Shown: piece after piece, positions 1 to 41,334 of the stretch
Layout of the letters: each line of letters starts with the position of its first letter
Position numbering within the stretch: the first letter of the stretch is position 1
Virus record (IMG/VR): IMGVR_UViG_3300047552_000224
Span: 1 to 41,334 of that record
Length of the DNA stretch: 41,334 nt
From: a virus
Reading direction: 5' to 3' (one strand)
Notes under the pieces: generated by a model
Seen by the model: only the letters and a program-made list of their open reading frames with translations
What the model was told of the DNA's origin: nothing
Database searches by the model: none
Position numbers and translations under genes: made by a program

Positions 1-426
1 TAGGCCAGCCGCAGGAGTTACTTTCGTGCGCTTCTCTGGCTCTTTGTCGATTGGCTTACTGGAGTCAAGCGCATCGTGTTCAACGATTTCAAGGGCCATC
101 ACATACAGGTAACGTCGCTGATAAGTTTCTACAGCTCCAAGGTTCTGGATAGGGTGGCAACCTTTAAGCTGCGCGTCAGCCATAGGGCTTGTGAACATCA
201 CCCAATCTTCCGGTTTGTCACAGTCAAAGATTGTTAGGGTTGCGTGTTCTGCACTGAATTTCGTGGTGGCGCACAATCCAAATTCATGGAACAGCTCATT
301 GATCGTTGGCAGGAAGTCACCTAGTTCAAAGTATTTGTACTTTGCAAAAGTGTTCTCGCCTGACTTCTTCATTGGCTTGCTTTGTAGTGCTACTCGGCAA
401 GCGTTTAGTTTTTGGTAAATGTTCAT
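1..426 (-). CDS. erf: ERF-family single-strand annealing protein (3' end cut by window)
   Basis: This is the first 142 codons of an ERF-superfamily recombinase. The family anneals complementary single strands during phage recombination and genome circularisation. The frame runs open to base 1, so the C-terminus is missing only because the window ends. It starts MNIYQKLNACRVAL and matches the complete right-hand copy (39516-40169) with apparently synonymous changes only. The ATG overlaps the stop of the preceding small gene by four bases (ATGA), so it is translationally coupled in the leftward early operon. Confidence 0.85.
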   Translation of the reverse strand, partial: MNIYQKLNACRVALQSKPMKKSGENTFAKYKYFELGDFLPTINELFHEFGLCATTKFSAEHATLTIFDCDKPEDWVMFTSPMADAQLKGCHPIQNLGAVETYQRRYLYVMALEIVEHDALDSSKPIDKEPEKRTKVTPAAGL

Positions 427-611
427 GCTGTTGCTCCTTCTTTGATTTCCTTGCGCCTCATGTCAGCAGCTACACGCATAAACTCTGCGGCTTCTTCCTG
501 CTCTTGCATGTAACGCTCAAATTCATAAGCCATCATTGCGGCTTCCATGTTTGACGTTGCGTATTCCTCATCCTCTGAGGTCTGTTCAAACCATGCTCTG
601 TCGTTAGCCAT
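423..611 (-). CDS. Small acidic early protein, 62 aa, unknown function
   Basis: Start chosen at ATG 611 because CAGGAG lies 8 bases upstream; an upstream in-frame ATG at 647 has no such site. The protein is rich in Glu, Ala and Met (MANDRAWFEQTSEDEEY...), probably helical in its second half, and ends with a basic patch (RRKEIKE). A 61-residue homologue is at 40300-40485. It is the second reading frame behind the leftward early promoter. No family recognised; it could be an anti-host or recombination accessory protein, but that is only position-based. Confidence 0.7.
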   Translation of the reverse strand: MANDRAWFEQTSEDEEYATSNMEAAMMAYEFERYMQEQEEAAEFMRVAADMRRKEIKEGATA

Positions 612-672
612 GATTGAACTCCTGCACGAACCACGTTTGAAAATCACTGACTAGATAGTTATCCGGTTTCAT
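604..672 (-). CDS. Small early peptide, 22 aa
   Basis: Reads MKPDNYLVSDFQTWFVQEFNHG, with GAGGTGATG just before the ATG. Its stop overlaps the start of the next gene (shared bases 604-611). The same peptide, one residue different (K for Q), is at 40478-40546; two of the codon changes between the copies are silent. It may be a real micro-protein or a leader peptide that couples translation to the next gene. Confidence 0.5.
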   Translation of the reverse strand: MKPDNYLVSDFQTWFVQEFNHG

Positions 673-693
673 GTCATCACCTCGCTATAGTTG

Positions 694-904
694 TTAGTGA
701 CCGTCTTTCCGGCCTGCCATCTGGTTACGATCCAGCGCATTGGCAATTTCACGTTTGCCGTTGCCGGTTAAGTGGTGTCGCTGGTATAGGGCTTCTCGTT
801 AGAACGTGCCTCATCCGCACAGCAACTCTCACCACAACAAAACAACCTCGCTAGAAGATGCTTTATTGCGCCCACTCGTCTGATACTTATTGAATGGGCC
901 AGCC
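694..904 (-). pseudogene. Degenerate reading frame in the PL leader
   Basis: A protein-like frame runs leftward from a TAGGAGG site at about 910. It includes ADEARSNEKPYTSDT, hits a TAA at 768-770, and continues in a shifted frame as TGNGKREIANALDRNQM to a stop at 694. In the right copy the two parts are in one frame, so the left copy looks one base short. In the right copy the upstream part is interrupted by an inverted-repeat element. No canonical start is clear. It may instead be leader RNA whose translation is coincidental. Confidence 0.3.
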
Positions 905-944
905 TCCTATGTTTAGAGACCCGCCGGAGTGCTTACTTGGGTCT

Positions 945-981
945 GACTGGTGCTTCCAGTCCATCGGGTTGTAAAAGAGCG
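945..981 (-). promoter_or_regulatory. nut-like antitermination site (boxA + boxB)
   Basis: On the leftward transcript, CGCTCTTTTACA (981-970) closely resembles the boxA consensus. Eight bases later comes a hairpin GACTGG-AAGCA-CCAGTC (961-945), with a 6 bp stem and 5-base loop. This order, spacing and loop size are those of lambda nutL. It lies about 100 bases after the predicted PL start. A diverged counterpart is at 40908-40951. The cognate N-like protein was not identified. Confidence 0.65.
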
Positions 982-1089
982 TTATTCGGTGTTACTCAAC
1001 ATCGAGGACTTACTGCACGGCCTGTTTCTAGTGGCACTCACCTGTCTTAGCGTGGGTTCGTTCCTGTGTTGTTTGCTTCAGTGGTTCCC

Positions 1090-1118
1090 ATTATCCAGAT
1101 TTGGCTATTCTGTGTCAA
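1090..1118 (-). promoter_or_regulatory. Leftward early promoter PL
   Basis: On the minus strand, TTGACA (1118-1113) and GATAAT (1095-1090) are separated by exactly 17 bases. It points toward the recombination genes, with a predicted start near 1083 and a leader of about 400 bases before the first small gene. Both hexamers are overlapped by the operators at 1094-1105 and 1117-1128, as expected for repressor control. Confidence 0.85.
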
Positions 1119-1128
1119 CATATTTGGA
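1094..1128. promoter_or_regulatory. Operator pair OL
   Basis: Two sites of the form TCCA-N4-TGGA: TCCAGATTTGGC (1094-1105) and AACATATTTGGA (1117-1128), 23 bases centre to centre. The same two-site layout is in OR at 2268-2303, where one site is TCCATATTTGGA. The sites cover the -10 and flank the -35 of PL. The likely ligands are the repressor at 1892-2272 and the Cro-like protein at 2317-2511. Confidence 0.65.
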
Positions 1129-1133
1129 GAAAA

Positions 1134-1163
1134 TTGTGCAAATAAAAATATCGCGGGTAAAAT
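1134..1163 (+). promoter_or_regulatory. Candidate rightward promoter into structured RNA
   Basis: TTGTGC (1134-1139) and TAAAAT (1158-1163) are 18 bases apart. These are the same hexamers as in the PR candidate at 2282-2310, which has a 17-base spacer. A transcript would begin near 1170 and run straight into the pseudoknot-forming element at 1187-1293. The -35 is weak, so this is tentative. Confidence 0.4.
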
Positions 1164-1186
1164 TTGCCCCGTTGGTAGTGACGAAC

Positions 1187-1293
1187 CAACCCACGGGATA
1201 AGGAAAGAACCTCTCAGTAGAGGCTTGTATGCACGCACCTTGTCCCGTGTTGGCCTGTCAAGCCCAAGTCTCTACTAAGGGGTTTTTGCTTTT
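1187..1293 (+). ncRNA. Candidate pseudoknot RNA ending in a T-run
   Basis: CACGGGATAAGG (1193-1204) can pair over 12 bp with CCTTGTCCCGTG (1239-1250). CCTCTCAGTAGAG (from 1211) can pair with CTCTACTAAGGGG (to about 1282), continued by GCTTG/CAAGC. The two stems interleave, so they form an H-type pseudoknot or mutually exclusive folds. The second stem is followed by TTTTTGCTTTT, like a terminator. A short hairpin (GTTGGT/ACCAAC) precedes it. No known family recognised. Confidence 0.45.
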
Positions 1294-1329
1294 CAGGTGT
1301 CTCGCAAGTCCGGTGTTTTCAAGGGATAA

Positions 1330-1666
1330 CCAGCGTCGGGCTGGACATGCGGTGATAGTGGCAAACTAAGCGAAAGTGCCAGCCGTGGGGATGGATAGCG
1401 GCTACATGGAGTTGTAAGCAAAAGGCGGAGACTACTGGCGAACAGCTTGTAGTATCAAAACCGAGTAGCACTATGTAGTGCAGTACGCTCAGAGCGGCAC
1501 GGGTTAGCGCACAATGGCTAACGATAGTCTGAGCAGAGAGGACGGAACATTTAGCGTTAAGCCTCTCACCGTGGTCGAGTGCCGGATACTTCAGGACGCT
1601 TGAGCGGTTTTCCTTCCGAGGCTACTTCACTGTGGTCTTGGGAGGATATTGCCCATAATCTCCTCC
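1330..1666. ncRNA. Dense hairpin region, candidate large structured RNA
   Basis: There is no convincing gene here, but stems follow each other closely. They are CCAGC/GCTGG (1330-1344), TGGCA/TGCCA (1359-1381), AGCCG/CGGCT (1381-1403), ACTAC/GTAGT (1431-1453) and GCACTA/TAGTGC (1468-1481). Then GCTCAGA/TCTGAGC (1487-1534) encloses GTTAGC/GCTAAC (1503-1522), followed by GAGAGG/CCTCTC (1536-1567) and GGAGGA/TCCTCC (1641-1666). The strand is uncertain because perfect stems read either way. A comparable hairpin order occurs at 41257-41324 in the other end copy. Confidence 0.4.
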
Positions 1667-1707
1667 GTTTCTTAGTCCGCTTAGGGGTTCTATGACCTTC
1701 GTCTGAA

Positions 1708-1736
1708 TTGTGTAAATCGGTAGTTGGTACTAGACT
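1708..1736 (+). promoter_or_regulatory. Candidate promoter for the 59-residue gene
   Basis: TTGTGT (1708-1713) and TAGACT (1731-1736) are 17 bases apart. The start would be near 1743, giving a leader of about 20 bases that contains GTGAGAAC before the ATG at 1765. Confidence 0.4.
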
Positions 1737-1764
1737 GCTGTAAAAAAACACAGTGAGAACAGCA

Positions 1765-1944
1765 ATGACACAACAAGCAGACAATAGGGAATTAACGCTA
1801 GAACAAATAACCAATCTGTTCGTGGATGGGGGGGTTAGGCGTTTGTATGTAGTGGCTCAGTTTGATGATCTGAGCGTAGGAGATTACAGCTTTAGCCGAG
1901 CAGACCTTTCGGCCTTGCCTTCTTCATCTGAGCAAAGAAAATAA
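1765..1944 (+). CDS. Hypothetical protein in the immunity region, 59 aa
   Basis: The ATG at 1765 follows GTGAGAAC and a promoter-like pair at 1708-1736. The product starts MTQQADNRELTLEQITNLFV and is mostly acidic in its first half, with a Ser-rich, basic end. It converges on the repressor gene and overlaps its 3' end by 53 bases. No domain recognised. Position inside an immunity region suggests a gene expressed in the lysogen, but it could be spurious, since nothing but signals and composition supports it. Confidence 0.4.
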   Translation: MTQQADNRELTLEQITNLFVDGGVRRLYVVAQFDDLSVGDYSFSRADLSALPSSSEQRK

Positions 1945-2272
1945 TCTCTGATCTGTCTTTTGCGTCTAGTTCTCTAAACGTCTTAAGCAAGGTGAATTCT
2001 TCAGGCGACAAATTAACCCCGTTGCCTGGATCACCAACAAATTCAGCCAAAGTAAGACCAAACACTTTAGCCACATCCTCAACATTCTGAATGCTGACGT
2101 TTGTGCTGTCCGGCTTTCGTATGCGCCTGACTGTGTTGTAACTCACACCTGATCGCTCCTCGATTTTCTCCAGCGTGTCTAAGTCTGGATGCAATCGCAT
2201 CAGGTTATTGAGTCGGTCTGCCATCTTCTGTTTTGTGTTCATGGCTAAATTTTCACGCATTCGCTTATTCAT
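1892..2272 (-). CDS. Phage repressor, XRE/lambda-type HTH, up to 126 aa
   Basis: A short CI-type repressor that should hold the prophage silent by binding the OL and OR operators. The helix-turn-helix is seen at about residues 34-56 (LEKIEERSGVSYNTVRRI), followed by an XRE-like tail (VEDVAKVFGLTLAEFV). At this length there is no LexA-like autocleavage domain, so RecA-driven cleavage is not expected. Three in-frame starts exist (2272, 2260, 2242). None has a strong ribosome site, and the first lies inside an operator, so a leaderless start from a PRM promoter is possible. It is divergent from the Cro-like gene, the classic switch arrangement. Confidence 0.85.
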   Translation of the reverse strand: MNKRMRENLAMNTKQKMADRLNNLMRLHPDLDTLEKIEERSGVSYNTVRRIRKPDSTNVSIQNVEDVAKVFGLTLAEFVGDPGNGVNLSPEEFTLLKTFRELDAKDRSEIIFFAQMKKARPKGLLG

Positions 2273-2303
2273 ATGTGGCTATTGTGCAATATCCATATTT
2301 GGA
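2268..2303. promoter_or_regulatory. Operator pair OR
   Basis: Sites TTCATATGTGGC (2268-2279) and TCCATATTTGGA (2292-2303), 24 bases centre to centre, share the TCCA-N4-TGGA form with OL. They sit between the divergent repressor and Cro-like genes. The second site lies in the spacer of PR; the first overlaps the longest repressor start. Confidence 0.65.
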
Positions 2304-2310
2304 ATAAAAT
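2282..2310 (+). promoter_or_regulatory. Rightward early promoter PR
   Basis: TTGTGC (2282-2287), a 17-base spacer and TAAAAT (2305-2310). The predicted start falls at about 2316-2318, on or next to the ATG of the Cro-like gene, so the messenger would be leaderless. An operator fills most of the spacer. Confidence 0.6.
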
Positions 2311-2316
2311 AGCCGA

Positions 2317-2511
2317 ATGATGAATGTAGACCTCCTCAAATTTGTTACAGAGCATTTAGCGAAAAATCGCGGGAAGCACCGTGAAATAGCTAAGGCTACT
2401 GGTGTCCCTTACACAACTATCAGGAATATCTCTCAAGGGGTAACGCCTAACCCTGGTGTTGTCTCTGTTCAGGCGATCTATAACTTCTTTGTAGCAGCAA
2501 ACCAGAAATAA
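2317..2511 (+). CDS. Cro-like HTH regulator, 64 aa
   Basis: A small DNA-binding protein in the cro position, the first gene from PR and opposite the repressor. The helix-turn-helix is at about residues 22-40 (REIAKATGVPYTTIRNIS). It should compete for the same operators and favour lytic growth. There is no Shine-Dalgarno sequence. The predicted transcription start coincides with tandem ATG codons (2317 and 2320), so leaderless translation is likely. Confidence 0.75.
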   Translation: MMNVDLLKFVTEHLAKNRGKHREIAKATGVPYTTIRNISQGVTPNPGVVSVQAIYNFFVAANQK

Positions 2512-2573
2512 ACAAGCCCCGCATCTGTTGGCGCAGATCAGGGCCGTGACCAATGACTAATAAGGAGTCAAAG

Positions 2574-2867
2574 ATGGGAAATGATTTTAACACCGAACTA
2601 ACCAGCAAACAAAAGCTAGTTAACTTGCTGCAAGCCAATGTCAGTGACGTTCTTGATGTTGTTGAGGCTCATGCAAAAGAGTTTTACGACGGTCATTACA
2701 CGGTGATGGCGTTCACAACTGGAGTCAAAGCAATGTTTGGCACTGTTGATTTAGATACTGGTTATGGTCGCTATGACTTGCTGGCACTTCCTGCATATCC
2801 AGATGCTCATATCGCAATGTCTCACATGCTGGCGTTTGATAAAAATTACTGCGTGGTGTCAGCATGA
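2574..2867 (+). CDS. Hypothetical early protein, 97 aa
   Basis: Start chosen at ATG 2574 because AAGGAG lies 6 bases upstream; an earlier in-frame ATG at 2553 has no such site. The sequence (MGNDFNTELTSKQKLVNLLQ...) shows no recognised motif. It sits first in the replication operon and its stop overlaps the helicase start (ATGA), so the two are probably co-translated. Confidence 0.7.
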   Translation: MGNDFNTELTSKQKLVNLLQANVSDVLDVVEAHAKEFYDGHYTVMAFTTGVKAMFGTVDLDTGYGRYDLLALPAYPDAHIAMSHMLAFDKNYCVVSA

Positions 2868-4405
2868 ACCTCCGTCAATTTCAAAGCGTAGCCATCGCCT
2901 CGTGCCGTCAAGAGTTGGCAGCAGGTAACAAGCGGGTAGTCCTCTATTCGCCTACTGGATCGGGGAAAAGTGTCATGTGCGAGGCACTTACACAGATGGC
3001 ACTATCCAAGGGTAAGCGGGTGGCAATCCTGGCTAACCGTGTGCAGCTTGTTAATCAAATGGCCGAACGCTTTACGGCCTCCGGTATTGAGTACGGCATT
3101 CTGCAAGGACAGAACACAAACGCAATTCATAAGCCTGTTGTCATCTGTTCTATCAATACCGTTGATAACCGTGGATTGCCTGATGCAGATTTAATCATCG
3201 TGGATGAAGGTCATGCGGTAGCAGGTTCAAAGATGTACAGAGAATTGCTGTTCAAGCTGAATAACGTGCCTGTAATTGCGTTGACCGCAACACCGTTCAG
3301 TAAGGGAATGGCAAAGACGTACAAAGAACTAGGCGACGAGCCTTTGTTTCAGTCTTTGGTAATTGCTGAAACCATCAAAGGTTTGATTGGCCTTGGTTAC
3401 TTGGTTGATTGCGAGATTTACGCACCATCTGAACCAGACCTTACGGGCGTTAAAGTGTCCCGTAATGCTTTTGGTGAGTATGACTATTCAGACAAGTCTA
3501 AAGAGTTTGCAGCAGCAGTAGATAAGCCGCAACTGGTTGGGGATATTGTCGAGCACTGGCACAAGCTGGCAGAAGGCAAGCCGACTATTTGTTTTGCTAC
3601 CTCTATCGACCACTCGCACCACATCGTTAATAAGTTCAAAGAGTCAGGTGTACTGGCAGAGCATATCGACTGCTATATGCAAGAGGATAAGAAAGAGCAA
3701 ATCCTTAAGGATTTCAAGGCTGGAAAATTCACTGTTTTAAGCAACTGCTCATTGTTGGCTGAAGGTTTCGACTATCCAGCTTGCGAAGTGATGATCCTGG
3801 CGCGTCCTACAAAGTCACTGATTCGCTACATTCAGATGGTAGGCCGCATTCTCCGTCCGTTCCACGGTAAAGATCGTGGGCTTCTGCTAGATCACTCTGG
3901 CTCTGTGCAACAGCTTGGTTTTCCTACTGATGACTTGCCGCTTGAATTGGATGATGGCACGGCAGCAAAGAAACAGACCAAAGAGCGAGAAGAACCAAAA
4001 CCTAAGAAGTGCGCCAAGTGCCATTTCGTTAAGCCGCCTAAGACTCCTAAATGCCCGAATTGCGGATTTGAGGCTGTACGCACACCGGAGGAGGTTGCTG
4101 TCGAGGCTGGCTACTTAGTGAAGATAACTAAGAAATCAAAATCAGATAAGCAGCAGATTTGGTCAGAGTGTTTGGGGCTTGTTCTGGAGCGAGGAAAAAG
4201 CACCGCTTACGCAAGCCGCTTGTATGAGTCAATCGTAGGCGTTCTTCCTCGTTCGCTTGATTACTTGCCATTGCCTCCATCTGATGCGGTTAGGGGGAAA
4301 GAACACAGCAACCGCATTGCCTACGCTAAACGAATGAGCAAGCAAGCTGATTCTTCTCGTCTTGATGCACTTAAGAAGATGGTGGAGGAAAAACGTGCTA
4401 ACTAA
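2864..4405 (+). CDS. Superfamily 2 DEAD/DEAH-type helicase, 513 aa
   Basis: ATP-dependent nucleic-acid helicase, probably for phage replication start or remodelling. Visible motifs are the Walker A SPTGSGKS (residues 29-36), the Walker B DEGH (about 113-116), motif III TAT (about 140) and motif VI QMVGRILRP near 330. A zinc ribbon CAKC...CPNC lies at about 381-400. Such phage SF2 helicases often sit beside a primase, as here. The start overlaps the preceding gene by four bases. Confidence 0.9.
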   Translation: MNLRQFQSVAIASCRQELAAGNKRVVLYSPTGSGKSVMCEALTQMALSKGKRVAILANRVQLVNQMAERFTASGIEYGILQGQNTNAIHKPVVICSINTVDNRGLPDADLIIVDEGHAVAGSKMYRELLFKLNNVPVIALTATPFSKGMAKTYKELGDEPLFQSLVIAETIKGLIGLGYLVDCEIYAPSEPDLTGVKVSRNAFGEYDYSDKSKEFAAAVDKPQLVGDIVEHWHKLAEGKPTICFATSIDHSHHIVNKFKESGVLAEHIDCYMQEDKKEQILKDFKAGKFTVLSNCSLLAEGFDYPACEVMILARPTKSLIRYIQMVGRILRPFHGKDRGLLLDHSGSVQQLGFPTDDLPLELDDGTAAKKQTKEREEPKPKKCAKCHFVKPPKTPKCPNCGFEAVRTPEEVAVEAGYLVKITKKSKSDKQQIWSECLGLVLERGKSTAYASRLYESIVGVLPRSLDYLPLPPSDAVRGKEHSNRIAYAKRMSKQADSSRLDALKKMVEEKRAN

Positions 4406-5315
4406 TGTCAGAGATATTGCACAAGGAAAGTGGCATGGAATCCTCAAGGCTTTAGGGCTTGATGATTGCTATCTAGTCAATAAGCATAGCAAGTGCCCAA
4501 TCTGCGGTGGTAAAGATCGTTACCGCTTCGATAACAAGGATGGAAAAGGAACGTATTTCTGCTCTGGTTGTGGCCCAGGTGATGGTGTGCAACTTGTAAT
4601 GAAGTTTTCCGGCATGGATTTCAAGGAAGCGGCCAAGCAGATAGAACAGGCAGCAGGGTTCGTAAAGTCTGTGCGTTATGAAGAACGGCGTAACGACGAG
4701 GAAATCCGCACACGCCTTAGATCGTTATGGACTAATTCAGTACCCGTTTCTTGTGGCGATCCGGTAACAGCCTATCTTGCTGGAAGGGGAATTAACCTAA
4801 CCCATAAACCTGCAGCACTCCGGTATTACGCAAACCTGACCTACTACAAAGACGAAACAAGTAGCGGGAAGTTTGACGCAATGCTTGCACTCGTAACTGC
4901 ACCGGATGGCACAGGCGCAACGCTGCACCGTACTTACATCAAAGACGGGCAGAAAGCACCAGTCGAAACAGCTAAGAAACTATCAAGCGGCTTTCCGTTT
5001 AAGGGTGGTGCGATTCGCCTTTATCCAATTGCTGAAACGCTAGGCGTAGCAGAAGGAATAGAGACAGCACTTGCATCTGCTCAGATGTTCAACATTCCAA
5101 CATGGGCAACCATTTCAGCGCATGGGCTAGAGACATTTGAGCCACCGGAAGAAGTTAAGCATGTGGTTATCTTTGGGGACAACGACGCTAATTTTGTTGG
5201 TCAGTCTGCGTCTTATGCGCTGGCTAAACGACTGATGAATTCAGGGATTACGGTGGAAATAAAACTACCTGAATCCGTTGGCATGGATTGGGCTGACGTA
5301 TGTCTTACGAACTAG
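4395..5315 (+). CDS. DNA primase, zinc-binding plus Toprim, 306 aa
   Basis: Makes RNA primers for replication. An N-terminal zinc finger uses Cys34, 37, 56 and 59 with the typical GGKDRYRFDN stretch between pairs. The Toprim core is seen as GVAEGIETALA (about residue 217) and GDND (about 261-264), the acidic metal-binding residues. Start set at GTG 4395 because GGAGGA ends 5 bases before it; longer ATG starts lie deep inside the helicase gene. It overlaps the helicase by 11 bases. There is no helicase domain, consistent with a separate SF2 partner. Confidence 0.85.
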   Translation: MLTNVRDIAQGKWHGILKALGLDDCYLVNKHSKCPICGGKDRYRFDNKDGKGTYFCSGCGPGDGVQLVMKFSGMDFKEAAKQIEQAAGFVKSVRYEERRNDEEIRTRLRSLWTNSVPVSCGDPVTAYLAGRGINLTHKPAALRYYANLTYYKDETSSGKFDAMLALVTAPDGTGATLHRTYIKDGQKAPVETAKKLSSGFPFKGGAIRLYPIAETLGVAEGIETALASAQMFNIPTWATISAHGLETFEPPEEVKHVVIFGDNDANFVGQSASYALAKRLMNSGITVEIKLPESVGMDWADVCLTN

Positions 5316-5542
5316 CAGAACGGGAAGCAATCATGGCCGAATCAGGTTTGAGCATTAAAGACGCATTCAATGACACAGAACGGTGGCGCATCCAGACAGA
5401 AGCGCGTCACGCACTGGATTTCTATTCACTGGAAGAACGTAGAGCATTCCTAGAGTCAGTAGAACGCTGGCGTGGTGAAGTAGGGCGCAAGTGCATGGAA
5501 AAAGCTATCACTCAGGAATGGAACGCGAGGAAGGCAGCATGA
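5300..5542 (+). CDS. Hypothetical early protein, 80 aa
   Basis: Overlaps the primase end by 16 bases. Its second half (SLEERRAFLESVERWRGEVGRKCMEKA) resembles small helical proteins common in Pseudomonas and Burkholderia phages, but no function is known to me. An alternative start at ATG 5333 has a better ribosome site (GGAAG), which would give 69 residues. The stop overlaps the next start (ATGA). Confidence 0.65.
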   Translation: MSYELAEREAIMAESGLSIKDAFNDTERWRIQTEARHALDFYSLEERRAFLESVERWRGEVGRKCMEKAITQEWNARKAA

Positions 5543-5838
5543 AGTGTCCGACATGTGGGCAACGCAAAAAACGCTCATTACCTCAAAACGCCTACCTGCA
5601 TCAGCTAGTAACCACAATATCCGAGTCAATCAAATCTAAAGACGGTGAATATCACTCAGCCCAATGGTGGAAGGTGATGCTCAAGTCAGAATTTTTAGGA
5701 TTCTCTGAGTTTAGAAGGCCAGATGGTCAGGTTATTCAGGTTTTGATTTCAACTGCTGATTTAGACGTTGAAAAATTTAATGAATTTATTGCAAAGGTTG
5801 AGGCTTTTGCAGCTAGTCGCGGAGTGTATTTGCAATGA
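5539..5838 (+). CDS. ninB: NinB-like recombination protein, 99 aa
   Basis: The core resembles NinB (Orf), a single-strand DNA-binding mediator of phage recombination: RSLPQNAYLH near residue 13, an aromatic Q-W-W region, and the closing FNEFIAKVEAFAASRGVYL. It carries an extra N-terminal CPTC motif. Start set at ATG 5539, with GGAAGG upstream and ATGA overlap with the previous gene; a longer frame starting at 5491 lacks this. NinG follows after one inserted gene, the usual nin-region neighbour. Confidence 0.7.
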   Translation: MKCPTCGQRKKRSLPQNAYLHQLVTTISESIKSKDGEYHSAQWWKVMLKSEFLGFSEFRRPDGQVIQVLISTADLDVEKFNEFIAKVEAFAASRGVYLQ

Positions 5839-6386
5839 CTGAAATTTGGAAAAAAACATCAATCAATGAAAACTTTGAGGTTTCTAACATTGGTCGCGTT
5901 AGATCAAGTGATCGTAAAGTTTCTTGTCATAAGACGCACTGGAGAATAGTAAAAGGAAAAATACTTAAAGGAACGGTGGCTCAAACTGGTTACATCCAAT
6001 TTGGAATCAGCAAGAAAAGCGTACTTGCTCACAGGCTTGTTGCTGAAGCGTTCATTCCAAAAATAGAAGGAAAGAATCACGTTAATCATAAGGATGGAAA
6101 TAAGACAAATAACCATGTTGATAACCTTGAATGGTGTACGCCTGCTGAAAATATTAAACACATGTTTGATGTTCTTGGAGTGAAGCGGTCATCACAAGGA
6201 AAGTTTGGGAAAGATCACCCAACTAGCAGAGCCGTAATTTCAAAGAATATAGACACTGGTGAAGAATCGTTTTTTGAGTGTGGATTGTCTGCTGTTAAAC
6301 AATTCGGTTTTGATAGCGCATCTATTTACCGTTGCTGCATTGGTGAGTACAAAAGTCATAAAGGTCATTCATGGCGATACGCTTAA
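5835..6386 (+). CDS. HNH homing endonuclease with NUMOD4, 183 aa
   Basis: Free-standing homing endonuclease inserted between ninB and ninG. A NUMOD4 domain (EIWKKTSINENFEVSNIGRVRSS, positions 3-25, shown here only as a landmark) is followed by an HNH core with HRLVAEAF and NHKDGNKTNNHVDNLEWCT. A C-terminal NUMOD1-like DNA-binding part includes LSAVKQFGFDSASIYRC. The gene is more AT-rich than its neighbours. It overlaps both neighbours without breaking either, so it is tolerated rather than disruptive. Confidence 0.85.
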   Translation: MTEIWKKTSINENFEVSNIGRVRSSDRKVSCHKTHWRIVKGKILKGTVAQTGYIQFGISKKSVLAHRLVAEAFIPKIEGKNHVNHKDGNKTNNHVDNLEWCTPAENIKHMFDVLGVKRSSQGKFGKDHPTSRAVISKNIDTGEESFFECGLSAVKQFGFDSASIYRCCIGEYKSHKGHSWRYA

Positions 6387-6949
6387 AAACCTGCAAGGTA
6401 TGTAAGGCTAAATTTTCCCCGCAAAGGCCATTGCAAAGCGTTTGTAGCCCAGAATGCAGCTTTGGCCTTATCACCCTAGCCAAAACTAAAGCAGAGCGAA
6501 TACAGAGCCAAGAAGCGAAGAAAGTAATTCGGCTGGAAAAAGAGAAACTGAAAACCAAAGGCGACTGGATTAAAGAAGCGCAGGAAGCGGTTAATGCTTA
6601 TGTTCGATACAGAGACAAAGATAAGCACTGCATTAGTTGTGGCGTAAAGCTAATGACTGGAATTGTCGGTGGTGGATTTGATGCAGGCCACTATCGCTCT
6701 AGAGGAAGTTCGCCACATCTAAGATTCGATGCTGACCGCAACATAATGGGCCAATGCAAAAGGTGTAACCGTTATTTAAACGGAAATGTAACAAACTATA
6801 GAATAGGATTGGCTTTGCGAATTGGTGAGGAAGAATTGGCTAAGTTAGAATCGGATAATGAACCGCGTAAATACTCAATAGACGATCTAAAGAATATAAA
6901 AGCGATATACAAAGCAAAGCTAAAGGATTTGAAGTGCAATATCTCTTAA
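6371..6949 (+). CDS. ninG: NinG recombination protein, 192 aa
   Basis: NinG (Rap) family, a structure-specific endonuclease acting on branched recombination intermediates. Seen are the N-terminal CKVCKAKFSP and CSPEC zinc site, the long basic helix, then HCISCG, the diagnostic DAGHYRSRGSSPHLRFD and CKRCNRYLNGN. The length is normal for the family. AAAGG lies 6 bases before the ATG, inside the end of the upstream endonuclease gene. Confidence 0.9.
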   Translation: MAIRLKTCKVCKAKFSPQRPLQSVCSPECSFGLITLAKTKAERIQSQEAKKVIRLEKEKLKTKGDWIKEAQEAVNAYVRYRDKDKHCISCGVKLMTGIVGGGFDAGHYRSRGSSPHLRFDADRNIMGQCKRCNRYLNGNVTNYRIGLALRIGEEELAKLESDNEPRKYSIDDLKNIKAIYKAKLKDLKCNIS

Positions 6950-8106
6950 AGTACGCCACACCACGCCAAGCCGAATGTATTAAAGCGTATATCGAACATG
7001 GCTCTAGCAGAAAAGCAGCAGCAGCATTGGGAATAGCTAAATCAGGTGTAAATGATGCGATTAATGCGGTAAAGGTAAAAGCCGCATTACAAGGCGAATC
7101 ACCAGAGCATGATATGACTAGGTCTGTGCCTGATGGCTTTAAGGTTAAAGGCGTATCGACGTACTACAACAAGGATGGTGTTGCATCCGGTCAGTGGGTT
7201 AAGTCGTCTGCTGATGAGCAAAGACGCTATGAGTTAATGCTAGAGGCTGTTGAGGCTCTAAAGGAAGAATTGCCTGTTTATGAGCCGGTTGAATTTGCAG
7301 GATCAGGTAACTCTGATTTGCTTTGCATGTACGTTATTACCGATTACCACTTTGCTCAATTGTCGGATGGTTTTGAGACTCGTGGCGATGACTACGATCT
7401 GAAGATTGCAGAGAGGCAGCTAATAGCCTGGTTCTCTCAGGCAATAGAGCAATCACCTGATGCTGACGTTGGGGTGTTTGCACAGTGCGGTGACTTCATG
7501 CACTTCTCTGGTTCGGCTCTTGAGGCTGTTACCGAGATGAGCAAAAACATTCTTGATGCTGACTCTCGGCTTTATAAGGTTGTTAGGGTTGTAATTCGTG
7601 TAATCAGATCAGTAATCAAAATGCTTTTGGATAAGCATAAAACTGTTCATGTGATATTTGCTGAAGGCAATCACGATATGTCAGCGAGTGTGTATATGCG
7701 CGAATGGTTGAGTGTAATGTATGAGGATGAGCCGCGTATCACAATTGATACATCAGCTGATCCTTATTACGCATACGAATTTGGAAACACATCAATCTTT
7801 GTGCATCATGGACACAAAAGAAAAGTATCTGATATTTCAAAGGTATTCGCATCAAAGTTCCGCGAAATGTTCGGGCGCACTAAATACTCGTATGCGCACA
7901 TGGGTCATTTGCATCATGTGGATGTGAAAGAAGATCACCTAATGATTGTTGAGCAGCATAGAACGCTTGCAGCTTCAGATGCACATTCGAGTCGTGGCGG
8001 GTATTCATCTGGCCGAGATGCAAAGGTTATTGTGTATCACCGTAAATATGGCGAGGTTGCTAGAACAACAATAAATTCATCAATGGTTGCTGATTGTCAT
8101 GGCTAA
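6934..8106 (+). CDS. Metallophosphoesterase with N-terminal HTH, 390 aa
   Basis: Residues about 10-45 form a helix-turn-helix (RQAECIKAYIEHGSSRKAAA). The rest is a calcineurin-type phosphoesterase with metal motifs TDYHF (about 135), CGDFMH (about 185), EGNHD (about 243), HHGHK and GHLHH (about 323). Likely a phosphodiesterase or nuclease acting on DNA; the true substrate is unknown. The GTG start has AAAGGA upstream and overlaps ninG by 16 bases. The gene ends the replication and recombination block. Confidence 0.8.
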   Translation: MQYLLKYATPRQAECIKAYIEHGSSRKAAAALGIAKSGVNDAINAVKVKAALQGESPEHDMTRSVPDGFKVKGVSTYYNKDGVASGQWVKSSADEQRRYELMLEAVEALKEELPVYEPVEFAGSGNSDLLCMYVITDYHFAQLSDGFETRGDDYDLKIAERQLIAWFSQAIEQSPDADVGVFAQCGDFMHFSGSALEAVTEMSKNILDADSRLYKVVRVVIRVIRSVIKMLLDKHKTVHVIFAEGNHDMSASVYMREWLSVMYEDEPRITIDTSADPYYAYEFGNTSIFVHHGHKRKVSDISKVFASKFREMFGRTKYSYAHMGHLHHVDVKEDHLMIVEQHRTLAASDAHSSRGGYSSGRDAKVIVYHRKYGEVARTTINSSMVADCHG

Positions 8107-8896
8107 TTTAGTTGATTACATAGGTCAAAAGTTTGGAAAGTTGACTGTTTTATCTAGGGCAGAAAACTCAAATGCAAATAAGCGCAGATACAACTGTATA
8201 TGTGAGTGCGGAGGATCGTCTGTTGTTGTTGCATCTTCTTTGAAGAACGGAAGGATTACAACATGCGGATGTGGTCAGCGTGAGGCTGTTTCAAGGATTG
8301 GTAAGTCTTTGCTAATTGATTTAACTGGCATGAGATTTCATAGGCTTTGCGTCGTAAGTAGAGCAGAAAACAAAAGCGGCAAAACTGCTTGGAATTGTAT
8401 TTGCGACTGTGGTTCTGCATCTGTTGTTAGTTCTGGTAATTTAAAAAGCGGATTAACGAAGAGTTGCGGGTGTTATTTGCGAGAGAAAAGCGCACAAACT
8501 TTGTTTAAACACGGCAAGTCAAGAACTGCGGAGTATCTAAAAGAAAAGGCAAAAAGAAAAAACGAACGAGACAGGAAAAATCCGCTTAAATTGGCTACGT
8601 TTCGCATTCGTGACTTAATTCGGAAGTCTCTAAAAATTAAATGCTTTAATAAAAACCAGAAAACAGCACAAATTCTAGGTTGTGATTACGATTTCTTTAA
8701 AAAACACATAGAGAGACAGTTTAACGATGGTATGTGCTGGAATAGAATTAGTGAAATACATATAGATCACATCATTCCAGTTGCTACTGCAAAAACAATT
8801 GATGAAGTTGTCGCTCTGTGTCACTTTACAAATCTAAGGCCAGTATGGGCAAAGGATAATTTATCAAAGGGCGCAAAAAATCTGTTCCTTATTTGA
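8099..8896 (+). CDS. HNH-type endonuclease with two zinc modules, 265 aa
   Basis: Two repeated modules (about residues 5-60 and 70-125) each hold the pattern G-x-KFGKLTVL or MRFHRLCVV, then C-x-CxCG and a closing CGC, as in phage zinc-binding homing proteins. A C-terminal HNH-like core shows HIDHIIPVA and LRPVWAKDNLSKGAKN. Very AT-rich compared with the genes around it, so probably acquired. The ATG overlaps the end of the phosphoesterase gene. It is the second inserted endonuclease in the early operon. Confidence 0.75.
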   Translation: MANLVDYIGQKFGKLTVLSRAENSNANKRRYNCICECGGSSVVVASSLKNGRITTCGCGQREAVSRIGKSLLIDLTGMRFHRLCVVSRAENKSGKTAWNCICDCGSASVVSSGNLKSGLTKSCGCYLREKSAQTLFKHGKSRTAEYLKEKAKRKNERDRKNPLKLATFRIRDLIRKSLKIKCFNKNQKTAQILGCDYDFFKKHIERQFNDGMCWNRISEIHIDHIIPVATAKTIDEVVALCHFTNLRPVWAKDNLSKGAKNLFLI

Positions 8897-8919
8897 TTGT
8901 GTTGTTTAGGATATATAAT
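8892..8919 (+). promoter_or_regulatory. Candidate late promoter
   Basis: A perfect TATAAT (8914-8919) lies ahead of the terminase block. TTTGAT (8892-8897, 16-base spacer) or TTGATT (8893-8898, 15-base spacer) can serve as -35. The promoter candidate at 10782-10808 has the same TTGAT and 15-base spacing. Confidence 0.45.
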
Positions 8920-8948
8920 GCTAGGTAACAAGTTATTGGAAGTTAACA

Positions 8949-9134
8949 ATGGATGACGCAGACCGCGCAGATTTATTTATTGAAAGCGTAATAGACGATC
9001 ACGTTAAGGAAGCAATGCGTAAAGCAGCAGATATTCCTAAAGGTGAATCAGGTGAATGCCACTGGTGTGGTTACGAGTTCAATAGAATAGTCAATGGCGC
9101 ATGTGGTAAATGCAGAGATAAGTTCGGACTGTAA
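8949..9134 (+). CDS. TraR/DksA-type zinc-finger protein, 61 aa
   Basis: Resembles short phage TraR-like proteins: an acidic helical start (MDDADRADLFIESVIDDHV), then ECHWCGYEF and ACGKCRD forming a four-cysteine zinc finger. TraR-type proteins bind RNA polymerase in its secondary channel, so it may tune late or host transcription. It is the first gene after the early block and follows a candidate promoter. Its stop codon lies inside a small hairpin (CGGACT/AGTCCG). Confidence 0.75.
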   Translation: MDDADRADLFIESVIDDHVKEAMRKAADIPKGESGECHWCGYEFNRIVNGACGKCRDKFGL

Positions 9135-9182
9135 TAAGTCCGTTTGAAACCGAAGTATTCGGATAATCGAGAGAACCCGAAA

Positions 9183-9479
9183 ATGATTGAAGATAAACCG
9201 AAAAATACGGGAAGATTCGGAAAAGGTAATCCTGGTAAGCCTAAAGGCGCATTAAGCAAGACTACAGTGATTGCTAAAGATGTTATTGCTAAAGCCGCAG
9301 AAGGTTTAGGCGGTGCTGATAGATTGCTAGAGTGGTGCAAGGAAGATGACGCTAACGAAAAAGCGTTTTGGACTACGATCTACCCGAAGCTATTGCCTCT
9401 CCAAGTAGCAGGCGACAAAGAGAATCCACTGCGTACCGTGTCAATGATTGAACTCGTTGCCATGTCAAAGAATGACTAA
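9183..9479 (+). CDS. Terminase small subunit-like protein, 98 aa
   Basis: The basic GRFGKGNPGKPKGALSKTT near the N-terminus is the DUF5681-type DNA-recognition start often found just before terminase large genes. The end (IYPKLLPLQVAG) also fits phage small terminases. Start chosen at ATG 9183 over a TTG at 9144. It overlaps the large subunit by 8 bases. It should recognise the packaging site. Confidence 0.7.
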   Translation: MIEDKPKNTGRFGKGNPGKPKGALSKTTVIAKDVIAKAAEGLGGADRLLEWCKEDDANEKAFWTTIYPKLLPLQVAGDKENPLRTVSMIELVAMSKND

Positions 9480-10785
9480 ACACCAGATCAGACTGCCGGA
9501 GAAGTTGATTCCGGTATTCCTTGGGCCTGCTGACGTTCGATGGGCTTGTGGTGGTCGAGGCTCGGCTAAGACTCGCTCATTTGCTGCAATGATTGCGGTT
9601 CGTGGCCGCATGTATGGTGAAGCAGGTATCACAGGGCAGTTGCTCTGCGCTCGTCAGTTTATGAACTCATTGGATGATTCTTCGCTAGAGGAATGTAAGC
9701 GAGCCATTGAGGACGATGAGTGGCTGAGTGAATACTACGAGATAGGCGACAAGTACATCCGAAGTCGTGATGGGCTTATCTGGTTCTCATTCGCTGGCCT
9801 GGATAGGAATATCAACAGCGTTAAATCAAAGGGCCGCATTCTAATCTGTTGGGTAGATGAAGCGGAACCTGTTACAGAAGCAGCGTTCCAGATTCTTGAG
9901 CCAACGCTACGGGAAGAGGGCGAAGGTTGGAATGCTGAACTATGGGTAACATGGAATCCAGTACGCAAGACTGCGCCGGTAGAGACGCGTTATCGTAACT
10001 CTCAGAGTCCTATGGTTAAGGGCTGCGTCATTAACTGGAAAGACAATCCTAAGTTCCCAGACAAACTAGAGCGTCAGCGAGTTAGAGATTTGGAAGAACG
10101 TCCAGATCAATACTCGCATATTTGGGATGGTGAATACGCTACAGCTATTGCCGGTGCTTACTTTGCTAAAGACCTGGTGCTAGCTAATGAGCAAGGGCGA
10201 ATCAGCAAGGTTTCATTCGATCCAATGTTTAGAACCAAAGTATTCTGCGACTTAGGTGGAACTGGTGCTAAAGCTGATGCCTTCGCTATGTGGCCTGCTC
10301 AGTTTATCGCTAGAGAGATTCGCACAAGGGATCATTACGAGGTTCAAGGCCAACCATTATCTGCACATGTTCAATACTTACGGTCAAAAGGTTATACGCC
10401 TGACAATACCGATATTTGGTTGCCGCATGATGGCGATACGAATGAAAAGGTTATAGATACATCTTTTAGAAAAGCATTTGAGGATGTAGGTTATACGGTT
10501 GAAGTTGTGCCTAATCAGGGCAAAGGCGCAGCGAAACAGCGAGTAGAAGCGGCTCGACGTAGATTCCCTATGGTTTGGTTTGATAAAGACACAACAGAAG
10601 GCGGCAGATTGGCTCTCGGTTGGTATCACGAAAAGATTGATGATATTCGCGGAATGGGAATGGGGCCGGAACATGACTGGTCATCGCATTCATCAGATGC
10701 TTTCGGTTTAATGTGTGTTGCTTATCAAGAGCCGAATAATTGGGGAACTCAAACGCTTAAATATCCGTCTTTGTCTTACGCTTGA
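9472..10785 (+). CDS. terL: Terminase large subunit, 437 aa
   Basis: ATP-driven DNA packaging motor and nuclease. Walker A GGRGSAKT is at residues 27-34 and Walker B ILICWVDEAE at about 125-134. The C-terminal RNase-H-like nuclease begins around FCDLGGTGAKADAFAMW. The length is normal for Terminase_3-type proteins. The start ATG 9472 overlaps the small subunit's stop. Confidence 0.92.
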   Translation: MTKHQIRLPEKLIPVFLGPADVRWACGGRGSAKTRSFAAMIAVRGRMYGEAGITGQLLCARQFMNSLDDSSLEECKRAIEDDEWLSEYYEIGDKYIRSRDGLIWFSFAGLDRNINSVKSKGRILICWVDEAEPVTEAAFQILEPTLREEGEGWNAELWVTWNPVRKTAPVETRYRNSQSPMVKGCVINWKDNPKFPDKLERQRVRDLEERPDQYSHIWDGEYATAIAGAYFAKDLVLANEQGRISKVSFDPMFRTKVFCDLGGTGAKADAFAMWPAQFIAREIRTRDHYEVQGQPLSAHVQYLRSKGYTPDNTDIWLPHDGDTNEKVIDTSFRKAFEDVGYTVEVVPNQGKGAAKQRVEAARRRFPMVWFDKDTTEGGRLALGWYHEKIDDIRGMGMGPEHDWSSHSSDAFGLMCVAYQEPNNWGTQTLKYPSLSYA

Positions 10786-10808
10786 TATTTTTTATTATCG
10801 TATATAAT
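10782..10808 (+). promoter_or_regulatory. Candidate late promoter before portal
   Basis: TTGATA (10782-10787) overlaps the terL stop and is followed, after 15 bases, by a perfect TATAAT (10803-10808). The intervening stretch is AT-rich. The short spacer is suboptimal but matches the arrangement at 8892-8919. Confidence 0.45.
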
Positions 10809-10830
10809 CGCAGCAACTAAACCTCTATAA

Positions 10831-10849
10831 CACCGAGATGGTGCTGGAG
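10831..10849 (+). promoter_or_regulatory. Late-gene 5' hairpin next to ribosome site (copy 1)
   Basis: CACC-GAGAT-GGTG followed at once by CTGGAG, the ribosome site of the portal gene. One of five related hairpins upstream of late genes (others at 17036, 18059, 19515 and 30628). This copy has a 5-base loop rather than the GTGA tetraloop. Confidence 0.5.
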
Positions 10850-10855
10850 TATTGA

Positions 10856-13114
10856 ATGGCTGGAATAACTGAAGACGAGTTGAAAGCACTCGTAGATAAC
10901 GAACTTAGAAACTCTCTAGGCTATTACGGCGGGAAACTCGCTGAACAACGTCGCAAGGCTGAGTACTATTATCTCGGCATTCCTAAAGGTGATCTGTCAC
11001 CTCCTGACGTTGAAGGACGCTCATCAGTAGTATCGACTGACGTTCGCAATATCATTGAATGGATGATTCCAACACTGATGACTAAGTTTGTCAGTGGCGA
11101 TAATGTCGTTGAGTTTGAACCTACCAAAGACGGTGATGAAGAAAAGGCGCAATCCGCAACGGATTACATTAATTACCTATTCTTCAAGAAGAACAACGGC
11201 TTTTCTATCACCGAGATGGCTTTCCGTGATGCTCTCCTGCAAAAGAAGGGCATTATTAAAGTCTGGTGGGATACATCTAATGAAGAGAAGCGAGAAGAAT
11301 ACAAGGCTCTTTCTGATGTAGAACTGGCTCAGATTCTCGAGGATGATGAAGTAGAGCCTATTGAGCATAACCAATATCCAGATGAAGAAGATATTGAGCA
11401 GCGTCAAGAGGCTATCAACCAGATAGCGCAGCAGTTACAGCAGGCTCAAGTAGCCGCACAGCAAGGTAACGCACGGGCTCTGCAAGAGTCTATTCAACTA
11501 CAAGCCAAGATTGACCAGATTAGCCAGATTCCACCCAAGATGCTGCACGACGTTGCAGTTAAGCGGGTGAATAAAGAGGGCAAGCTAGTTCTTGAGAACA
11601 TCCCGCCGGAAGAGTTTCTTCTGTGTCGTGATGCTAAGAACATTGAAGATGCTCGTTTCGTAGCGCATCGCGTTCTGCGTACTAAGTCATACCTCAAGTC
11701 AATGGGTTACAAGAACGTCGATAACCTATCTGGCGATGACTCGACTAACTCATTCAATGCCGAGCGTGTTGAACGCATGTCGATTGATAACGAGTTTGGC
11801 TTCATCAATCAGGACTCGAACACGGCTGATGAATCTCAGCGTCAAATCTGGGTCATTGAGGCTTATGTACGCGCTGACCGTGACGGTGACGGTATTTCAG
11901 AACTCATCAAGGTTACTAAGGCCGGTAATGAGATTCTTGAGGAAGAAGTAGTCGATTGCGCCCCGTTTGTTGATTTCGACTGTATCAAGATTCCGCACAA
12001 GGCTTTCGGCCTGTCTGTTGCTGACATGGCAATGGAGTCACAGAAGATCAAGACGAACATCCTCCGCGCATCGTTGGATGACCTTTACCTGCGTGTGAAC
12101 GGCAGGTATTTCGCCGTAGAAAATCAGGTCAACTTAGATGACTTATTGACCTCTCGCCCTGGTGGTGTGGTTCGTATCAAGCAAGCGGGTGCAGTTGGTC
12201 GTCTTGACCAAGCCGGTGGTGATGCTCAGTCTGCTCAGGTGATGATGGAGTACATGCAGTCTGACCTTGAGAATCGTACAGGTTGGACTCGTTATTCTCA
12301 GGGTACGGATGCTGACTCACTGAACGATACGGCGACGGGTGTTCTCACTGTCACCAACCGTGCAGACATGCGTATTGACCTGATCGCTCGTCACTTCGCT
12401 GATGGTTTCGTTCGCCTGTTCCGCATGATGCTCAAGCTGGTTCTACAGAATCAGAACAAAGAAGCAATCATCCGTCTGAATGGCAATTACGTTCAGATTG
12501 ATCCGCGTGAATGGCGCAATGGCTTTGATACCAACATCAATGTAGGTCTTGGTACGGGTGATAAGACTCAGCAAGCGCAGAAGATCATGCAATTGATGGG
12601 CATCCAGCGTGAAGCCTTGGCTATCGGTGTAGCTAACCCGCAGAACGTCTATGAAGCGGCTCACGAGTTTGCTAAGACGCTTGGCTATAAGAACGGTAAC
12701 AAGTTCTTCTCTGATCCATCTAAAGCCCCGCCACAGCAGAAACAGCCTGATCCATTGGTGCAAGTTGAGCAGATGAAGCAGCAGGGCAAAGCACAAGAGA
12801 TGCAGGCAACGATGCAACTTGAGCGTGAAAAGACTCAGCTAGAGATGCAACAGTCTCAATTCTCCGCACAAGTAGAAGCCGAGAAGAAGAATATGGAGAA
12901 CGAAACACACGCTCAGTTGGAGTTGCTTAAGTCTCAGCACCAGATGGAACTAGAGCAGATGCGTATTCAAGCCACCAATGATCTTGAGTGGCGTAAGGCT
13001 CAACTCCAAGCAGAGACACAAATCCTCGTCGCTCAGTTGAACAATCAGGCCAAGGTAGATGCTGCTGCGGATAAGGCGGCAAATGCTGCGGTTAGCAATC
13101 AATGGGGTGAGTAA
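10856..13114 (+). CDS. Portal protein, 752 aa
   Basis: Forms the dodecameric ring through which DNA enters and leaves the head. The N-terminal part (YYYLGIPKGDLSPPDVEGRS, RNIIEWMIPTLMTKF) is typical of large podovirus portals. The size is close to the P22 portal. From about residue 620 the sequence is Gln/Glu-rich and strongly coiled-coil, like the barrel helix at the inner end of P22-type portals. It sits directly after terL; its stop overlaps the next start (TAATG). Confidence 0.88.
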   Translation: MAGITEDELKALVDNELRNSLGYYGGKLAEQRRKAEYYYLGIPKGDLSPPDVEGRSSVVSTDVRNIIEWMIPTLMTKFVSGDNVVEFEPTKDGDEEKAQSATDYINYLFFKKNNGFSITEMAFRDALLQKKGIIKVWWDTSNEEKREEYKALSDVELAQILEDDEVEPIEHNQYPDEEDIEQRQEAINQIAQQLQQAQVAAQQGNARALQESIQLQAKIDQISQIPPKMLHDVAVKRVNKEGKLVLENIPPEEFLLCRDAKNIEDARFVAHRVLRTKSYLKSMGYKNVDNLSGDDSTNSFNAERVERMSIDNEFGFINQDSNTADESQRQIWVIEAYVRADRDGDGISELIKVTKAGNEILEEEVVDCAPFVDFDCIKIPHKAFGLSVADMAMESQKIKTNILRASLDDLYLRVNGRYFAVENQVNLDDLLTSRPGGVVRIKQAGAVGRLDQAGGDAQSAQVMMEYMQSDLENRTGWTRYSQGTDADSLNDTATGVLTVTNRADMRIDLIARHFADGFVRLFRMMLKLVLQNQNKEAIIRLNGNYVQIDPREWRNGFDTNINVGLGTGDKTQQAQKIMQLMGIQREALAIGVANPQNVYEAAHEFAKTLGYKNGNKFFSDPSKAPPQQKQPDPLVQVEQMKQQGKAQEMQATMQLEREKTQLEMQQSQFSAQVEAEKKNMENETHAQLELLKSQHQMELEQMRIQATNDLEWRKAQLQAETQILVAQLNNQAKVDAAADKAANAAVSNQWGE

Positions 13115-13485
13115 TGAACCCAGAGATGAAACTGATTATGAATAAGGCTGAGAACGATGACGAGCGACTGTTTAAGTTGCTCATGGAACTAGGCGGCAAA
13201 GTTGATCGCTTGGTTGAGGACGTTGCTAGCTTTGAAGAAACACGCCAGATGATCCTGCATCACATCCGTGGTGAGGAAAGCATATTGGAAGAGTTCAAGA
13301 GCGCATTCCCAGGTGGTGATCCTAAAGGGCATAGGACGTATCACGAGGAAGTAATCAACCAAGTCAAGGCTAAAAAAGAGTTCTGGAACAAGTTAGCGTT
13401 TGAGTTAGCCAAGTGGGGCTTGATTGCTTTCATTGGCTGGACGGTGATTCAAATGTGGCATGGCGCATTGCAGGGGCCAAAATGA
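13114..13485 (+). CDS. Small membrane protein with one TM helix, 123 aa
   Basis: A long charged helical region (EDVASFEETRQMILHHIRGEES) is followed by a single C-terminal membrane segment (KWGLIAFIGWTVIQMW). It is first of three overlapping genes that look like a lysis cassette, so it may be a holin-like or accessory lysis protein. The family was not identified. An inner-membrane position with the N-terminus in the cytoplasm is likely, since no signal peptide is seen. Confidence 0.65.
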   Translation: MNPEMKLIMNKAENDDERLFKLLMELGGKVDRLVEDVASFEETRQMILHHIRGEESILEEFKSAFPGGDPKGHRTYHEEVINQVKAKKEFWNKLAFELAKWGLIAFIGWTVIQMWHGALQGPK

Positions 13486-13898
13486 AATTAGTCCTAATCC
13501 GAGATCAATCTGATATTGATGGCACGTTTGGAAAACTCTATATCAATGGCTTGTTTCAGTGCCATACCTTAGAGGATATGGATAGACGTTTAGAGGATGG
13601 TGGCGAGAAAGTCTATGGGCAGACAGCCATTCCACGCGGAACTTACAAGGTCATTATCGACTTTAGTAACCGCTTCAAGAAACAAATGATGCGCCTCGTT
13701 GATGTGCCGCAGTTTTCTGGTGTCCGCATTCACTCGGGAAATACGCATGAGGATACTGACGGTTGCTTGTTGCTCGGTAATGGCCGAAACACGACTAGCA
13801 CTTATCTATTGGACTCTCGTAACGCTGTTAATAAGGTATTTGACGCAGTAGAGAACGCACTAGATCGCGGTCAAGAAGTAACCATTGAGGTGAAATGA
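13482..13898 (+). CDS. DUF5675 protein, probable lysis enzyme, 138 aa
   Basis: Contains PRGTYKVIID, then the DUF5675 signature VRIHSGNTHEDTDGCLLLGN. His84 and Cys95 are placed as in L,D-transpeptidase-like (YkuD) folds. No other cell-wall enzyme is recognisable in the window, and its neighbours are a membrane protein and a holin, so a cell-wall role is a reasonable inference rather than a fact. ATGA overlaps on both sides. Confidence 0.7.
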   Translation: MKLVLIRDQSDIDGTFGKLYINGLFQCHTLEDMDRRLEDGGEKVYGQTAIPRGTYKVIIDFSNRFKKQMMRLVDVPQFSGVRIHSGNTHEDTDGCLLLGNGRNTTSTYLLDSRNAVNKVFDAVENALDRGQEVTIEVK

Positions 13899-14284
13899 TG
13901 TGGAACCTACTCATTCCGGTAATCGGTAACGTCTTAGACAAGATATTCCCCGATAAGACTAAGGCTGACGAGGCTAAAGCGCGCCTGATTGAACTCCAGA
14001 TGAATGGAGAACTTCAGACATTGATGGCGCAACTAGAGATCAACAAAGAAGAAGCCAAGAGCGAGCATATCTTTGTCTCTGGTGGTCGTCCTGCATGCAT
14101 CTGGATTGGTGCAGTAGCTTTGGGTTACGCCTCAGTGCTTGAGCCGATCATGCGCTTCGTTGCCAAGGTTGCATTCGGTTATGAAGGTGAGTTTCCGGTG
14201 ATTGATACGAATATCACCATGCAGGTTTTATTCGGCCTCCTTGGTCTGGGTGCTATGCGCTCGTTTGATAAGGCTCAAAAATGA
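13895..14284 (+). CDS. 3TM-type holin, 129 aa
   Basis: Matches the layout of the GTA/3TM holin family: a short hydrophobic start (LLIPVIGNVLDKIFP), a charged helix (AKARLIELQMNGEL), the conserved HIFVSGGRPACIWIGAVALGY, and a last membrane segment (MQVLFGLLGLGAMR). It would open the inner membrane at lysis. Overlaps the DUF5675 gene upstream and the fibre gene downstream. Confidence 0.8.
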   Translation: MMWNLLIPVIGNVLDKIFPDKTKADEAKARLIELQMNGELQTLMAQLEINKEEAKSEHIFVSGGRPACIWIGAVALGYASVLEPIMRFVAKVAFGYEGEFPVIDTNITMQVLFGLLGLGAMRSFDKAQK

Positions 14285-16065
14285 TTTCCATACTGAATCC
14301 AGGCGCAAAGATCACCGCAACAACTACGTCCTACTCGCAGGCAATCCCTCTGATTGATGATCTTCGGCCAATGTTCATTCGTATTACGTCAAGTGCGCCT
14401 GCATTTGTCTCTGTGGGAACGTATGCAAAAGTAGCCACAACTGCGGATACATTGGTTCAACCGGCTGATGAGTTGGTTATGTGTGTCGCAGGGATGAACA
14501 CTATCAACGTTGTTACTGCGAGTGGTACGGCTAATGTTGTGATTGTCCCGTTGGCTAATAGTGCTTATCTGCCTTACGCACTTACGCTAGATGAGCAGGC
14601 GTTTCAGGTATTAGCTAAGTACGGCACTGATTCACATTTATATCTTCCAGGCGTAGGCACTGTTTCCGGATTCACCGCAGGCAACTACCTAGACAGCGCA
14701 GGCACGACCGTTGCGACTGTCGATAATCCTGTTGGTCTGGTGCTGGATGGCGCGGGGAGTGTGGGGGCTGAACTTGCCACTGTTTCCGGTGCTACGCTAA
14801 CAGGTACAGGCAGCACGGCGTGTGTTTCATCGAATAGCGCAACCGTATCAGGTAAGTACATCGTCAAGTTCGACTACAACATTAGTTCTGGCTCTGTGTT
14901 TGCACAGGTTGGAAACTTCAACTGCCCAACCAAAACTGGAGCAGGTAGCTTCTACCAAATAATAGATTCAACAGCCACCGGTAACATCCAGATTGGCACT
15001 GTTTCTGCTGTCGGAACGGTAAGCAATTTCTCGGTTAAAGAAGTCACCGGCATCCACGCCTCCCAAGCCACAGCAGGGTTCAAGCCTGTAGAGCGCAGGG
15101 GGATTGTGAATCTGCTGACGTGGAGTAATGATCTGACGAATGGGGCTTGGATTGCACAAGGTGCGACTAAATCAGGTCAGGTGTTGAACGTACCAAACAA
15201 CGACGATCAGGTTTATCACTCAAATACGATTCCGGCAGGGGCATACACATACGCTGCGATTCTTAGCGGGTCAGGCACCTGTAAGATTGCTTGGGGTAAC
15301 GGAACAGACGGCTACGCAAATACGCTGTCAGTAACTCTCACTGCAACTCCGACGATGTATGTGATGAACCATACGTTTGCCGGTGCAAATACTCAGGTAA
15401 ATATCGGCAAGTACGCTGGCGACACTGCTACGGCGATCACATTCGGTGGTGCTGGCCTCTTCCAAGGCACCCTAACAGCCTCGCAAATCCTCGCATCCGG
15501 CGGCATCCCGCTCACGACCACGGCAGCAGCATCGAGCAGCGGGGGGAATTACTTCTGGCGGTTCGATGGGACGGATGATCGTATCAGCTTGGGTGCGCCT
15601 CTGTTCCAGATGAGTGATGATTTCGCCGTTGTTGTTGGGTACAAGCCTAGTGTTATCGCTGGATATAAATCACCTTTTTTCCCTGCAAGCAACTCTGCAA
15701 CATTTGCCCGACTTGGAGCGATTGGCATTGACCCATCTGGACAAGTTATTTTTTACAACACAAACGACGCCGGTACATTCTTCGCTCCGCAAATCGGCAC
15801 TACGGTTGCGAATGAATCCTTTGTGGCATCTGGTGTGTGCCGTTCAAATGTTGTTAAGGGTCGCAAGAATGCCGGTTCGTTCTCGACCACATCTACTCTT
15901 TCTGGCGCATTCACAATAAACGCCGCAGCAATAGGCACAGCCCAAGGATTTGATTTTGCCAATGGGTACAGTGGCCCAATCTTCGCCATCAAAGGCAATG
16001 TAAGTGACGCAGACCTGTTGACACTAGAGAAGTTTGTCGCTCAGTGGATGGGCGTAACCCTATGA
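14281..16065 (+). CDS. LamG/concanavalin-like fibre or head-fibre protein, 594 aa
   Basis: Low in charge and rich in Thr, Ala, Ser and Gly, as in beta-structured virion fibres. The C-terminal third (NYFWRFDGTDDRISLG ... ADLLTLEKFVAQWMGV) is like phage LamG/concanavalin A-type domains that bind sugars, so receptor or surface binding is likely. It lies between the holin and the head genes, away from the main tail genes. It could therefore decorate the head or be an adsorption protein. Confidence 0.65.
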   Translation: MISILNPGAKITATTTSYSQAIPLIDDLRPMFIRITSSAPAFVSVGTYAKVATTADTLVQPADELVMCVAGMNTINVVTASGTANVVIVPLANSAYLPYALTLDEQAFQVLAKYGTDSHLYLPGVGTVSGFTAGNYLDSAGTTVATVDNPVGLVLDGAGSVGAELATVSGATLTGTGSTACVSSNSATVSGKYIVKFDYNISSGSVFAQVGNFNCPTKTGAGSFYQIIDSTATGNIQIGTVSAVGTVSNFSVKEVTGIHASQATAGFKPVERRGIVNLLTWSNDLTNGAWIAQGATKSGQVLNVPNNDDQVYHSNTIPAGAYTYAAILSGSGTCKIAWGNGTDGYANTLSVTLTATPTMYVMNHTFAGANTQVNIGKYAGDTATAITFGGAGLFQGTLTASQILASGGIPLTTTAAASSSGGNYFWRFDGTDDRISLGAPLFQMSDDFAVVVGYKPSVIAGYKSPFFPASNSATFARLGAIGIDPSGQVIFYNTNDAGTFFAPQIGTTVANESFVASGVCRSNVVKGRKNAGSFSTTSTLSGAFTINAAAIGTAQGFDFANGYSGPIFAIKGNVSDADLLTLEKFVAQWMGVTL

Positions 16066-16193
16066 CCTACCTCAATCACATCCTAGACACTCACGCATTC
16101 TGGTGCTTAGTCGGCTTCGCCGCTGGCTTCTTCGTATGCGCTTGGGTAGTCCAAATGGTGCGCTGTGATAACTGCTGCTGGAGTGAGAAATGA
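16062..16193 (+). CDS. Small membrane protein, 43 aa
   Basis: Begins at an ATG overlapping the previous stop (ATGA) and ends overlapping the next start. One membrane segment (FWCLVGFAAGFFVCAWVVQMV, about residues 13-33) is followed by a Cys-rich tail (CDNCCW). Its tight fit between neighbours supports a real gene. Function unknown; a lysis accessory role is possible. Confidence 0.6.
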   Translation: MTYLNHILDTHAFWCLVGFAAGFFVCAWVVQMVRCDNCCWSEK

Positions 16194-16552
16194 ATTACAA
16201 CCACACAATCACCCTGATCGTTCCTCTGGACGCACTGGATATTGCCAAGGCAATCAATCGTCACCTCGATAGCGATGACGTAGGCGGGGCTGAAGGCTTC
16301 TCTGTACGCATGACCAAAGACGGTATCGAGTACGCAAGTTACTCACGCCTGTGCGATGCAGACTACGCTCAGAAAGCCGCCATGCTCGTTACTGTGGCGA
16401 GTGAGTTATTCGACCTGTGCCAAGCCGATACGCGCTTTGAAGATAAGCCTACGCTGGCTGATTGCGAACAGTTTTGCGCGGTGGCTGAGGCTTATGTGGA
16501 TAGTCCGGCTGATGGGTATACTTTAGTCCCGCCAGTTAATACGGAAATCTAA
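16190..16552 (+). CDS. Hypothetical protein, 120 aa
   Basis: Soluble, acidic and Ala/Asp-rich (LDALDIAKAINRHLDSDDVGGAEG). No family recognised. Similar small proteins often sit between fibre or lysis genes and head genes in podoviruses, but no role can be assigned. The next gene begins one base after its stop. Confidence 0.6.
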   Translation: MNYNHTITLIVPLDALDIAKAINRHLDSDDVGGAEGFSVRMTKDGIEYASYSRLCDADYAQKAAMLVTVASELFDLCQADTRFEDKPTLADCEQFCAVAEAYVDSPADGYTLVPPVNTEI

Positions 16553-16834
16553 ATGGCTACTATTGAGCAGCGTATATATGATGGTAATCGGGCTAAAGAG
16601 ATACTTGAGAATGAAGTATTTAATCAAGTATTTGAAGATATAGAAAAGGAACTATACGAATCATGGAAAACATCACCAATCCGCGACGAGGCAGGCCGAG
16701 AAAAGCTGCACCAGTACCTAATATCATTGGGGAAGGTGAAGACGCTATTAGTATCGACTCTGGAAACGGGGAAATTGGCGCAACTGGAGATCGAACACAA
16801 GAGAACGCTAGCGGAACGTCTTGGGTTCAATTAG
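16553..16834 (+). CDS. Conserved phage protein, helical, 93 aa
   Basis: Pattern AKEILENEVFNQVFEDIEKELYESWKTSPIRDEAGREKL..., with a later KVKTLLVSTLETGKLAQLEIEH, resembles a small helical protein common between portal and scaffold genes in many phages. Its function is not known to me. Its last 172 bases overlap the next gene in another frame. Confidence 0.65.
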   Translation: MATIEQRIYDGNRAKEILENEVFNQVFEDIEKELYESWKTSPIRDEAGREKLHQYLISLGKVKTLLVSTLETGKLAQLEIEHKRTLAERLGFN

Positions 16835-16995
16835 TAGAACTGGTTAAATCAAAGAATAGCCATTCTCATAGAATCTCATGTGTTATCCATCCTGAAGCAG
16901 AAGGTTTTATTCAAACAGATAATTTCGGTAATATTCGCACTGAAAAAGGTGAATGTGGTTATCAACTGAATACCGGCGAGATAATCAAAATCTGA
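16663..16995 (+). CDS. Hypothetical protein with AT-hook-like start, 110 aa
   Basis: Starts MENITNPRRGRPRKAAPVP; the RRGRPRK core is like an AT-hook or a common phage N-terminal tag. The C-terminal half (RISCVIHPEAEGFIQTDNFGNIR) is beta-like. The first half overlaps the preceding gene by 172 bases. AAGGAAC is 11 bases upstream, a loose fit. No ATG, GTG or TTG was found that would remove the overlap and keep this domain. Confidence 0.55.
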   Translation: MENITNPRRGRPRKAAPVPNIIGEGEDAISIDSGNGEIGATGDRTQENASGTSWVQLVELVKSKNSHSHRISCVIHPEAEGFIQTDNFGNIRTEKGECGYQLNTGEIIKI

Positions 16996-17007
16996 TATTA
17001 TGTTATT

Positions 17008-17030
17008 AAGTTAGCCGCTTAACTTCTTTT
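17008..17030 (+). terminator. Weak intrinsic terminator candidate
   Basis: AAGTTA/TAACTT stem (17008-17025) with a 6-base loop and a CTTTT tail, directly after the 110-residue gene and before the hairpin at 17036. The stem is AT-rich, so it would terminate only in part. Confidence 0.4.
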
Positions 17031-17035
17031 GGCTC

Positions 17036-17047
17036 TGCCGTGAGGCA
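17036..17047 (+). promoter_or_regulatory. Late-gene 5' hairpin (copy 2)
   Basis: TGCC-GTGA-GGCA, a 4 bp stem closed by a GNRA-type tetraloop. Here it is followed by TCCAG. A second stem (CCTGA/TCAGG, about 17059-17077) and TTGGAG then lead into the scaffold gene at 17101. Confidence 0.45.
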
Positions 17048-17100
17048 TCCAGTAATTACCTGAAGCGGATTATCAGGTGATTCAGACCTTGGAGAAGTAA

Positions 17101-18051
17101 ATGGATACCTCTGCAAATGCAGACTCCAGTAATTCCCCGCTTGATACCAATCAGGCAGCATCCCTATTCGCTTCAATGATTGATCCAGAACCTGAAAAGG
17201 AACAGGAAGAATCAGAAGTAGTAGAGGAAAGTAATGATTCGCCCATTGAGGCTGAATCCGAAGAATCGACCACTGAAGACGACGCAGATCAAGATCAACC
17301 TGAGACTGTCACCATCAAAGTAGATGGCAAGGATGTTGAGGTTACGATTGATGAACTGAAGAAGGGCTATCAGCGGCAGGCCGATTACACCCGCAAGACT
17401 ATGGAAGTGGCAGAGCAACGCAAACAAGCGGATGCCGAGCGACAACAAGCCTTGCAGGAGCGCAACCAATACGCGCAAAAGCTGACCGAGCAAGCCACGC
17501 TACTTAATGCCGTGATGCAGGAACAGCAGCAAATTGACTGGCAACAACTACTCGACTCCGATCCTATGGAGTATCTGAAACAGCAGCACCTCTATCAACA
17601 GAGGCAAGCTAGCCTTCAGCAACTTCAGCAGGAACAGGCGAAAGTATGGCAGTTGCAACAGGCTGAACAGGCTCAGTACGTCAATCAATTCGTCGCACAA
17701 CAGCAGGAACAATTGCTGGAAAAGTTGCCGGATTGGAACGATCCTGAGAAAGCGAAAGCCGAAAAATCCGCATTGCGTGAATACCTTCAGAACGAGGGCG
17801 TAACGCAAGAGGAACTCAACCAAATGTCTGACCATCGGCACGTTCTTATTGCACGCAAAGCAATGCTCTATGACCAAATGATGAGCAAAGCTAAAGCGGC
17901 TGCAAAGAAGGTAGAGAACCTACCTAAAAAAGTGGAACGTTCTGGCACTGGTCAATCGCAAAACATTGATCGTCGCACTCAACAATACCAACGGCTTAGT
18001 AAGTCAGGGAAAGTTGAAGATGCTGCGGCTTTGTTTGCATCAATCCTTTAA
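17101..18051 (+). CDS. Scaffolding protein, 316 aa
   Basis: Highly charged, acidic N-terminus. The segment EVTIDELKKGYQRQADYTRKT is seen in many podovirus scaffold-like proteins that sit just before the capsid gene. A long Gln-rich coiled coil (about residues 110-215) follows, then a basic C-terminus (KKVENLPKKVERS), as used to bind capsid subunits. It directs capsid assembly and is then removed. Confidence 0.8.
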   Translation: MDTSANADSSNSPLDTNQAASLFASMIDPEPEKEQEESEVVEESNDSPIEAESEESTTEDDADQDQPETVTIKVDGKDVEVTIDELKKGYQRQADYTRKTMEVAEQRKQADAERQQALQERNQYAQKLTEQATLLNAVMQEQQQIDWQQLLDSDPMEYLKQQHLYQQRQASLQQLQQEQAKVWQLQQAEQAQYVNQFVAQQQEQLLEKLPDWNDPEKAKAEKSALREYLQNEGVTQEELNQMSDHRHVLIARKAMLYDQMMSKAKAAAKKVENLPKKVERSGTGQSQNIDRRTQQYQRLSKSGKVEDAAALFASIL

Positions 18052-18058
18052 TCCTAAC

Positions 18059-18075
18059 GCTGTGAAGCACTGGAG
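18059..18075 (+). promoter_or_regulatory. Late-gene 5' hairpin (copy 3)
   Basis: GCT-GTGA-AGC, then A and CTGGAG, 7 bases before the capsid ATG. The stem bases differ from the other copies at paired positions, while the GTGA loop and CTGGAG are kept. Confidence 0.45.
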
Positions 18076-18082
18076 AATATAA

Positions 18083-19006
18083 ATGGCTGCACCTACTAAT
18101 ACCTTTCTGACGACTGCCGCTATCGGTAATCGTGAAGACCTGACCGATGTCGTATATCGCATCTCCCCGACCGCCACGCCTGTTCTGTCTCTGGCCGCCA
18201 AAGCCAAAGCAACAAACACGCTGCACGAATGGCAAACCCAAGACCTCGCGTCTGCATCTATCTCCAACGCTCAAGTTGAAGGTGATGATGCTTCTGCCAA
18301 GTCTGTTACCCCGACCGTTCGCCTGAACAACCGTACACAGATTTCTACAAAAACTGTGATCGTTTCCGGTTCGCAGCAGGCTATGAACTCTGCTGGTCGC
18401 AAGGACGAGCTGGGTTATCAACTGTCTCTGGCCTCGCTTGAACTCAAGCGCGATATGGAATCTTCCATTTGTCAGTTGGACGTGTCTGCAACTGCTCCGC
18501 GTCAGTCTCGTGGTCTGCCTGGTTGGGTCGTTGATAACGTCAATCGCAACGGCGGTACTCTGGCTTCTTACACCGGCAACACGGGTCGCACCAAGGGCAC
18601 TGCAATTGCATTCACCGAGGCACGTCTGAAGGATGTTCTGCAAAAGGTCTACACCGCTGGTGGCGAACCTGACACCCTGTTGATGATGCCGACTGCAAAG
18701 CAAACTTTCTCTAGCTTTACGGGTAACTCTACCCGTATGGACAAGGGCGAGGACGCCAAGGTCTATGCCTCTACCGACGTTTATGTGTCTGACTTCGGCG
18801 AGATTCGCGCAGTTGCTACTCGTTTTGCTGATGCTAACGATGTCTTCGTTCTTCAGTCTGACAAGTTGGCTGTTGCTTATCTGCGTCCGTTCCAGACCGT
18901 TGAACTGGCTAAGACCGGCGATGCTGAGAAGCGTGAATTGATCGTTGAATACACGCTTGAATGCCGCGCTCCGAAGGCTATGGGCGCAGTCTACGACGTA
19001 GCTTAA
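18083..19006 (+). CDS. Major capsid protein, SU10/DUF5309 type, 307 aa
   Basis: HK97-fold shell protein of the SU10 (DUF5309) family. Recognisable are the N-terminal REDLTDVVYRISPTATP, the repeated TRTQIS-like segment NNRTQISTKTVIVSGSQQA, RKDELGYQLSLASLELKRDME, and a C-terminal ELIVEYTLECRAPKA. Base use is more GC-rich and regular than in neighbours, as expected for a highly expressed gene. Scaffold is just upstream. Confidence 0.85.
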   Translation: MAAPTNTFLTTAAIGNREDLTDVVYRISPTATPVLSLAAKAKATNTLHEWQTQDLASASISNAQVEGDDASAKSVTPTVRLNNRTQISTKTVIVSGSQQAMNSAGRKDELGYQLSLASLELKRDMESSICQLDVSATAPRQSRGLPGWVVDNVNRNGGTLASYTGNTGRTKGTAIAFTEARLKDVLQKVYTAGGEPDTLLMMPTAKQTFSSFTGNSTRMDKGEDAKVYASTDVYVSDFGEIRAVATRFADANDVFVLQSDKLAVAYLRPFQTVELAKTGDAEKRELIVEYTLECRAPKAMGAVYDVA

Positions 19007-19014
19007 TTGATCTA

Positions 19015-19034
19015 GGGGAGGGTTCGCTCTCCCC
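19015..19034 (+). terminator. Hairpin after capsid gene
   Basis: GGGGAG/CTCCCC stem (19015-19034) with an 8-base loop, 9 bases after the capsid stop. The following ATTTCT is a poor T-run, so it is more likely an attenuator or mRNA-stabilising 3' stem. Confidence 0.5.
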
Positions 19035-19052
19035 ATTTCTGAAAGGAATAAC

Positions 19053-19475
19053 ATGCCTCAAATTAAGCAAAACGACGACTCTAGCCTCGGTATCGAAGGT
19101 ACTTCAGGCGGCAAGGGTGGTTTCGTCCCTGTCTCTATCGTTTATAACGTGCCTGCTGCTGATATTTCGTTCTTTGTTGCAGATCGTCCTTACGTTGTTC
19201 AGGGTATTCGTGGTCGTGTAGATGTTGCTGGCACTGGTGGTGCTTGTACGGCTCAAATCCGCAAGGTTCCGAGTGGTACTGCTGTTGCATCTGGCACTGT
19301 CTTGCATAGTTCTACATACAACCTCGTTGGCACGGCTAACACCATGCAAGCATTGACGCTTTCCACCACTGCTAGCGATCTGTTGCTGGCCGCTGGTGAT
19401 GCGATTGCGTTCGATCTGACTGGTACGGCTACTTCTGCAACTGGTTGTATCTCCGTTACGCTGAACCCTGCGTAA
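19053..19475 (+). CDS. Head decoration-like protein, 140 aa
   Basis: Low-charge, beta-rich sequence with many Thr, Ala, Gly and Val (VVQGIRGRVDVAGTGGACTAQIRK). It sits between hairpins directly after the capsid gene, the usual place for a decoration or head-fibre protein. Family not identified. AAAGGA lies before the ATG. Confidence 0.6.
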   Translation: MPQIKQNDDSSLGIEGTSGGKGGFVPVSIVYNVPAADISFFVADRPYVVQGIRGRVDVAGTGGACTAQIRKVPSGTAVASGTVLHSSTYNLVGTANTMQALTLSTTASDLLLAAGDAIAFDLTGTATSATGCISVTLNPA

Positions 19476-19481
19476 TCTGTA

Positions 19482-19509
19482 CCCGCTGGCCTAACCGCTG
19501 GCGGGTTTT
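19482..19509 (+). terminator. Intrinsic terminator
   Basis: CCCGC/GCGGG stem (19482-19486 with 19501-19505) followed by TTTT. It lies directly after the 140-residue gene and just before the next 5' hairpin. Confidence 0.6.
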
Positions 19510-19514
19510 CCTAA

Positions 19515-19532
19515 TACCGTGAGGTACTGGAG
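19515..19532 (+). promoter_or_regulatory. Late-gene 5' hairpin (copy 4)
   Basis: TACC-GTGA-GGTA followed at once by CTGGAG and ATG at 19538. The A-T pair replaces a G-C pair of copies 2 and 5, a compensated change. Confidence 0.5.
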
Positions 19533-19537
19533 CATAT

Positions 19538-19852
19538 ATGTCTAATGTCTTTTCTTCTTCCGGTGTGACTATCGTCGCCACTGGCGTTTCCATTGCTACC
19601 TCTGGCACTTCTGCCTCCGCAACGATTCCGGTCTGCGCTTCAGGTGAGTATCCGCGATATATCCGCATTGCTGCCACCGTTGCGGCTTGTGTTCGTATTG
19701 GCACGACTGCTGCGACTGCTGTAACTACGGATATGCAGGTTCAGCCAGGTGACGCGGTAATCATGCACGTCCCTAGCGGTTACACCAAGATTGCTGCAAT
19801 CCAAGTAGCGTCTGCGGGTGTTGTTCAAGTATCTCCACTCGAAAACATGTAA
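19538..19852 (+). CDS. Small virion protein, decoration-like, 104 aa
   Basis: Beta-rich and Ala/Val/Thr-rich (SATIPVCASGEYPRYIRIAATVAACVRIGTTAAT), similar in style to the previous gene but not an obvious copy. Phages with SU10-type capsids often have such proteins after the capsid gene. Its role on the head surface is inferred from order alone. Confidence 0.6.
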   Translation: MSNVFSSSGVTIVATGVSIATSGTSASATIPVCASGEYPRYIRIAATVAACVRIGTTAATAVTTDMQVQPGDAVIMHVPSGYTKIAAIQVASAGVVQVSPLENM

Positions 19853-19856
19853 CGCC

Positions 19857-20147
19857 ATGGATGCGCTAGGTACTAAGTTCCATTTCCATGATGGGAATAT
19901 GACTGTTCAGCGCACTCAGGATTGCACTCCGATCCTTGATTTGTGCAAAGAGCAACAGGCCACAGGTAACGTCGGTTCGTCTGAAATGAAGTTAGCCGCA
20001 CGAATCCCTAACGTGGTTATCGAGAACTATTGCAACGTCAATGGTGTTTCTTTTCAGGAAGTCATGGCTCCAAAGTCTCCGCACATTAAGCGGATGCTGA
20101 ACGATCCTGATCTTGCTGGATTTCGTGTTTGGCGTGGGAGGGTCTGA
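19857..20147 (+). CDS. Podovirus virion protein, probable head-tail factor, 96 aa
   Basis: Start chosen at ATG 19857, since an upstream in-frame start at 19818 lies inside the previous gene. The pattern FHFHDGNMTVQRTQDCTPILDLCKEQ ... IPNVVIENYCNVNGVSF ... IKRMLNDPDLAGFRVWRGRV is shared by a small protein found before the adaptor in many podoviruses. I know no defined function. The stop overlaps the next start (TGATG). Confidence 0.65.
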   Translation: MDALGTKFHFHDGNMTVQRTQDCTPILDLCKEQQATGNVGSSEMKLAARIPNVVIENYCNVNGVSFQEVMAPKSPHIKRMLNDPDLAGFRVWRGRV

Positions 20148-20755
20148 TGGCTCTTGGAAACTACACTGATTTACTTGCTGCGGTGGCTAACGAGCTGCAC
20201 CGTTCTGACCTAACGGATGTTATTCCTGACAAGGTGGCTCTCGCTGAAGTGCGGATTAACGGTGATCTTGATGCCCGTTTGCAAGACAAGAAATCCACTT
20301 TAACCTGTGTGGCAGGGACTTCTAGCGTAGTCGCTCCTACTGATGTTGTGAATATCCGTCACTTGTCCGTAGCTGTTACTCCGATTGTCACGCTGACTTA
20401 TGTATCACCCGATACGTTTGAATCATCCTATCCATACGAGGATAGCGGTGTTCCTAAAGTGTTCTCGGTCATTGGTGACTCGATCTACCTAGCACCTACT
20501 CCTGACTATGATTACACGCTTGACATTGTCTATAAAGGGCTTGTGCCTAGCCTTGAGTCAAACGGCACGACCTGGTTGATGACTCGTTACCCCAACGTGT
20601 ATCTGTACGCCACGCTCTGCGAAATGGCTCCGTATATCAAAGATGATGCACGTATGGCGATGTGGGAAGCTAAATATAACAACGCTATCGACTCTGTGAA
20701 TAGTCAGGATTGGTATTCCGGCTCGACGATGCGTGTTCGGACGGATGTGCGATGA
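20147..20755 (+). CDS. Head-tail adaptor (gp6/P22 gp4-like), 202 aa
   Basis: Begins ALGNYTDLLAAVANELHRSDLTDVIPDKVALAEVRIN, the helical start of phage adaptor proteins that dock under the portal. The beta insert and the C-terminal helical WEAKYNNAIDSVN match. Start ATG 20147 overlaps the previous stop; a longer start at 20129 is less likely. It completes the connector between portal and tail. Confidence 0.75.
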   Translation: MALGNYTDLLAAVANELHRSDLTDVIPDKVALAEVRINGDLDARLQDKKSTLTCVAGTSSVVAPTDVVNIRHLSVAVTPIVTLTYVSPDTFESSYPYEDSGVPKVFSVIGDSIYLAPTPDYDYTLDIVYKGLVPSLESNGTTWLMTRYPNVYLYATLCEMAPYIKDDARMAMWEAKYNNAIDSVNSQDWYSGSTMRVRTDVR

Positions 20756-22203
20756 CTCCGCTAGTTGGATTTGCGCCTGATCTTCCTCCTGAGACTGCGG
20801 GGATTTTCACTGAATGCTCAAACATTCTTCCGTCGCTTAATTCGTTCATTGGTGCGCCTGCTCCGATTGATGCCGGATTGGGTGCTATCTCGTCAGCTTG
20901 CACGGGGTTCGCAGTAACGCGCAACAGCACTAATTCCGCTAGAGTGTTTTGCGGTAACTCGTCTAAGTTGTACGAACAATTAGGTGGCGTTTGGTCTGAT
21001 AAATCTAAAGTTGGTGGCTATGCCGCTGGCCCAGATGACCGTTGGAGATTCGCACAGTTTGGCGATGTAACGCTGGCTTCTTGCAAGTCAGAAACCATGC
21101 AGGCTATCACTTCCGGTTCGTTTGCTAATGTCTCTGCATCTGCACCTAAAGCCTCAATCGTTGAAGTAATAAATAACCAAGTCTTTGCGTTCAACATCAA
21201 CGGCATGGGCTTTGGAGATCAGGCTAATCGTTGGGCTTGCTCTGCGGTTGGTGATTACACAGATTGGACTCCTGATGTAAATACTCAGTGCGTATCAGGT
21301 CAATTTCTTGATAGTCCTGGGGCTATCTCTGCCGGTAAGCGTCTAGGCGACATTATCGTAGCTTACAAAGAGCGCGCTATGTATATCGGCCAATACGTTG
21401 GAACTCCTGTTGTGTGGGATTTCCGTCGTGTTCCAGGTGACATTGGTACGCCTTGCCAGGAGGCTGTTGTTAGCACAGGAACGGCTCATTACTTCATCGG
21501 CATGGATGATTTCTACTTCTTTGATGGTACTCGTCCTCAGTCGCTCAATTCGCCATTGCGTCAATGGTTCTTCTCTAACTTAGACGCTAAGAACGCATAC
21601 AAGATTTGCGGAACGTATGACCGTATCAATAAACGGGCGTATTGGTGGTATCCGTCTATCTCTTCTAGCGGAGCACTAGATGATTGCATCGTACTGAACA
21701 CGGTAACGAATCAATGGGGCAAGTTGAGTCTTGGCATTGAGTATGTAGCTGATTACGTGGCTAGTGGTGTGACATTTGAAGGTTTGGGTACGCTGTATTC
21801 AACGTATGAAGATTTGCCGACGACTATCTCCTACGACTCTCCATTCTGGAATAGCGGCTCTAGTGTTTTGGCGGCATTCAAAACAGATCACACAGCCTAT
21901 CAATTGAGTGGTGCGGCTACTGAGTCACGTTTTACTACGGGTCACTATGGCGACAACGTACAGTTTTCTACTGTCTCCCGCATTCGGCCTCGCTTCCTGA
22001 AGTCTCCAACAAGTTCGACGCTGAACTATTCGCACTCCAATTACGACGCTGAATCATTCACCAATAACAAAACTGCGACTTACACAAACGGTTGGTATGA
22101 CCTTATTTGGTCTGCACGTTGGCATAAAGCAGAGTTTGTCTTTAACGGGCCGTTTTCTATTAGTGGATTTGAGGCGGTTATTACGCCGGATGGGAGTGAA
22201 TAA
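20752..22203 (+). CDS. Tail protein, P22 gp10-like / tubular tail B-like, 483 aa
   Basis: Sequence pattern of a beta-propeller-like tail nozzle: repeated RLGDIIVAYKERAMYIGQYV, GMDDFYFFDGTRPQSL, CIVLNTVTNQWGKLSL. In P22 this position holds the DNA-stabilising tail protein; in T7, the tubular protein gp12. It follows the adaptor and precedes ejection-type proteins. Start ATG 20752 overlaps the previous stop. Confidence 0.72.
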   Translation: MTPLVGFAPDLPPETAGIFTECSNILPSLNSFIGAPAPIDAGLGAISSACTGFAVTRNSTNSARVFCGNSSKLYEQLGGVWSDKSKVGGYAAGPDDRWRFAQFGDVTLASCKSETMQAITSGSFANVSASAPKASIVEVINNQVFAFNINGMGFGDQANRWACSAVGDYTDWTPDVNTQCVSGQFLDSPGAISAGKRLGDIIVAYKERAMYIGQYVGTPVVWDFRRVPGDIGTPCQEAVVSTGTAHYFIGMDDFYFFDGTRPQSLNSPLRQWFFSNLDAKNAYKICGTYDRINKRAYWWYPSISSSGALDDCIVLNTVTNQWGKLSLGIEYVADYVASGVTFEGLGTLYSTYEDLPTTISYDSPFWNSGSSVLAAFKTDHTAYQLSGAATESRFTTGHYGDNVQFSTVSRIRPRFLKSPTSSTLNYSHSNYDAESFTNNKTATYTNGWYDLIWSARWHKAEFVFNGPFSISGFEAVITPDGSE

Positions 22204-23876
22204 TGGGATTGCTAGACTTTAGTTACTCTGCGGTCAACGGTAAAAAACCGCGTCTTTCTGATAAGCAATACGCACAGGAAGATTTGCTCAGTAACGCTAA
22301 GAATGCTGCGGGTCTATTAGCTGACTTTACGCCGGTCATTGGTGGGATTAAAGGCGCATACAAAGAAGCAAAGCAGGGCAATCCTGTTATGGCTGGAATC
22401 AATGCTGTGACGGTTCCACTTGATCTTGTAACAATGGGTGGAGCAAGTGCATTGGCAAAACTTGGGCTTATTGGGATGGTTAAAAAGGGTAGTGGTTACG
22501 GGAAGATTCCAGAAATGCTGGAAACGATTGACAAGACATATAAAGAAACCGGATCAATACCAAAGCTAAAAAAAGTTGAGGCAGCTATCCTTGATCCTGA
22601 TGAGATTGCTTCATTCAATAATAAACGACATCCGTCTCAGCCAAAGTTGGTAGATGGGTCGCTTGGTTATAACGGAAAGCACCACTACAACAGCAGAGCG
22701 AATACGCCAGATGGAAACGGTTACGCTGTTGATGATCTTCACTCGCAAATTGATTCGGTGACTAGCGGAAACCTTGTTCCAAAAGTTGATCGTCAAGGCG
22801 TTGCTATGCAGCAGCCTGTACAAAGAGATGATGGCTATGGAAAGAAGGTCAAAGACAAGATGTCCATCATGGTTGATAACAACGGTCGAGGCGAGTTGTT
22901 TTCTGTAATACCAGATGGCGATGGTCTTAAGAAAGGACAAAAGGTCCAGCGCAGTCTATTGGATTCCGGGGACCAAGCCCACCCTGTTTCAGATGGGGTC
23001 CGGATAGCTGCAGCTGAACCTCTTGAGACAAGAATAGCATCAGAAGGATTGCTTGGCAATGTTGATCCGCTTGATTCTATGGTTTTGCGGCGAGACATGA
23101 AGCAATCAGATTATGACGCGCTTTCTTTCGATCAAAAGCAAATCCTAGCGCAACGCAGAGCGGCTTTACCAGTCGATCAAGGTGGCCTTGGTCTTGCGCC
23201 TGACAACACTTATTCGCAAAGAGCAGACGCGCTAAATGCTATTGACGCATATCACGGCACAGCAGACGAGGTTACTCAGCTTGATAGAGCAAAGTTTGGG
23301 TCAAGCACAGGCGCAGAAAGTGCAAAACGTGCATGGTGGGCTGTTGATGAGCCAAATACGGCACGAGGTTATGCAGACTATGCAGCCAATCAAGCGCCGG
23401 TTAAGCGCCTATTAAATGAGGCAGATCGTCTTGAGAAAAAAGGCGATTGGGATGGATATGATCGCGTTCTTGGTGAGGCAGAAACTCTTGAGGCTAAATT
23501 TGCTGATAGCCCTTTAAATGGGCAAAACATTATGCCTCTGAAGATTATCCCGCAAAATCCAAAGTTTATGGATGCTAAAGGCGCTGAATTTACTGACTTA
23601 GAGGGCGGTGTTAATAGCCTACTTCGTCAAGCAAAGATTGGCGGCAATGACGTTGCTGTAATTAAGAACCTTTCTGATGATGTGGCGTTTAACGGTCGTC
23701 CAGCCACTCATTTTGGGGTGCTTAATCCGTCTGCTGTTCGCTCTAGGTTTGCTGCGTTCGATCCATTCAGGATAAACGATCCGGACATTATGGGGTATGC
23801 CGATCCTCGTCTATTAGGATTAACTGCTGGTGGTGGTTTATTGGGTCTAGGTGCTTATAAAGGTTATCAAGAATGA
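22203..23876 (+). CDS. Virion protein with ADP-ribosyltransferase-like domain, 557 aa
   Basis: Start MGLLDFSYSAVNG resembles phage internal proteins. A middle part (about 150-235, LGYNGKHHYNSRA ... GNGYAVDD) looks like a small nuclease or toxin-like module. From about 348, AYHGTADEVTQLDRAKFG ... WWAVDEPNTARGYADYA, ending with FGVLNPSAVRSRFAAFDP near 525, matches the pattern of phage polyvalent-protein ART domains. The C-terminus is a Gly/Leu hydrophobic stretch. Likely ejected into the host with the DNA and possibly modifying host proteins. The domain calls rest on pattern only. Confidence 0.6.
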   Translation: MGLLDFSYSAVNGKKPRLSDKQYAQEDLLSNAKNAAGLLADFTPVIGGIKGAYKEAKQGNPVMAGINAVTVPLDLVTMGGASALAKLGLIGMVKKGSGYGKIPEMLETIDKTYKETGSIPKLKKVEAAILDPDEIASFNNKRHPSQPKLVDGSLGYNGKHHYNSRANTPDGNGYAVDDLHSQIDSVTSGNLVPKVDRQGVAMQQPVQRDDGYGKKVKDKMSIMVDNNGRGELFSVIPDGDGLKKGQKVQRSLLDSGDQAHPVSDGVRIAAAEPLETRIASEGLLGNVDPLDSMVLRRDMKQSDYDALSFDQKQILAQRRAALPVDQGGLGLAPDNTYSQRADALNAIDAYHGTADEVTQLDRAKFGSSTGAESAKRAWWAVDEPNTARGYADYAANQAPVKRLLNEADRLEKKGDWDGYDRVLGEAETLEAKFADSPLNGQNIMPLKIIPQNPKFMDAKGAEFTDLEGGVNSLLRQAKIGGNDVAVIKNLSDDVAFNGRPATHFGVLNPSAVRSRFAAFDPFRINDPDIMGYADPRLLGLTAGGGLLGLGAYKGYQE

Positions 23877-24319
23877 AACTCCCGCTTGATCCGCGATTGC
23901 CTATTATCTCTGATGATAAACTTCGCCCATTAACTCAAAGGCTTTACGAGTTATTCAGGCAATTATCTGTTAATATTAATGCGCTAGAAGAAACTGTATC
24001 TGCGTTAAGCGGTGGCGGAGGTGGTGGTGGAGGTGGTTCTACATTATCAACCGGCACAGCAACGATAGATTTTGGTACGGGTTCCAATTTAGCAACGGTG
24101 GCAGTAACCGGACAAACATCCATATTATCTACATCAAGCGTATGGCTTGAATTAGTAGCAGATGTATCCGGTTCTCACACGGCACAAGATGCTGCTTACG
24201 CTGCGCTGTTTATTAGCCTCACCGCATCATCTCCAAGTGCCGGAACTGGTTTTACTATTTACGCTGCATGTGCTGAACAAATGAGTGGCACATTTAAAGT
24301 AAGATGGACTTGGAGTTAA
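23873..24319 (+). CDS. Tail-fibre-like protein with poly-Gly hinge, 148 aa
   Basis: The N-terminal helical part (LDPRLPIISDDKLRPLTQRLYELFRQ, about 1-40) looks like a tail attachment domain. A run of nine glycines (about residues 47-55) forms a flexible hinge, and the C-terminal beta domain (ATIDFGTGSNLATVAVTGQ ... FKVRWTWS) resembles fibre tips. The gene overlaps the preceding one by four bases. Confidence 0.65.
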   Translation: MKLPLDPRLPIISDDKLRPLTQRLYELFRQLSVNINALEETVSALSGGGGGGGGGSTLSTGTATIDFGTGSNLATVAVTGQTSILSTSSVWLELVADVSGSHTAQDAAYAALFISLTASSPSAGTGFTIYAACAEQMSGTFKVRWTWS

Positions 24320-24320
24320 T

Positions 24321-25745
24321 ATGGCATTAGATACTTTAATCACTGGCACTAATTTGGATGCTGGTGGGAATATTAAAGTCGCACTCACTCAGAGTAATGA
24401 TTATATGGGTGGTGTTCGCCTATTCTCTGAGAATGATGACGGAACTATTACCGGAACACCGTATTTAAAAGCACCTGAAACATCTACTGATTATCGGTTG
24501 CGTGTTGGTGTTGATACGGTTCTTCTGACAGATACGTTTAACGCTACGACGCAGAACTCTACTCTGTGGTCTTATACCGCAGCAACGCTAACGGCTACTC
24601 AGCCCGGTGGTTATCTCCAATTCGGCACGGTTCAGGGTACGGCATCTACGCACGGTGCGTTTATGCGTACCTATCAATACTTCCCGTTGGTTGGAACTTC
24701 TCCGCTAGCGGTTGAATTTACTGGCGGTGTATTCACTTCAACTTTAGTCGCTAATGAACTGTTCATTGCTGGATTGGGCCTGCCTTCTGCGGGTGGTACG
24801 CCTCCGACTGACGGGGTGTATTTCAAGCTATCTTCTGCCGGTCTGATTGGCGAACTGATGTACAACGGTGTATCAACTCAAACCGGCGTACTGATTGCCT
24901 CTTTGCCATTGGCTACGATGAAGAAATTCACCATTGTGGTTGCAGAGGGTGAAGTCGAGTTTTGGGTTGATGATGTTTTGGCGGGTGAGATTGAAGTGCC
25001 TGCTGCTAACGGTCAGCCGTTCATGGCGCACTCTCTTCCGGTTTTTATGCAGAAGTATTGCACTGGCGTAGTAGCAAATACCAATGTAATCCGAGTTACC
25101 GACGTAACCGTGTCTATGATGGACATTGCGACAAATAAGCCTTGGTCGCATCAGGTCGCAGGTATGGGGCAACACGCTCTTTTCGGACAGAACGGACACA
25201 CGCAGGGCAAAACAACGCTTTGGGCAAATAACACTGCTCCTACTGCGGTTGCTCTGACTAATACGGCTGCTGCATTCACTGGCTTGGGTGGCATTGTTGC
25301 GGTTCTTCCTACGCTCACAGCTAACAATGACGGCAAGTTAATCACATATCAGAATCCGACTCCAACGATCAACCTGACTGGTCGCAATCTGTATATCACT
25401 CGGGTTACGTTGAAAGGTGCTGTGTCTGTTGTCCTAGCCGGTGGGCCTGTGATTTACGCCTACGCTCTTGCAGTAGGTCATACCGCAACCTCACTAGCTA
25501 CGGCAGAAACCGCTTCATTTGCCTCGGGTACAACTCACGCACCACGAATCATGCCTTTGGGCATGGAGTCTTACGCAGCTACGGCTCCAGTAGGCACTTT
25601 GGGCGCAGGTGTTGATCTGAACTTTGATACTCCGATTGTCGTCCGTCCTGGTGAGTTTGTTGATGTTATCGCTAGAAACGTTGGCACGGTAACGACTACC
25701 GGAGCGATTACGTTTGTCATCTCTGTAGGTGGTTATTGGGAATGA
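24321..25745 (+). CDS. Virion structural protein, fibre or baseplate-like, 474 aa
   Basis: Neutral, beta-rich, Thr/Gly/Val-rich. A jelly-roll or LamG-like middle is suggested by KKFTIVVAEGEVEFWVDDVLAGEIEVP (about 205-230). TTGGAG is 5 bases before the ATG. It lies between two genes with tail- or ejection-type features. The exact family was not recognised. Confidence 0.6.
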   Translation: MALDTLITGTNLDAGGNIKVALTQSNDYMGGVRLFSENDDGTITGTPYLKAPETSTDYRLRVGVDTVLLTDTFNATTQNSTLWSYTAATLTATQPGGYLQFGTVQGTASTHGAFMRTYQYFPLVGTSPLAVEFTGGVFTSTLVANELFIAGLGLPSAGGTPPTDGVYFKLSSAGLIGELMYNGVSTQTGVLIASLPLATMKKFTIVVAEGEVEFWVDDVLAGEIEVPAANGQPFMAHSLPVFMQKYCTGVVANTNVIRVTDVTVSMMDIATNKPWSHQVAGMGQHALFGQNGHTQGKTTLWANNTAPTAVALTNTAAAFTGLGGIVAVLPTLTANNDGKLITYQNPTPTINLTGRNLYITRVTLKGAVSVVLAGGPVIYAYALAVGHTATSLATAETASFASGTTHAPRIMPLGMESYAATAPVGTLGAGVDLNFDTPIVVRPGEFVDVIARNVGTVTTTGAITFVISVGGYWE

Positions 25746-26143
25746 TCCTTACGCCTATCCACGCAAGGCACGTTGATTACGCATGGCGCGATGGTGCTAA
25801 TGCGCTCGGTGAGGCTACGGTTGAGGAATGCACGAACGACCAACTAAAGATGCTGATTGCTCGTGGTGAGCGTCAATTGCTCCGCATGGATAAAGACGGG
25901 AAAACGGTTGGTTGGGCTGTATTCCGTGTGGACATGCTGCCCAATATGAATGTCCTTTGGCTGACTAATCTATCGGCTCATAACGCACACTTTGAGCAGT
26001 TTTACGTGCTGCTTGAGCAGATCGCTAAAGACTTGGGATGCTCTCGGATTAGGTTCGCTGCATCGCCTTCACATCGTCGTTTGTACAAGATGAAGCTGAA
26101 AGCACAAGACGTATATCAAGTAATGGAAAAGGTGATTCAATGA
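25742..26143 (+). CDS. GNAT-fold virion protein, T7 gp13-like, 133 aa
   Basis: The pattern HARHVDYAWRDGANALGEA ... GWAVFRVDML ... AKDLGCSRIRFAASPSHRRLYKMKL resembles acetyltransferase-fold proteins coded just before ejection proteins in T7-like and related podoviruses. Enzyme activity is not certain, as the cofactor loop is not clear. Start ATG 25742 overlaps the previous stop; an ATG at 25736 is also possible. Confidence 0.65.
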   Translation: MILTPIHARHVDYAWRDGANALGEATVEECTNDQLKMLIARGERQLLRMDKDGKTVGWAVFRVDMLPNMNVLWLTNLSAHNAHFEQFYVLLEQIAKDLGCSRIRFAASPSHRRLYKMKLKAQDVYQVMEKVIQ

Positions 26144-26895
26144 ATTACGCACAACTAATGCATCAGGGCATTTCAAATCCTGCACACTCAATGGCTAATG
26201 TAGGTGGTGGCGGCTCTGGTGGGGGTGGTGGAACTTCTACGACTACGCAGAACATCCCTGAAGAACTTAAGCCGCTTGCAACTCGATACACGCAAGACGC
26301 TATTGCTCTAAGTAATCAGCAATACACGCCTTACACGCAGCAGCGTTACGCAGATTTGAATGGCGTACAGAATCAGGCAATGGGCTTAACTGCTCAACGT
26401 GCTTTGAATGGTTCGGCTACGATGGATAACGCTGAATCCAACCTTAACCAGATGATTGATGGTGGCTCTAATCCATACCTAGAATCAATGGTTAATCGCT
26501 CTCTGGATCAGGTTCAAGGCCGCGTAAATAGTCAGTTTGGCGGCAATAACTACGGTTCCACAGCGCATCAGCAAACGCTACAGACTGGTCTAGGTGACAC
26601 GGCTAACGCCATGTACGGTCAAGCCTACGACTCAGATCAGAATCGTCGGCTGAGTGCTATTAGTCAGGCTCCTACGTTCGGCAATCAAGCATATACAGAC
26701 GCTTCTCAGCTTGCCGGTGTTGGTCAGCAACTTCAAGACCAGAGTCAGCAAGGTTTGGACTTCAATTATCAGCAATTCACTGATGCTCAGAATGATCCCT
26801 ATCGCAAGCTAGCGGCGATGAGTGGCGTGTTTGGTTCTAACTTAGGTGGGTCTAGTACGACGCAATCCACCCAATCAGGTGGAGGTGGAAAATGA
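26140..26895 (+). CDS. Internal virion protein, Gln/Gly-rich, 251 aa
   Basis: A Gly-rich stretch near residues 22-31 precedes a helical, Gln-rich body (YTQDAIALSNQQYTPYTQQRY ... FDYQQF-type repeats). Proteins of this kind lie ahead of ejection proteins in podoviruses. No membrane segment. It overlaps both neighbours by four bases, so it is part of a compact ejection-gene cluster. Confidence 0.6.
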   Translation: MNYAQLMHQGISNPAHSMANVGGGGSGGGGGTSTTTQNIPEELKPLATRYTQDAIALSNQQYTPYTQQRYADLNGVQNQAMGLTAQRALNGSATMDNAESNLNQMIDGGSNPYLESMVNRSLDQVQGRVNSQFGGNNYGSTAHQQTLQTGLGDTANAMYGQAYDSDQNRRLSAISQAPTFGNQAYTDASQLAGVGQQLQDQSQQGLDFNYQQFTDAQNDPYRKLAAMSGVFGSNLGGSSTTQSTQSGGGGK

Positions 26896-27476
26896 GTTTA
26901 TTCGGTTCTCTCGCTTCAATTGCTGCGCCTATTGGTGGCTTTATGCTTGGCGGGCCTTTGGGTGCTGGTCTTGGTGGTGCGCTTGCTGGTGGTATGAATA
27001 ACCGCAAGAATCCGCTTGAGGGTGCATTGCTAGGTGGCGCATTGGGTTACGGCGGAGCGCAGATTCCAGGCCTTCTTGGTGGGGCTGATGCGGCTGTTGC
27101 TGCTCCGGTATCAACTGCTATGGGTACTAACGCAGCAGGCGCGTCTGTAGCGGCTAACTCTATGCCTTCTATGGCTACTGGTGCTGTAGAAATGGCCGAG
27201 GGTGCTGGCGCGGCTACTGGTGGCGGTGGATTGCTCGGTCAAGTTAGTTCAGTAGCTAAGCCTGCCGGTCAGGTAATGAGTGCGGCTAACTCAGCTAAAT
27301 CGCTAATGGCAGAGCCTCAGAAACAACTGCTAGGCCCGTCGCCTATCCAAGCACCAATGCCGAATAGCAATCTAGGCCAAATGGTTCAAGGTATGCAGCA
27401 ACAGCAAGCTAATCAAATGAACGTAGATTTTCAGCGCAGAGAAGCGCGTAAGAACCGCAATCGGGGGCTAATCTAA
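26892..27476 (+). CDS. Ejection-type protein with glycine-zipper region, 194 aa
   Basis: The first 60 residues are a Gly/Ala/Leu repeat (GGFMLGGPLGAGLGGALAGG), a glycine zipper able to insert in membranes. The end is Gln-rich, then basic (RREARKNRNRG). This fits a protein that helps form the DNA-ejection channel. Its stop overlaps the next start (TAATG). Confidence 0.6.
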   Translation: MSLFGSLASIAAPIGGFMLGGPLGAGLGGALAGGMNNRKNPLEGALLGGALGYGGAQIPGLLGGADAAVAAPVSTAMGTNAAGASVAANSMPSMATGAVEMAEGAGAATGGGGLLGQVSSVAKPAGQVMSAANSAKSLMAEPQKQLLGPSPIQAPMPNSNLGQMVQGMQQQQANQMNVDFQRREARKNRNRGLI

Positions 27477-28888
27477 TGGGACTGCTAGATGATGTTTTAA
27501 GCTTCGCTAAGACTCCGGAAGGCATCGGGGCAATGTCCGCTATTGCAGGTGGTCTAGCCGGTGCGCGTAAGAATGCGCCTTGGAATACGCTAGGTGCTGC
27601 TGCTACGGGTGGCTTGATGGGCTATTCAAACGCTCAAGATTTCAAGATGAAATCAGATTACAAAACCATGCAAGAACAGCTAATGCAGGCTCAAATTGAG
27701 CAAGCGAAGCGCAAGCAGAGTTTGATTGAGCAACTTACTGGAACTGGTCAGTCGGTTCAAAACAACGCGCTTACTGCTCTTGGTCATGGTTCTGCTGTTG
27801 GTGATGTTGGCCCTACAGTAACCAATGCAGATCGTATTGGGTCAATTCCTGCTCAACCTGCTCAATCTCCGTTTGGGAAACTTGACCGTCAAGCTGCTTT
27901 GTACGACCTTGCACTGAACGATGGAAAGAACATTGGTCAGTGGACGCACGAAGTAACCAAGCCACAGATGGAAGTTCATAACGGCTACGCTTACGACAAG
28001 AACAAGGTTCAGTCAGGATTCTTGCCTGGGATTAACGTATCTCAGAACGGTCAAGCTACTGTTACCGGAGTCGGGCCTGATGGTGCTCCGGTTGTTTATT
28101 CTCCTCCTGGTGCTTTGGCCACTTATTCTGCTTACCAACGCGCAGGAGAGGCAGCAAAGGCAGGATTTGATACGCAGGAAGTTACAACTCCAGACGGAAA
28201 GAAGGTTCTTACAACTCGCGGCAATGTGGTTAATCGAATTACTAATGCAACTAATCCGAGTTTTCCTAGAGTTTCCCCAGATGTTCAGGCAGGCCGTGAT
28301 GTTGATCGCAAGGAAATTGTTCGCCAGGAGTTGGCTTCTAATCCAAATGATCCGGCTTTGAGGAAAGAGGCTCAGAATTTAGGTATTGAGATTCAAGGTG
28401 AGACAAGCAAACAAAGGTCTGTAGCTGTAGCAAAGCTTGACGAAAAGGCGGCGCAAACCGCAGCAGAGCAAGCCCAAGGTCAGCAGAACCTACTCAACAC
28501 GCTTGACATGATTGATTCTAGACTCAAAGATAAAAACATGGTTCTTGGAAGTTCTCCTGCTGATCGTGCAAGGATGAATGCCCATGAATATGGATTGCAG
28601 TCTAAAGCGACAATCAACACCGCACGAATTAGAGAACTTGGCCAGCAACTTGTTTTGGCTCGTGGCTCTCTCGGGGCAGGCGTGTCTAAAGAGGATGCGG
28701 TTCGATACGATGCTGCGGCTGGTCGATTCTCTGATCCAAAGTCATACGACGATATGGTTGATGCGGTTAAGACAATGCGCGAAATAGCCAATACTTACAT
28801 CAAACAATCTGATGATGCACGAACTGTTCTTGAAACGGGGAAACGCTCAACGGTTGGTTCTGGTGGTTGGTCTGCGGTGCGGAGGTAA
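27476..28888 (+). CDS. Internal virion/ejection protein, 470 aa
   Basis: The Gly/Ala-rich start (GAMSAIAGGLAGARKN) resembles the previous gene's zipper. A Gln/Lys-rich helix (TMQEQLMQAQIEQAKRK) and a long mixed body follow, with a helical C-terminus (ELGQQLVLARGSLGAGVSK). No catalytic motif seen. Probably ejected into the periplasm or cytoplasm with the genome. Confidence 0.6.
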   Translation: MGLLDDVLSFAKTPEGIGAMSAIAGGLAGARKNAPWNTLGAAATGGLMGYSNAQDFKMKSDYKTMQEQLMQAQIEQAKRKQSLIEQLTGTGQSVQNNALTALGHGSAVGDVGPTVTNADRIGSIPAQPAQSPFGKLDRQAALYDLALNDGKNIGQWTHEVTKPQMEVHNGYAYDKNKVQSGFLPGINVSQNGQATVTGVGPDGAPVVYSPPGALATYSAYQRAGEAAKAGFDTQEVTTPDGKKVLTTRGNVVNRITNATNPSFPRVSPDVQAGRDVDRKEIVRQELASNPNDPALRKEAQNLGIEIQGETSKQRSVAVAKLDEKAAQTAAEQAQGQQNLLNTLDMIDSRLKDKNMVLGSSPADRARMNAHEYGLQSKATINTARIRELGQQLVLARGSLGAGVSKEDAVRYDAAAGRFSDPKSYDDMVDAVKTMREIANTYIKQSDDARTVLETGKRSTVGSGGWSAVRR

Positions 28889-28890
28889 GA

Positions 28891-30465
28891 ATGCCTAAAT
28901 TCACAATCACATCTCCTGATGGTCAGACTTTTGACGTTAATGCCCCTGAAGGTTCTTCAGAGTCTGATGCTATTGAGTACGTTCAAAAGAACTTTTACAA
29001 GCCTAAAGAAGTAAAACAACAAACCATTGATCCGACTGAAGGTATGACAGGGATGCAGAAATTCCTAGCCGGTACAGGAAAGGCAATGGTTGATATTGGC
29101 CGTGGAGCAGGTCAATTGGTTGGTCTTGTAGATCAGAAGGATATTGACGAGTCAAAACGCCTTGATGCTCCTTTGATGAATACTGGCGCAGGTACAGCTG
29201 GAAATGTTGTTGGCAACATCGCTACGGCACTTCCCGCAATGTTTGTCCCTGGTGCTAATACTGTCTTAGGAGCAAGTGCTGCCGGTGGTGTGCTTGGTGC
29301 GCTTCAGCCTGTTGCATCTGGCGATAGTCGGATGACTAATACGGTTATTGGTGGCGTGGCAGGTGGAGCAGGGCAGGGCATCGCTAATGCGGTCGGTCGC
29401 GCTGTTCAGCCTGTGCGTTCTACTCTGCAAGGTCAGGATGCTACGCTAGCGGAAAAGGCAAGGCGGTTTATGCCATTGAATGCGGCGCAGGAAACAGGTT
29501 CTAAGCCTTTGCGCTGGATTGATTCTGCACTGGATAACCTTCCATTCTCTGCTGACAAACAAGCTGCGCAGAAACTTGCTCAACGCGAAGCATGGCAAAG
29601 TCAGCTTTTGTCTAAAGCTGGCGAGAATGCTAACGCAGCAACTCCTGAGGTTTTAGGTTCTGCTTATAAGCGCCTTGGAGATCAATTCAAAGATATATCA
29701 GCTAGAAACACAGTAACCCTAGGAAATGACTTTATTAATTCAATTGCAAATATTGATGCATCAGTAACCCCGTTTTCTAAGGGAGTTAGTGAGGTTGTTG
29801 ATAAAGCACTTGATCTAGCATCAAAAGGTCAATTGTCTGGCAAGGAATACCAAAGCGTAAGATCAAGTTTAACCATGCAGGCAAAGAGTGCATGGCAGTC
29901 AAACGCTGAACTTGGTCAAGCGTTAAAAACATTGCGTCAATCATTAGACGATGCTGCTAACGCCTCAATATCAGCAGAAGATAAGCAGGCTTGGGGATTG
30001 GTTAGGGAGCAATACAAGAACCTTAAATCAATTACCAAAGCAACAGACTCAACAACAGGAATGATTAGCCCAAATAAGTTTGCAAGCGAACTAGATAGGG
30101 TTAATCCTCAAGGAATGAAATTTGGTTACGGCAATCAGGAAGTTCCAGACCTTGCAAGAATTGGAAAACGATTTGTTGCAGAAACACTTCCTGACTCTGG
30201 TTCTGCTCAACGCTCTTGGTACATGAACGCTTTGCAGAATCCAACTACCGGACTCGGTTTGGGAAGTGTTGCAGGGTTCTTAACTGGCGGGCCTGTTGGT
30301 GCTGTTGGCGGTGCTGCTTTAGGTGCTGCCACTCCTCTTGCTGTGCAAAAGGCTCTATGGTCTGATAGTGGTAAAAAGTATCTTTCAAAAGGGCTTCTTG
30401 ATGCAGCAAAGATTGAGCGAATTGCGCCCTATTCAAACGCAGCAACAGTTGGATTGATTAACTGA
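28891..30465 (+). CDS. Large ejection/internal protein, 524 aa
   Basis: Start set at ATG 28891, with GGAGG 5 bases upstream. The N-terminal ubiquitin-like segment (KFTITSPDGQTFDVNAPEGSSE) is common in podovirus internal proteins. Two hydrophobic Gly/Ala clusters (about 90-170 and 455-490) could cross membranes. The middle is helical and charged. Likely the largest of the ejected proteins. The gene end converges on a minus-strand gene at 30458. Confidence 0.65.
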   Translation: MPKFTITSPDGQTFDVNAPEGSSESDAIEYVQKNFYKPKEVKQQTIDPTEGMTGMQKFLAGTGKAMVDIGRGAGQLVGLVDQKDIDESKRLDAPLMNTGAGTAGNVVGNIATALPAMFVPGANTVLGASAAGGVLGALQPVASGDSRMTNTVIGGVAGGAGQGIANAVGRAVQPVRSTLQGQDATLAEKARRFMPLNAAQETGSKPLRWIDSALDNLPFSADKQAAQKLAQREAWQSQLLSKAGENANAATPEVLGSAYKRLGDQFKDISARNTVTLGNDFINSIANIDASVTPFSKGVSEVVDKALDLASKGQLSGKEYQSVRSSLTMQAKSAWQSNAELGQALKTLRQSLDDAANASISAEDKQAWGLVREQYKNLKSITKATDSTTGMISPNKFASELDRVNPQGMKFGYGNQEVPDLARIGKRFVAETLPDSGSAQRSWYMNALQNPTTGLGLGSVAGFLTGGPVGAVGGAALGAATPLAVQKALWSDSGKKYLSKGLLDAAKIERIAPYSNAATVGLIN

Positions 30466-30604
30466 TTTTTTTAAACAGAATCCTTTTAATCTTGCCTTCT
30501 GGAATGTATTTTTTTGCTAGCAAGGTTAAAGGGATAACGATTAAGCCAAATATTATCAAGACTACAAATGGCTTTAGTATTAGTGCGATAACTGTAGTGG
30601 TCAT
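30458..30604 (-). CDS. Antisense small membrane protein, 48 aa
   Basis: Reads leftward inside the rightward late operon. AAGGA lies 7 bases before the ATG at 30604. The protein begins MTTTVIALILKPFVVLIIFG, has a long membrane segment (about 4-32), then a strongly basic tail (KKYIPEGKIKRILFKKIS). The last 8 bases overlap the end of the 524-residue gene. The signals and membrane pattern suggest a real moron-type gene, perhaps for superinfection exclusion or lysis control; no family recognised. Confidence 0.55.
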   Translation of the reverse strand: MTTTVIALILKPFVVLIIFGLIVIPLTLLAKKYIPEGKIKRILFKKIS

Positions 30605-30627
30605 ATAATATCCTTATTAACTCTTAA

Positions 30628-30645
30628 TGCCGTGAGGCACTGGAG
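30628..30645 (+). promoter_or_regulatory. Late-gene 5' hairpin (copy 5)
   Basis: TGCC-GTGA-GGCA followed at once by CTGGAG, 6 bases before the ATG at 30652. The clearest copy of the five-member family. Confidence 0.5.
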
Positions 30646-30651
30646 AACACA

Positions 30652-31254
30652 ATGGCAGTCCCAACCTCGGTCAGTGACCTAGACGCAGTAGCAGCAAATA
30701 ATTCACCATCAGGCTCAGAGCCTATTGGTACGAACCTCGATAATTACCTACGCGCTCATGCGGCGATTATCAAGCAGGTTTCTAACTCTATTCCATCCAC
30801 TACATACCCATCTGCGGGCGTTGTTAAATCAACTGGCTCTGCATGGGCTACTGCTGTTGCTGGAACGGATTACCTTGCGCCTGCTGCTATTGGCTCAACG
30901 GTTCAAGCATACGACGCTCAACTGTTTTCAAACATTCCGCAGAACTCAAAGAGCGCAGCATATACGCTAGTTCTAACGGATGCACAGAAGCATATTCTTC
31001 ATCCGTCTGCTGATACAACTGCTCGCATTTTTACTATACCTGCCAATAGTTCTGTGGCCTATCCAGTCGGAACGGCTATTACGTTCATTAACCAGAATGG
31101 TGCAGGCGTAATCACAATCGCTATTACTACTGACACGATGCGCCTTGCTGGTGCAGGCACTACGGGTTCAAGGACACTAGCTGCTAATGGCATTGCTACT
31201 GCTGTAAAGATTACATCTACCGAATGGATTATTTCTGGAACGGGACTTAGCTGA
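30652..31254 (+). CDS. Tail-fibre-type protein, 200 aa
   Basis: The N-terminal VSDLDAVAANNSPSGSEPIGTNLDNYLRAHAAIIKQV is typical of podovirus tail-fibre attachment domains. The C-terminal beta domain (FTIPANSSVAYPVGTAITFINQNGAG ... TEWIISG) is a common fibre-tip module. Likely takes part in host attachment. Its stop overlaps the next start (TGATG). Confidence 0.7.
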   Translation: MAVPTSVSDLDAVAANNSPSGSEPIGTNLDNYLRAHAAIIKQVSNSIPSTTYPSAGVVKSTGSAWATAVAGTDYLAPAAIGSTVQAYDAQLFSNIPQNSKSAAYTLVLTDAQKHILHPSADTTARIFTIPANSSVAYPVGTAITFINQNGAGVITIAITTDTMRLAGAGTTGSRTLAANGIATAVKITSTEWIISGTGLS

Positions 31255-31928
31255 TGAGCGCAGTTATGCAGATGGTTCTATCTAGTAGCGCGTCTTTTGG
31301 TGTTGGTGGAACATGGTCTTTTGTAGGCCAATCAACAGCCGCCACTGGTAGCAATCCAACGATCACATTACCTGTCGGTATTGCTTCTGGCGACTTGATC
31401 TTAATATCAGTTTCTGCGTCAATAATGACAACAGCAACAGCGTCAGGCTATTCTGTTGCTTACCAAAACTACAACAACGGCGCATTTGATACGGATGCTG
31501 TGCTTCTTTATAAAGTTGCGTCAGGAACAGAAGGCGGCACAGGCGTTAGCGTCACAACTGATGCAATTATTGAGGGTTCTAGTGCTGCAACTGTGTATCG
31601 TCCTAGCGGGACAATAACTCTTGGCCCTGTTTCTGGGTCAGAAATTGATGGTAATCCATCTATAACAAACCCATCTCTAACAATAGAGAAAGATGCACTA
31701 ATTATTGTGTTTAACGCTTTTAGGCGAGGAACAAGCACCGGAAGCGTCGTAATTGCTCCATCTGGAGTTACAGCTAGGCACAATCTTTCTAGTGGTGTTA
31801 GTTACGCTGGATTCTGGCTAGGTGAGGTATATGCAGAAAGCACTCCGACTACAGAGTTTTCATCAACCATGAATAGTGCTGTAAATCTTGAAGTTGTTGC
31901 TGTTACAGCGGCGTTTTACTCTAGTTAA
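31254..31928 (+). CDS. Virion protein, probable fibre component, 224 aa
   Basis: Beta-rich and low in charge (WSFVGQSTAATGSNPTITLPVGIASGDLILISVSAS). The pattern is seen in phage fibre or adhesion proteins and resembles surface-protein repeats. It follows directly from the fibre gene. No further assignment possible. Confidence 0.6.
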   Translation: MSAVMQMVLSSSASFGVGGTWSFVGQSTAATGSNPTITLPVGIASGDLILISVSASIMTTATASGYSVAYQNYNNGAFDTDAVLLYKVASGTEGGTGVSVTTDAIIEGSSAATVYRPSGTITLGPVSGSEIDGNPSITNPSLTIEKDALIIVFNAFRRGTSTGSVVIAPSGVTARHNLSSGVSYAGFWLGEVYAESTPTTEFSSTMNSAVNLEVVAVTAAFYSS

Positions 31929-31942
31929 AAACTGGTGGTCTA

Positions 31943-32224
31943 ATGAATACAGAACTTGCACTCTTCGCTCTGTTTGTCGCGCTCCAACTGGCAGACATCT
32001 GGACAACGCTTCGCTTCCTGAAGAACAAGACGGGCCATGAAGCCAACCCGGTCATGGCTTACCTATTTGAGAAGTTTGGCGTTATCCAGTCGCTCTGCGT
32101 GGTCAAGTCTGCTGCCGTTGCGATAGCGTGGTTTCTTCAGACGGAGATCATGGTCATTGGTGTTTTGTGCGCCTTTTATGCGTACATTGCTATCAACAAT
32201 TACCGCATCGGGTCTGGAAAATAG
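31943..32224 (+). CDS. DUF5658-like small membrane protein, 93 aa
   Basis: Three hydrophobic segments (about 4-20, 44-65 and 68-85) and the motif QLADIWTTLRFLKNKTGHEANPVMAYL are like DUF5658 membrane proteins. Codon use is more GC-rich than in the fibre genes just before it. It is the last rightward gene. Function unknown. Confidence 0.6.
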   Translation: MNTELALFALFVALQLADIWTTLRFLKNKTGHEANPVMAYLFEKFGVIQSLCVVKSAAVAIAWFLQTEIMVIGVLCAFYAYIAINNYRIGSGK

Positions 32225-32444
32225 TTTCTAAAACTACGCTTTGCTTCATTGATTCTTAAGGGTTATTAGTCTGCGCTCTAGTGTTTAAGTATTAGAAACG
32301 CAGATTGATAACTCTTTTGTTTTCATGTGTTTAGTCGCTAGTTGTTGGAAGTATGCATGCTAATTCAGTGATTCTTGTAAAGCCTTGTGCCGCAATGGTT
32401 TGGCTTTGCCAATAGCCTCCTGAATTAGATGCAATCCAATACTC
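32225..32444. other. Intergenic region, probable attP
   Basis: 220 bases between the end of the rightward late genes and the 3' end of the leftward integrase gene, a usual place for attP. It contains a perfect 9-base inverted pair CTAATTCAG/CTGAATTAG (about 32360 and 32411) enclosing an AAAGCC/GGCTTT hairpin that could end convergent transcripts, and a TAGTTT/AAACTA stem right after the membrane gene. No tRNA fragment or obvious core was seen, so the crossover site is not assigned. Confidence 0.4.
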
Positions 32445-33407
32445 TCAGGCTTTTTTCTTCAATGTCATAGCAGTCGCCACTGGTGTTTCGCGGCTTCTGA
32501 GATACCTGTTATGGCTTGATTCAGACTTGTGACCTAGTAGGACTTTGCTGTCTACGCTATCCCGTTGAGCATCAGTAGCTGCCTTTGCTCTCAAGTCATG
32601 GACATGTGCATCTTCTACGCCAGCATCAAGACAAGCCTTGCGCCAATGCCTCATAACCGTGTCGTAATTGAGTTTAGAGCCGTTTCTGTTGTGGAGTAGC
32701 GTGATTCCTTTAACGGACTGATGAATCGCTTTAGCGGCCTTTACAGTGCGCTCTAGGTCAGTGTTCCAAGCCACAATCATCCGGTGCTTAGTTTTCTGCT
32801 GTTTGAACGCAATGCCTTCATCCGTTAAGTCAGAGTATTTGATAGCCATTACGTCGCTGATTCGCTGGCCTGTCATGTAGCACAAATCCATGATGATCCT
32901 GAGTTGTGAATCTGCATATTTGTGTATGGCGGCATACTCTGAATCTGTGATGTACCTATCCCTAGCCACGGTTTTCATTGGCTTTGTATCTCTGGCGACG
33001 TTTCTATCTACTAGATCGTCAAAGATTGCCATATCCAGCGCACCAATCAGAACTGCTCTCATAACGTTAGCTGATCCTGGCTTGTCCTTGTAATACCTTT
33101 GGACTTCCATGATTGATTTGGCTGTGACTTGGGATGGTTCAAACTCAGCGAATATCTTGGATAGGTGGTTTTTCGCCACCTTGTACGATTTAATCGTGTT
33201 ATCCGCTAGGGTGAGGCTGGCTATGTATCGCTCTAAGAGTGCAGGCATCTTAGAAGTGGGCGCAGATAGCTTTTTGGCGTAGTTCTTTAGTGCTGTAGGT
33301 AAATCTTTGCCTATCTGTTCCCACTTGTTCTGTTTGACGTAATAGTACGCACCGTTACGCAGAAAAACGCAAGGTGGGAGGTGCTTGTCCTTCTTTCTTG
33401 GACGCAT
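32445..33407 (-). CDS. int: Tyrosine integrase, 320 aa
   Basis: Site-specific recombinase for integration and excision. Catalytic residues are visible: Arg182 (TGQRISDVM), Lys in KQQKTKHR (about 205), His270-x-x-Arg273 (HDLRAKA), His293 (LGHKSE) and Tyr302 (NRYLRS). A SAM-like core-binding region covers about 50-140. It is the last gene of the leftward operon and overlaps the DUF4224 gene, suggesting coupling. Confidence 0.93.
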   Translation of the reverse strand: MRPRKKDKHLPPCVFLRNGAYYYVKQNKWEQIGKDLPTALKNYAKKLSAPTSKMPALLERYIASLTLADNTIKSYKVAKNHLSKIFAEFEPSQVTAKSIMEVQRYYKDKPGSANVMRAVLIGALDMAIFDDLVDRNVARDTKPMKTVARDRYITDSEYAAIHKYADSQLRIIMDLCYMTGQRISDVMAIKYSDLTDEGIAFKQQKTKHRMIVAWNTDLERTVKAAKAIHQSVKGITLLHNRNGSKLNYDTVMRHWRKACLDAGVEDAHVHDLRAKAATDAQRDSVDSKVLLGHKSESSHNRYLRSRETPVATAMTLKKKA

Positions 33408-33549
33408 GATGTAAATCCTCCTGTAAGACCACTATAGAACCATCACGGCGACGACGAAAGGGAATCTGCATTGCTATCAACTCTCTCGCCTGGCTCGTTG
33501 CTTTCTTTCTGTTCGTTAGTTCTTGTATCTGTTCGCTGTTGAGAATCAT
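33355..33549 (-). CDS. DUF4224-like small protein, 64 aa
   Basis: Reads MILNSEQIQELTNRKKATSQ, then LIAMQIPFRRRRDGSIVVLQEDL, the DUF4224 pattern commonly found right before phage integrases. Possibly a DNA-binding helper or excisionase-like factor; that role is inferred from location. GGGAAG is 8 bases before ATG 33549. It overlaps the integrase start by 53 bases and the preceding gene by 107. Confidence 0.75.
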   Translation of the reverse strand: MILNSEQIQELTNRKKATSQARELIAMQIPFRRRRDGSIVVLQEDLHHASKKEGQAPPTLRFSA

Positions 33550-33634
33550 GTTTTTTCTTCCCGAAAATCGCATCAAAATTTGATTCAAACGTGCTTCTGT
33601 CCGTGAAAGGACGGGGTGAAGAACCTTTACCCAT
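33443..33634 (-). CDS. Small MGKGS-type phage protein, 63 aa
   Basis: Begins MGKGSSPRPFTDRSTFESNF and AIFGKKK, a pattern I recognise from small unknown phage proteins. TTGGAG stands 6 bases before ATG 33634. Residues after about 32 are Ser/Asn/Glu-rich and overlap the DUF4224 gene in another frame, so the tail may be an unconstrained extension. Confidence 0.6.
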   Translation of the reverse strand: MGKGSSPRPFTDRSTFESNFDAIFGKKKHDSQQRTDTRTNEQKESNEPGERVDSNADSLSSSP

Positions 33635-33744
33635 TATTTGCTCCAAGGAAACATAAGTGTCACTCGCCATGCGCGAATCCAGCCATTGATGCGGCGTTGT
33701 TGAGACATTGGGTATAGCCAGCGGAGTAGGTCGGTTGGTTTCAT
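33634..33744 (-). CDS. Small basic protein, 36 aa
   Basis: Reads MKPTDLLRWLYPMSQQRRIN and on to WRVTLMFPWSK. Its ATG overlaps the previous stop (ATGA) and its TAA overlaps the next ATG (TAATG), the same coupling used through the operon, which supports a real gene. Rich in Trp and Arg. Function unknown. Confidence 0.5.
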   Translation of the reverse strand: MKPTDLLRWLYPMSQQRRINGWIRAWRVTLMFPWSK

Positions 33745-33860
33745 TTGAGCATCACTTTCCAGCAATCTTTAATTGACTGCTTAATGGTTACTTTGACTGG
33801 GCTAAATAGAACGTCACAGATAACAAGAAGTGGAAAAAACGGAAACCATAGATATTTCAT
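33741..33860 (-). CDS. Small membrane protein, 39 aa
   Basis: Begins MKYLWFPFFPLLVICDVLFS, a single membrane segment, followed by a basic tail. GGAGAAACGAA precedes the ATG at 33860, which overlaps the stop of the upstream gene. A longer in-frame reading is mostly Arg/Ser junk and is not preferred. Confidence 0.55.
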   Translation of the reverse strand: MKYLWFPFFPLLVICDVLFSPVKVTIKQSIKDCWKVMLK

Positions 33861-34081
33861 TTCGTTTCTCCATCTACCGAGGATTCCTCGGTGGTTCGCA
33901 TTGCCGCCTCGGTGCGCTTGACCATTGCAGGATCGGCCATTGAGTACAGGTTTTGATATGACCATTTGAGGCATGTCTTTGCTTCGGCTAGTTCGGCGCG
34001 TAACTTTGTGATTTCGTCTGCGGCTTCTTGCTGTAGTCCTTCTGAGCATGGTTCGTATTGCAAGCGTTCAACAATATCCAT
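33857..34081 (-). CDS. Hypothetical phage protein, 74 aa
   Basis: MDIVERLQYEPCSEGLQQEAADEITKLRAELAEAK is the form of a very common small phage protein with a coiled-coil start. AGGAGG lies 7 bases before ATG 34081. The gene overlaps the endonuclease upstream and the membrane protein downstream. Function not known. Confidence 0.7.
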   Translation of the reverse strand: MDIVERLQYEPCSEGLQQEAADEITKLRAELAEAKTCLKWSYQNLYSMADPAMVKRTEAAMRTTEESSVDGETK

Positions 34082-34614
34082 CACTCGACCTCCTTTGTTG
34101 TGCTTGAGTTATACAGCTCTTGCTTTCTTTTGAATTCACCAAAGTATTTTTCTGCGGCTTGTTCGTAAGCGTTAGCTGCTTCTTCAAGATCATCGAAGTC
34201 GCCAAGATGTATGCGCTTCTTATTTACAACGATTCTTGCATTCCATTTACTTGTTTTAGTAATCCAAGAAACACCTTTCCTTCCGCTTGTGTTATTTCTG
34301 TATATGCCCACGTTTGCTGAATTTTGATGATTATTTGCCAATCTCAAATTGCATTTCCTGTTGTCTAGTTTGTTACCTGAAATGTGATCTGATTTCAAAC
34401 CATCTGGAGCGTTAGATATAACCCTGTGCAACATGATCATTCCACGCTTTTCGCACGGCTTTTTTCTATTTGAAACTGCGTACCCTGTGTGGTGTAAAAA
34501 CCAATTTCTTCCTTCAACAAGCGAAACATCTGAAGCGTCAATAATTGCTTCCGCGCCCTGAGACAGTTGTATGTACGCAATGTCACCTTCAATTCGTATC
34601 GGTCTTGGTTTAAT
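34081..34614 (-). CDS. HNH-AP2 homing endonuclease with apparent ATT start, 177 aa
   Basis: HNH_3 plus AP2 endonuclease. The full reading frame begins IKPRPIRIEGDIAYIQL right after the stop of the upstream gene and includes AIIDASDVSLVEGRNWF, HRVISNAPDG, SDHISGNKLDNRKCNLRLA, then the AP2 DNA-binding part GRKGVSWITKTSKWNARI. The first ATG (34440) would remove about 58 N-terminal residues that match the family. At the expected start the codon is ATT, with AAAGGAG 8 bases before it. Either a rare ATT start or a start-loss allele. Confidence 0.75.
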   Translation of the reverse strand: MKPRPIRIEGDIAYIQLSQGAEAIIDASDVSLVEGRNWFLHHTGYAVSNRKKPCEKRGMIMLHRVISNAPDGLKSDHISGNKLDNRKCNLRLANNHQNSANVGIYRNNTSGRKGVSWITKTSKWNARIVVNKKRIHLGDFDDLEEAANAYEQAAEKYFGEFKRKQELYNSSTTKEVE

Positions 34615-34842
34615 TTAATCGACTCCTTTAATTGCGAACAGCGGCGTCCATCTGCTTGGGTTGTTGCCTTCATACAGTTGCCTTTGAAACACTGAAGTTT
34701 CGTTGCAGAAATATCCAACCACCTCACTCTCAGCCTCAACCGCTTTGATGAGTGCGTGGGCGAAGTCAATTAGCTGAAATCTTTGAGGCATTGATTCATT
34801 AACCTCTAGCACCAATTCATTTAACCGTTCTTTGCTAATCAT
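34615..34842 (-). CDS. Hypothetical protein, 75 aa
   Basis: Reads MISKERLNELVLEVNESMPQ, then VVGYFCNETSVFQRQLYEG and WTPLFAIKGV, a form seen in small accessory phage proteins with no known role. Starts by ATGA overlap with the upstream coiled-coil gene. The stop directly abuts the ATT of the endonuclease frame. Confidence 0.65.
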   Translation of the reverse strand: MISKERLNELVLEVNESMPQRFQLIDFAHALIKAVEAESEVVGYFCNETSVFQRQLYEGNNPSRWTPLFAIKGVD

Positions 34843-35141
34843 TTAGACTCCTTCCAAAGTTCGTACTGCTGAAGTGCTTTTGTTTTTCGTTTACAAGAAT
34901 TAGTGGCCCAAATAAGCGCAGCCGCCAAAGTCTCAATCAGCGCGGATTGTTCAGAACCAACCGCATCTAGCCGCTTGTTATCCTCGCGCATCTCGTCGCA
35001 CTCGGTGTTCCACTTGTCAGCCAGTACAGACAGCCGTTCAATCACTTCCTTCTGCTCCGCAATCACCGCTTTCAACTGTGCGTTTTCGCGTTCAAGGGAT
35101 TCAACAGTCGCTTCTTCTTCGCGCCAGTGTCTAGCTACCAT
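34839..35141 (-). CDS. Coiled-coil protein, 100 aa
   Basis: Heptad-like charged helix from about residue 10 to 75 (VESLERENAQLKAVIAEQKEVIERL), then ETLAAALIWATNSCK. Similar in style to lambda Ea-type accessory proteins. No catalytic features. It overlaps the next coiled-coil gene by 11 bases. Confidence 0.6.
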   Translation of the reverse strand: MVARHWREEEATVESLERENAQLKAVIAEQKEVIERLSVLADKWNTECDEMREDNKRLDAVGSEQSALIETLAAALIWATNSCKRKTKALQQYELWKESK

Positions 35142-35427
35142 TTGGCTTCTCCTTCTTGAGTGCTGCCTGTGCTATCTGGTTGCCAATGCTGTTACCGAAG
35201 TAAGGCTCATTACCGAGTCGTGCCAACTTATCAAGCGCACCCTCCAACTCCTTCACTCTGGCTTCAAGTGCAGCTACTTGCTTCTCAAAAGAATAAATAT
35301 CCTCTTTTGCTTCTTCTAGTTCTGGAAGCATATTCAGTAAGGCGATGTTTTCGGCTTCAAGTTCATTGATCCTGTCAACAGGGTGCGTGTCTGACCGCCA
35401 CTCAAAACTTCCCATGTGGCCGATCAT
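35131..35427 (-). CDS. Coiled-coil protein, 98 aa
   Basis: Start set at ATG 35427, with GGAGGA upstream and ATGA overlap with a 35-residue gene. RINELEAENIALLNMLPELEEA and the following Lys/Glu-rich stretch form a coiled coil; the C-terminus is basic. Function unknown. Confidence 0.6.
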   Translation of the reverse strand: MIGHMGSFEWRSDTHPVDRINELEAENIALLNMLPELEEAKEDIYSFEKQVAALEARVKELEGALDKLARLGNEPYFGNSIGNQIAQAALKKEKPNGS

Positions 35428-35531
35428 TTTCTGTTCCTCCACCACAAATCAACCTGCGCCCACAAGAACGCAAGCAAGACGATGGCAAGCGCAGCCAACC
35501 CGATTACATCGCTGATAGTCCATATAAACAT
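35424..35531 (-). CDS. Small membrane peptide, 35 aa
   Basis: Reads MFIWTISDVIGLAALAIVLL, then FLWAQVDLWWRNRK: one membrane helix with a basic end. AAGGAG is 8 bases before the ATG, and the stop overlaps the next start (ATGA). It follows the structured gap at 35557-35677. Confidence 0.55.
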   Translation of the reverse strand: MFIWTISDVIGLAALAIVLLAFLWAQVDLWWRNRK

Positions 35532-35744
35532 TTACTAAACTCCTTACAAATTAGTACACACCATCCCGCCGCTGCGATTCCATTAAAGACAACGCCATGC
35601 TCAATAAATGGGTTGGTTTAAACGCAGCATTCGTGGATATTTAAAGACGTTGCACAGCGTCTGTCGCGGGTGGTGTGACTGGTGGGGCAAAGTTATTCGG
35701 CCTGTTTCCCGCAGACTGTTTAACTTCCTTTCTGCCCCGTTGAT
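35532..35744. ncRNA. Gap holding a three-way-junction RNA candidate
   Basis: No supported gene. CACACCATCCCGC (35557-35569) pairs with GCGGGTGGTGTG (35666-35677), 12 bp with one bulge. Inside are GCTGCG/CGCAGC (35571-35576 with 35623-35628) and AGACG/CGTCT (35645-35649 with 35658-35662). A further long stem, TGCCCC/GGGGCA, lies nearer the dCTP deaminase gene. Transcription is expected leftward. A 66-residue rightward frame here lacks a ribosome site. Confidence 0.4.
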
Positions 35745-36281
35745 CTATTTAATGCCTTTGCCAGCCGATACAGTTTTGTCGTTATTGTATTGGCCGCGTT
35801 TCGCATAACTCTTATCTTCTGGCACTGGTTCATGCTGGAAAAAGATAACCTGGCCACACTTGGTATCTGGATAAATCGTGATTCCTTTATCTGATACGTT
35901 ATGGAACTCAAGCGTTAATACAGAACCATGCCACCCAGCGTCGCACCACCCAGCTAGAAGGTGGTTAAAACCATTCCGCGCCATCGTTGATTTCAGCTTA
36001 TATTCTGCCGAGATGAAGTTCGGAAGGTTAAACACTTCCTTGGTATGGGCTAGGATGAATTGATTAGGCTGAACCGTGTAACCTGATGAATCAATGGTTA
36101 CCTCTTTCTTAAACTTGTCGCCTTTTTGCAGCATGTCGATTACTTGATAACCAGACTCTTGAACTAGGATTTTGTTACCTAGAACAATATCAATGCTGGC
36201 AGAATTTACGTTCTCATAATCCGAATTTTCAATGACTCCAGTTTCAATCAACTTGCACAAACCGTTATAGCTAATCAACAT
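35745..36281 (-). CDS. dcd: dCTP deaminase-like protein, 178 aa
   Basis: Converts dCTP to dUTP for thymidylate synthesis (or is a related dUTPase-type enzyme). Seen are the N-terminal SASIDIVLGNKI, the central STMARNGFNHLLAGWCDAGWHGSVLTLEFHN with the family Arg and Glu, and the C-terminal CGQVIFFQHEPVP. Start set at ATG 36281, with TTGGAG 6 bases before it; a longer frame to 36335 overlaps the previous gene. Probably supports phage DNA synthesis. Confidence 0.8.
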   Translation of the reverse strand: MLISYNGLCKLIETGVIENSDYENVNSASIDIVLGNKILVQESGYQVIDMLQKGDKFKKEVTIDSSGYTVQPNQFILAHTKEVFNLPNFISAEYKLKSTMARNGFNHLLAGWCDAGWHGSVLTLEFHNVSDKGITIYPDTKCGQVIFFQHEPVPEDKSYAKRGQYNNDKTVSAGKGIK

Positions 36282-36282
36282 T

Positions 36283-36489
36283 TCATTCTCCAAATTGATA
36301 CCAAACATTACGCTTACAATCGCCAATTCTTCCAACTCGCTTAACCCTATGTCGATTTACATACCGGCAAAGAATTGTCGCGGCTGACTGCGGTGTTAAC
36401 CCTGACTTCTCGGCTAAACACTTTGGCGTAAATGGTGTATTGCCCATGAGTGATTTGTAGTAATCGAAACCGAATAGATATTCGCTCAT
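36283..36489 (-). CDS. Small HTH-like protein, 68 aa
   Basis: TPKCLAEKSGLTPQSAATILCRYVNRHRVKRVGRI has the spacing of a winged-helix DNA-binding motif, ending in NVWYQFG. It may act with the larger winged-helix gene just upstream, which it overlaps by four bases (ATGA). Target unknown. Confidence 0.6.
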   Translation of the reverse strand: MSEYLFGFDYYKSLMGNTPFTPKCLAEKSGLTPQSAATILCRYVNRHRVKRVGRIGDCKRNVWYQFGE

Positions 36490-36977
36490 ACAATCATTCC
36501 CATCTTGTATAGCTTGGCTCCTTGTGACTTCTTGAACACAATCACTAGCCCGCTTTTCATTAGATTGTTCAAATCCTTATAAACCGTGGATTCGTTAATC
36601 TCAGTCTTGCGAACAATGTCTTTTGCTGTCATTGGCCCACGGTGCAGAGATAGAACAATCTTATGTTCTCGAATCTTGCGTTGGCGTTGGCCTTCTAGCG
36701 TTCGCTGTTTAGCGATTTCTCTCAGGTGAGCGTGTGCGCCTTTAGGTGTTTTGTATTCAGGCTTGTTATCTAGTTTCTCGGAGAACCCTTCTACAAACCC
36801 GTCCTCGTCCTCTCGGAACTTAATCTCTGGATGATTACATTTTCCGCAAGCTGTCATTCGTGCTTTGTAACCTGGAAGGCAATCAGTGCAGAACGATTTA
36901 ACCTTTCCGGTGAATCTGGCGCACTCTTTCCAAAGCGTGAATGTTTTGCGATCTACGCATTCGTATTCGGTGCTCAT
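36486..36977 (-). CDS. Winged-helix protein with Cys clusters, 163 aa
   Basis: The N-terminal part has Cys pairs (FCTDC, ACGKCNH) that probably bind zinc. The C-terminal part (LSLHRGPMTAKDIVRKTEINESTVYKDLNNLMKSGLV) is a winged helix. This suggests a regulator or nucleic-acid-binding protein. The start at ATG 36977 is preferred to 36992. It overlaps the next gene by four bases. Confidence 0.65.
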   Translation of the reverse strand: MSTEYECVDRKTFTLWKECARFTGKVKSFCTDCLPGYKARMTACGKCNHPEIKFREDEDGFVEGFSEKLDNKPEYKTPKGAHAHLREIAKQRTLEGQRQRKIREHKIVLSLHRGPMTAKDIVRKTEINESTVYKDLNNLMKSGLVIVFKKSQGAKLYKMGMIV

Positions 36978-36978
36978 T

Positions 36979-37125
36979 TTATAGCCCGCCAATAAACCGC
37001 TCTAAATCGTCTGTAACAACGAGATATTCAAAACCATCATCACGCTGCACTAAACATGTAATAGGCCCGTACAGAGCGATTGTGTAGGTTCTATCAAGAT
37101 ATTTAAATGTTTTACCGTTGTTCAT
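36979..37125 (-). CDS. Small protein, 48 aa
   Basis: Reads MNNGKTFKYLDRTYTIALYG, then PITCLVQRDDGFEYLVVTDD and LERFIGG. It overlaps the preceding gene by 14 bases and fills what would otherwise be a gap in a tightly packed operon. The ribosome site is weak (GAG). Function unknown. Confidence 0.5.
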   Translation of the reverse strand: MNNGKTFKYLDRTYTIALYGPITCLVQRDDGFEYLVVTDDLERFIGGL

Positions 37126-37315
37126 TTTTTTCTCGCTCATTTGAACTTTTAAAAGCCTCTATATATACGCAGGCATCCATCAATTCTTCCTGTAGGTGAG
37201 TAAGCCATCCTATCCAAGAAATATCTGTTCTTTCTGTGGTTACACCGTATTTGCTTAATCCTACTTTGCTGCGCTCCAGTAGTTTCTGGCATACAGCTTC
37301 AACGTTTTTATCCAT
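37112..37315 (-). CDS. Conserved small phage protein, 67 aa
   Basis: LLERSKVGLSKYGVTTERTDISWIGWLTHLQEELMDACVYIEAF is a pattern common in phages (helical, with the KYG and EELMDA segments), related in style to MazG-like proteins. It is too short to assign pyrophosphatase activity. Starts by TGATG overlap with the previous stop. Confidence 0.65.
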   Translation of the reverse strand: MDKNVEAVCQKLLERSKVGLSKYGVTTERTDISWIGWLTHLQEELMDACVYIEAFKSSNEREKNEQR

Positions 37316-37521
37316 CACACAACCCCATGACAACGTGACGCAGTAACTACTAAACGTCCTTTATCAAACAATTCGTAATAACCATCATGGCGAATATTAT
37401 TAACAGTAAATTCAGGAATATATTCTTTCCCGTTAATCAACCGTTTAACGCCTTTAAGGATTACTTTGTCGCCTACTTGATGCTGATATAAACGGTGCGG
37501 CGGTGTTGTTATCCTAGTCAT
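37315..37521 (-). CDS. Hypothetical protein, 68 aa
   Basis: Start set at ATG 37521, with CAGGTG upstream. Reads MTRITTPPHRLYQHQVGDKV, then ILKGVKRLINGKEYIPEFTV: small, basic, beta-like, possibly an SH3-type fold. It overlaps the zinc-finger gene by 8 bases. Unknown function. Confidence 0.55.
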   Translation of the reverse strand: MTRITTPPHRLYQHQVGDKVILKGVKRLINGKEYIPEFTVNNIRHDGYYELFDKGRLVVTASRCHGVV

Positions 37522-37714
37522 TTGATTCACCTGAACACCTTGCACATACTCGGTGGTATTTGCATGACAGTGGAGATATAAGAACGCGCTTGCTTCCAAT
37601 TAATCCTCTGTTCTGTTTGCAAATGGCGCATTTAATCGTTCCCAATGTGTTGCCAGTCGTCTTATCGTGGCGTTGTGTTGTGGCTCGGTAATTAGCTTGT
37701 TGCTGTGCGTTCAT
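37514..37714 (-). CDS. Small zinc-finger protein, 66 aa
   Basis: KCAICKQNRG and later CKYHRVCARC form a Cys4-type zinc site. The N-terminus is Gln-rich. It overlaps the preceding gene by 23 bases and the following by 8. The role could be nucleic-acid or protein binding; no known family recognised. Confidence 0.5.
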   Translation of the reverse strand: MNAQQQANYRATTQRHDKTTGNTLGTIKCAICKQNRGLIGSKRVLISPLSCKYHRVCARCSGESND

Positions 37715-37946
37715 TTCGTACTTTCAACATTTCATCGGCAATTCTGTATGCTCTTGATGCAACAAAGTGGCTTGGCACTCCATCGCAATCTTGAACAGCA
37801 GACATTGCGAACTTGTCCCGCAGATTGGCCTCTGCAACTGTCGCAATACGTTCTAAATCACCAATCGCAATACTCACCACTGTGCATGGCTCTGCGCCTT
37901 GGCATTGCAACTGACGCGCTTCTCGTAGGTTTGTTATGTGTTTCAT
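37692..37946 (-). CDS. Hypothetical protein, 84 aa
   Basis: MKHITNLREARQLQCQGAEP is followed by ATVAEANLRDKFAMSAVQDCDGVPSHFVASRAYRIADEML. It looks like a small soluble helical protein. ATGA overlap with the upstream gene supports its start. No family recognised. Confidence 0.6.
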   Translation of the reverse strand: MKHITNLREARQLQCQGAEPCTVVSIAIGDLERIATVAEANLRDKFAMSAVQDCDGVPSHFVASRAYRIADEMLKVRNERTATS

Positions 37947-38128
37947 GCTGTTTCCTCAAGCATATGAACGTATAGCTGTCCGACTAATGCGCGATTATCT
38001 GCCTGTGCTAATAGCCGTTTTTTTCTTGCTAATTCAATTTCCAATTCATCAACTTCTTTTTGTAATTTGTCGCGTCTTACTTGGTCGTTATATGCCAAGC
38101 CTCTAAGAATTGCCTCTTGTCCAGTCAT
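37943..38128 (-). CDS. Small coiled-coil protein, 61 aa
   Basis: Start set at ATG 38128, which overlaps the methyltransferase stop (ATGA) and has GGGGAAAG just upstream. DKLQKEVDELEIELARKKRLLAQA is a coiled coil. Function unknown. Confidence 0.55.
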   Translation of the reverse strand: MTGQEAILRGLAYNDQVRRDKLQKEVDELEIELARKKRLLAQADNRALVGQLYVHMLEETA

Positions 38129-38712
38129 AGCTTTCCCCATTGATTAGCCATTGCGATTGCCACTCCGTCGAATGTCTTACTGCGCTCTTTCCATCTATCC
38201 GGCCCAGGAGGTAAATAGTGGATTCGCTGCTGTTGATTCTTTGGAAGTGATTTAAACGTGTCATAAACATTGTCAGTCTCAGCCAGAGCAGGAAGATTCT
38301 TTAGCCATAAGCAAGTAGCTTTTGATTCAGGATGACCAAACATCCAAGGCTGAATAATCTGATCCGGCTTTCTCCACAATCGAGACATAATGCAGACAGG
38401 GTTTTCAATCGCCACATATTTAACGTGTTCAGAACGTCGCACGATCTTCATAAAGAAAGATGCTGATGCTTGCTGCCTTCCATCTAGTTGCTTTTGCTTA
38501 AACCATGCTGCTCCGCTTACTGCTAAATCAGTGCATGGCGGGTGAGCGATAACCAAATCCCACGGGTAATCTATTACGTCGAACATATCGCCCTGGTAAT
38601 GCGGCCCTGGTGATTCTGTTGGCAAAAGATCGCAACTCATAGCTTCGTGCCCACCCCGCAAGAATTGATCTCGAACCGTTCCGGAATACTCGCAAGCCAC
38701 TAAAACCTTCAC
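38125..38712 (-). CDS. DNA methyltransferase-like protein, 195 aa
   Basis: Begins KVLVACEYSGTVRDQFLRGGHEAMSCDLLPTE, a Rossmann-type SAM-binding start. A HPPCTDLAVSG motif with a Pro-Cys pair like cytosine-5 methyltransferases and YVAIENPVCIMS follow. It is shorter than full methyltransferases. Widely annotated in phages as a methyltransferase, and possibly protects phage DNA; activity is unproven. Confidence 0.65.
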   Translation of the reverse strand: MKVLVACEYSGTVRDQFLRGGHEAMSCDLLPTESPGPHYQGDMFDVIDYPWDLVIAHPPCTDLAVSGAAWFKQKQLDGRQQASASFFMKIVRRSEHVKYVAIENPVCIMSRLWRKPDQIIQPWMFGHPESKATCLWLKNLPALAETDNVYDTFKSLPKNQQQRIHYLPPGPDRWKERSKTFDGVAIAMANQWGKL

Positions 38713-38909
38713 GATTTAATCCCTGTTGGCGTACTGGAGCAAAAGTGCAATTCACCTCCGATCCAGATAGGTTGATCTTTTGTGGATAGGCATTTAGCTG
38801 CCACCTTTTCCAACTCGCTTACATACTGTTGATTAGGTGATAACCACCACAGCGCAATAAATAATGTGATTAGCCACCACAGTGCAGCTTGTATAAATTT
38901 GATATTCAT
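38709..38909 (-). CDS. Small membrane protein, 66 aa
   Basis: MNIKFIQAALWWLITLFIAL is one membrane helix, followed by an outside-type tail (LEKVAAKCLSTKDQPIW). No strong ribosome site is seen; an in-frame ATG upstream (38933) lies over a terminator and is less likely. The stop overlaps the methyltransferase start (ATGA). Confidence 0.6.
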   Translation of the reverse strand: MNIKFIQAALWWLITLFIALWWLSPNQQYVSELEKVAAKCLSTKDQPIWIGGELHFCSSTPTGIKS

Positions 38910-38920
38910 TTGATTAGCCC

Positions 38921-38950
38921 AAAAAAACGCCACCCTTTGTTAGCGGTGGC
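38921..38950 (-). terminator. Strong intrinsic terminator in leftward operon
   Basis: On the minus strand, GCCACC pairs with GGTGGC across a 10-base loop and is followed by GTTTTTTT. It separates ERF and the SSB-like gene from the long accessory and integrase block. Genes beyond it would need antitermination, fitting the nut site near PL. Confidence 0.85.
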
Positions 38951-38991
38951 ACAAGGACGGATTTTCACCGTCAGGGAGGGAGACAACGAAA

Positions 38992-39060
38992 CTAGATAAT
39001 TAAATAAGCAGCAATTCCGATAAATAACAGCACGGTTTCAAATCCAACAAGAATATTCAT
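38992..39060 (-). CDS. Small hydrophobic peptide, 22 aa
   Basis: Reads MNILVGFETVLLFIGIAAYL with two more hydrophobic residues; the peptide is almost all membrane helix. GGAGGA is 5 bases before the ATG at 39060, one of the best ribosome sites in the window. It sits between a structured RNA (39085-39178) and the terminator. Confidence 0.55.
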   Translation of the reverse strand: MNILVGFETVLLFIGIAAYLII

Positions 39061-39084
39061 GATTATCCTCCATATATTAAGGTG

Positions 39085-39178
39085 AGTGGCCTTATGTATC
39101 CACGCTCGATTAAGTTCCAGTTAATCGAATATTACGGCCTGTTTATACTGGGCGCGACCAGTCATAAAGCCACTCTCG
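39085..39178 (-). ncRNA. Candidate three-way-junction RNA
   Basis: On the minus strand, GAGTGGCTTTATG pairs with CATAAGGCCACTC over 13 bp, using one U-G pair that would be a mismatch on the other strand. It encloses ACTGG/CCAGT and CGATTAA/TTAATCG hairpins. No gene fits: a 44-residue rightward frame (39094-39228) runs against all its neighbours. Confidence 0.5.
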
Positions 39179-39251
39179 TTAATATCCCGCTTACTCTTTA
39201 CGGGGCCATCAAGCGTCCTGCCTTATGAGCAGAAGTGGCAGTTATGCAACA

Positions 39252-39503
39252 TCAAAAAGGCAAATCACTTTCCAGTTCTTCAACCTTCTTTGGTGCTGCC
39301 TGTTTCGGTGCTTGCTGTGCATCCTTTGGCTTAAGCGACAGGCTCATAAACTTGCTGCCTGATTTGGATTCTTTAATCCATGCGTTAAGCCAGTATTCAA
39401 CGCCTTCCACATTTACTGATCCATTGTAATCAGCGTGGGTATCTTGCGATTTCTTGTCATTCTTGAACAAAGAACCGCGATTAGTATTATCAAATTCAGC
39501 CAT
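39252..39503 (-). CDS. SSB-like phage protein with acidic tip, 83 aa
   Basis: NRGSLFKNDKKSQDTHADYNGSVNV and WLNAWIKESKSGSKFMSLSLKPK match a small protein common beside phage recombinases. Its last residues (ESDLPF) copy the acidic C-terminal tip of bacterial SSB, which recruits partners. Located directly after ERF. It may bind single strands or recruit SSB partners. Confidence 0.7.
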   Translation of the reverse strand: MAEFDNTNRGSLFKNDKKSQDTHADYNGSVNVEGVEYWLNAWIKESKSGSKFMSLSLKPKDAQQAPKQAAPKKVEELESDLPF

Positions 39504-39515
39504 GATTTCCTTTCG

Positions 39516-40169
39516 TTAGGCTTGTGCAGCAAATGAATCAGCGTTCTTAGCCTGATCCGCTTGTTTCTTAATCGCAGTACGCGTCTTGCTAGATACAAGA
39601 GTTAGCACCGCTCCTTTTTCTTCAGTCTGAAGATGTTTGTCTCGCAAGAACTTCAGAACGTCACCGCCGTCAGCAACTACTGCGTCAGCTTCCTCTGCAA
39701 TCTCTCGCAAGAACTTCTGTTCTTCTTCGTCGAACGATTCGACTAGGCCAGCCGCAGGAGTTACTTTCGTGCGCTTCTCTGGCTCTTTGTCGATTGGCTT
39801 ACTGGAGTCAAGCGCATCGTGTTCAACGATTTCAAGGGCCATCACATACAGGTATCGACGCTGATAAGTTTCTACCGCTCCAAGGTTCTGGATAGGGTGG
39901 CAACCTTTAAGTTGTGCGTCAGCCATAGGGCTAGTGAACATCACCCAATCTTCCGGTTTGTCACAGTCGAAGATTGTTAGCGTGGCGTGTTCTGCGCTGA
40001 ATTTCGTTGTGGCGCACAATCCAAACTCATGGAACAGTTCATTGATCGTTGGCAGGAAGTCACCTAGTTCAAAGTATTTGTACTTTGCAAAAGTGTTCTC
40101 GCCTGACTTCTTCATTGGCTTGCTCTGTAGTGCTACGCGGCAAGCGTTTAGCTTTTGGTAAATGTTCAT
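39516..40169 (-). CDS. erf: ERF-family single-strand annealing protein, complete, 217 aa
   Basis: Full copy of the gene cut at base 1. The N-terminal ERF core runs to about residue 140 (FAKYKYFELGDFLPTINELF, LGAVETYQRRYLYVMAL); the C-terminal part is charged. Three ATGs in a row occur (40175, 40172, 40169); the last matches the left copy. AGAAGGA lies just before. It anneals strands in recombination, with the SSB-like gene next in the operon. Confidence 0.9.
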   Translation of the reverse strand: MNIYQKLNACRVALQSKPMKKSGENTFAKYKYFELGDFLPTINELFHEFGLCATTKFSAEHATLTIFDCDKPEDWVMFTSPMADAQLKGCHPIQNLGAVETYQRRYLYVMALEIVEHDALDSSKPIDKEPEKRTKVTPAAGLVESFDEEEQKFLREIAEEADAVVADGGDVLKFLRDKHLQTEEKGAVLTLVSSKTRTAIKKQADQAKNADSFAAQA

Positions 40170-40171
40170 CA

Positions 40172-40312
40172 TCATTCCTTCTCAACGTAAAAGGTGGATT
40201 CAGGATAGTTTTCTGCGTTTTCTTCTATCCAGAAATTAGCGTGTCCTTCTGCTCTAAATTCACCTTGGCAAAATTCCTCGCCTGTTTCGGTAACCTGGAT
40301 TACGCGCCACAT
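40172..40312 (-). CDS. Small protein present only in the right copy, 46 aa
   Basis: Reads MWRVIQVTETGEEFCQGEFR, then ANFWIEENAENYPESTFYVE. It overlaps both neighbours (13 bases upstream; its TGA overlaps the ERF ATG). The left copy lacks it entirely, with the upstream gene joined straight to ERF. Function unknown. Confidence 0.6.
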   Translation of the reverse strand: MWRVIQVTETGEEFCQGEFRAEGHANFWIEENAENYPESTFYVEKE

Positions 40313-40485
40313 TCTTTAATCTCCTTGCGCCTCATGTCAGCAGCTACACGCATAAACTCTGCGGCTTCTTCCTGCTCTTGCATGTAACGCTCAAATTCAT
40401 AAGCCATCATTGCGGCTTCCATGTTGGAGGACGGATATTCCTCATCCTCGCAAGTCTGTTCAAACCATGCTCTGTCATTAGCCAT
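40300..40485 (-). CDS. Small acidic early protein, 61 aa (right copy)
   Basis: Homologue of 423-611, with changes such as EDEEYPSS for EDEEYATS and a different last few residues. AAGGAG lies 8 bases before ATG 40485. Same place behind the second PL. Function unknown. Confidence 0.7.
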   Translation of the reverse strand: MANDRAWFEQTCEDEEYPSSNMEAAMMAYEFERYMQEQEEAAEFMRVAADMRRKEIKECGA

Positions 40486-40546
40486 GATTGAACTCCTTGA
40501 CGAACCACGTTTGAAAATCACTGACTAGGTAGTTATCCGGTTTCAT
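40478..40546 (-). CDS. Small early peptide, 22 aa (right copy)
   Basis: Matches 604-672 except one residue, MKPDNYLVSDFQTWFVKEFN in this copy. GAGGTGATG precedes the ATG. Overlaps the next gene by 8 bases. Confidence 0.5.
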   Translation of the reverse strand: MKPDNYLVSDFQTWFVKEFNHG

Positions 40547-40550
40547 GTCA

Positions 40551-40887
40551 TCACCTCGCTATAGTTGTTAGTGACGGCTTACCCGTCAGCATCTGGTTAC
40601 GATCCAGCGCATTGGCAATTTCACGTTTGCCGTTGCCGGTTACTGCGGTGTCGCTGGTATAGGGCTTCTCGTTAGAACGTGCCTCATCCGCACAGCAATA
40701 CCCACCACATTGAAGCGGGCCGGTGCTGATCTCCGGCTTTCTCAGGGTTAATCAATTCGCTAATCACCACAAAACGCGATTGACTTACTGCGCATCAGCC
40801 TGCGCATTCCGCTTCAATGTGCAGCCTCGTTAGAAGCTGCTCGGCTCGCCTTCCTCTGCACTTGTGGGCAAATCCCATCACCTTCAT
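40551..40887 (-). pseudogene. Leader reading frame interrupted by inverted-repeat element
   Basis: The upstream part starts MKVMGFAHKCRGRRAEQLLT at 40887 and runs into the element, where it stops at 40795-40797. The downstream part is open as ADEARSNEKPYTSDTAVTGN, KREIANALDRNQM, to a stop at 40551-40553, with no canonical start. The left copy (694-904) lacks the element but carries a frameshift. It may once have been an Arg-containing early protein; this is uncertain. Confidence 0.3.
40706..40821. repeat. 116 bp element with 13-base perfect inverted ends
   Basis: CACATTGAAGCGG (40706-40718) and CCGCTTCAATGTG (40809-40821) are exact inverted copies. Inside are GCCGG/CCGGC, TCAATtCGC/GCGATTGA and a TGCGCA pair. 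The left end copy goes straight from CACCACAA to CAACCTCG at this spot, so it gives an empty site. Either a small stem-loop insertion or a structured RNA. Confidence 0.6.
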
Positions 40888-40907
40888 TGGCTTGTCGGTG
40901 TGCATCT

Positions 40908-40951
40908 GGCGTACATCGCCGTATTTCCTGCTGCCTAGTTGTTAAAGAGTG
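40908..40951 (-). promoter_or_regulatory. nut-like site of the right copy
   Basis: Leftward boxA CACTCTTTAACA (40951-40940) matches the rRNA-type boxA core better than the left copy does. A hairpin GGCG-ATGTA-CGCC (40920-40908) follows after 19 bases as a possible boxB. The hairpin sequence differs from that of the left end, as would be expected for a different N-type specificity. Confidence 0.45.
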
Positions 40952-41045
40952 GTGTTACTCAACTGCGGCTAGACTCGATGCTGTGTTGCTAGGCTCTTGT
41001 CGCTCCCTGTGGAAGCTGCGGCTCGTTGTTTGCTGCGATGTGTGT

Positions 41046-41090
41046 AGATTACCAAACAGTAATATCCGTGTCAATACTAAACGGTAATAT
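41046..41090 (-). promoter_or_regulatory. Second PL with different operator pair
   Basis: Leftward TTGACA (41074-41069), 17-base spacer, TAATCT (41051-41046). Two near-identical sites AAACAGTAATAT (41054-41065) and AAACGGTAATAT (41079-41090), 25 bases apart, cover the spacer and the region upstream of the -35. They do not resemble the TCCA-N4-TGGA sites at 1094-1128, so a different repressor is implied; it is not in this window. Confidence 0.75.
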
Positions 41091-41334
41091 TTTTGTGTTA
41101 TAGTGCGCCCATCAGCTAAAGAGTCCGATAAGACAAAAGCGGAACGTTGTATTAGGTGATAGCGCAAAGGAGCGATGCGCTATAGAAGCCAGCTTTAGGG
41201 GGCCATTACCCAGCCCTGAATAACTGTTGTGTCAGCAGCTCAATAAACGTGGTGAAGGTAGCCTCACAAGGGAAGCACTACCGGATTCGATGGTAACTAA
41301 CGCACTCGGGCGAGTAGTCGAATCTAACCTAGAT
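41091..41334. other. Non-coding end region with stems
   Basis: No gene supported. Stems: ATAGCGC/GCGCTAT (41159-41183), GGTAG/CTACC (41257-41282), and GATTCGA/TCGAATC (41284-41324) around ACTCG/CGAGT. The window ends here. The corresponding stretch at the left end (1130-1764) is also non-coding and stem-rich. Confidence 0.45.

Follow-up and report, generated by a model that had tools for sequence, protein, structure and literature searches.

The viral contig IMGVR_UViG_3300047552_000224 probably combines two co-occurring heteroimmune sister phages that were joined by the assembler into one sequence. The window analysed here is the entire record of 41,334 bases, which IMG/VR lists as linear and does not class with contigs carrying end repeats. 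This reading is the most economical because the record is linear and begins precisely where its longest exact match to the other end is located. The signature of heteroimmunity is provided by two functional-looking alleles of one locus that lead into different operator sets, of which a single one fits the cI/cro pair of the contig itself. We infer that two genomes are represented rather than one, and the phages carrying the left (version A) and right (version B) control regions would be predicted to be functionally heteroimmune. The proposal of the initial annotation, that two related phages with swapped immunity are present in one contig, is supported. In addition, the leader of the right-hand PL encodes a conserved tRNA-like RNA that is shared with unrelated phages. 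The principal features are summarized in Table 1.

Table 1. Positions of the features discussed in the text, in window coordinates.
Feature	Position	Strand	Remarks
ERF gene version A, 5' part	1..426	-	Cut by contig start; matches 39744-40169
Small ORF version A	423..647	-	Version B counterpart 40300-40521
Small ORF and start of PL leader, version A	438..836	-	93.0% to 40312-40709
Left PL leader	837..1089	-	Unrelated to right leader
boxA-like CGCTCTTTTACAAC in left PL leader	968-981	-	
Left PL with OL operators	1090..1133	-	TTGACA (1118-1113), 17 bases, GATAAT (1095-1090)
Non-coding stretch, candidate structured RNA	1150..1760	+	Divergent from PL; fold z -5.1
60-aa ORF	1762..1944	+	Overlaps 3' end of repressor gene
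CI-like repressor, short	1892..2272	-	126 aa, HTH
OR operators	2265..2308		Same block as left OL; between cI-like and cro-like genes
Cro-like repressor	2317..2511	+	phrog_9425, E 7e-17; 43% to PAJU2 Cro
Integrase	32445..33407	-	
ERF gene version B, complete	39516..40175	-	Shared part 39744-40169
Version-B-only 142-bp segment	40170..40311	-	Possible small ORF
Small ORF and start of PL leader, version B	40312..40709	-	By self-BLAST
Conserved tRNA-like RNA in right PL leader	40711..40815	-	Transcribed 40815-40711
boxA-like CACTCTTTAACAAC in right PL leader	40938..40951	-	
Right PL	41046..41090	-	TTGACA (41074-41069), 17 bases, TAATCT (41051-41046)
Right operators ATTAC-N6-GTAAT	41048-41063, 41073-41088		
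Start of version B immunity region	41091..41334		Up to contig end

The two ends of the contig carry diverged copies of the same early segment, as had been annotated initially. Self-BLAST aligned positions 1-426 with 39744-40169 at 96.2% identity and 438-836 with 40312-40709 at 93.0% identity, and no further self-matches of the window were found at E<=1e-3. Between these blocks, 142 bp of the right copy (40170-40311) replace 11 bp of the left copy. Homology ends at 836/40709, within the untranslated leader of the leftward operon, and the sequences beyond are unrelated. The longest exact run shared by the copies spans 111 nt and lies at the very start of the contig (1-111); the next longest span 104 and 86 nt. 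Both copies encode ERF leftward. All 16 differences between the ERF genes fall at third codon positions and are synonymous (16 synonymous, 0 nonsynonymous), which argues that both copies would have been kept as working genes and that the differences are unlike sequencing error.

Each copy also leads to a PL with TTGACA and a 17-base spacer, at 1118-1090 on the left and 41074-41046 on the right, in agreement with the earlier description. The left promoter had been assigned TCCA-N4-TGGA operators, which holds only in part. The OL block at 1091-1133 aligns with OR at 2265-2308 with order and spacing kept, reaching an alignment score of 20 compared to a shuffle maximum of 16 (0 of 2000 shuffles as good). 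The individual OL sites, TCCAGATTTGGC at 1094-1105 and AACATATTTGGA at 1117-1128, are however imperfect, and the sole perfect copy of the motif in the window is found at OR (TCCATATTTGGA, 2292-2303; chance expectation 0.63 per window). Left OL and OR are thus best viewed as putative shared operators of one phage and as predicted targets of its own CI and Cro. No peptidase domain was found in the CI-like repressor.

A different set of operators is present at the same locus on the right, as previously claimed. The right OL scores 8.0 against the contig's OR, a value equalled or exceeded in 1454 of 2000 shuffles, and its similarity to the left OL is no better than that of shuffles. The motif originally proposed for these operators, AAACRGTAATAT, does occur in exactly two copies 25 bp apart (41054, 41079) and nowhere else in the contig as an exact match, but the operators are more convincingly defined as a pair of 16-bp inverted repeats, ATTAC-N6-GTAAT, which contain these copies and cover the -10 and -35 elements. 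This PL was absent from the output of a generic promoter scan. The contig stops at 41334 before the version B repressor gene is reached, and no ORF of 60 aa starts within 41091-41334. Since that gene lies beyond the contig end, the different immunity specificity of the right cassette is predicted from its operators. Repeated TTCTARCGAG boxes in both leaders did not stand out as nut-like hairpins, with a one-mismatch search returning 8 matches against 4.2 expected. Rfam searches of both cassettes yielded chance-level matches only.

The flanks are therefore homologous while the control region is replaced at the same locus, as in established heteroimmune pairs. In phages lambda, 434, 21, and HK022, as well as in the immunity types of cluster A mycobacteriophages (PMC6550527), a common backbone is likewise combined with a control region that is replaced as a unit and has different operators at the same promoter. 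The present case differs in that the two types were encountered at opposite ends of a single environmental contig that stops short of the second repressor, and the pair is known from sequence alone. Immunity swapping itself is a classical and already known phenomenon. If the pair does represent sister phages, such swapping has been caught within an environmental population. The case also cautions that a contig may begin in one immunity type and end in a different one, making it unsafe to read off repressor-operator pairs from such contigs.

The arrangement can be accounted for by a population that would contain two sister genomes with a common backbone and alternative control cassettes. In version A, PL/OL would be paired with the cI/cro/OR region at 1.9-2.5 kb; in version B, other operators and another leader, containing the tRNA-like RNA, would be paired with a repressor past 41334. 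The assembler may have started in the ERF copy of A, proceeded round the backbone, and exited via B, at the point where A and B cease to share long identical stretches. By analogy with lambda, 434, and 21, each repressor would silence only its own OL and OR, yielding a heteroimmune pair.

The gene order of the contig equals one turn of a temperate phage map (PL - cI/cro - replication - head/tail - integrase - ERF - PL) and is equally compatible with a tandem double lysogen, in which a host chromosome would contain two heteroimmune sister prophages arranged head to tail, with the contig starting inside the first, crossing their shared att junction near 32.2-32.4 kb, and ending in the second. 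Heteroimmunity would allow such a double lysogen to be stable, and purifying selection on both copies would be accommodated. We nevertheless consider this explanation unlikely: no host DNA was detected in the 41 kb of the contig, and sister strains are common in one sample while tandem prophages this similar to each other are probably rarer. A contig start at the 111-nt run is the expected trace of a forked k-mer graph. A fork at position 1 would be equally expected from tandem copies, however, and thus marks the end of the assembly rather than which reading holds. It is the combination of this run at the start, the lack of host DNA, and the commonness of sister strains that favors the mixture of sister phages.

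Other origins are still less probable. Backbone and early modules are shuffled among relatives, and the right-hand 1.6-9 kb might on these grounds have been misassembled from a more distant phage sharing only this patch; yet the contig runs without a break from the integrase to ERF version B and an identity of 93-96% across 0.8 kb indicates close kin, rendering such an origin improbable. It is more doubtful again that a single phage genome carries a real duplication with two PL regions. While both copies look functional, the contig start truncates the first in mid-gene, just where the longest identical run lies. Such a genome would also need a second repressor, and recombination would remove so large a direct repeat from a single phage genome. 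An ordinary genome, whether circular or terminally redundant, whose overlap contained sequencing errors would explain the circular gene order, but can be practically dismissed on the basis of the 16 of 16 third-position differences in ERF and the 142-bp indel followed by complete loss of homology. The same third-position pattern excludes the identical circular overlap that the initial annotation had named as capable of overturning its proposal. A circular contig with a direct terminal repeat was rejected separately, given that the ends are not identical (93-96%, with the 142-bp indel).

Searches for relatives were undertaken by DNA and by protein. No close relatives by DNA and no independent record with either cassette were found in sets that may lack very near records; likewise, searches of viral contigs with single proteins (ERF, helicase, small ORF, integrase) returned no close relatives, with the same proviso on near records. 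Alignment searches with ERF identified 120 loci in which this gene, frequently together with its neighbor, is shared while the immunity region is not; identity to ERF relatives reaches at most about 60% across part of the protein. The nearest capsid relatives, identified through portal alignment searches, share up to 60% identity in the portal and, in the best cases, 66-83% in the capsid protein. A portal search of about 770 host genomes gave one partial match. As these capsid relatives carry other early regions, the early module appears to be freely exchanged in this phage group, which fits with cassette swapping.

When the right end was compared with fetched loci by profile search, two short blocks separated by a variable gap recurred in unrelated phages; together, these blocks make up the tRNA-like RNA of the right leader. 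Its elements are arranged in the order of a 7-bp closing stem, a 3-nt linker, a 4-bp arm with loop AGGCTGAT, an insert, and a 5-bp T-like arm with loop AGATCAGCA that abuts the closing stem directly. Among 105 distinct copies, the outer stem is 94-98% paired at exactly 7 bp, falling to 69% at an eighth. Covariation was assessed in 39 diverse copies with the insert excluded. In this alignment, 98.3% of cells are paired and 113 double changes are observed compared to 27 in shuffles, with 0 of 500 shuffles as high on any measure; double changes affect all seven outer pairs and four of the five T-like pairs. The D-like and T-like loops are complementary over six bases with one double change, though the search pattern itself prescribed the sequence of the first loop and the loop-loop contact thus has little independent support. 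Minimum-energy folding alone holds all three stems in 68 of 104 natural copies, and for the window copy gives the full cloverleaf. At the 3' end a weak CCA signal is seen: A C C is favored at positions 73-75, but just 5 of the 91 copies have CCA in register. The left leader does not contain this RNA, as determined with a structural scan and a covariance model.

The element occurs in phages of many Proteobacteria, both temperate and lytic, and also in prophages and plasmids of E. coli. A pattern scan located it in at least 120 viral contigs, and 192 phage records match it, including HK620, HK633, and Klebsiella and Pseudomonas phages, although the latter count was obtained at a lax cut-off and some matches are probably due to chance. 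One sequence version is present in 850 of 5426 complete E. coli genomes. Its usual sites are the leaders of the two operons that are under antitermination control in lambdoid phages. The genes upstream on the same strand most often encode CI-type repressors (11 of 49), with Q antiterminators of two main families contributing 6 and 3 members of the 49; endolysins and holins recur downstream. In HK620 the RNA lies between pR'/qut and the terminator tQ, in HK633 it follows Q, and in PAJU2 it occupies both sites, namely the CI/PL and Q leaders. Elsewhere, a copy adjoins tRNA-Phe in phiEt88, another follows a LexA-type repressor in an E. coli prophage, and two are situated near tRNA genes in an E. 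coli plasmid. A boxA directly precedes the RNA in some cases (16 matches within 25 nt among 94 copies), an association that looks lineage-specific. No Rfam 15 family scored above its cut-off at the RNA, either in the window or at the other copies scanned; a literature search by its sequence returned no paper, and none of the public records inspected annotates the element as an RNA.

Resemblance to tRNA, and to the tRNA-like domain of tmRNA, is evident in the acceptor-like (7 bp), D-like (4 bp), and T-like (5 bp) stems, which follow tRNA order, as well as in a setting that is often near phage tRNA genes. In contrast to tRNA, the leader RNA has a T-like loop of 9 nt in place of the 7-nt TTCRANY and lacks an anticodon arm of fixed form. 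ARAGORN predicted no tRNA in the window, nor any at those elements that were checked. A further comparison is offered by the HK022 put antiterminator RNA, which comprises about 70 nt in two stem-loops and is located after PL and PR (PMC9378689). The tRNA-like RNA is similarly untranslated, structured, and encoded in a temperate phage PL leader, and in PAJU2 a second copy occurs in another controlled leader. On the basis of the published description of put, it differs in forming a closed tRNA-like junction, in its location after PL and Q, and in its presence in lytic phages. Prophage-encoded Pas sRNAs were also considered and set apart by their description (PMC13192938), which is unlike this RNA.

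We judge the evidence evenly balanced that the RNA of the right cassette belongs to a widespread, so far undescribed phage family, whose members would combine a tRNA-like cloverleaf, a contact between two of its loops, and a cargo arm that is hypervariable, and that occupies leaders after CI/PL and Q/PR' and serves as a processing, stability, or antitermination element exchanged with immunity specificity. With respect to its role, our preferred guess, at about even odds, is a processing or stability element in which the fold shapes the leader RNA and the insert is cargo. Ranked next, as possible but tentative, is a function in antitermination comparable to that of HK022 put. This RNA, rather than the immunity swap, is the unexpected part and is likely to interest specialists; it matters more widely because it is located where phage transcription is decided. 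The insert is hypervariable, ranging from 26 to 162 nt. By eye, the insert of one copy (L309) appears to contain a complete tRNA and that of another (L328) parts of one.

A second candidate structured RNA is present on the left, where about 600 nt between PL and the 60-aa ORF are without a convincing ORF and fold far better than shuffles. Searches of this stretch against Rfam, phages, plasmids, and the fetched loci identified no relatives. Its fold is strand-specific: most 300-nt windows give values of -2.5 to -3.8 on the + strand but close to 0 on the - strand.

A conserved tRNA-like RNA element occurs in phage leaders and carries an insert that is hypervariable. The element shows strong covariation and is very widespread, and it has no Rfam family. 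Copies in the window and in comparison loci fetched for this analysis are tabulated below. The variable insert seems to enclose a complete tRNA in one further locus, L309 (within 7022-7193, +), and parts of a tRNA in another, L328 (within 3952-4046, +). PAJU2 (L219) also contains a sub-threshold match to the Rfam family Proteo-phage-1 RNA (463-544, -; 27.9 bits against a cut-off of 42). Both PL leaders of the window, left and right, carry two copies of a TTCTARCGAG box, one in the part they share and the other in the unshared part.

Positions of the tRNA-like RNA element and the leader box
Feature	Sequence	Position	Strand
tRNA-like element	Window	40711-40815	-
tRNA-like element	L219 (PAJU2)	3737-3861	-
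tRNA-like element	L219 (PAJU2)	9721-9851	+
tRNA-like element	L340	2492-2587	
tRNA-like element	L347	2518-2654	
tRNA-like element	L348	2500-2636	
tRNA-like element	L348	2929-3032	
TTCTARCGAG box	Window	795-804	-
TTCTARCGAG box	Window	847-856	-
TTCTARCGAG box	Window	40668-40677	-
TTCTARCGAG box	Window	40826-40835	-

Between the left PL and a 60-aa ORF, approximately 600 nt (window 1150-1760, +) lack a convincing ORF and show strand-specific RNA folding. This stretch is a candidate large structured RNA at the position that rex occupies in lambda. Self-cleavage of the SOS type looks unlikely for the repressor (1892-2272, -), because the protein is just 126 aa long and the analysis found no peptidase domain in it. 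The 60-aa ORF (1762-1944, +) is convergent with the repressor gene and overlaps it.

Follow-up and report, generated by a model that had tools for sequence, protein, structure and literature searches.

The closest described counterparts of the leader considered here are the nut sites of lambda- and P22-type phages, the boxA of rRNA leaders, the put sites of phage HK022, and the small RNA sRNA-17 of E. coli K1. Lambda nutL, as read from its record, consists of CGCTCTTAAAAATTAA-GCCCT-GAAGA-AGGGC, with 16 nt from the start of boxA to the start of boxB; known N-boxB loops are of the GNRNA type. In rRNA leaders, boxA alone mainly counters Rho-dependent, not strong intrinsic, termination. In HK022, the putL site is located close after the PL promoter (PMC9378689). 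In E. coli K1 RS218, sRNA-17 is encoded at 4535226-4535418 (minus strand), in an intergenic region (4534659-4535810) of a prophage that resembles mEp460. The RNA has a length of 193 nt, was mapped with RACE and detected by Northern blotting, and is described as a single ArcA-modulated trans-acting sRNA (PMC7719688). The strongest effects reported for its deletion concern yfdP and yfdR, both directly downstream, which are upregulated by 6.6 log2 and 4.1 log2, respectively, and genes upregulated in this way are read as possible trans targets (PMC7719688).

We analyzed a window of 41,334 nt, the whole stretch of viral DNA under consideration, for which a first-pass annotation had proposed a nut site in the leader of the leftward early operon. 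A nut site comprises a boxA near CGCTCTTTA in the leader directly after PL and, at a fixed distance 3' of it, a boxB hairpin with a 5-7 bp stem and a loop of about 5 nt. Both are found close to the left end of the window, in what we denote leader A. Its promoter PL (1118-1090, minus strand, TTGACA-17-GATAAT) has 11 of 12 consensus matches and is the sole promoter-like site in positions 1-2600, as well as the best sigma-70 match of the region in a promoter scan. The boxA CGCTCTTTTACA (981-970, minus), read from the sequence, is located 100 nt downstream of PL, which confirms the proposed location in a PL leader. It is followed by an 8-nt gap, ACCCGATG (969-962), and by a hairpin (961-945, minus) that consists of the stem GACTGG (961-956), the loop AAGCA (955-951) and the stem CCAGTC (950-945), hence the succession of boxA, 8-base gap and 6 bp hairpin with 5-base loop is as originally described, on the minus strand. 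According to an ORF check and folding, the leader is an untranslated stretch of about 420 nt (1083-665, minus) without a recognizable N gene; it precedes the start of an erf-like gene (418-1, minus) that is truncated at the window end. On the other side of PL, the roughly 560 nt up to a CI-like gene (1175-1735, plus) contain no long ORF of a known family. Their plus strand (z = -2.9), unlike the minus strand (z = -0.8), has a more stable fold than shuffled sequences, possibly a further structured RNA.

The combination of boxA and hairpin is rare by chance. When the window is shuffled 300 times with an order-1 Markov model, NGCTCTTTWACA is found on average 0.067 times per shuffled window, and together with a hairpin (at least 6 Watson-Crick pairs, loop of 4-5 nt, at most 14 nt from boxA) about 0.003 times. 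A scan of the window and of 2.15 Mb from related phages and prophages with the same strict criterion returns 3 sites, compared to 1.3 in shuffled DNA: leader A, the nut site of record L171 that precedes an arginine-rich N-like gene, and a site in L055. The hairpin alone has a local folding energy of -7.5 kcal/mol and is absent from the minimum-energy fold of the full 419-nt leader, whose overall folding energy is ordinary compared to shuffles (z = -0.5).

A second leader, denoted leader B, is found at the right end of the window. It has a probable PL promoter (41074-41046, minus, TTGACA-17-TAATCT, identified by eye and with a weak -10 element), a boxA CACTCTTTAACA (40951-40940, minus), of which CTCTTTAACA is the rrn consensus, and a 4-bp hairpin GGCG-ATGTA-CGCC (40920-40908, minus). 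The first-pass annotation had already listed this boxA and the different hairpin; the gap between them amounts to 19 nt. Downstream follows a gene for an Erf-like ssDNA annealing protein (40175-39516, minus; phrog_155, E = 7.5e-28). The leader-plus-erf cassette is therefore present once at each window end, with 93% identity across some 400 nt that span leader and early genes. Each copy has its own promoter and operators, and the upper parts of the leaders diverge. The block GTTGAGTAACACC directly 5' of boxA (1000-988 in A, 40963-40951 in B, both minus) and boxA itself are common to both leaders, whereas the hairpins differ. The motif CTCTTTWACA has only two sites in the 41 kb window, one per PL leader, compared to 0.27 expected per shuffled window. 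In both leaders boxA is located within a long untranslated RNA, as boxA-only antitermination would need. At the place where leader A has about 10 nt, leader B contains a structured RNA module (40817-40710, minus), denoted R1 and described below.

Conservation of the hairpin could be assessed in leader B only, where an equivalent boxB is absent. Exact pattern searches with pieces of leader A in IMG/VR and a blastn search against phages returned no relatives, such that the evidence for conservation of leader A is limited to two copies within one contig. In a search for relatives of Erf in viral and genome contigs, those of the viral set have at most 54% identity, and the two leaders examined (L004, L005) are of a different kind. 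We note several further properties of the cassette. The two copies (1-900 and 39743-40709) may be either a real duplication or distinct immunity variants that the assembly brought together. In the untranslated leader, the stretch of about 100 nt just before the first gene is almost identical in A (665-780) and B (40555-40670, both minus) and ends in a hairpin whose sequence differs while the pairing is kept (GGCCG-GAAAGA-CGGTC and TGACGG-GTAAG-CCGTCA). The motif TTCTARCGAG occurs twice in each leader.

In lambda-type systems a nut site is accompanied by an N protein, which has an arginine-rich motif at its N-terminus and is encoded in the early region, and by a second nut site in the PR operon. 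PHROG scans of the early proteins identify Erf, SSB, Cro- and CI-like regulators, a helicase, NinB, NinG, a methylase and a dCTP deaminase, and no antitermination protein. A search of the whole record, which may be incomplete, has no match to the N family phrog_271, the ORFs in leaders A and B are not arginine-rich, and a scan of all ORFs for an arginine-rich motif near the start returns scattered out-of-frame ORFs and a single leftward ORF (34049-33741, minus) with the very arginine-rich start MLRRTTARSRRRNHKVTRRTSRS. The latter was considered as a candidate for N and is only noted here, since it belongs to no family and is the distal part of the leftward operon, past the terminator; it may be spurious or encode an RNA-binding protein. 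The earlier statement that no known N protein is seen is thus upheld. Likewise, there is no boxA-type nutR, as CTCTTTWACA does not occur in the window outside the two PL leaders, and no second nut site is seen between cro and the next gene of the right operon. The leftward operon does contain an intrinsic terminator, GCCACC..GGTGGCGTTTTTTT (38946-38928, minus, terminator scan), so that some form of antitermination would make sense.

Our favored reading, to which we assign a probability of roughly one half, is that the site represents the boxA component of an antitermination leader in the early region of a temperate phage, and that boxA and host Nus factors act on a long untranslated PL transcript. 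The nascent boxA RNA would bind NusB/S10, which together with NusA/NusG would render RNA polymerase resistant to termination; the polymerase would then traverse 400-550 nt of untranslated leader and continue into the erf operon. Several observations argue for this reading: the strong PL 100 nt upstream of a near-consensus boxA, the confinement of both CTCTTTWACA sites to PL leaders, the conservation of GTTGAGTAACACC and boxA despite different hairpins, the length of both untranslated leaders together with the intrinsic terminator within the operon, and the presence of boxA at the matching place in the R1-bearing records L128, L142, L157, L171 and L188. In L142 the boxA precedes a recognized N gene. 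Leader B retains boxA, but its hairpin has no more than 4 bp and a gap of 19 nt, so that boxA is what the two leaders have in common; the hairpin of leader A may be a boxB for an N-like protein, may have an accessory role or may be there by chance. Three points count against this reading. As noted for rRNA leaders, boxA alone is not expected to overcome strong intrinsic terminators, the hairpin is found at the same 20-nt distance as in the nut site of L142, which would be surprising if boxA were all that counted, and conservation is seen in two copies of one contig.

The same spacing is at the center of a more tentative alternative, namely that the hairpin is a genuine boxB for a phage antiterminator that is unrecognizable by sequence, and that this protein, together with Nus factors, would bring about processive read-through of the terminator at 38946-38928 and others. 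The site was initially reported to have the exact order and spacing of lambda nutL. The order holds, while the distance from the start of boxA to the hairpin is 20 nt, 4 nt more than in lambda, and equals that of the prophage-type nut site of L142 (TGCTCTTTAACAACATTGCA-GCGCT-GACAA-AGCGC). The boxB of L142 is presumably of the P22 type, and the gene that follows matches phrog_271 (9e-18). A similar spacing of 19 nt is found in L171, where the next gene is arginine-rich. This agreement, the order of boxA, 8-nt gap, 6-bp stem and 5-nt loop, whose combination is rare in shuffles, and the internal terminator that needs a remedy all speak for an N-type site. They are set against the three protein searches without an N-like gene, the missing nutR, the hairpin's absence from the global fold of leader A, the lack of a boxB at the matching place in leader B, and the loop AAGCA, which is not GNRNA and, as pointed out from the beginning, is unlike the known N-boxB loops. 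With no N-like gene, no nutR, a non-GNRNA loop and no matching boxB in leader B, a new antiterminator protein is only possible.

It is also conceivable, though unlikely, that a good boxA, for example a relic, happens to lie next to an unrelated hairpin and that no antitermination takes place. Conservation of the hairpin is not demonstrable, and functionless boxA-like words are common, with 169 observed versus 155 expected in 2 Mb of phage DNA. Chance does not readily account for the fact that both boxA copies of the window are in PL leaders, given the excess of CTCTTTWACA over shuffled windows.

The R1 module of leader B was missed by the first-pass annotation. It came to light in a search with leader B against annotated phages, in which phages of Pseudomonas, Klebsiella, E. 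coli, Erwinia and Acidovorax gave short near-perfect matches within leader regions that carry no annotation. The copy in leader B (about 108 nt, 87.3 bits, E = 2.4e-24, fold z = -3.6) consists of a closing stem, a hairpin GCGCA-GGCTGA-TGCGC, a variable part and a hairpin GCCGG-AGATCAGCA-CCGGC. It shares these features with the family, namely the closing stem, the hairpin with a GGCUGA loop, the variable part and the hairpin with a AGAUCAGCA loop. In the alignment, the architecture is a closing stem of mostly 6-13 bp, AAT, hairpin 1, a middle part of 26-163 nt, hairpin 2 and the closing strand. The closing stem is found at an identical offset in 73 of 78 distinct copies, with a mean of 7.8 bp compared to 4.4 bp with shuffled partners, and 8 of its 9 pairs change on both sides in an alignment of 42 sequences. 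For the whole structure, the same alignment has 100 cells with changes on both sides, whereas shuffling gives 34.5 and sliding the structure gives 14-30. As the 42 sequences were selected by their first hairpin, the two hairpins were tested on another sample: among 36 distinct matches to the covariance model, including divergent ones and aligned by fitting to the model, two-sided changes are found in 15 of 19 pairs, and all three helices are involved. Stem variants include GCACA/TGTGC and GTCGG/CCGAC in P1, ACGCA/TGCGT in CUS-3 and GCGGA/TCCGC in L266. The two loops are complementary (GCUGA/UCAGC) and almost invariant, with 99% of cells paired. In a single copy, in L195 (7777-7672), both loops are altered, to GGUGA and UCACC, such that their complementarity is preserved. 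Judged from these sequences, the loops are likely to form a kissing pair, which we put forward as a hypothesis.

The module has no match among the 4227 models of Rfam 15, and its core sequences were not found in the papers searched. Identity with the skipping-rope RNA was discarded, as RF02924 has no match in records that contain R1. A coding origin (ATGAATGCGCAGGCTGATGCGCAG, MNAQADAQ) was likewise rejected, since length differences in the middle part are not multiples of three and the flanking strands form a covarying stem. Leader A is no degenerate R1, as the R1 model identifies leader B only.

R1 is widespread in viruses of Gram-negative bacteria. An exact 19-mer occurs in at least 120 stretches of IMG/VR. 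Among 5,426 complete E. coli genomes, 881 contain a match to at least 80% of a 51-nt probe. With a 55-nt probe and the same coverage threshold, 138 of 50,697 phage records are positive, or 266 if matches of any extent are counted, and so are 331 of 72,556 plasmids. Most of these plasmids are from E. coli, have a size of about 90-115 kb and look like P1-type phage-plasmids. In an even sample of 149 further genomes from the phylum to which a Pseudomonas genome belongs, three have matches above 50 bits. The hosts of R1 phages include Escherichia, Klebsiella, Pseudomonas, Aeromonas, Erwinia and Acidovorax. In early leaders, R1 is located 33 nt after GGTCTTTAACAA in Acidovorax phage AP1, between boxA or nut and the first gene in L142 (N-like) and L157 (arginine-rich), and between cI and yfdP in E. 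coli prophages. In the late leaders of PAJU2, Klebsiella phage 6, CUS-3 and phiEt88, it follows Q. Further copies are found near tRNA genes (phiEt88, UPM 2146, ST4, Bas80, P1); 17 of 126 copies are within 1 kb of a tRNA gene compared to 8 expected, an association that is suggestive only. A strict link to boxA was rejected, with a boxA at most 500 nt upstream in only about 7 of 128 copies. L157 shares the word GGCTTTGGGGTGTG with the spacer between nutL and N of lambda and carries R1 after it, therefore R1 behaves like an insertable cassette.

Many late copies of R1 directly follow another hairpin, ACAACAGGTAAGAGCAC...GTGCTCTTTCCGTTGT. We also note (C)ACAACAGGTAAGRG...YCTTWCCGTTGT(G), a second hairpin that recurs immediately 5' of R1 copies (L257 2430-2510; L131 2330-2415), which is repeated several times in P1 (L256 1350-2900, dmt-plp region) and in some copies contains a T-arm-like GGGTTCGAATCCC. 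In yfdP-type prophages, an intrinsic terminator is located directly 3' of R1 (L254 4130-4190; L279 30980-30920), and the leader of R1 plus terminator looks like an attenuator preceding yfdP.

This arrangement coincides with the reported position of sRNA-17. With phage mEp460 as a stand-in, R1 is located at 31113-30979 and the following intrinsic terminator ends near 30921. The stretch from 31113 to 30921 comprises 193 nt, the length of sRNA-17. The downstream distances agree (4535226-4534659 = 567, as is 30921 minus 30354, the start of the YfdQ gene), and the upstream distances differ by one nucleotide (4535810-4535418 = 392 compared to 393 for 31506, the end of the repressor gene, minus 31113). 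By this coordinate arithmetic, sRNA-17 would be R1 plus the terminator and would begin, at its 5' end, with the closing stem, and the simplest reading of the rise of yfdP and yfdR is a cis effect of removing leader and terminator. We consider it quite likely that the RNA of leader B belongs to an unnamed, phage-wide family of structured leader RNAs that includes sRNA-17, with the effects on yfdP and yfdR most simply explained in cis. With similar confidence, we regard the family as defined by a closing stem, two near-invariant and probably kissing loops, and a variable middle, in early and late leaders and flanking tRNA genes; its sites, again quite likely, are between nutL and N in some phages, between PL and terminator in yfdP-type prophages, and behind Q.

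A put-like cis RNA, one that would bind RNA polymerase and need neither N nor Nus factors, is very improbable: the phage is N-less with a structured leader, and in the E. coli prophage L254 R1 begins, like putL, within a few tens of nt of PL with no boxA seen, but the R1 model has no match in the HK022 early region 25500-33500, so R1 is not put, leader A (compared with this region by eye) has no excess of folding, and R1 is found, too, behind Q in late leaders and beside tRNA genes in virulent phages.

Taken alone, the nut-like site is of modest interest, as an early boxA leader in an N-less phage and a case for whether boxA suffices. It is outweighed by R1 in the sister leader, a widespread RNA with two nearly invariant loops and no Rfam family. 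One of its copies, sRNA-17, has a published knock-out phenotype, interpreted as trans-regulation, and recognition of the family makes its function directly testable.

Compared to the lambda and P22 nut sites, leader A has in common the position just after PL, the boxA, the 3' hairpin with a 5-nt loop and the terminators downstream; unlike them, its phage has no N gene found and no nutR, the loop is AAGCA, and leader B has no boxB. Of the designation as a lambda-type nut site, the boxA leader, the PL promoter, the nut-like order and the terminator therefore stand, whereas the assignment to the N type is so far not supported. As in the boxA of rRNA leaders (NusB-S10-SuhB), boxA is located in a long untranslated leader, here that of a phage early operon. 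The putL/putR sites of HK022 are likewise cis elements, with putL in the PL leader of an N-less phage, whereas the leader described here has a boxA. The skipping-rope RNA (RF02924) is, according to the literature, likewise a phage-associated structured RNA, distinct from R1 in that it has no match in R1 records. Finally, sRNA-17 was published as one trans-acting RNA and not connected with other copies of R1 (PMC7719688), whereas R1 as described here is a family across phages of many hosts.
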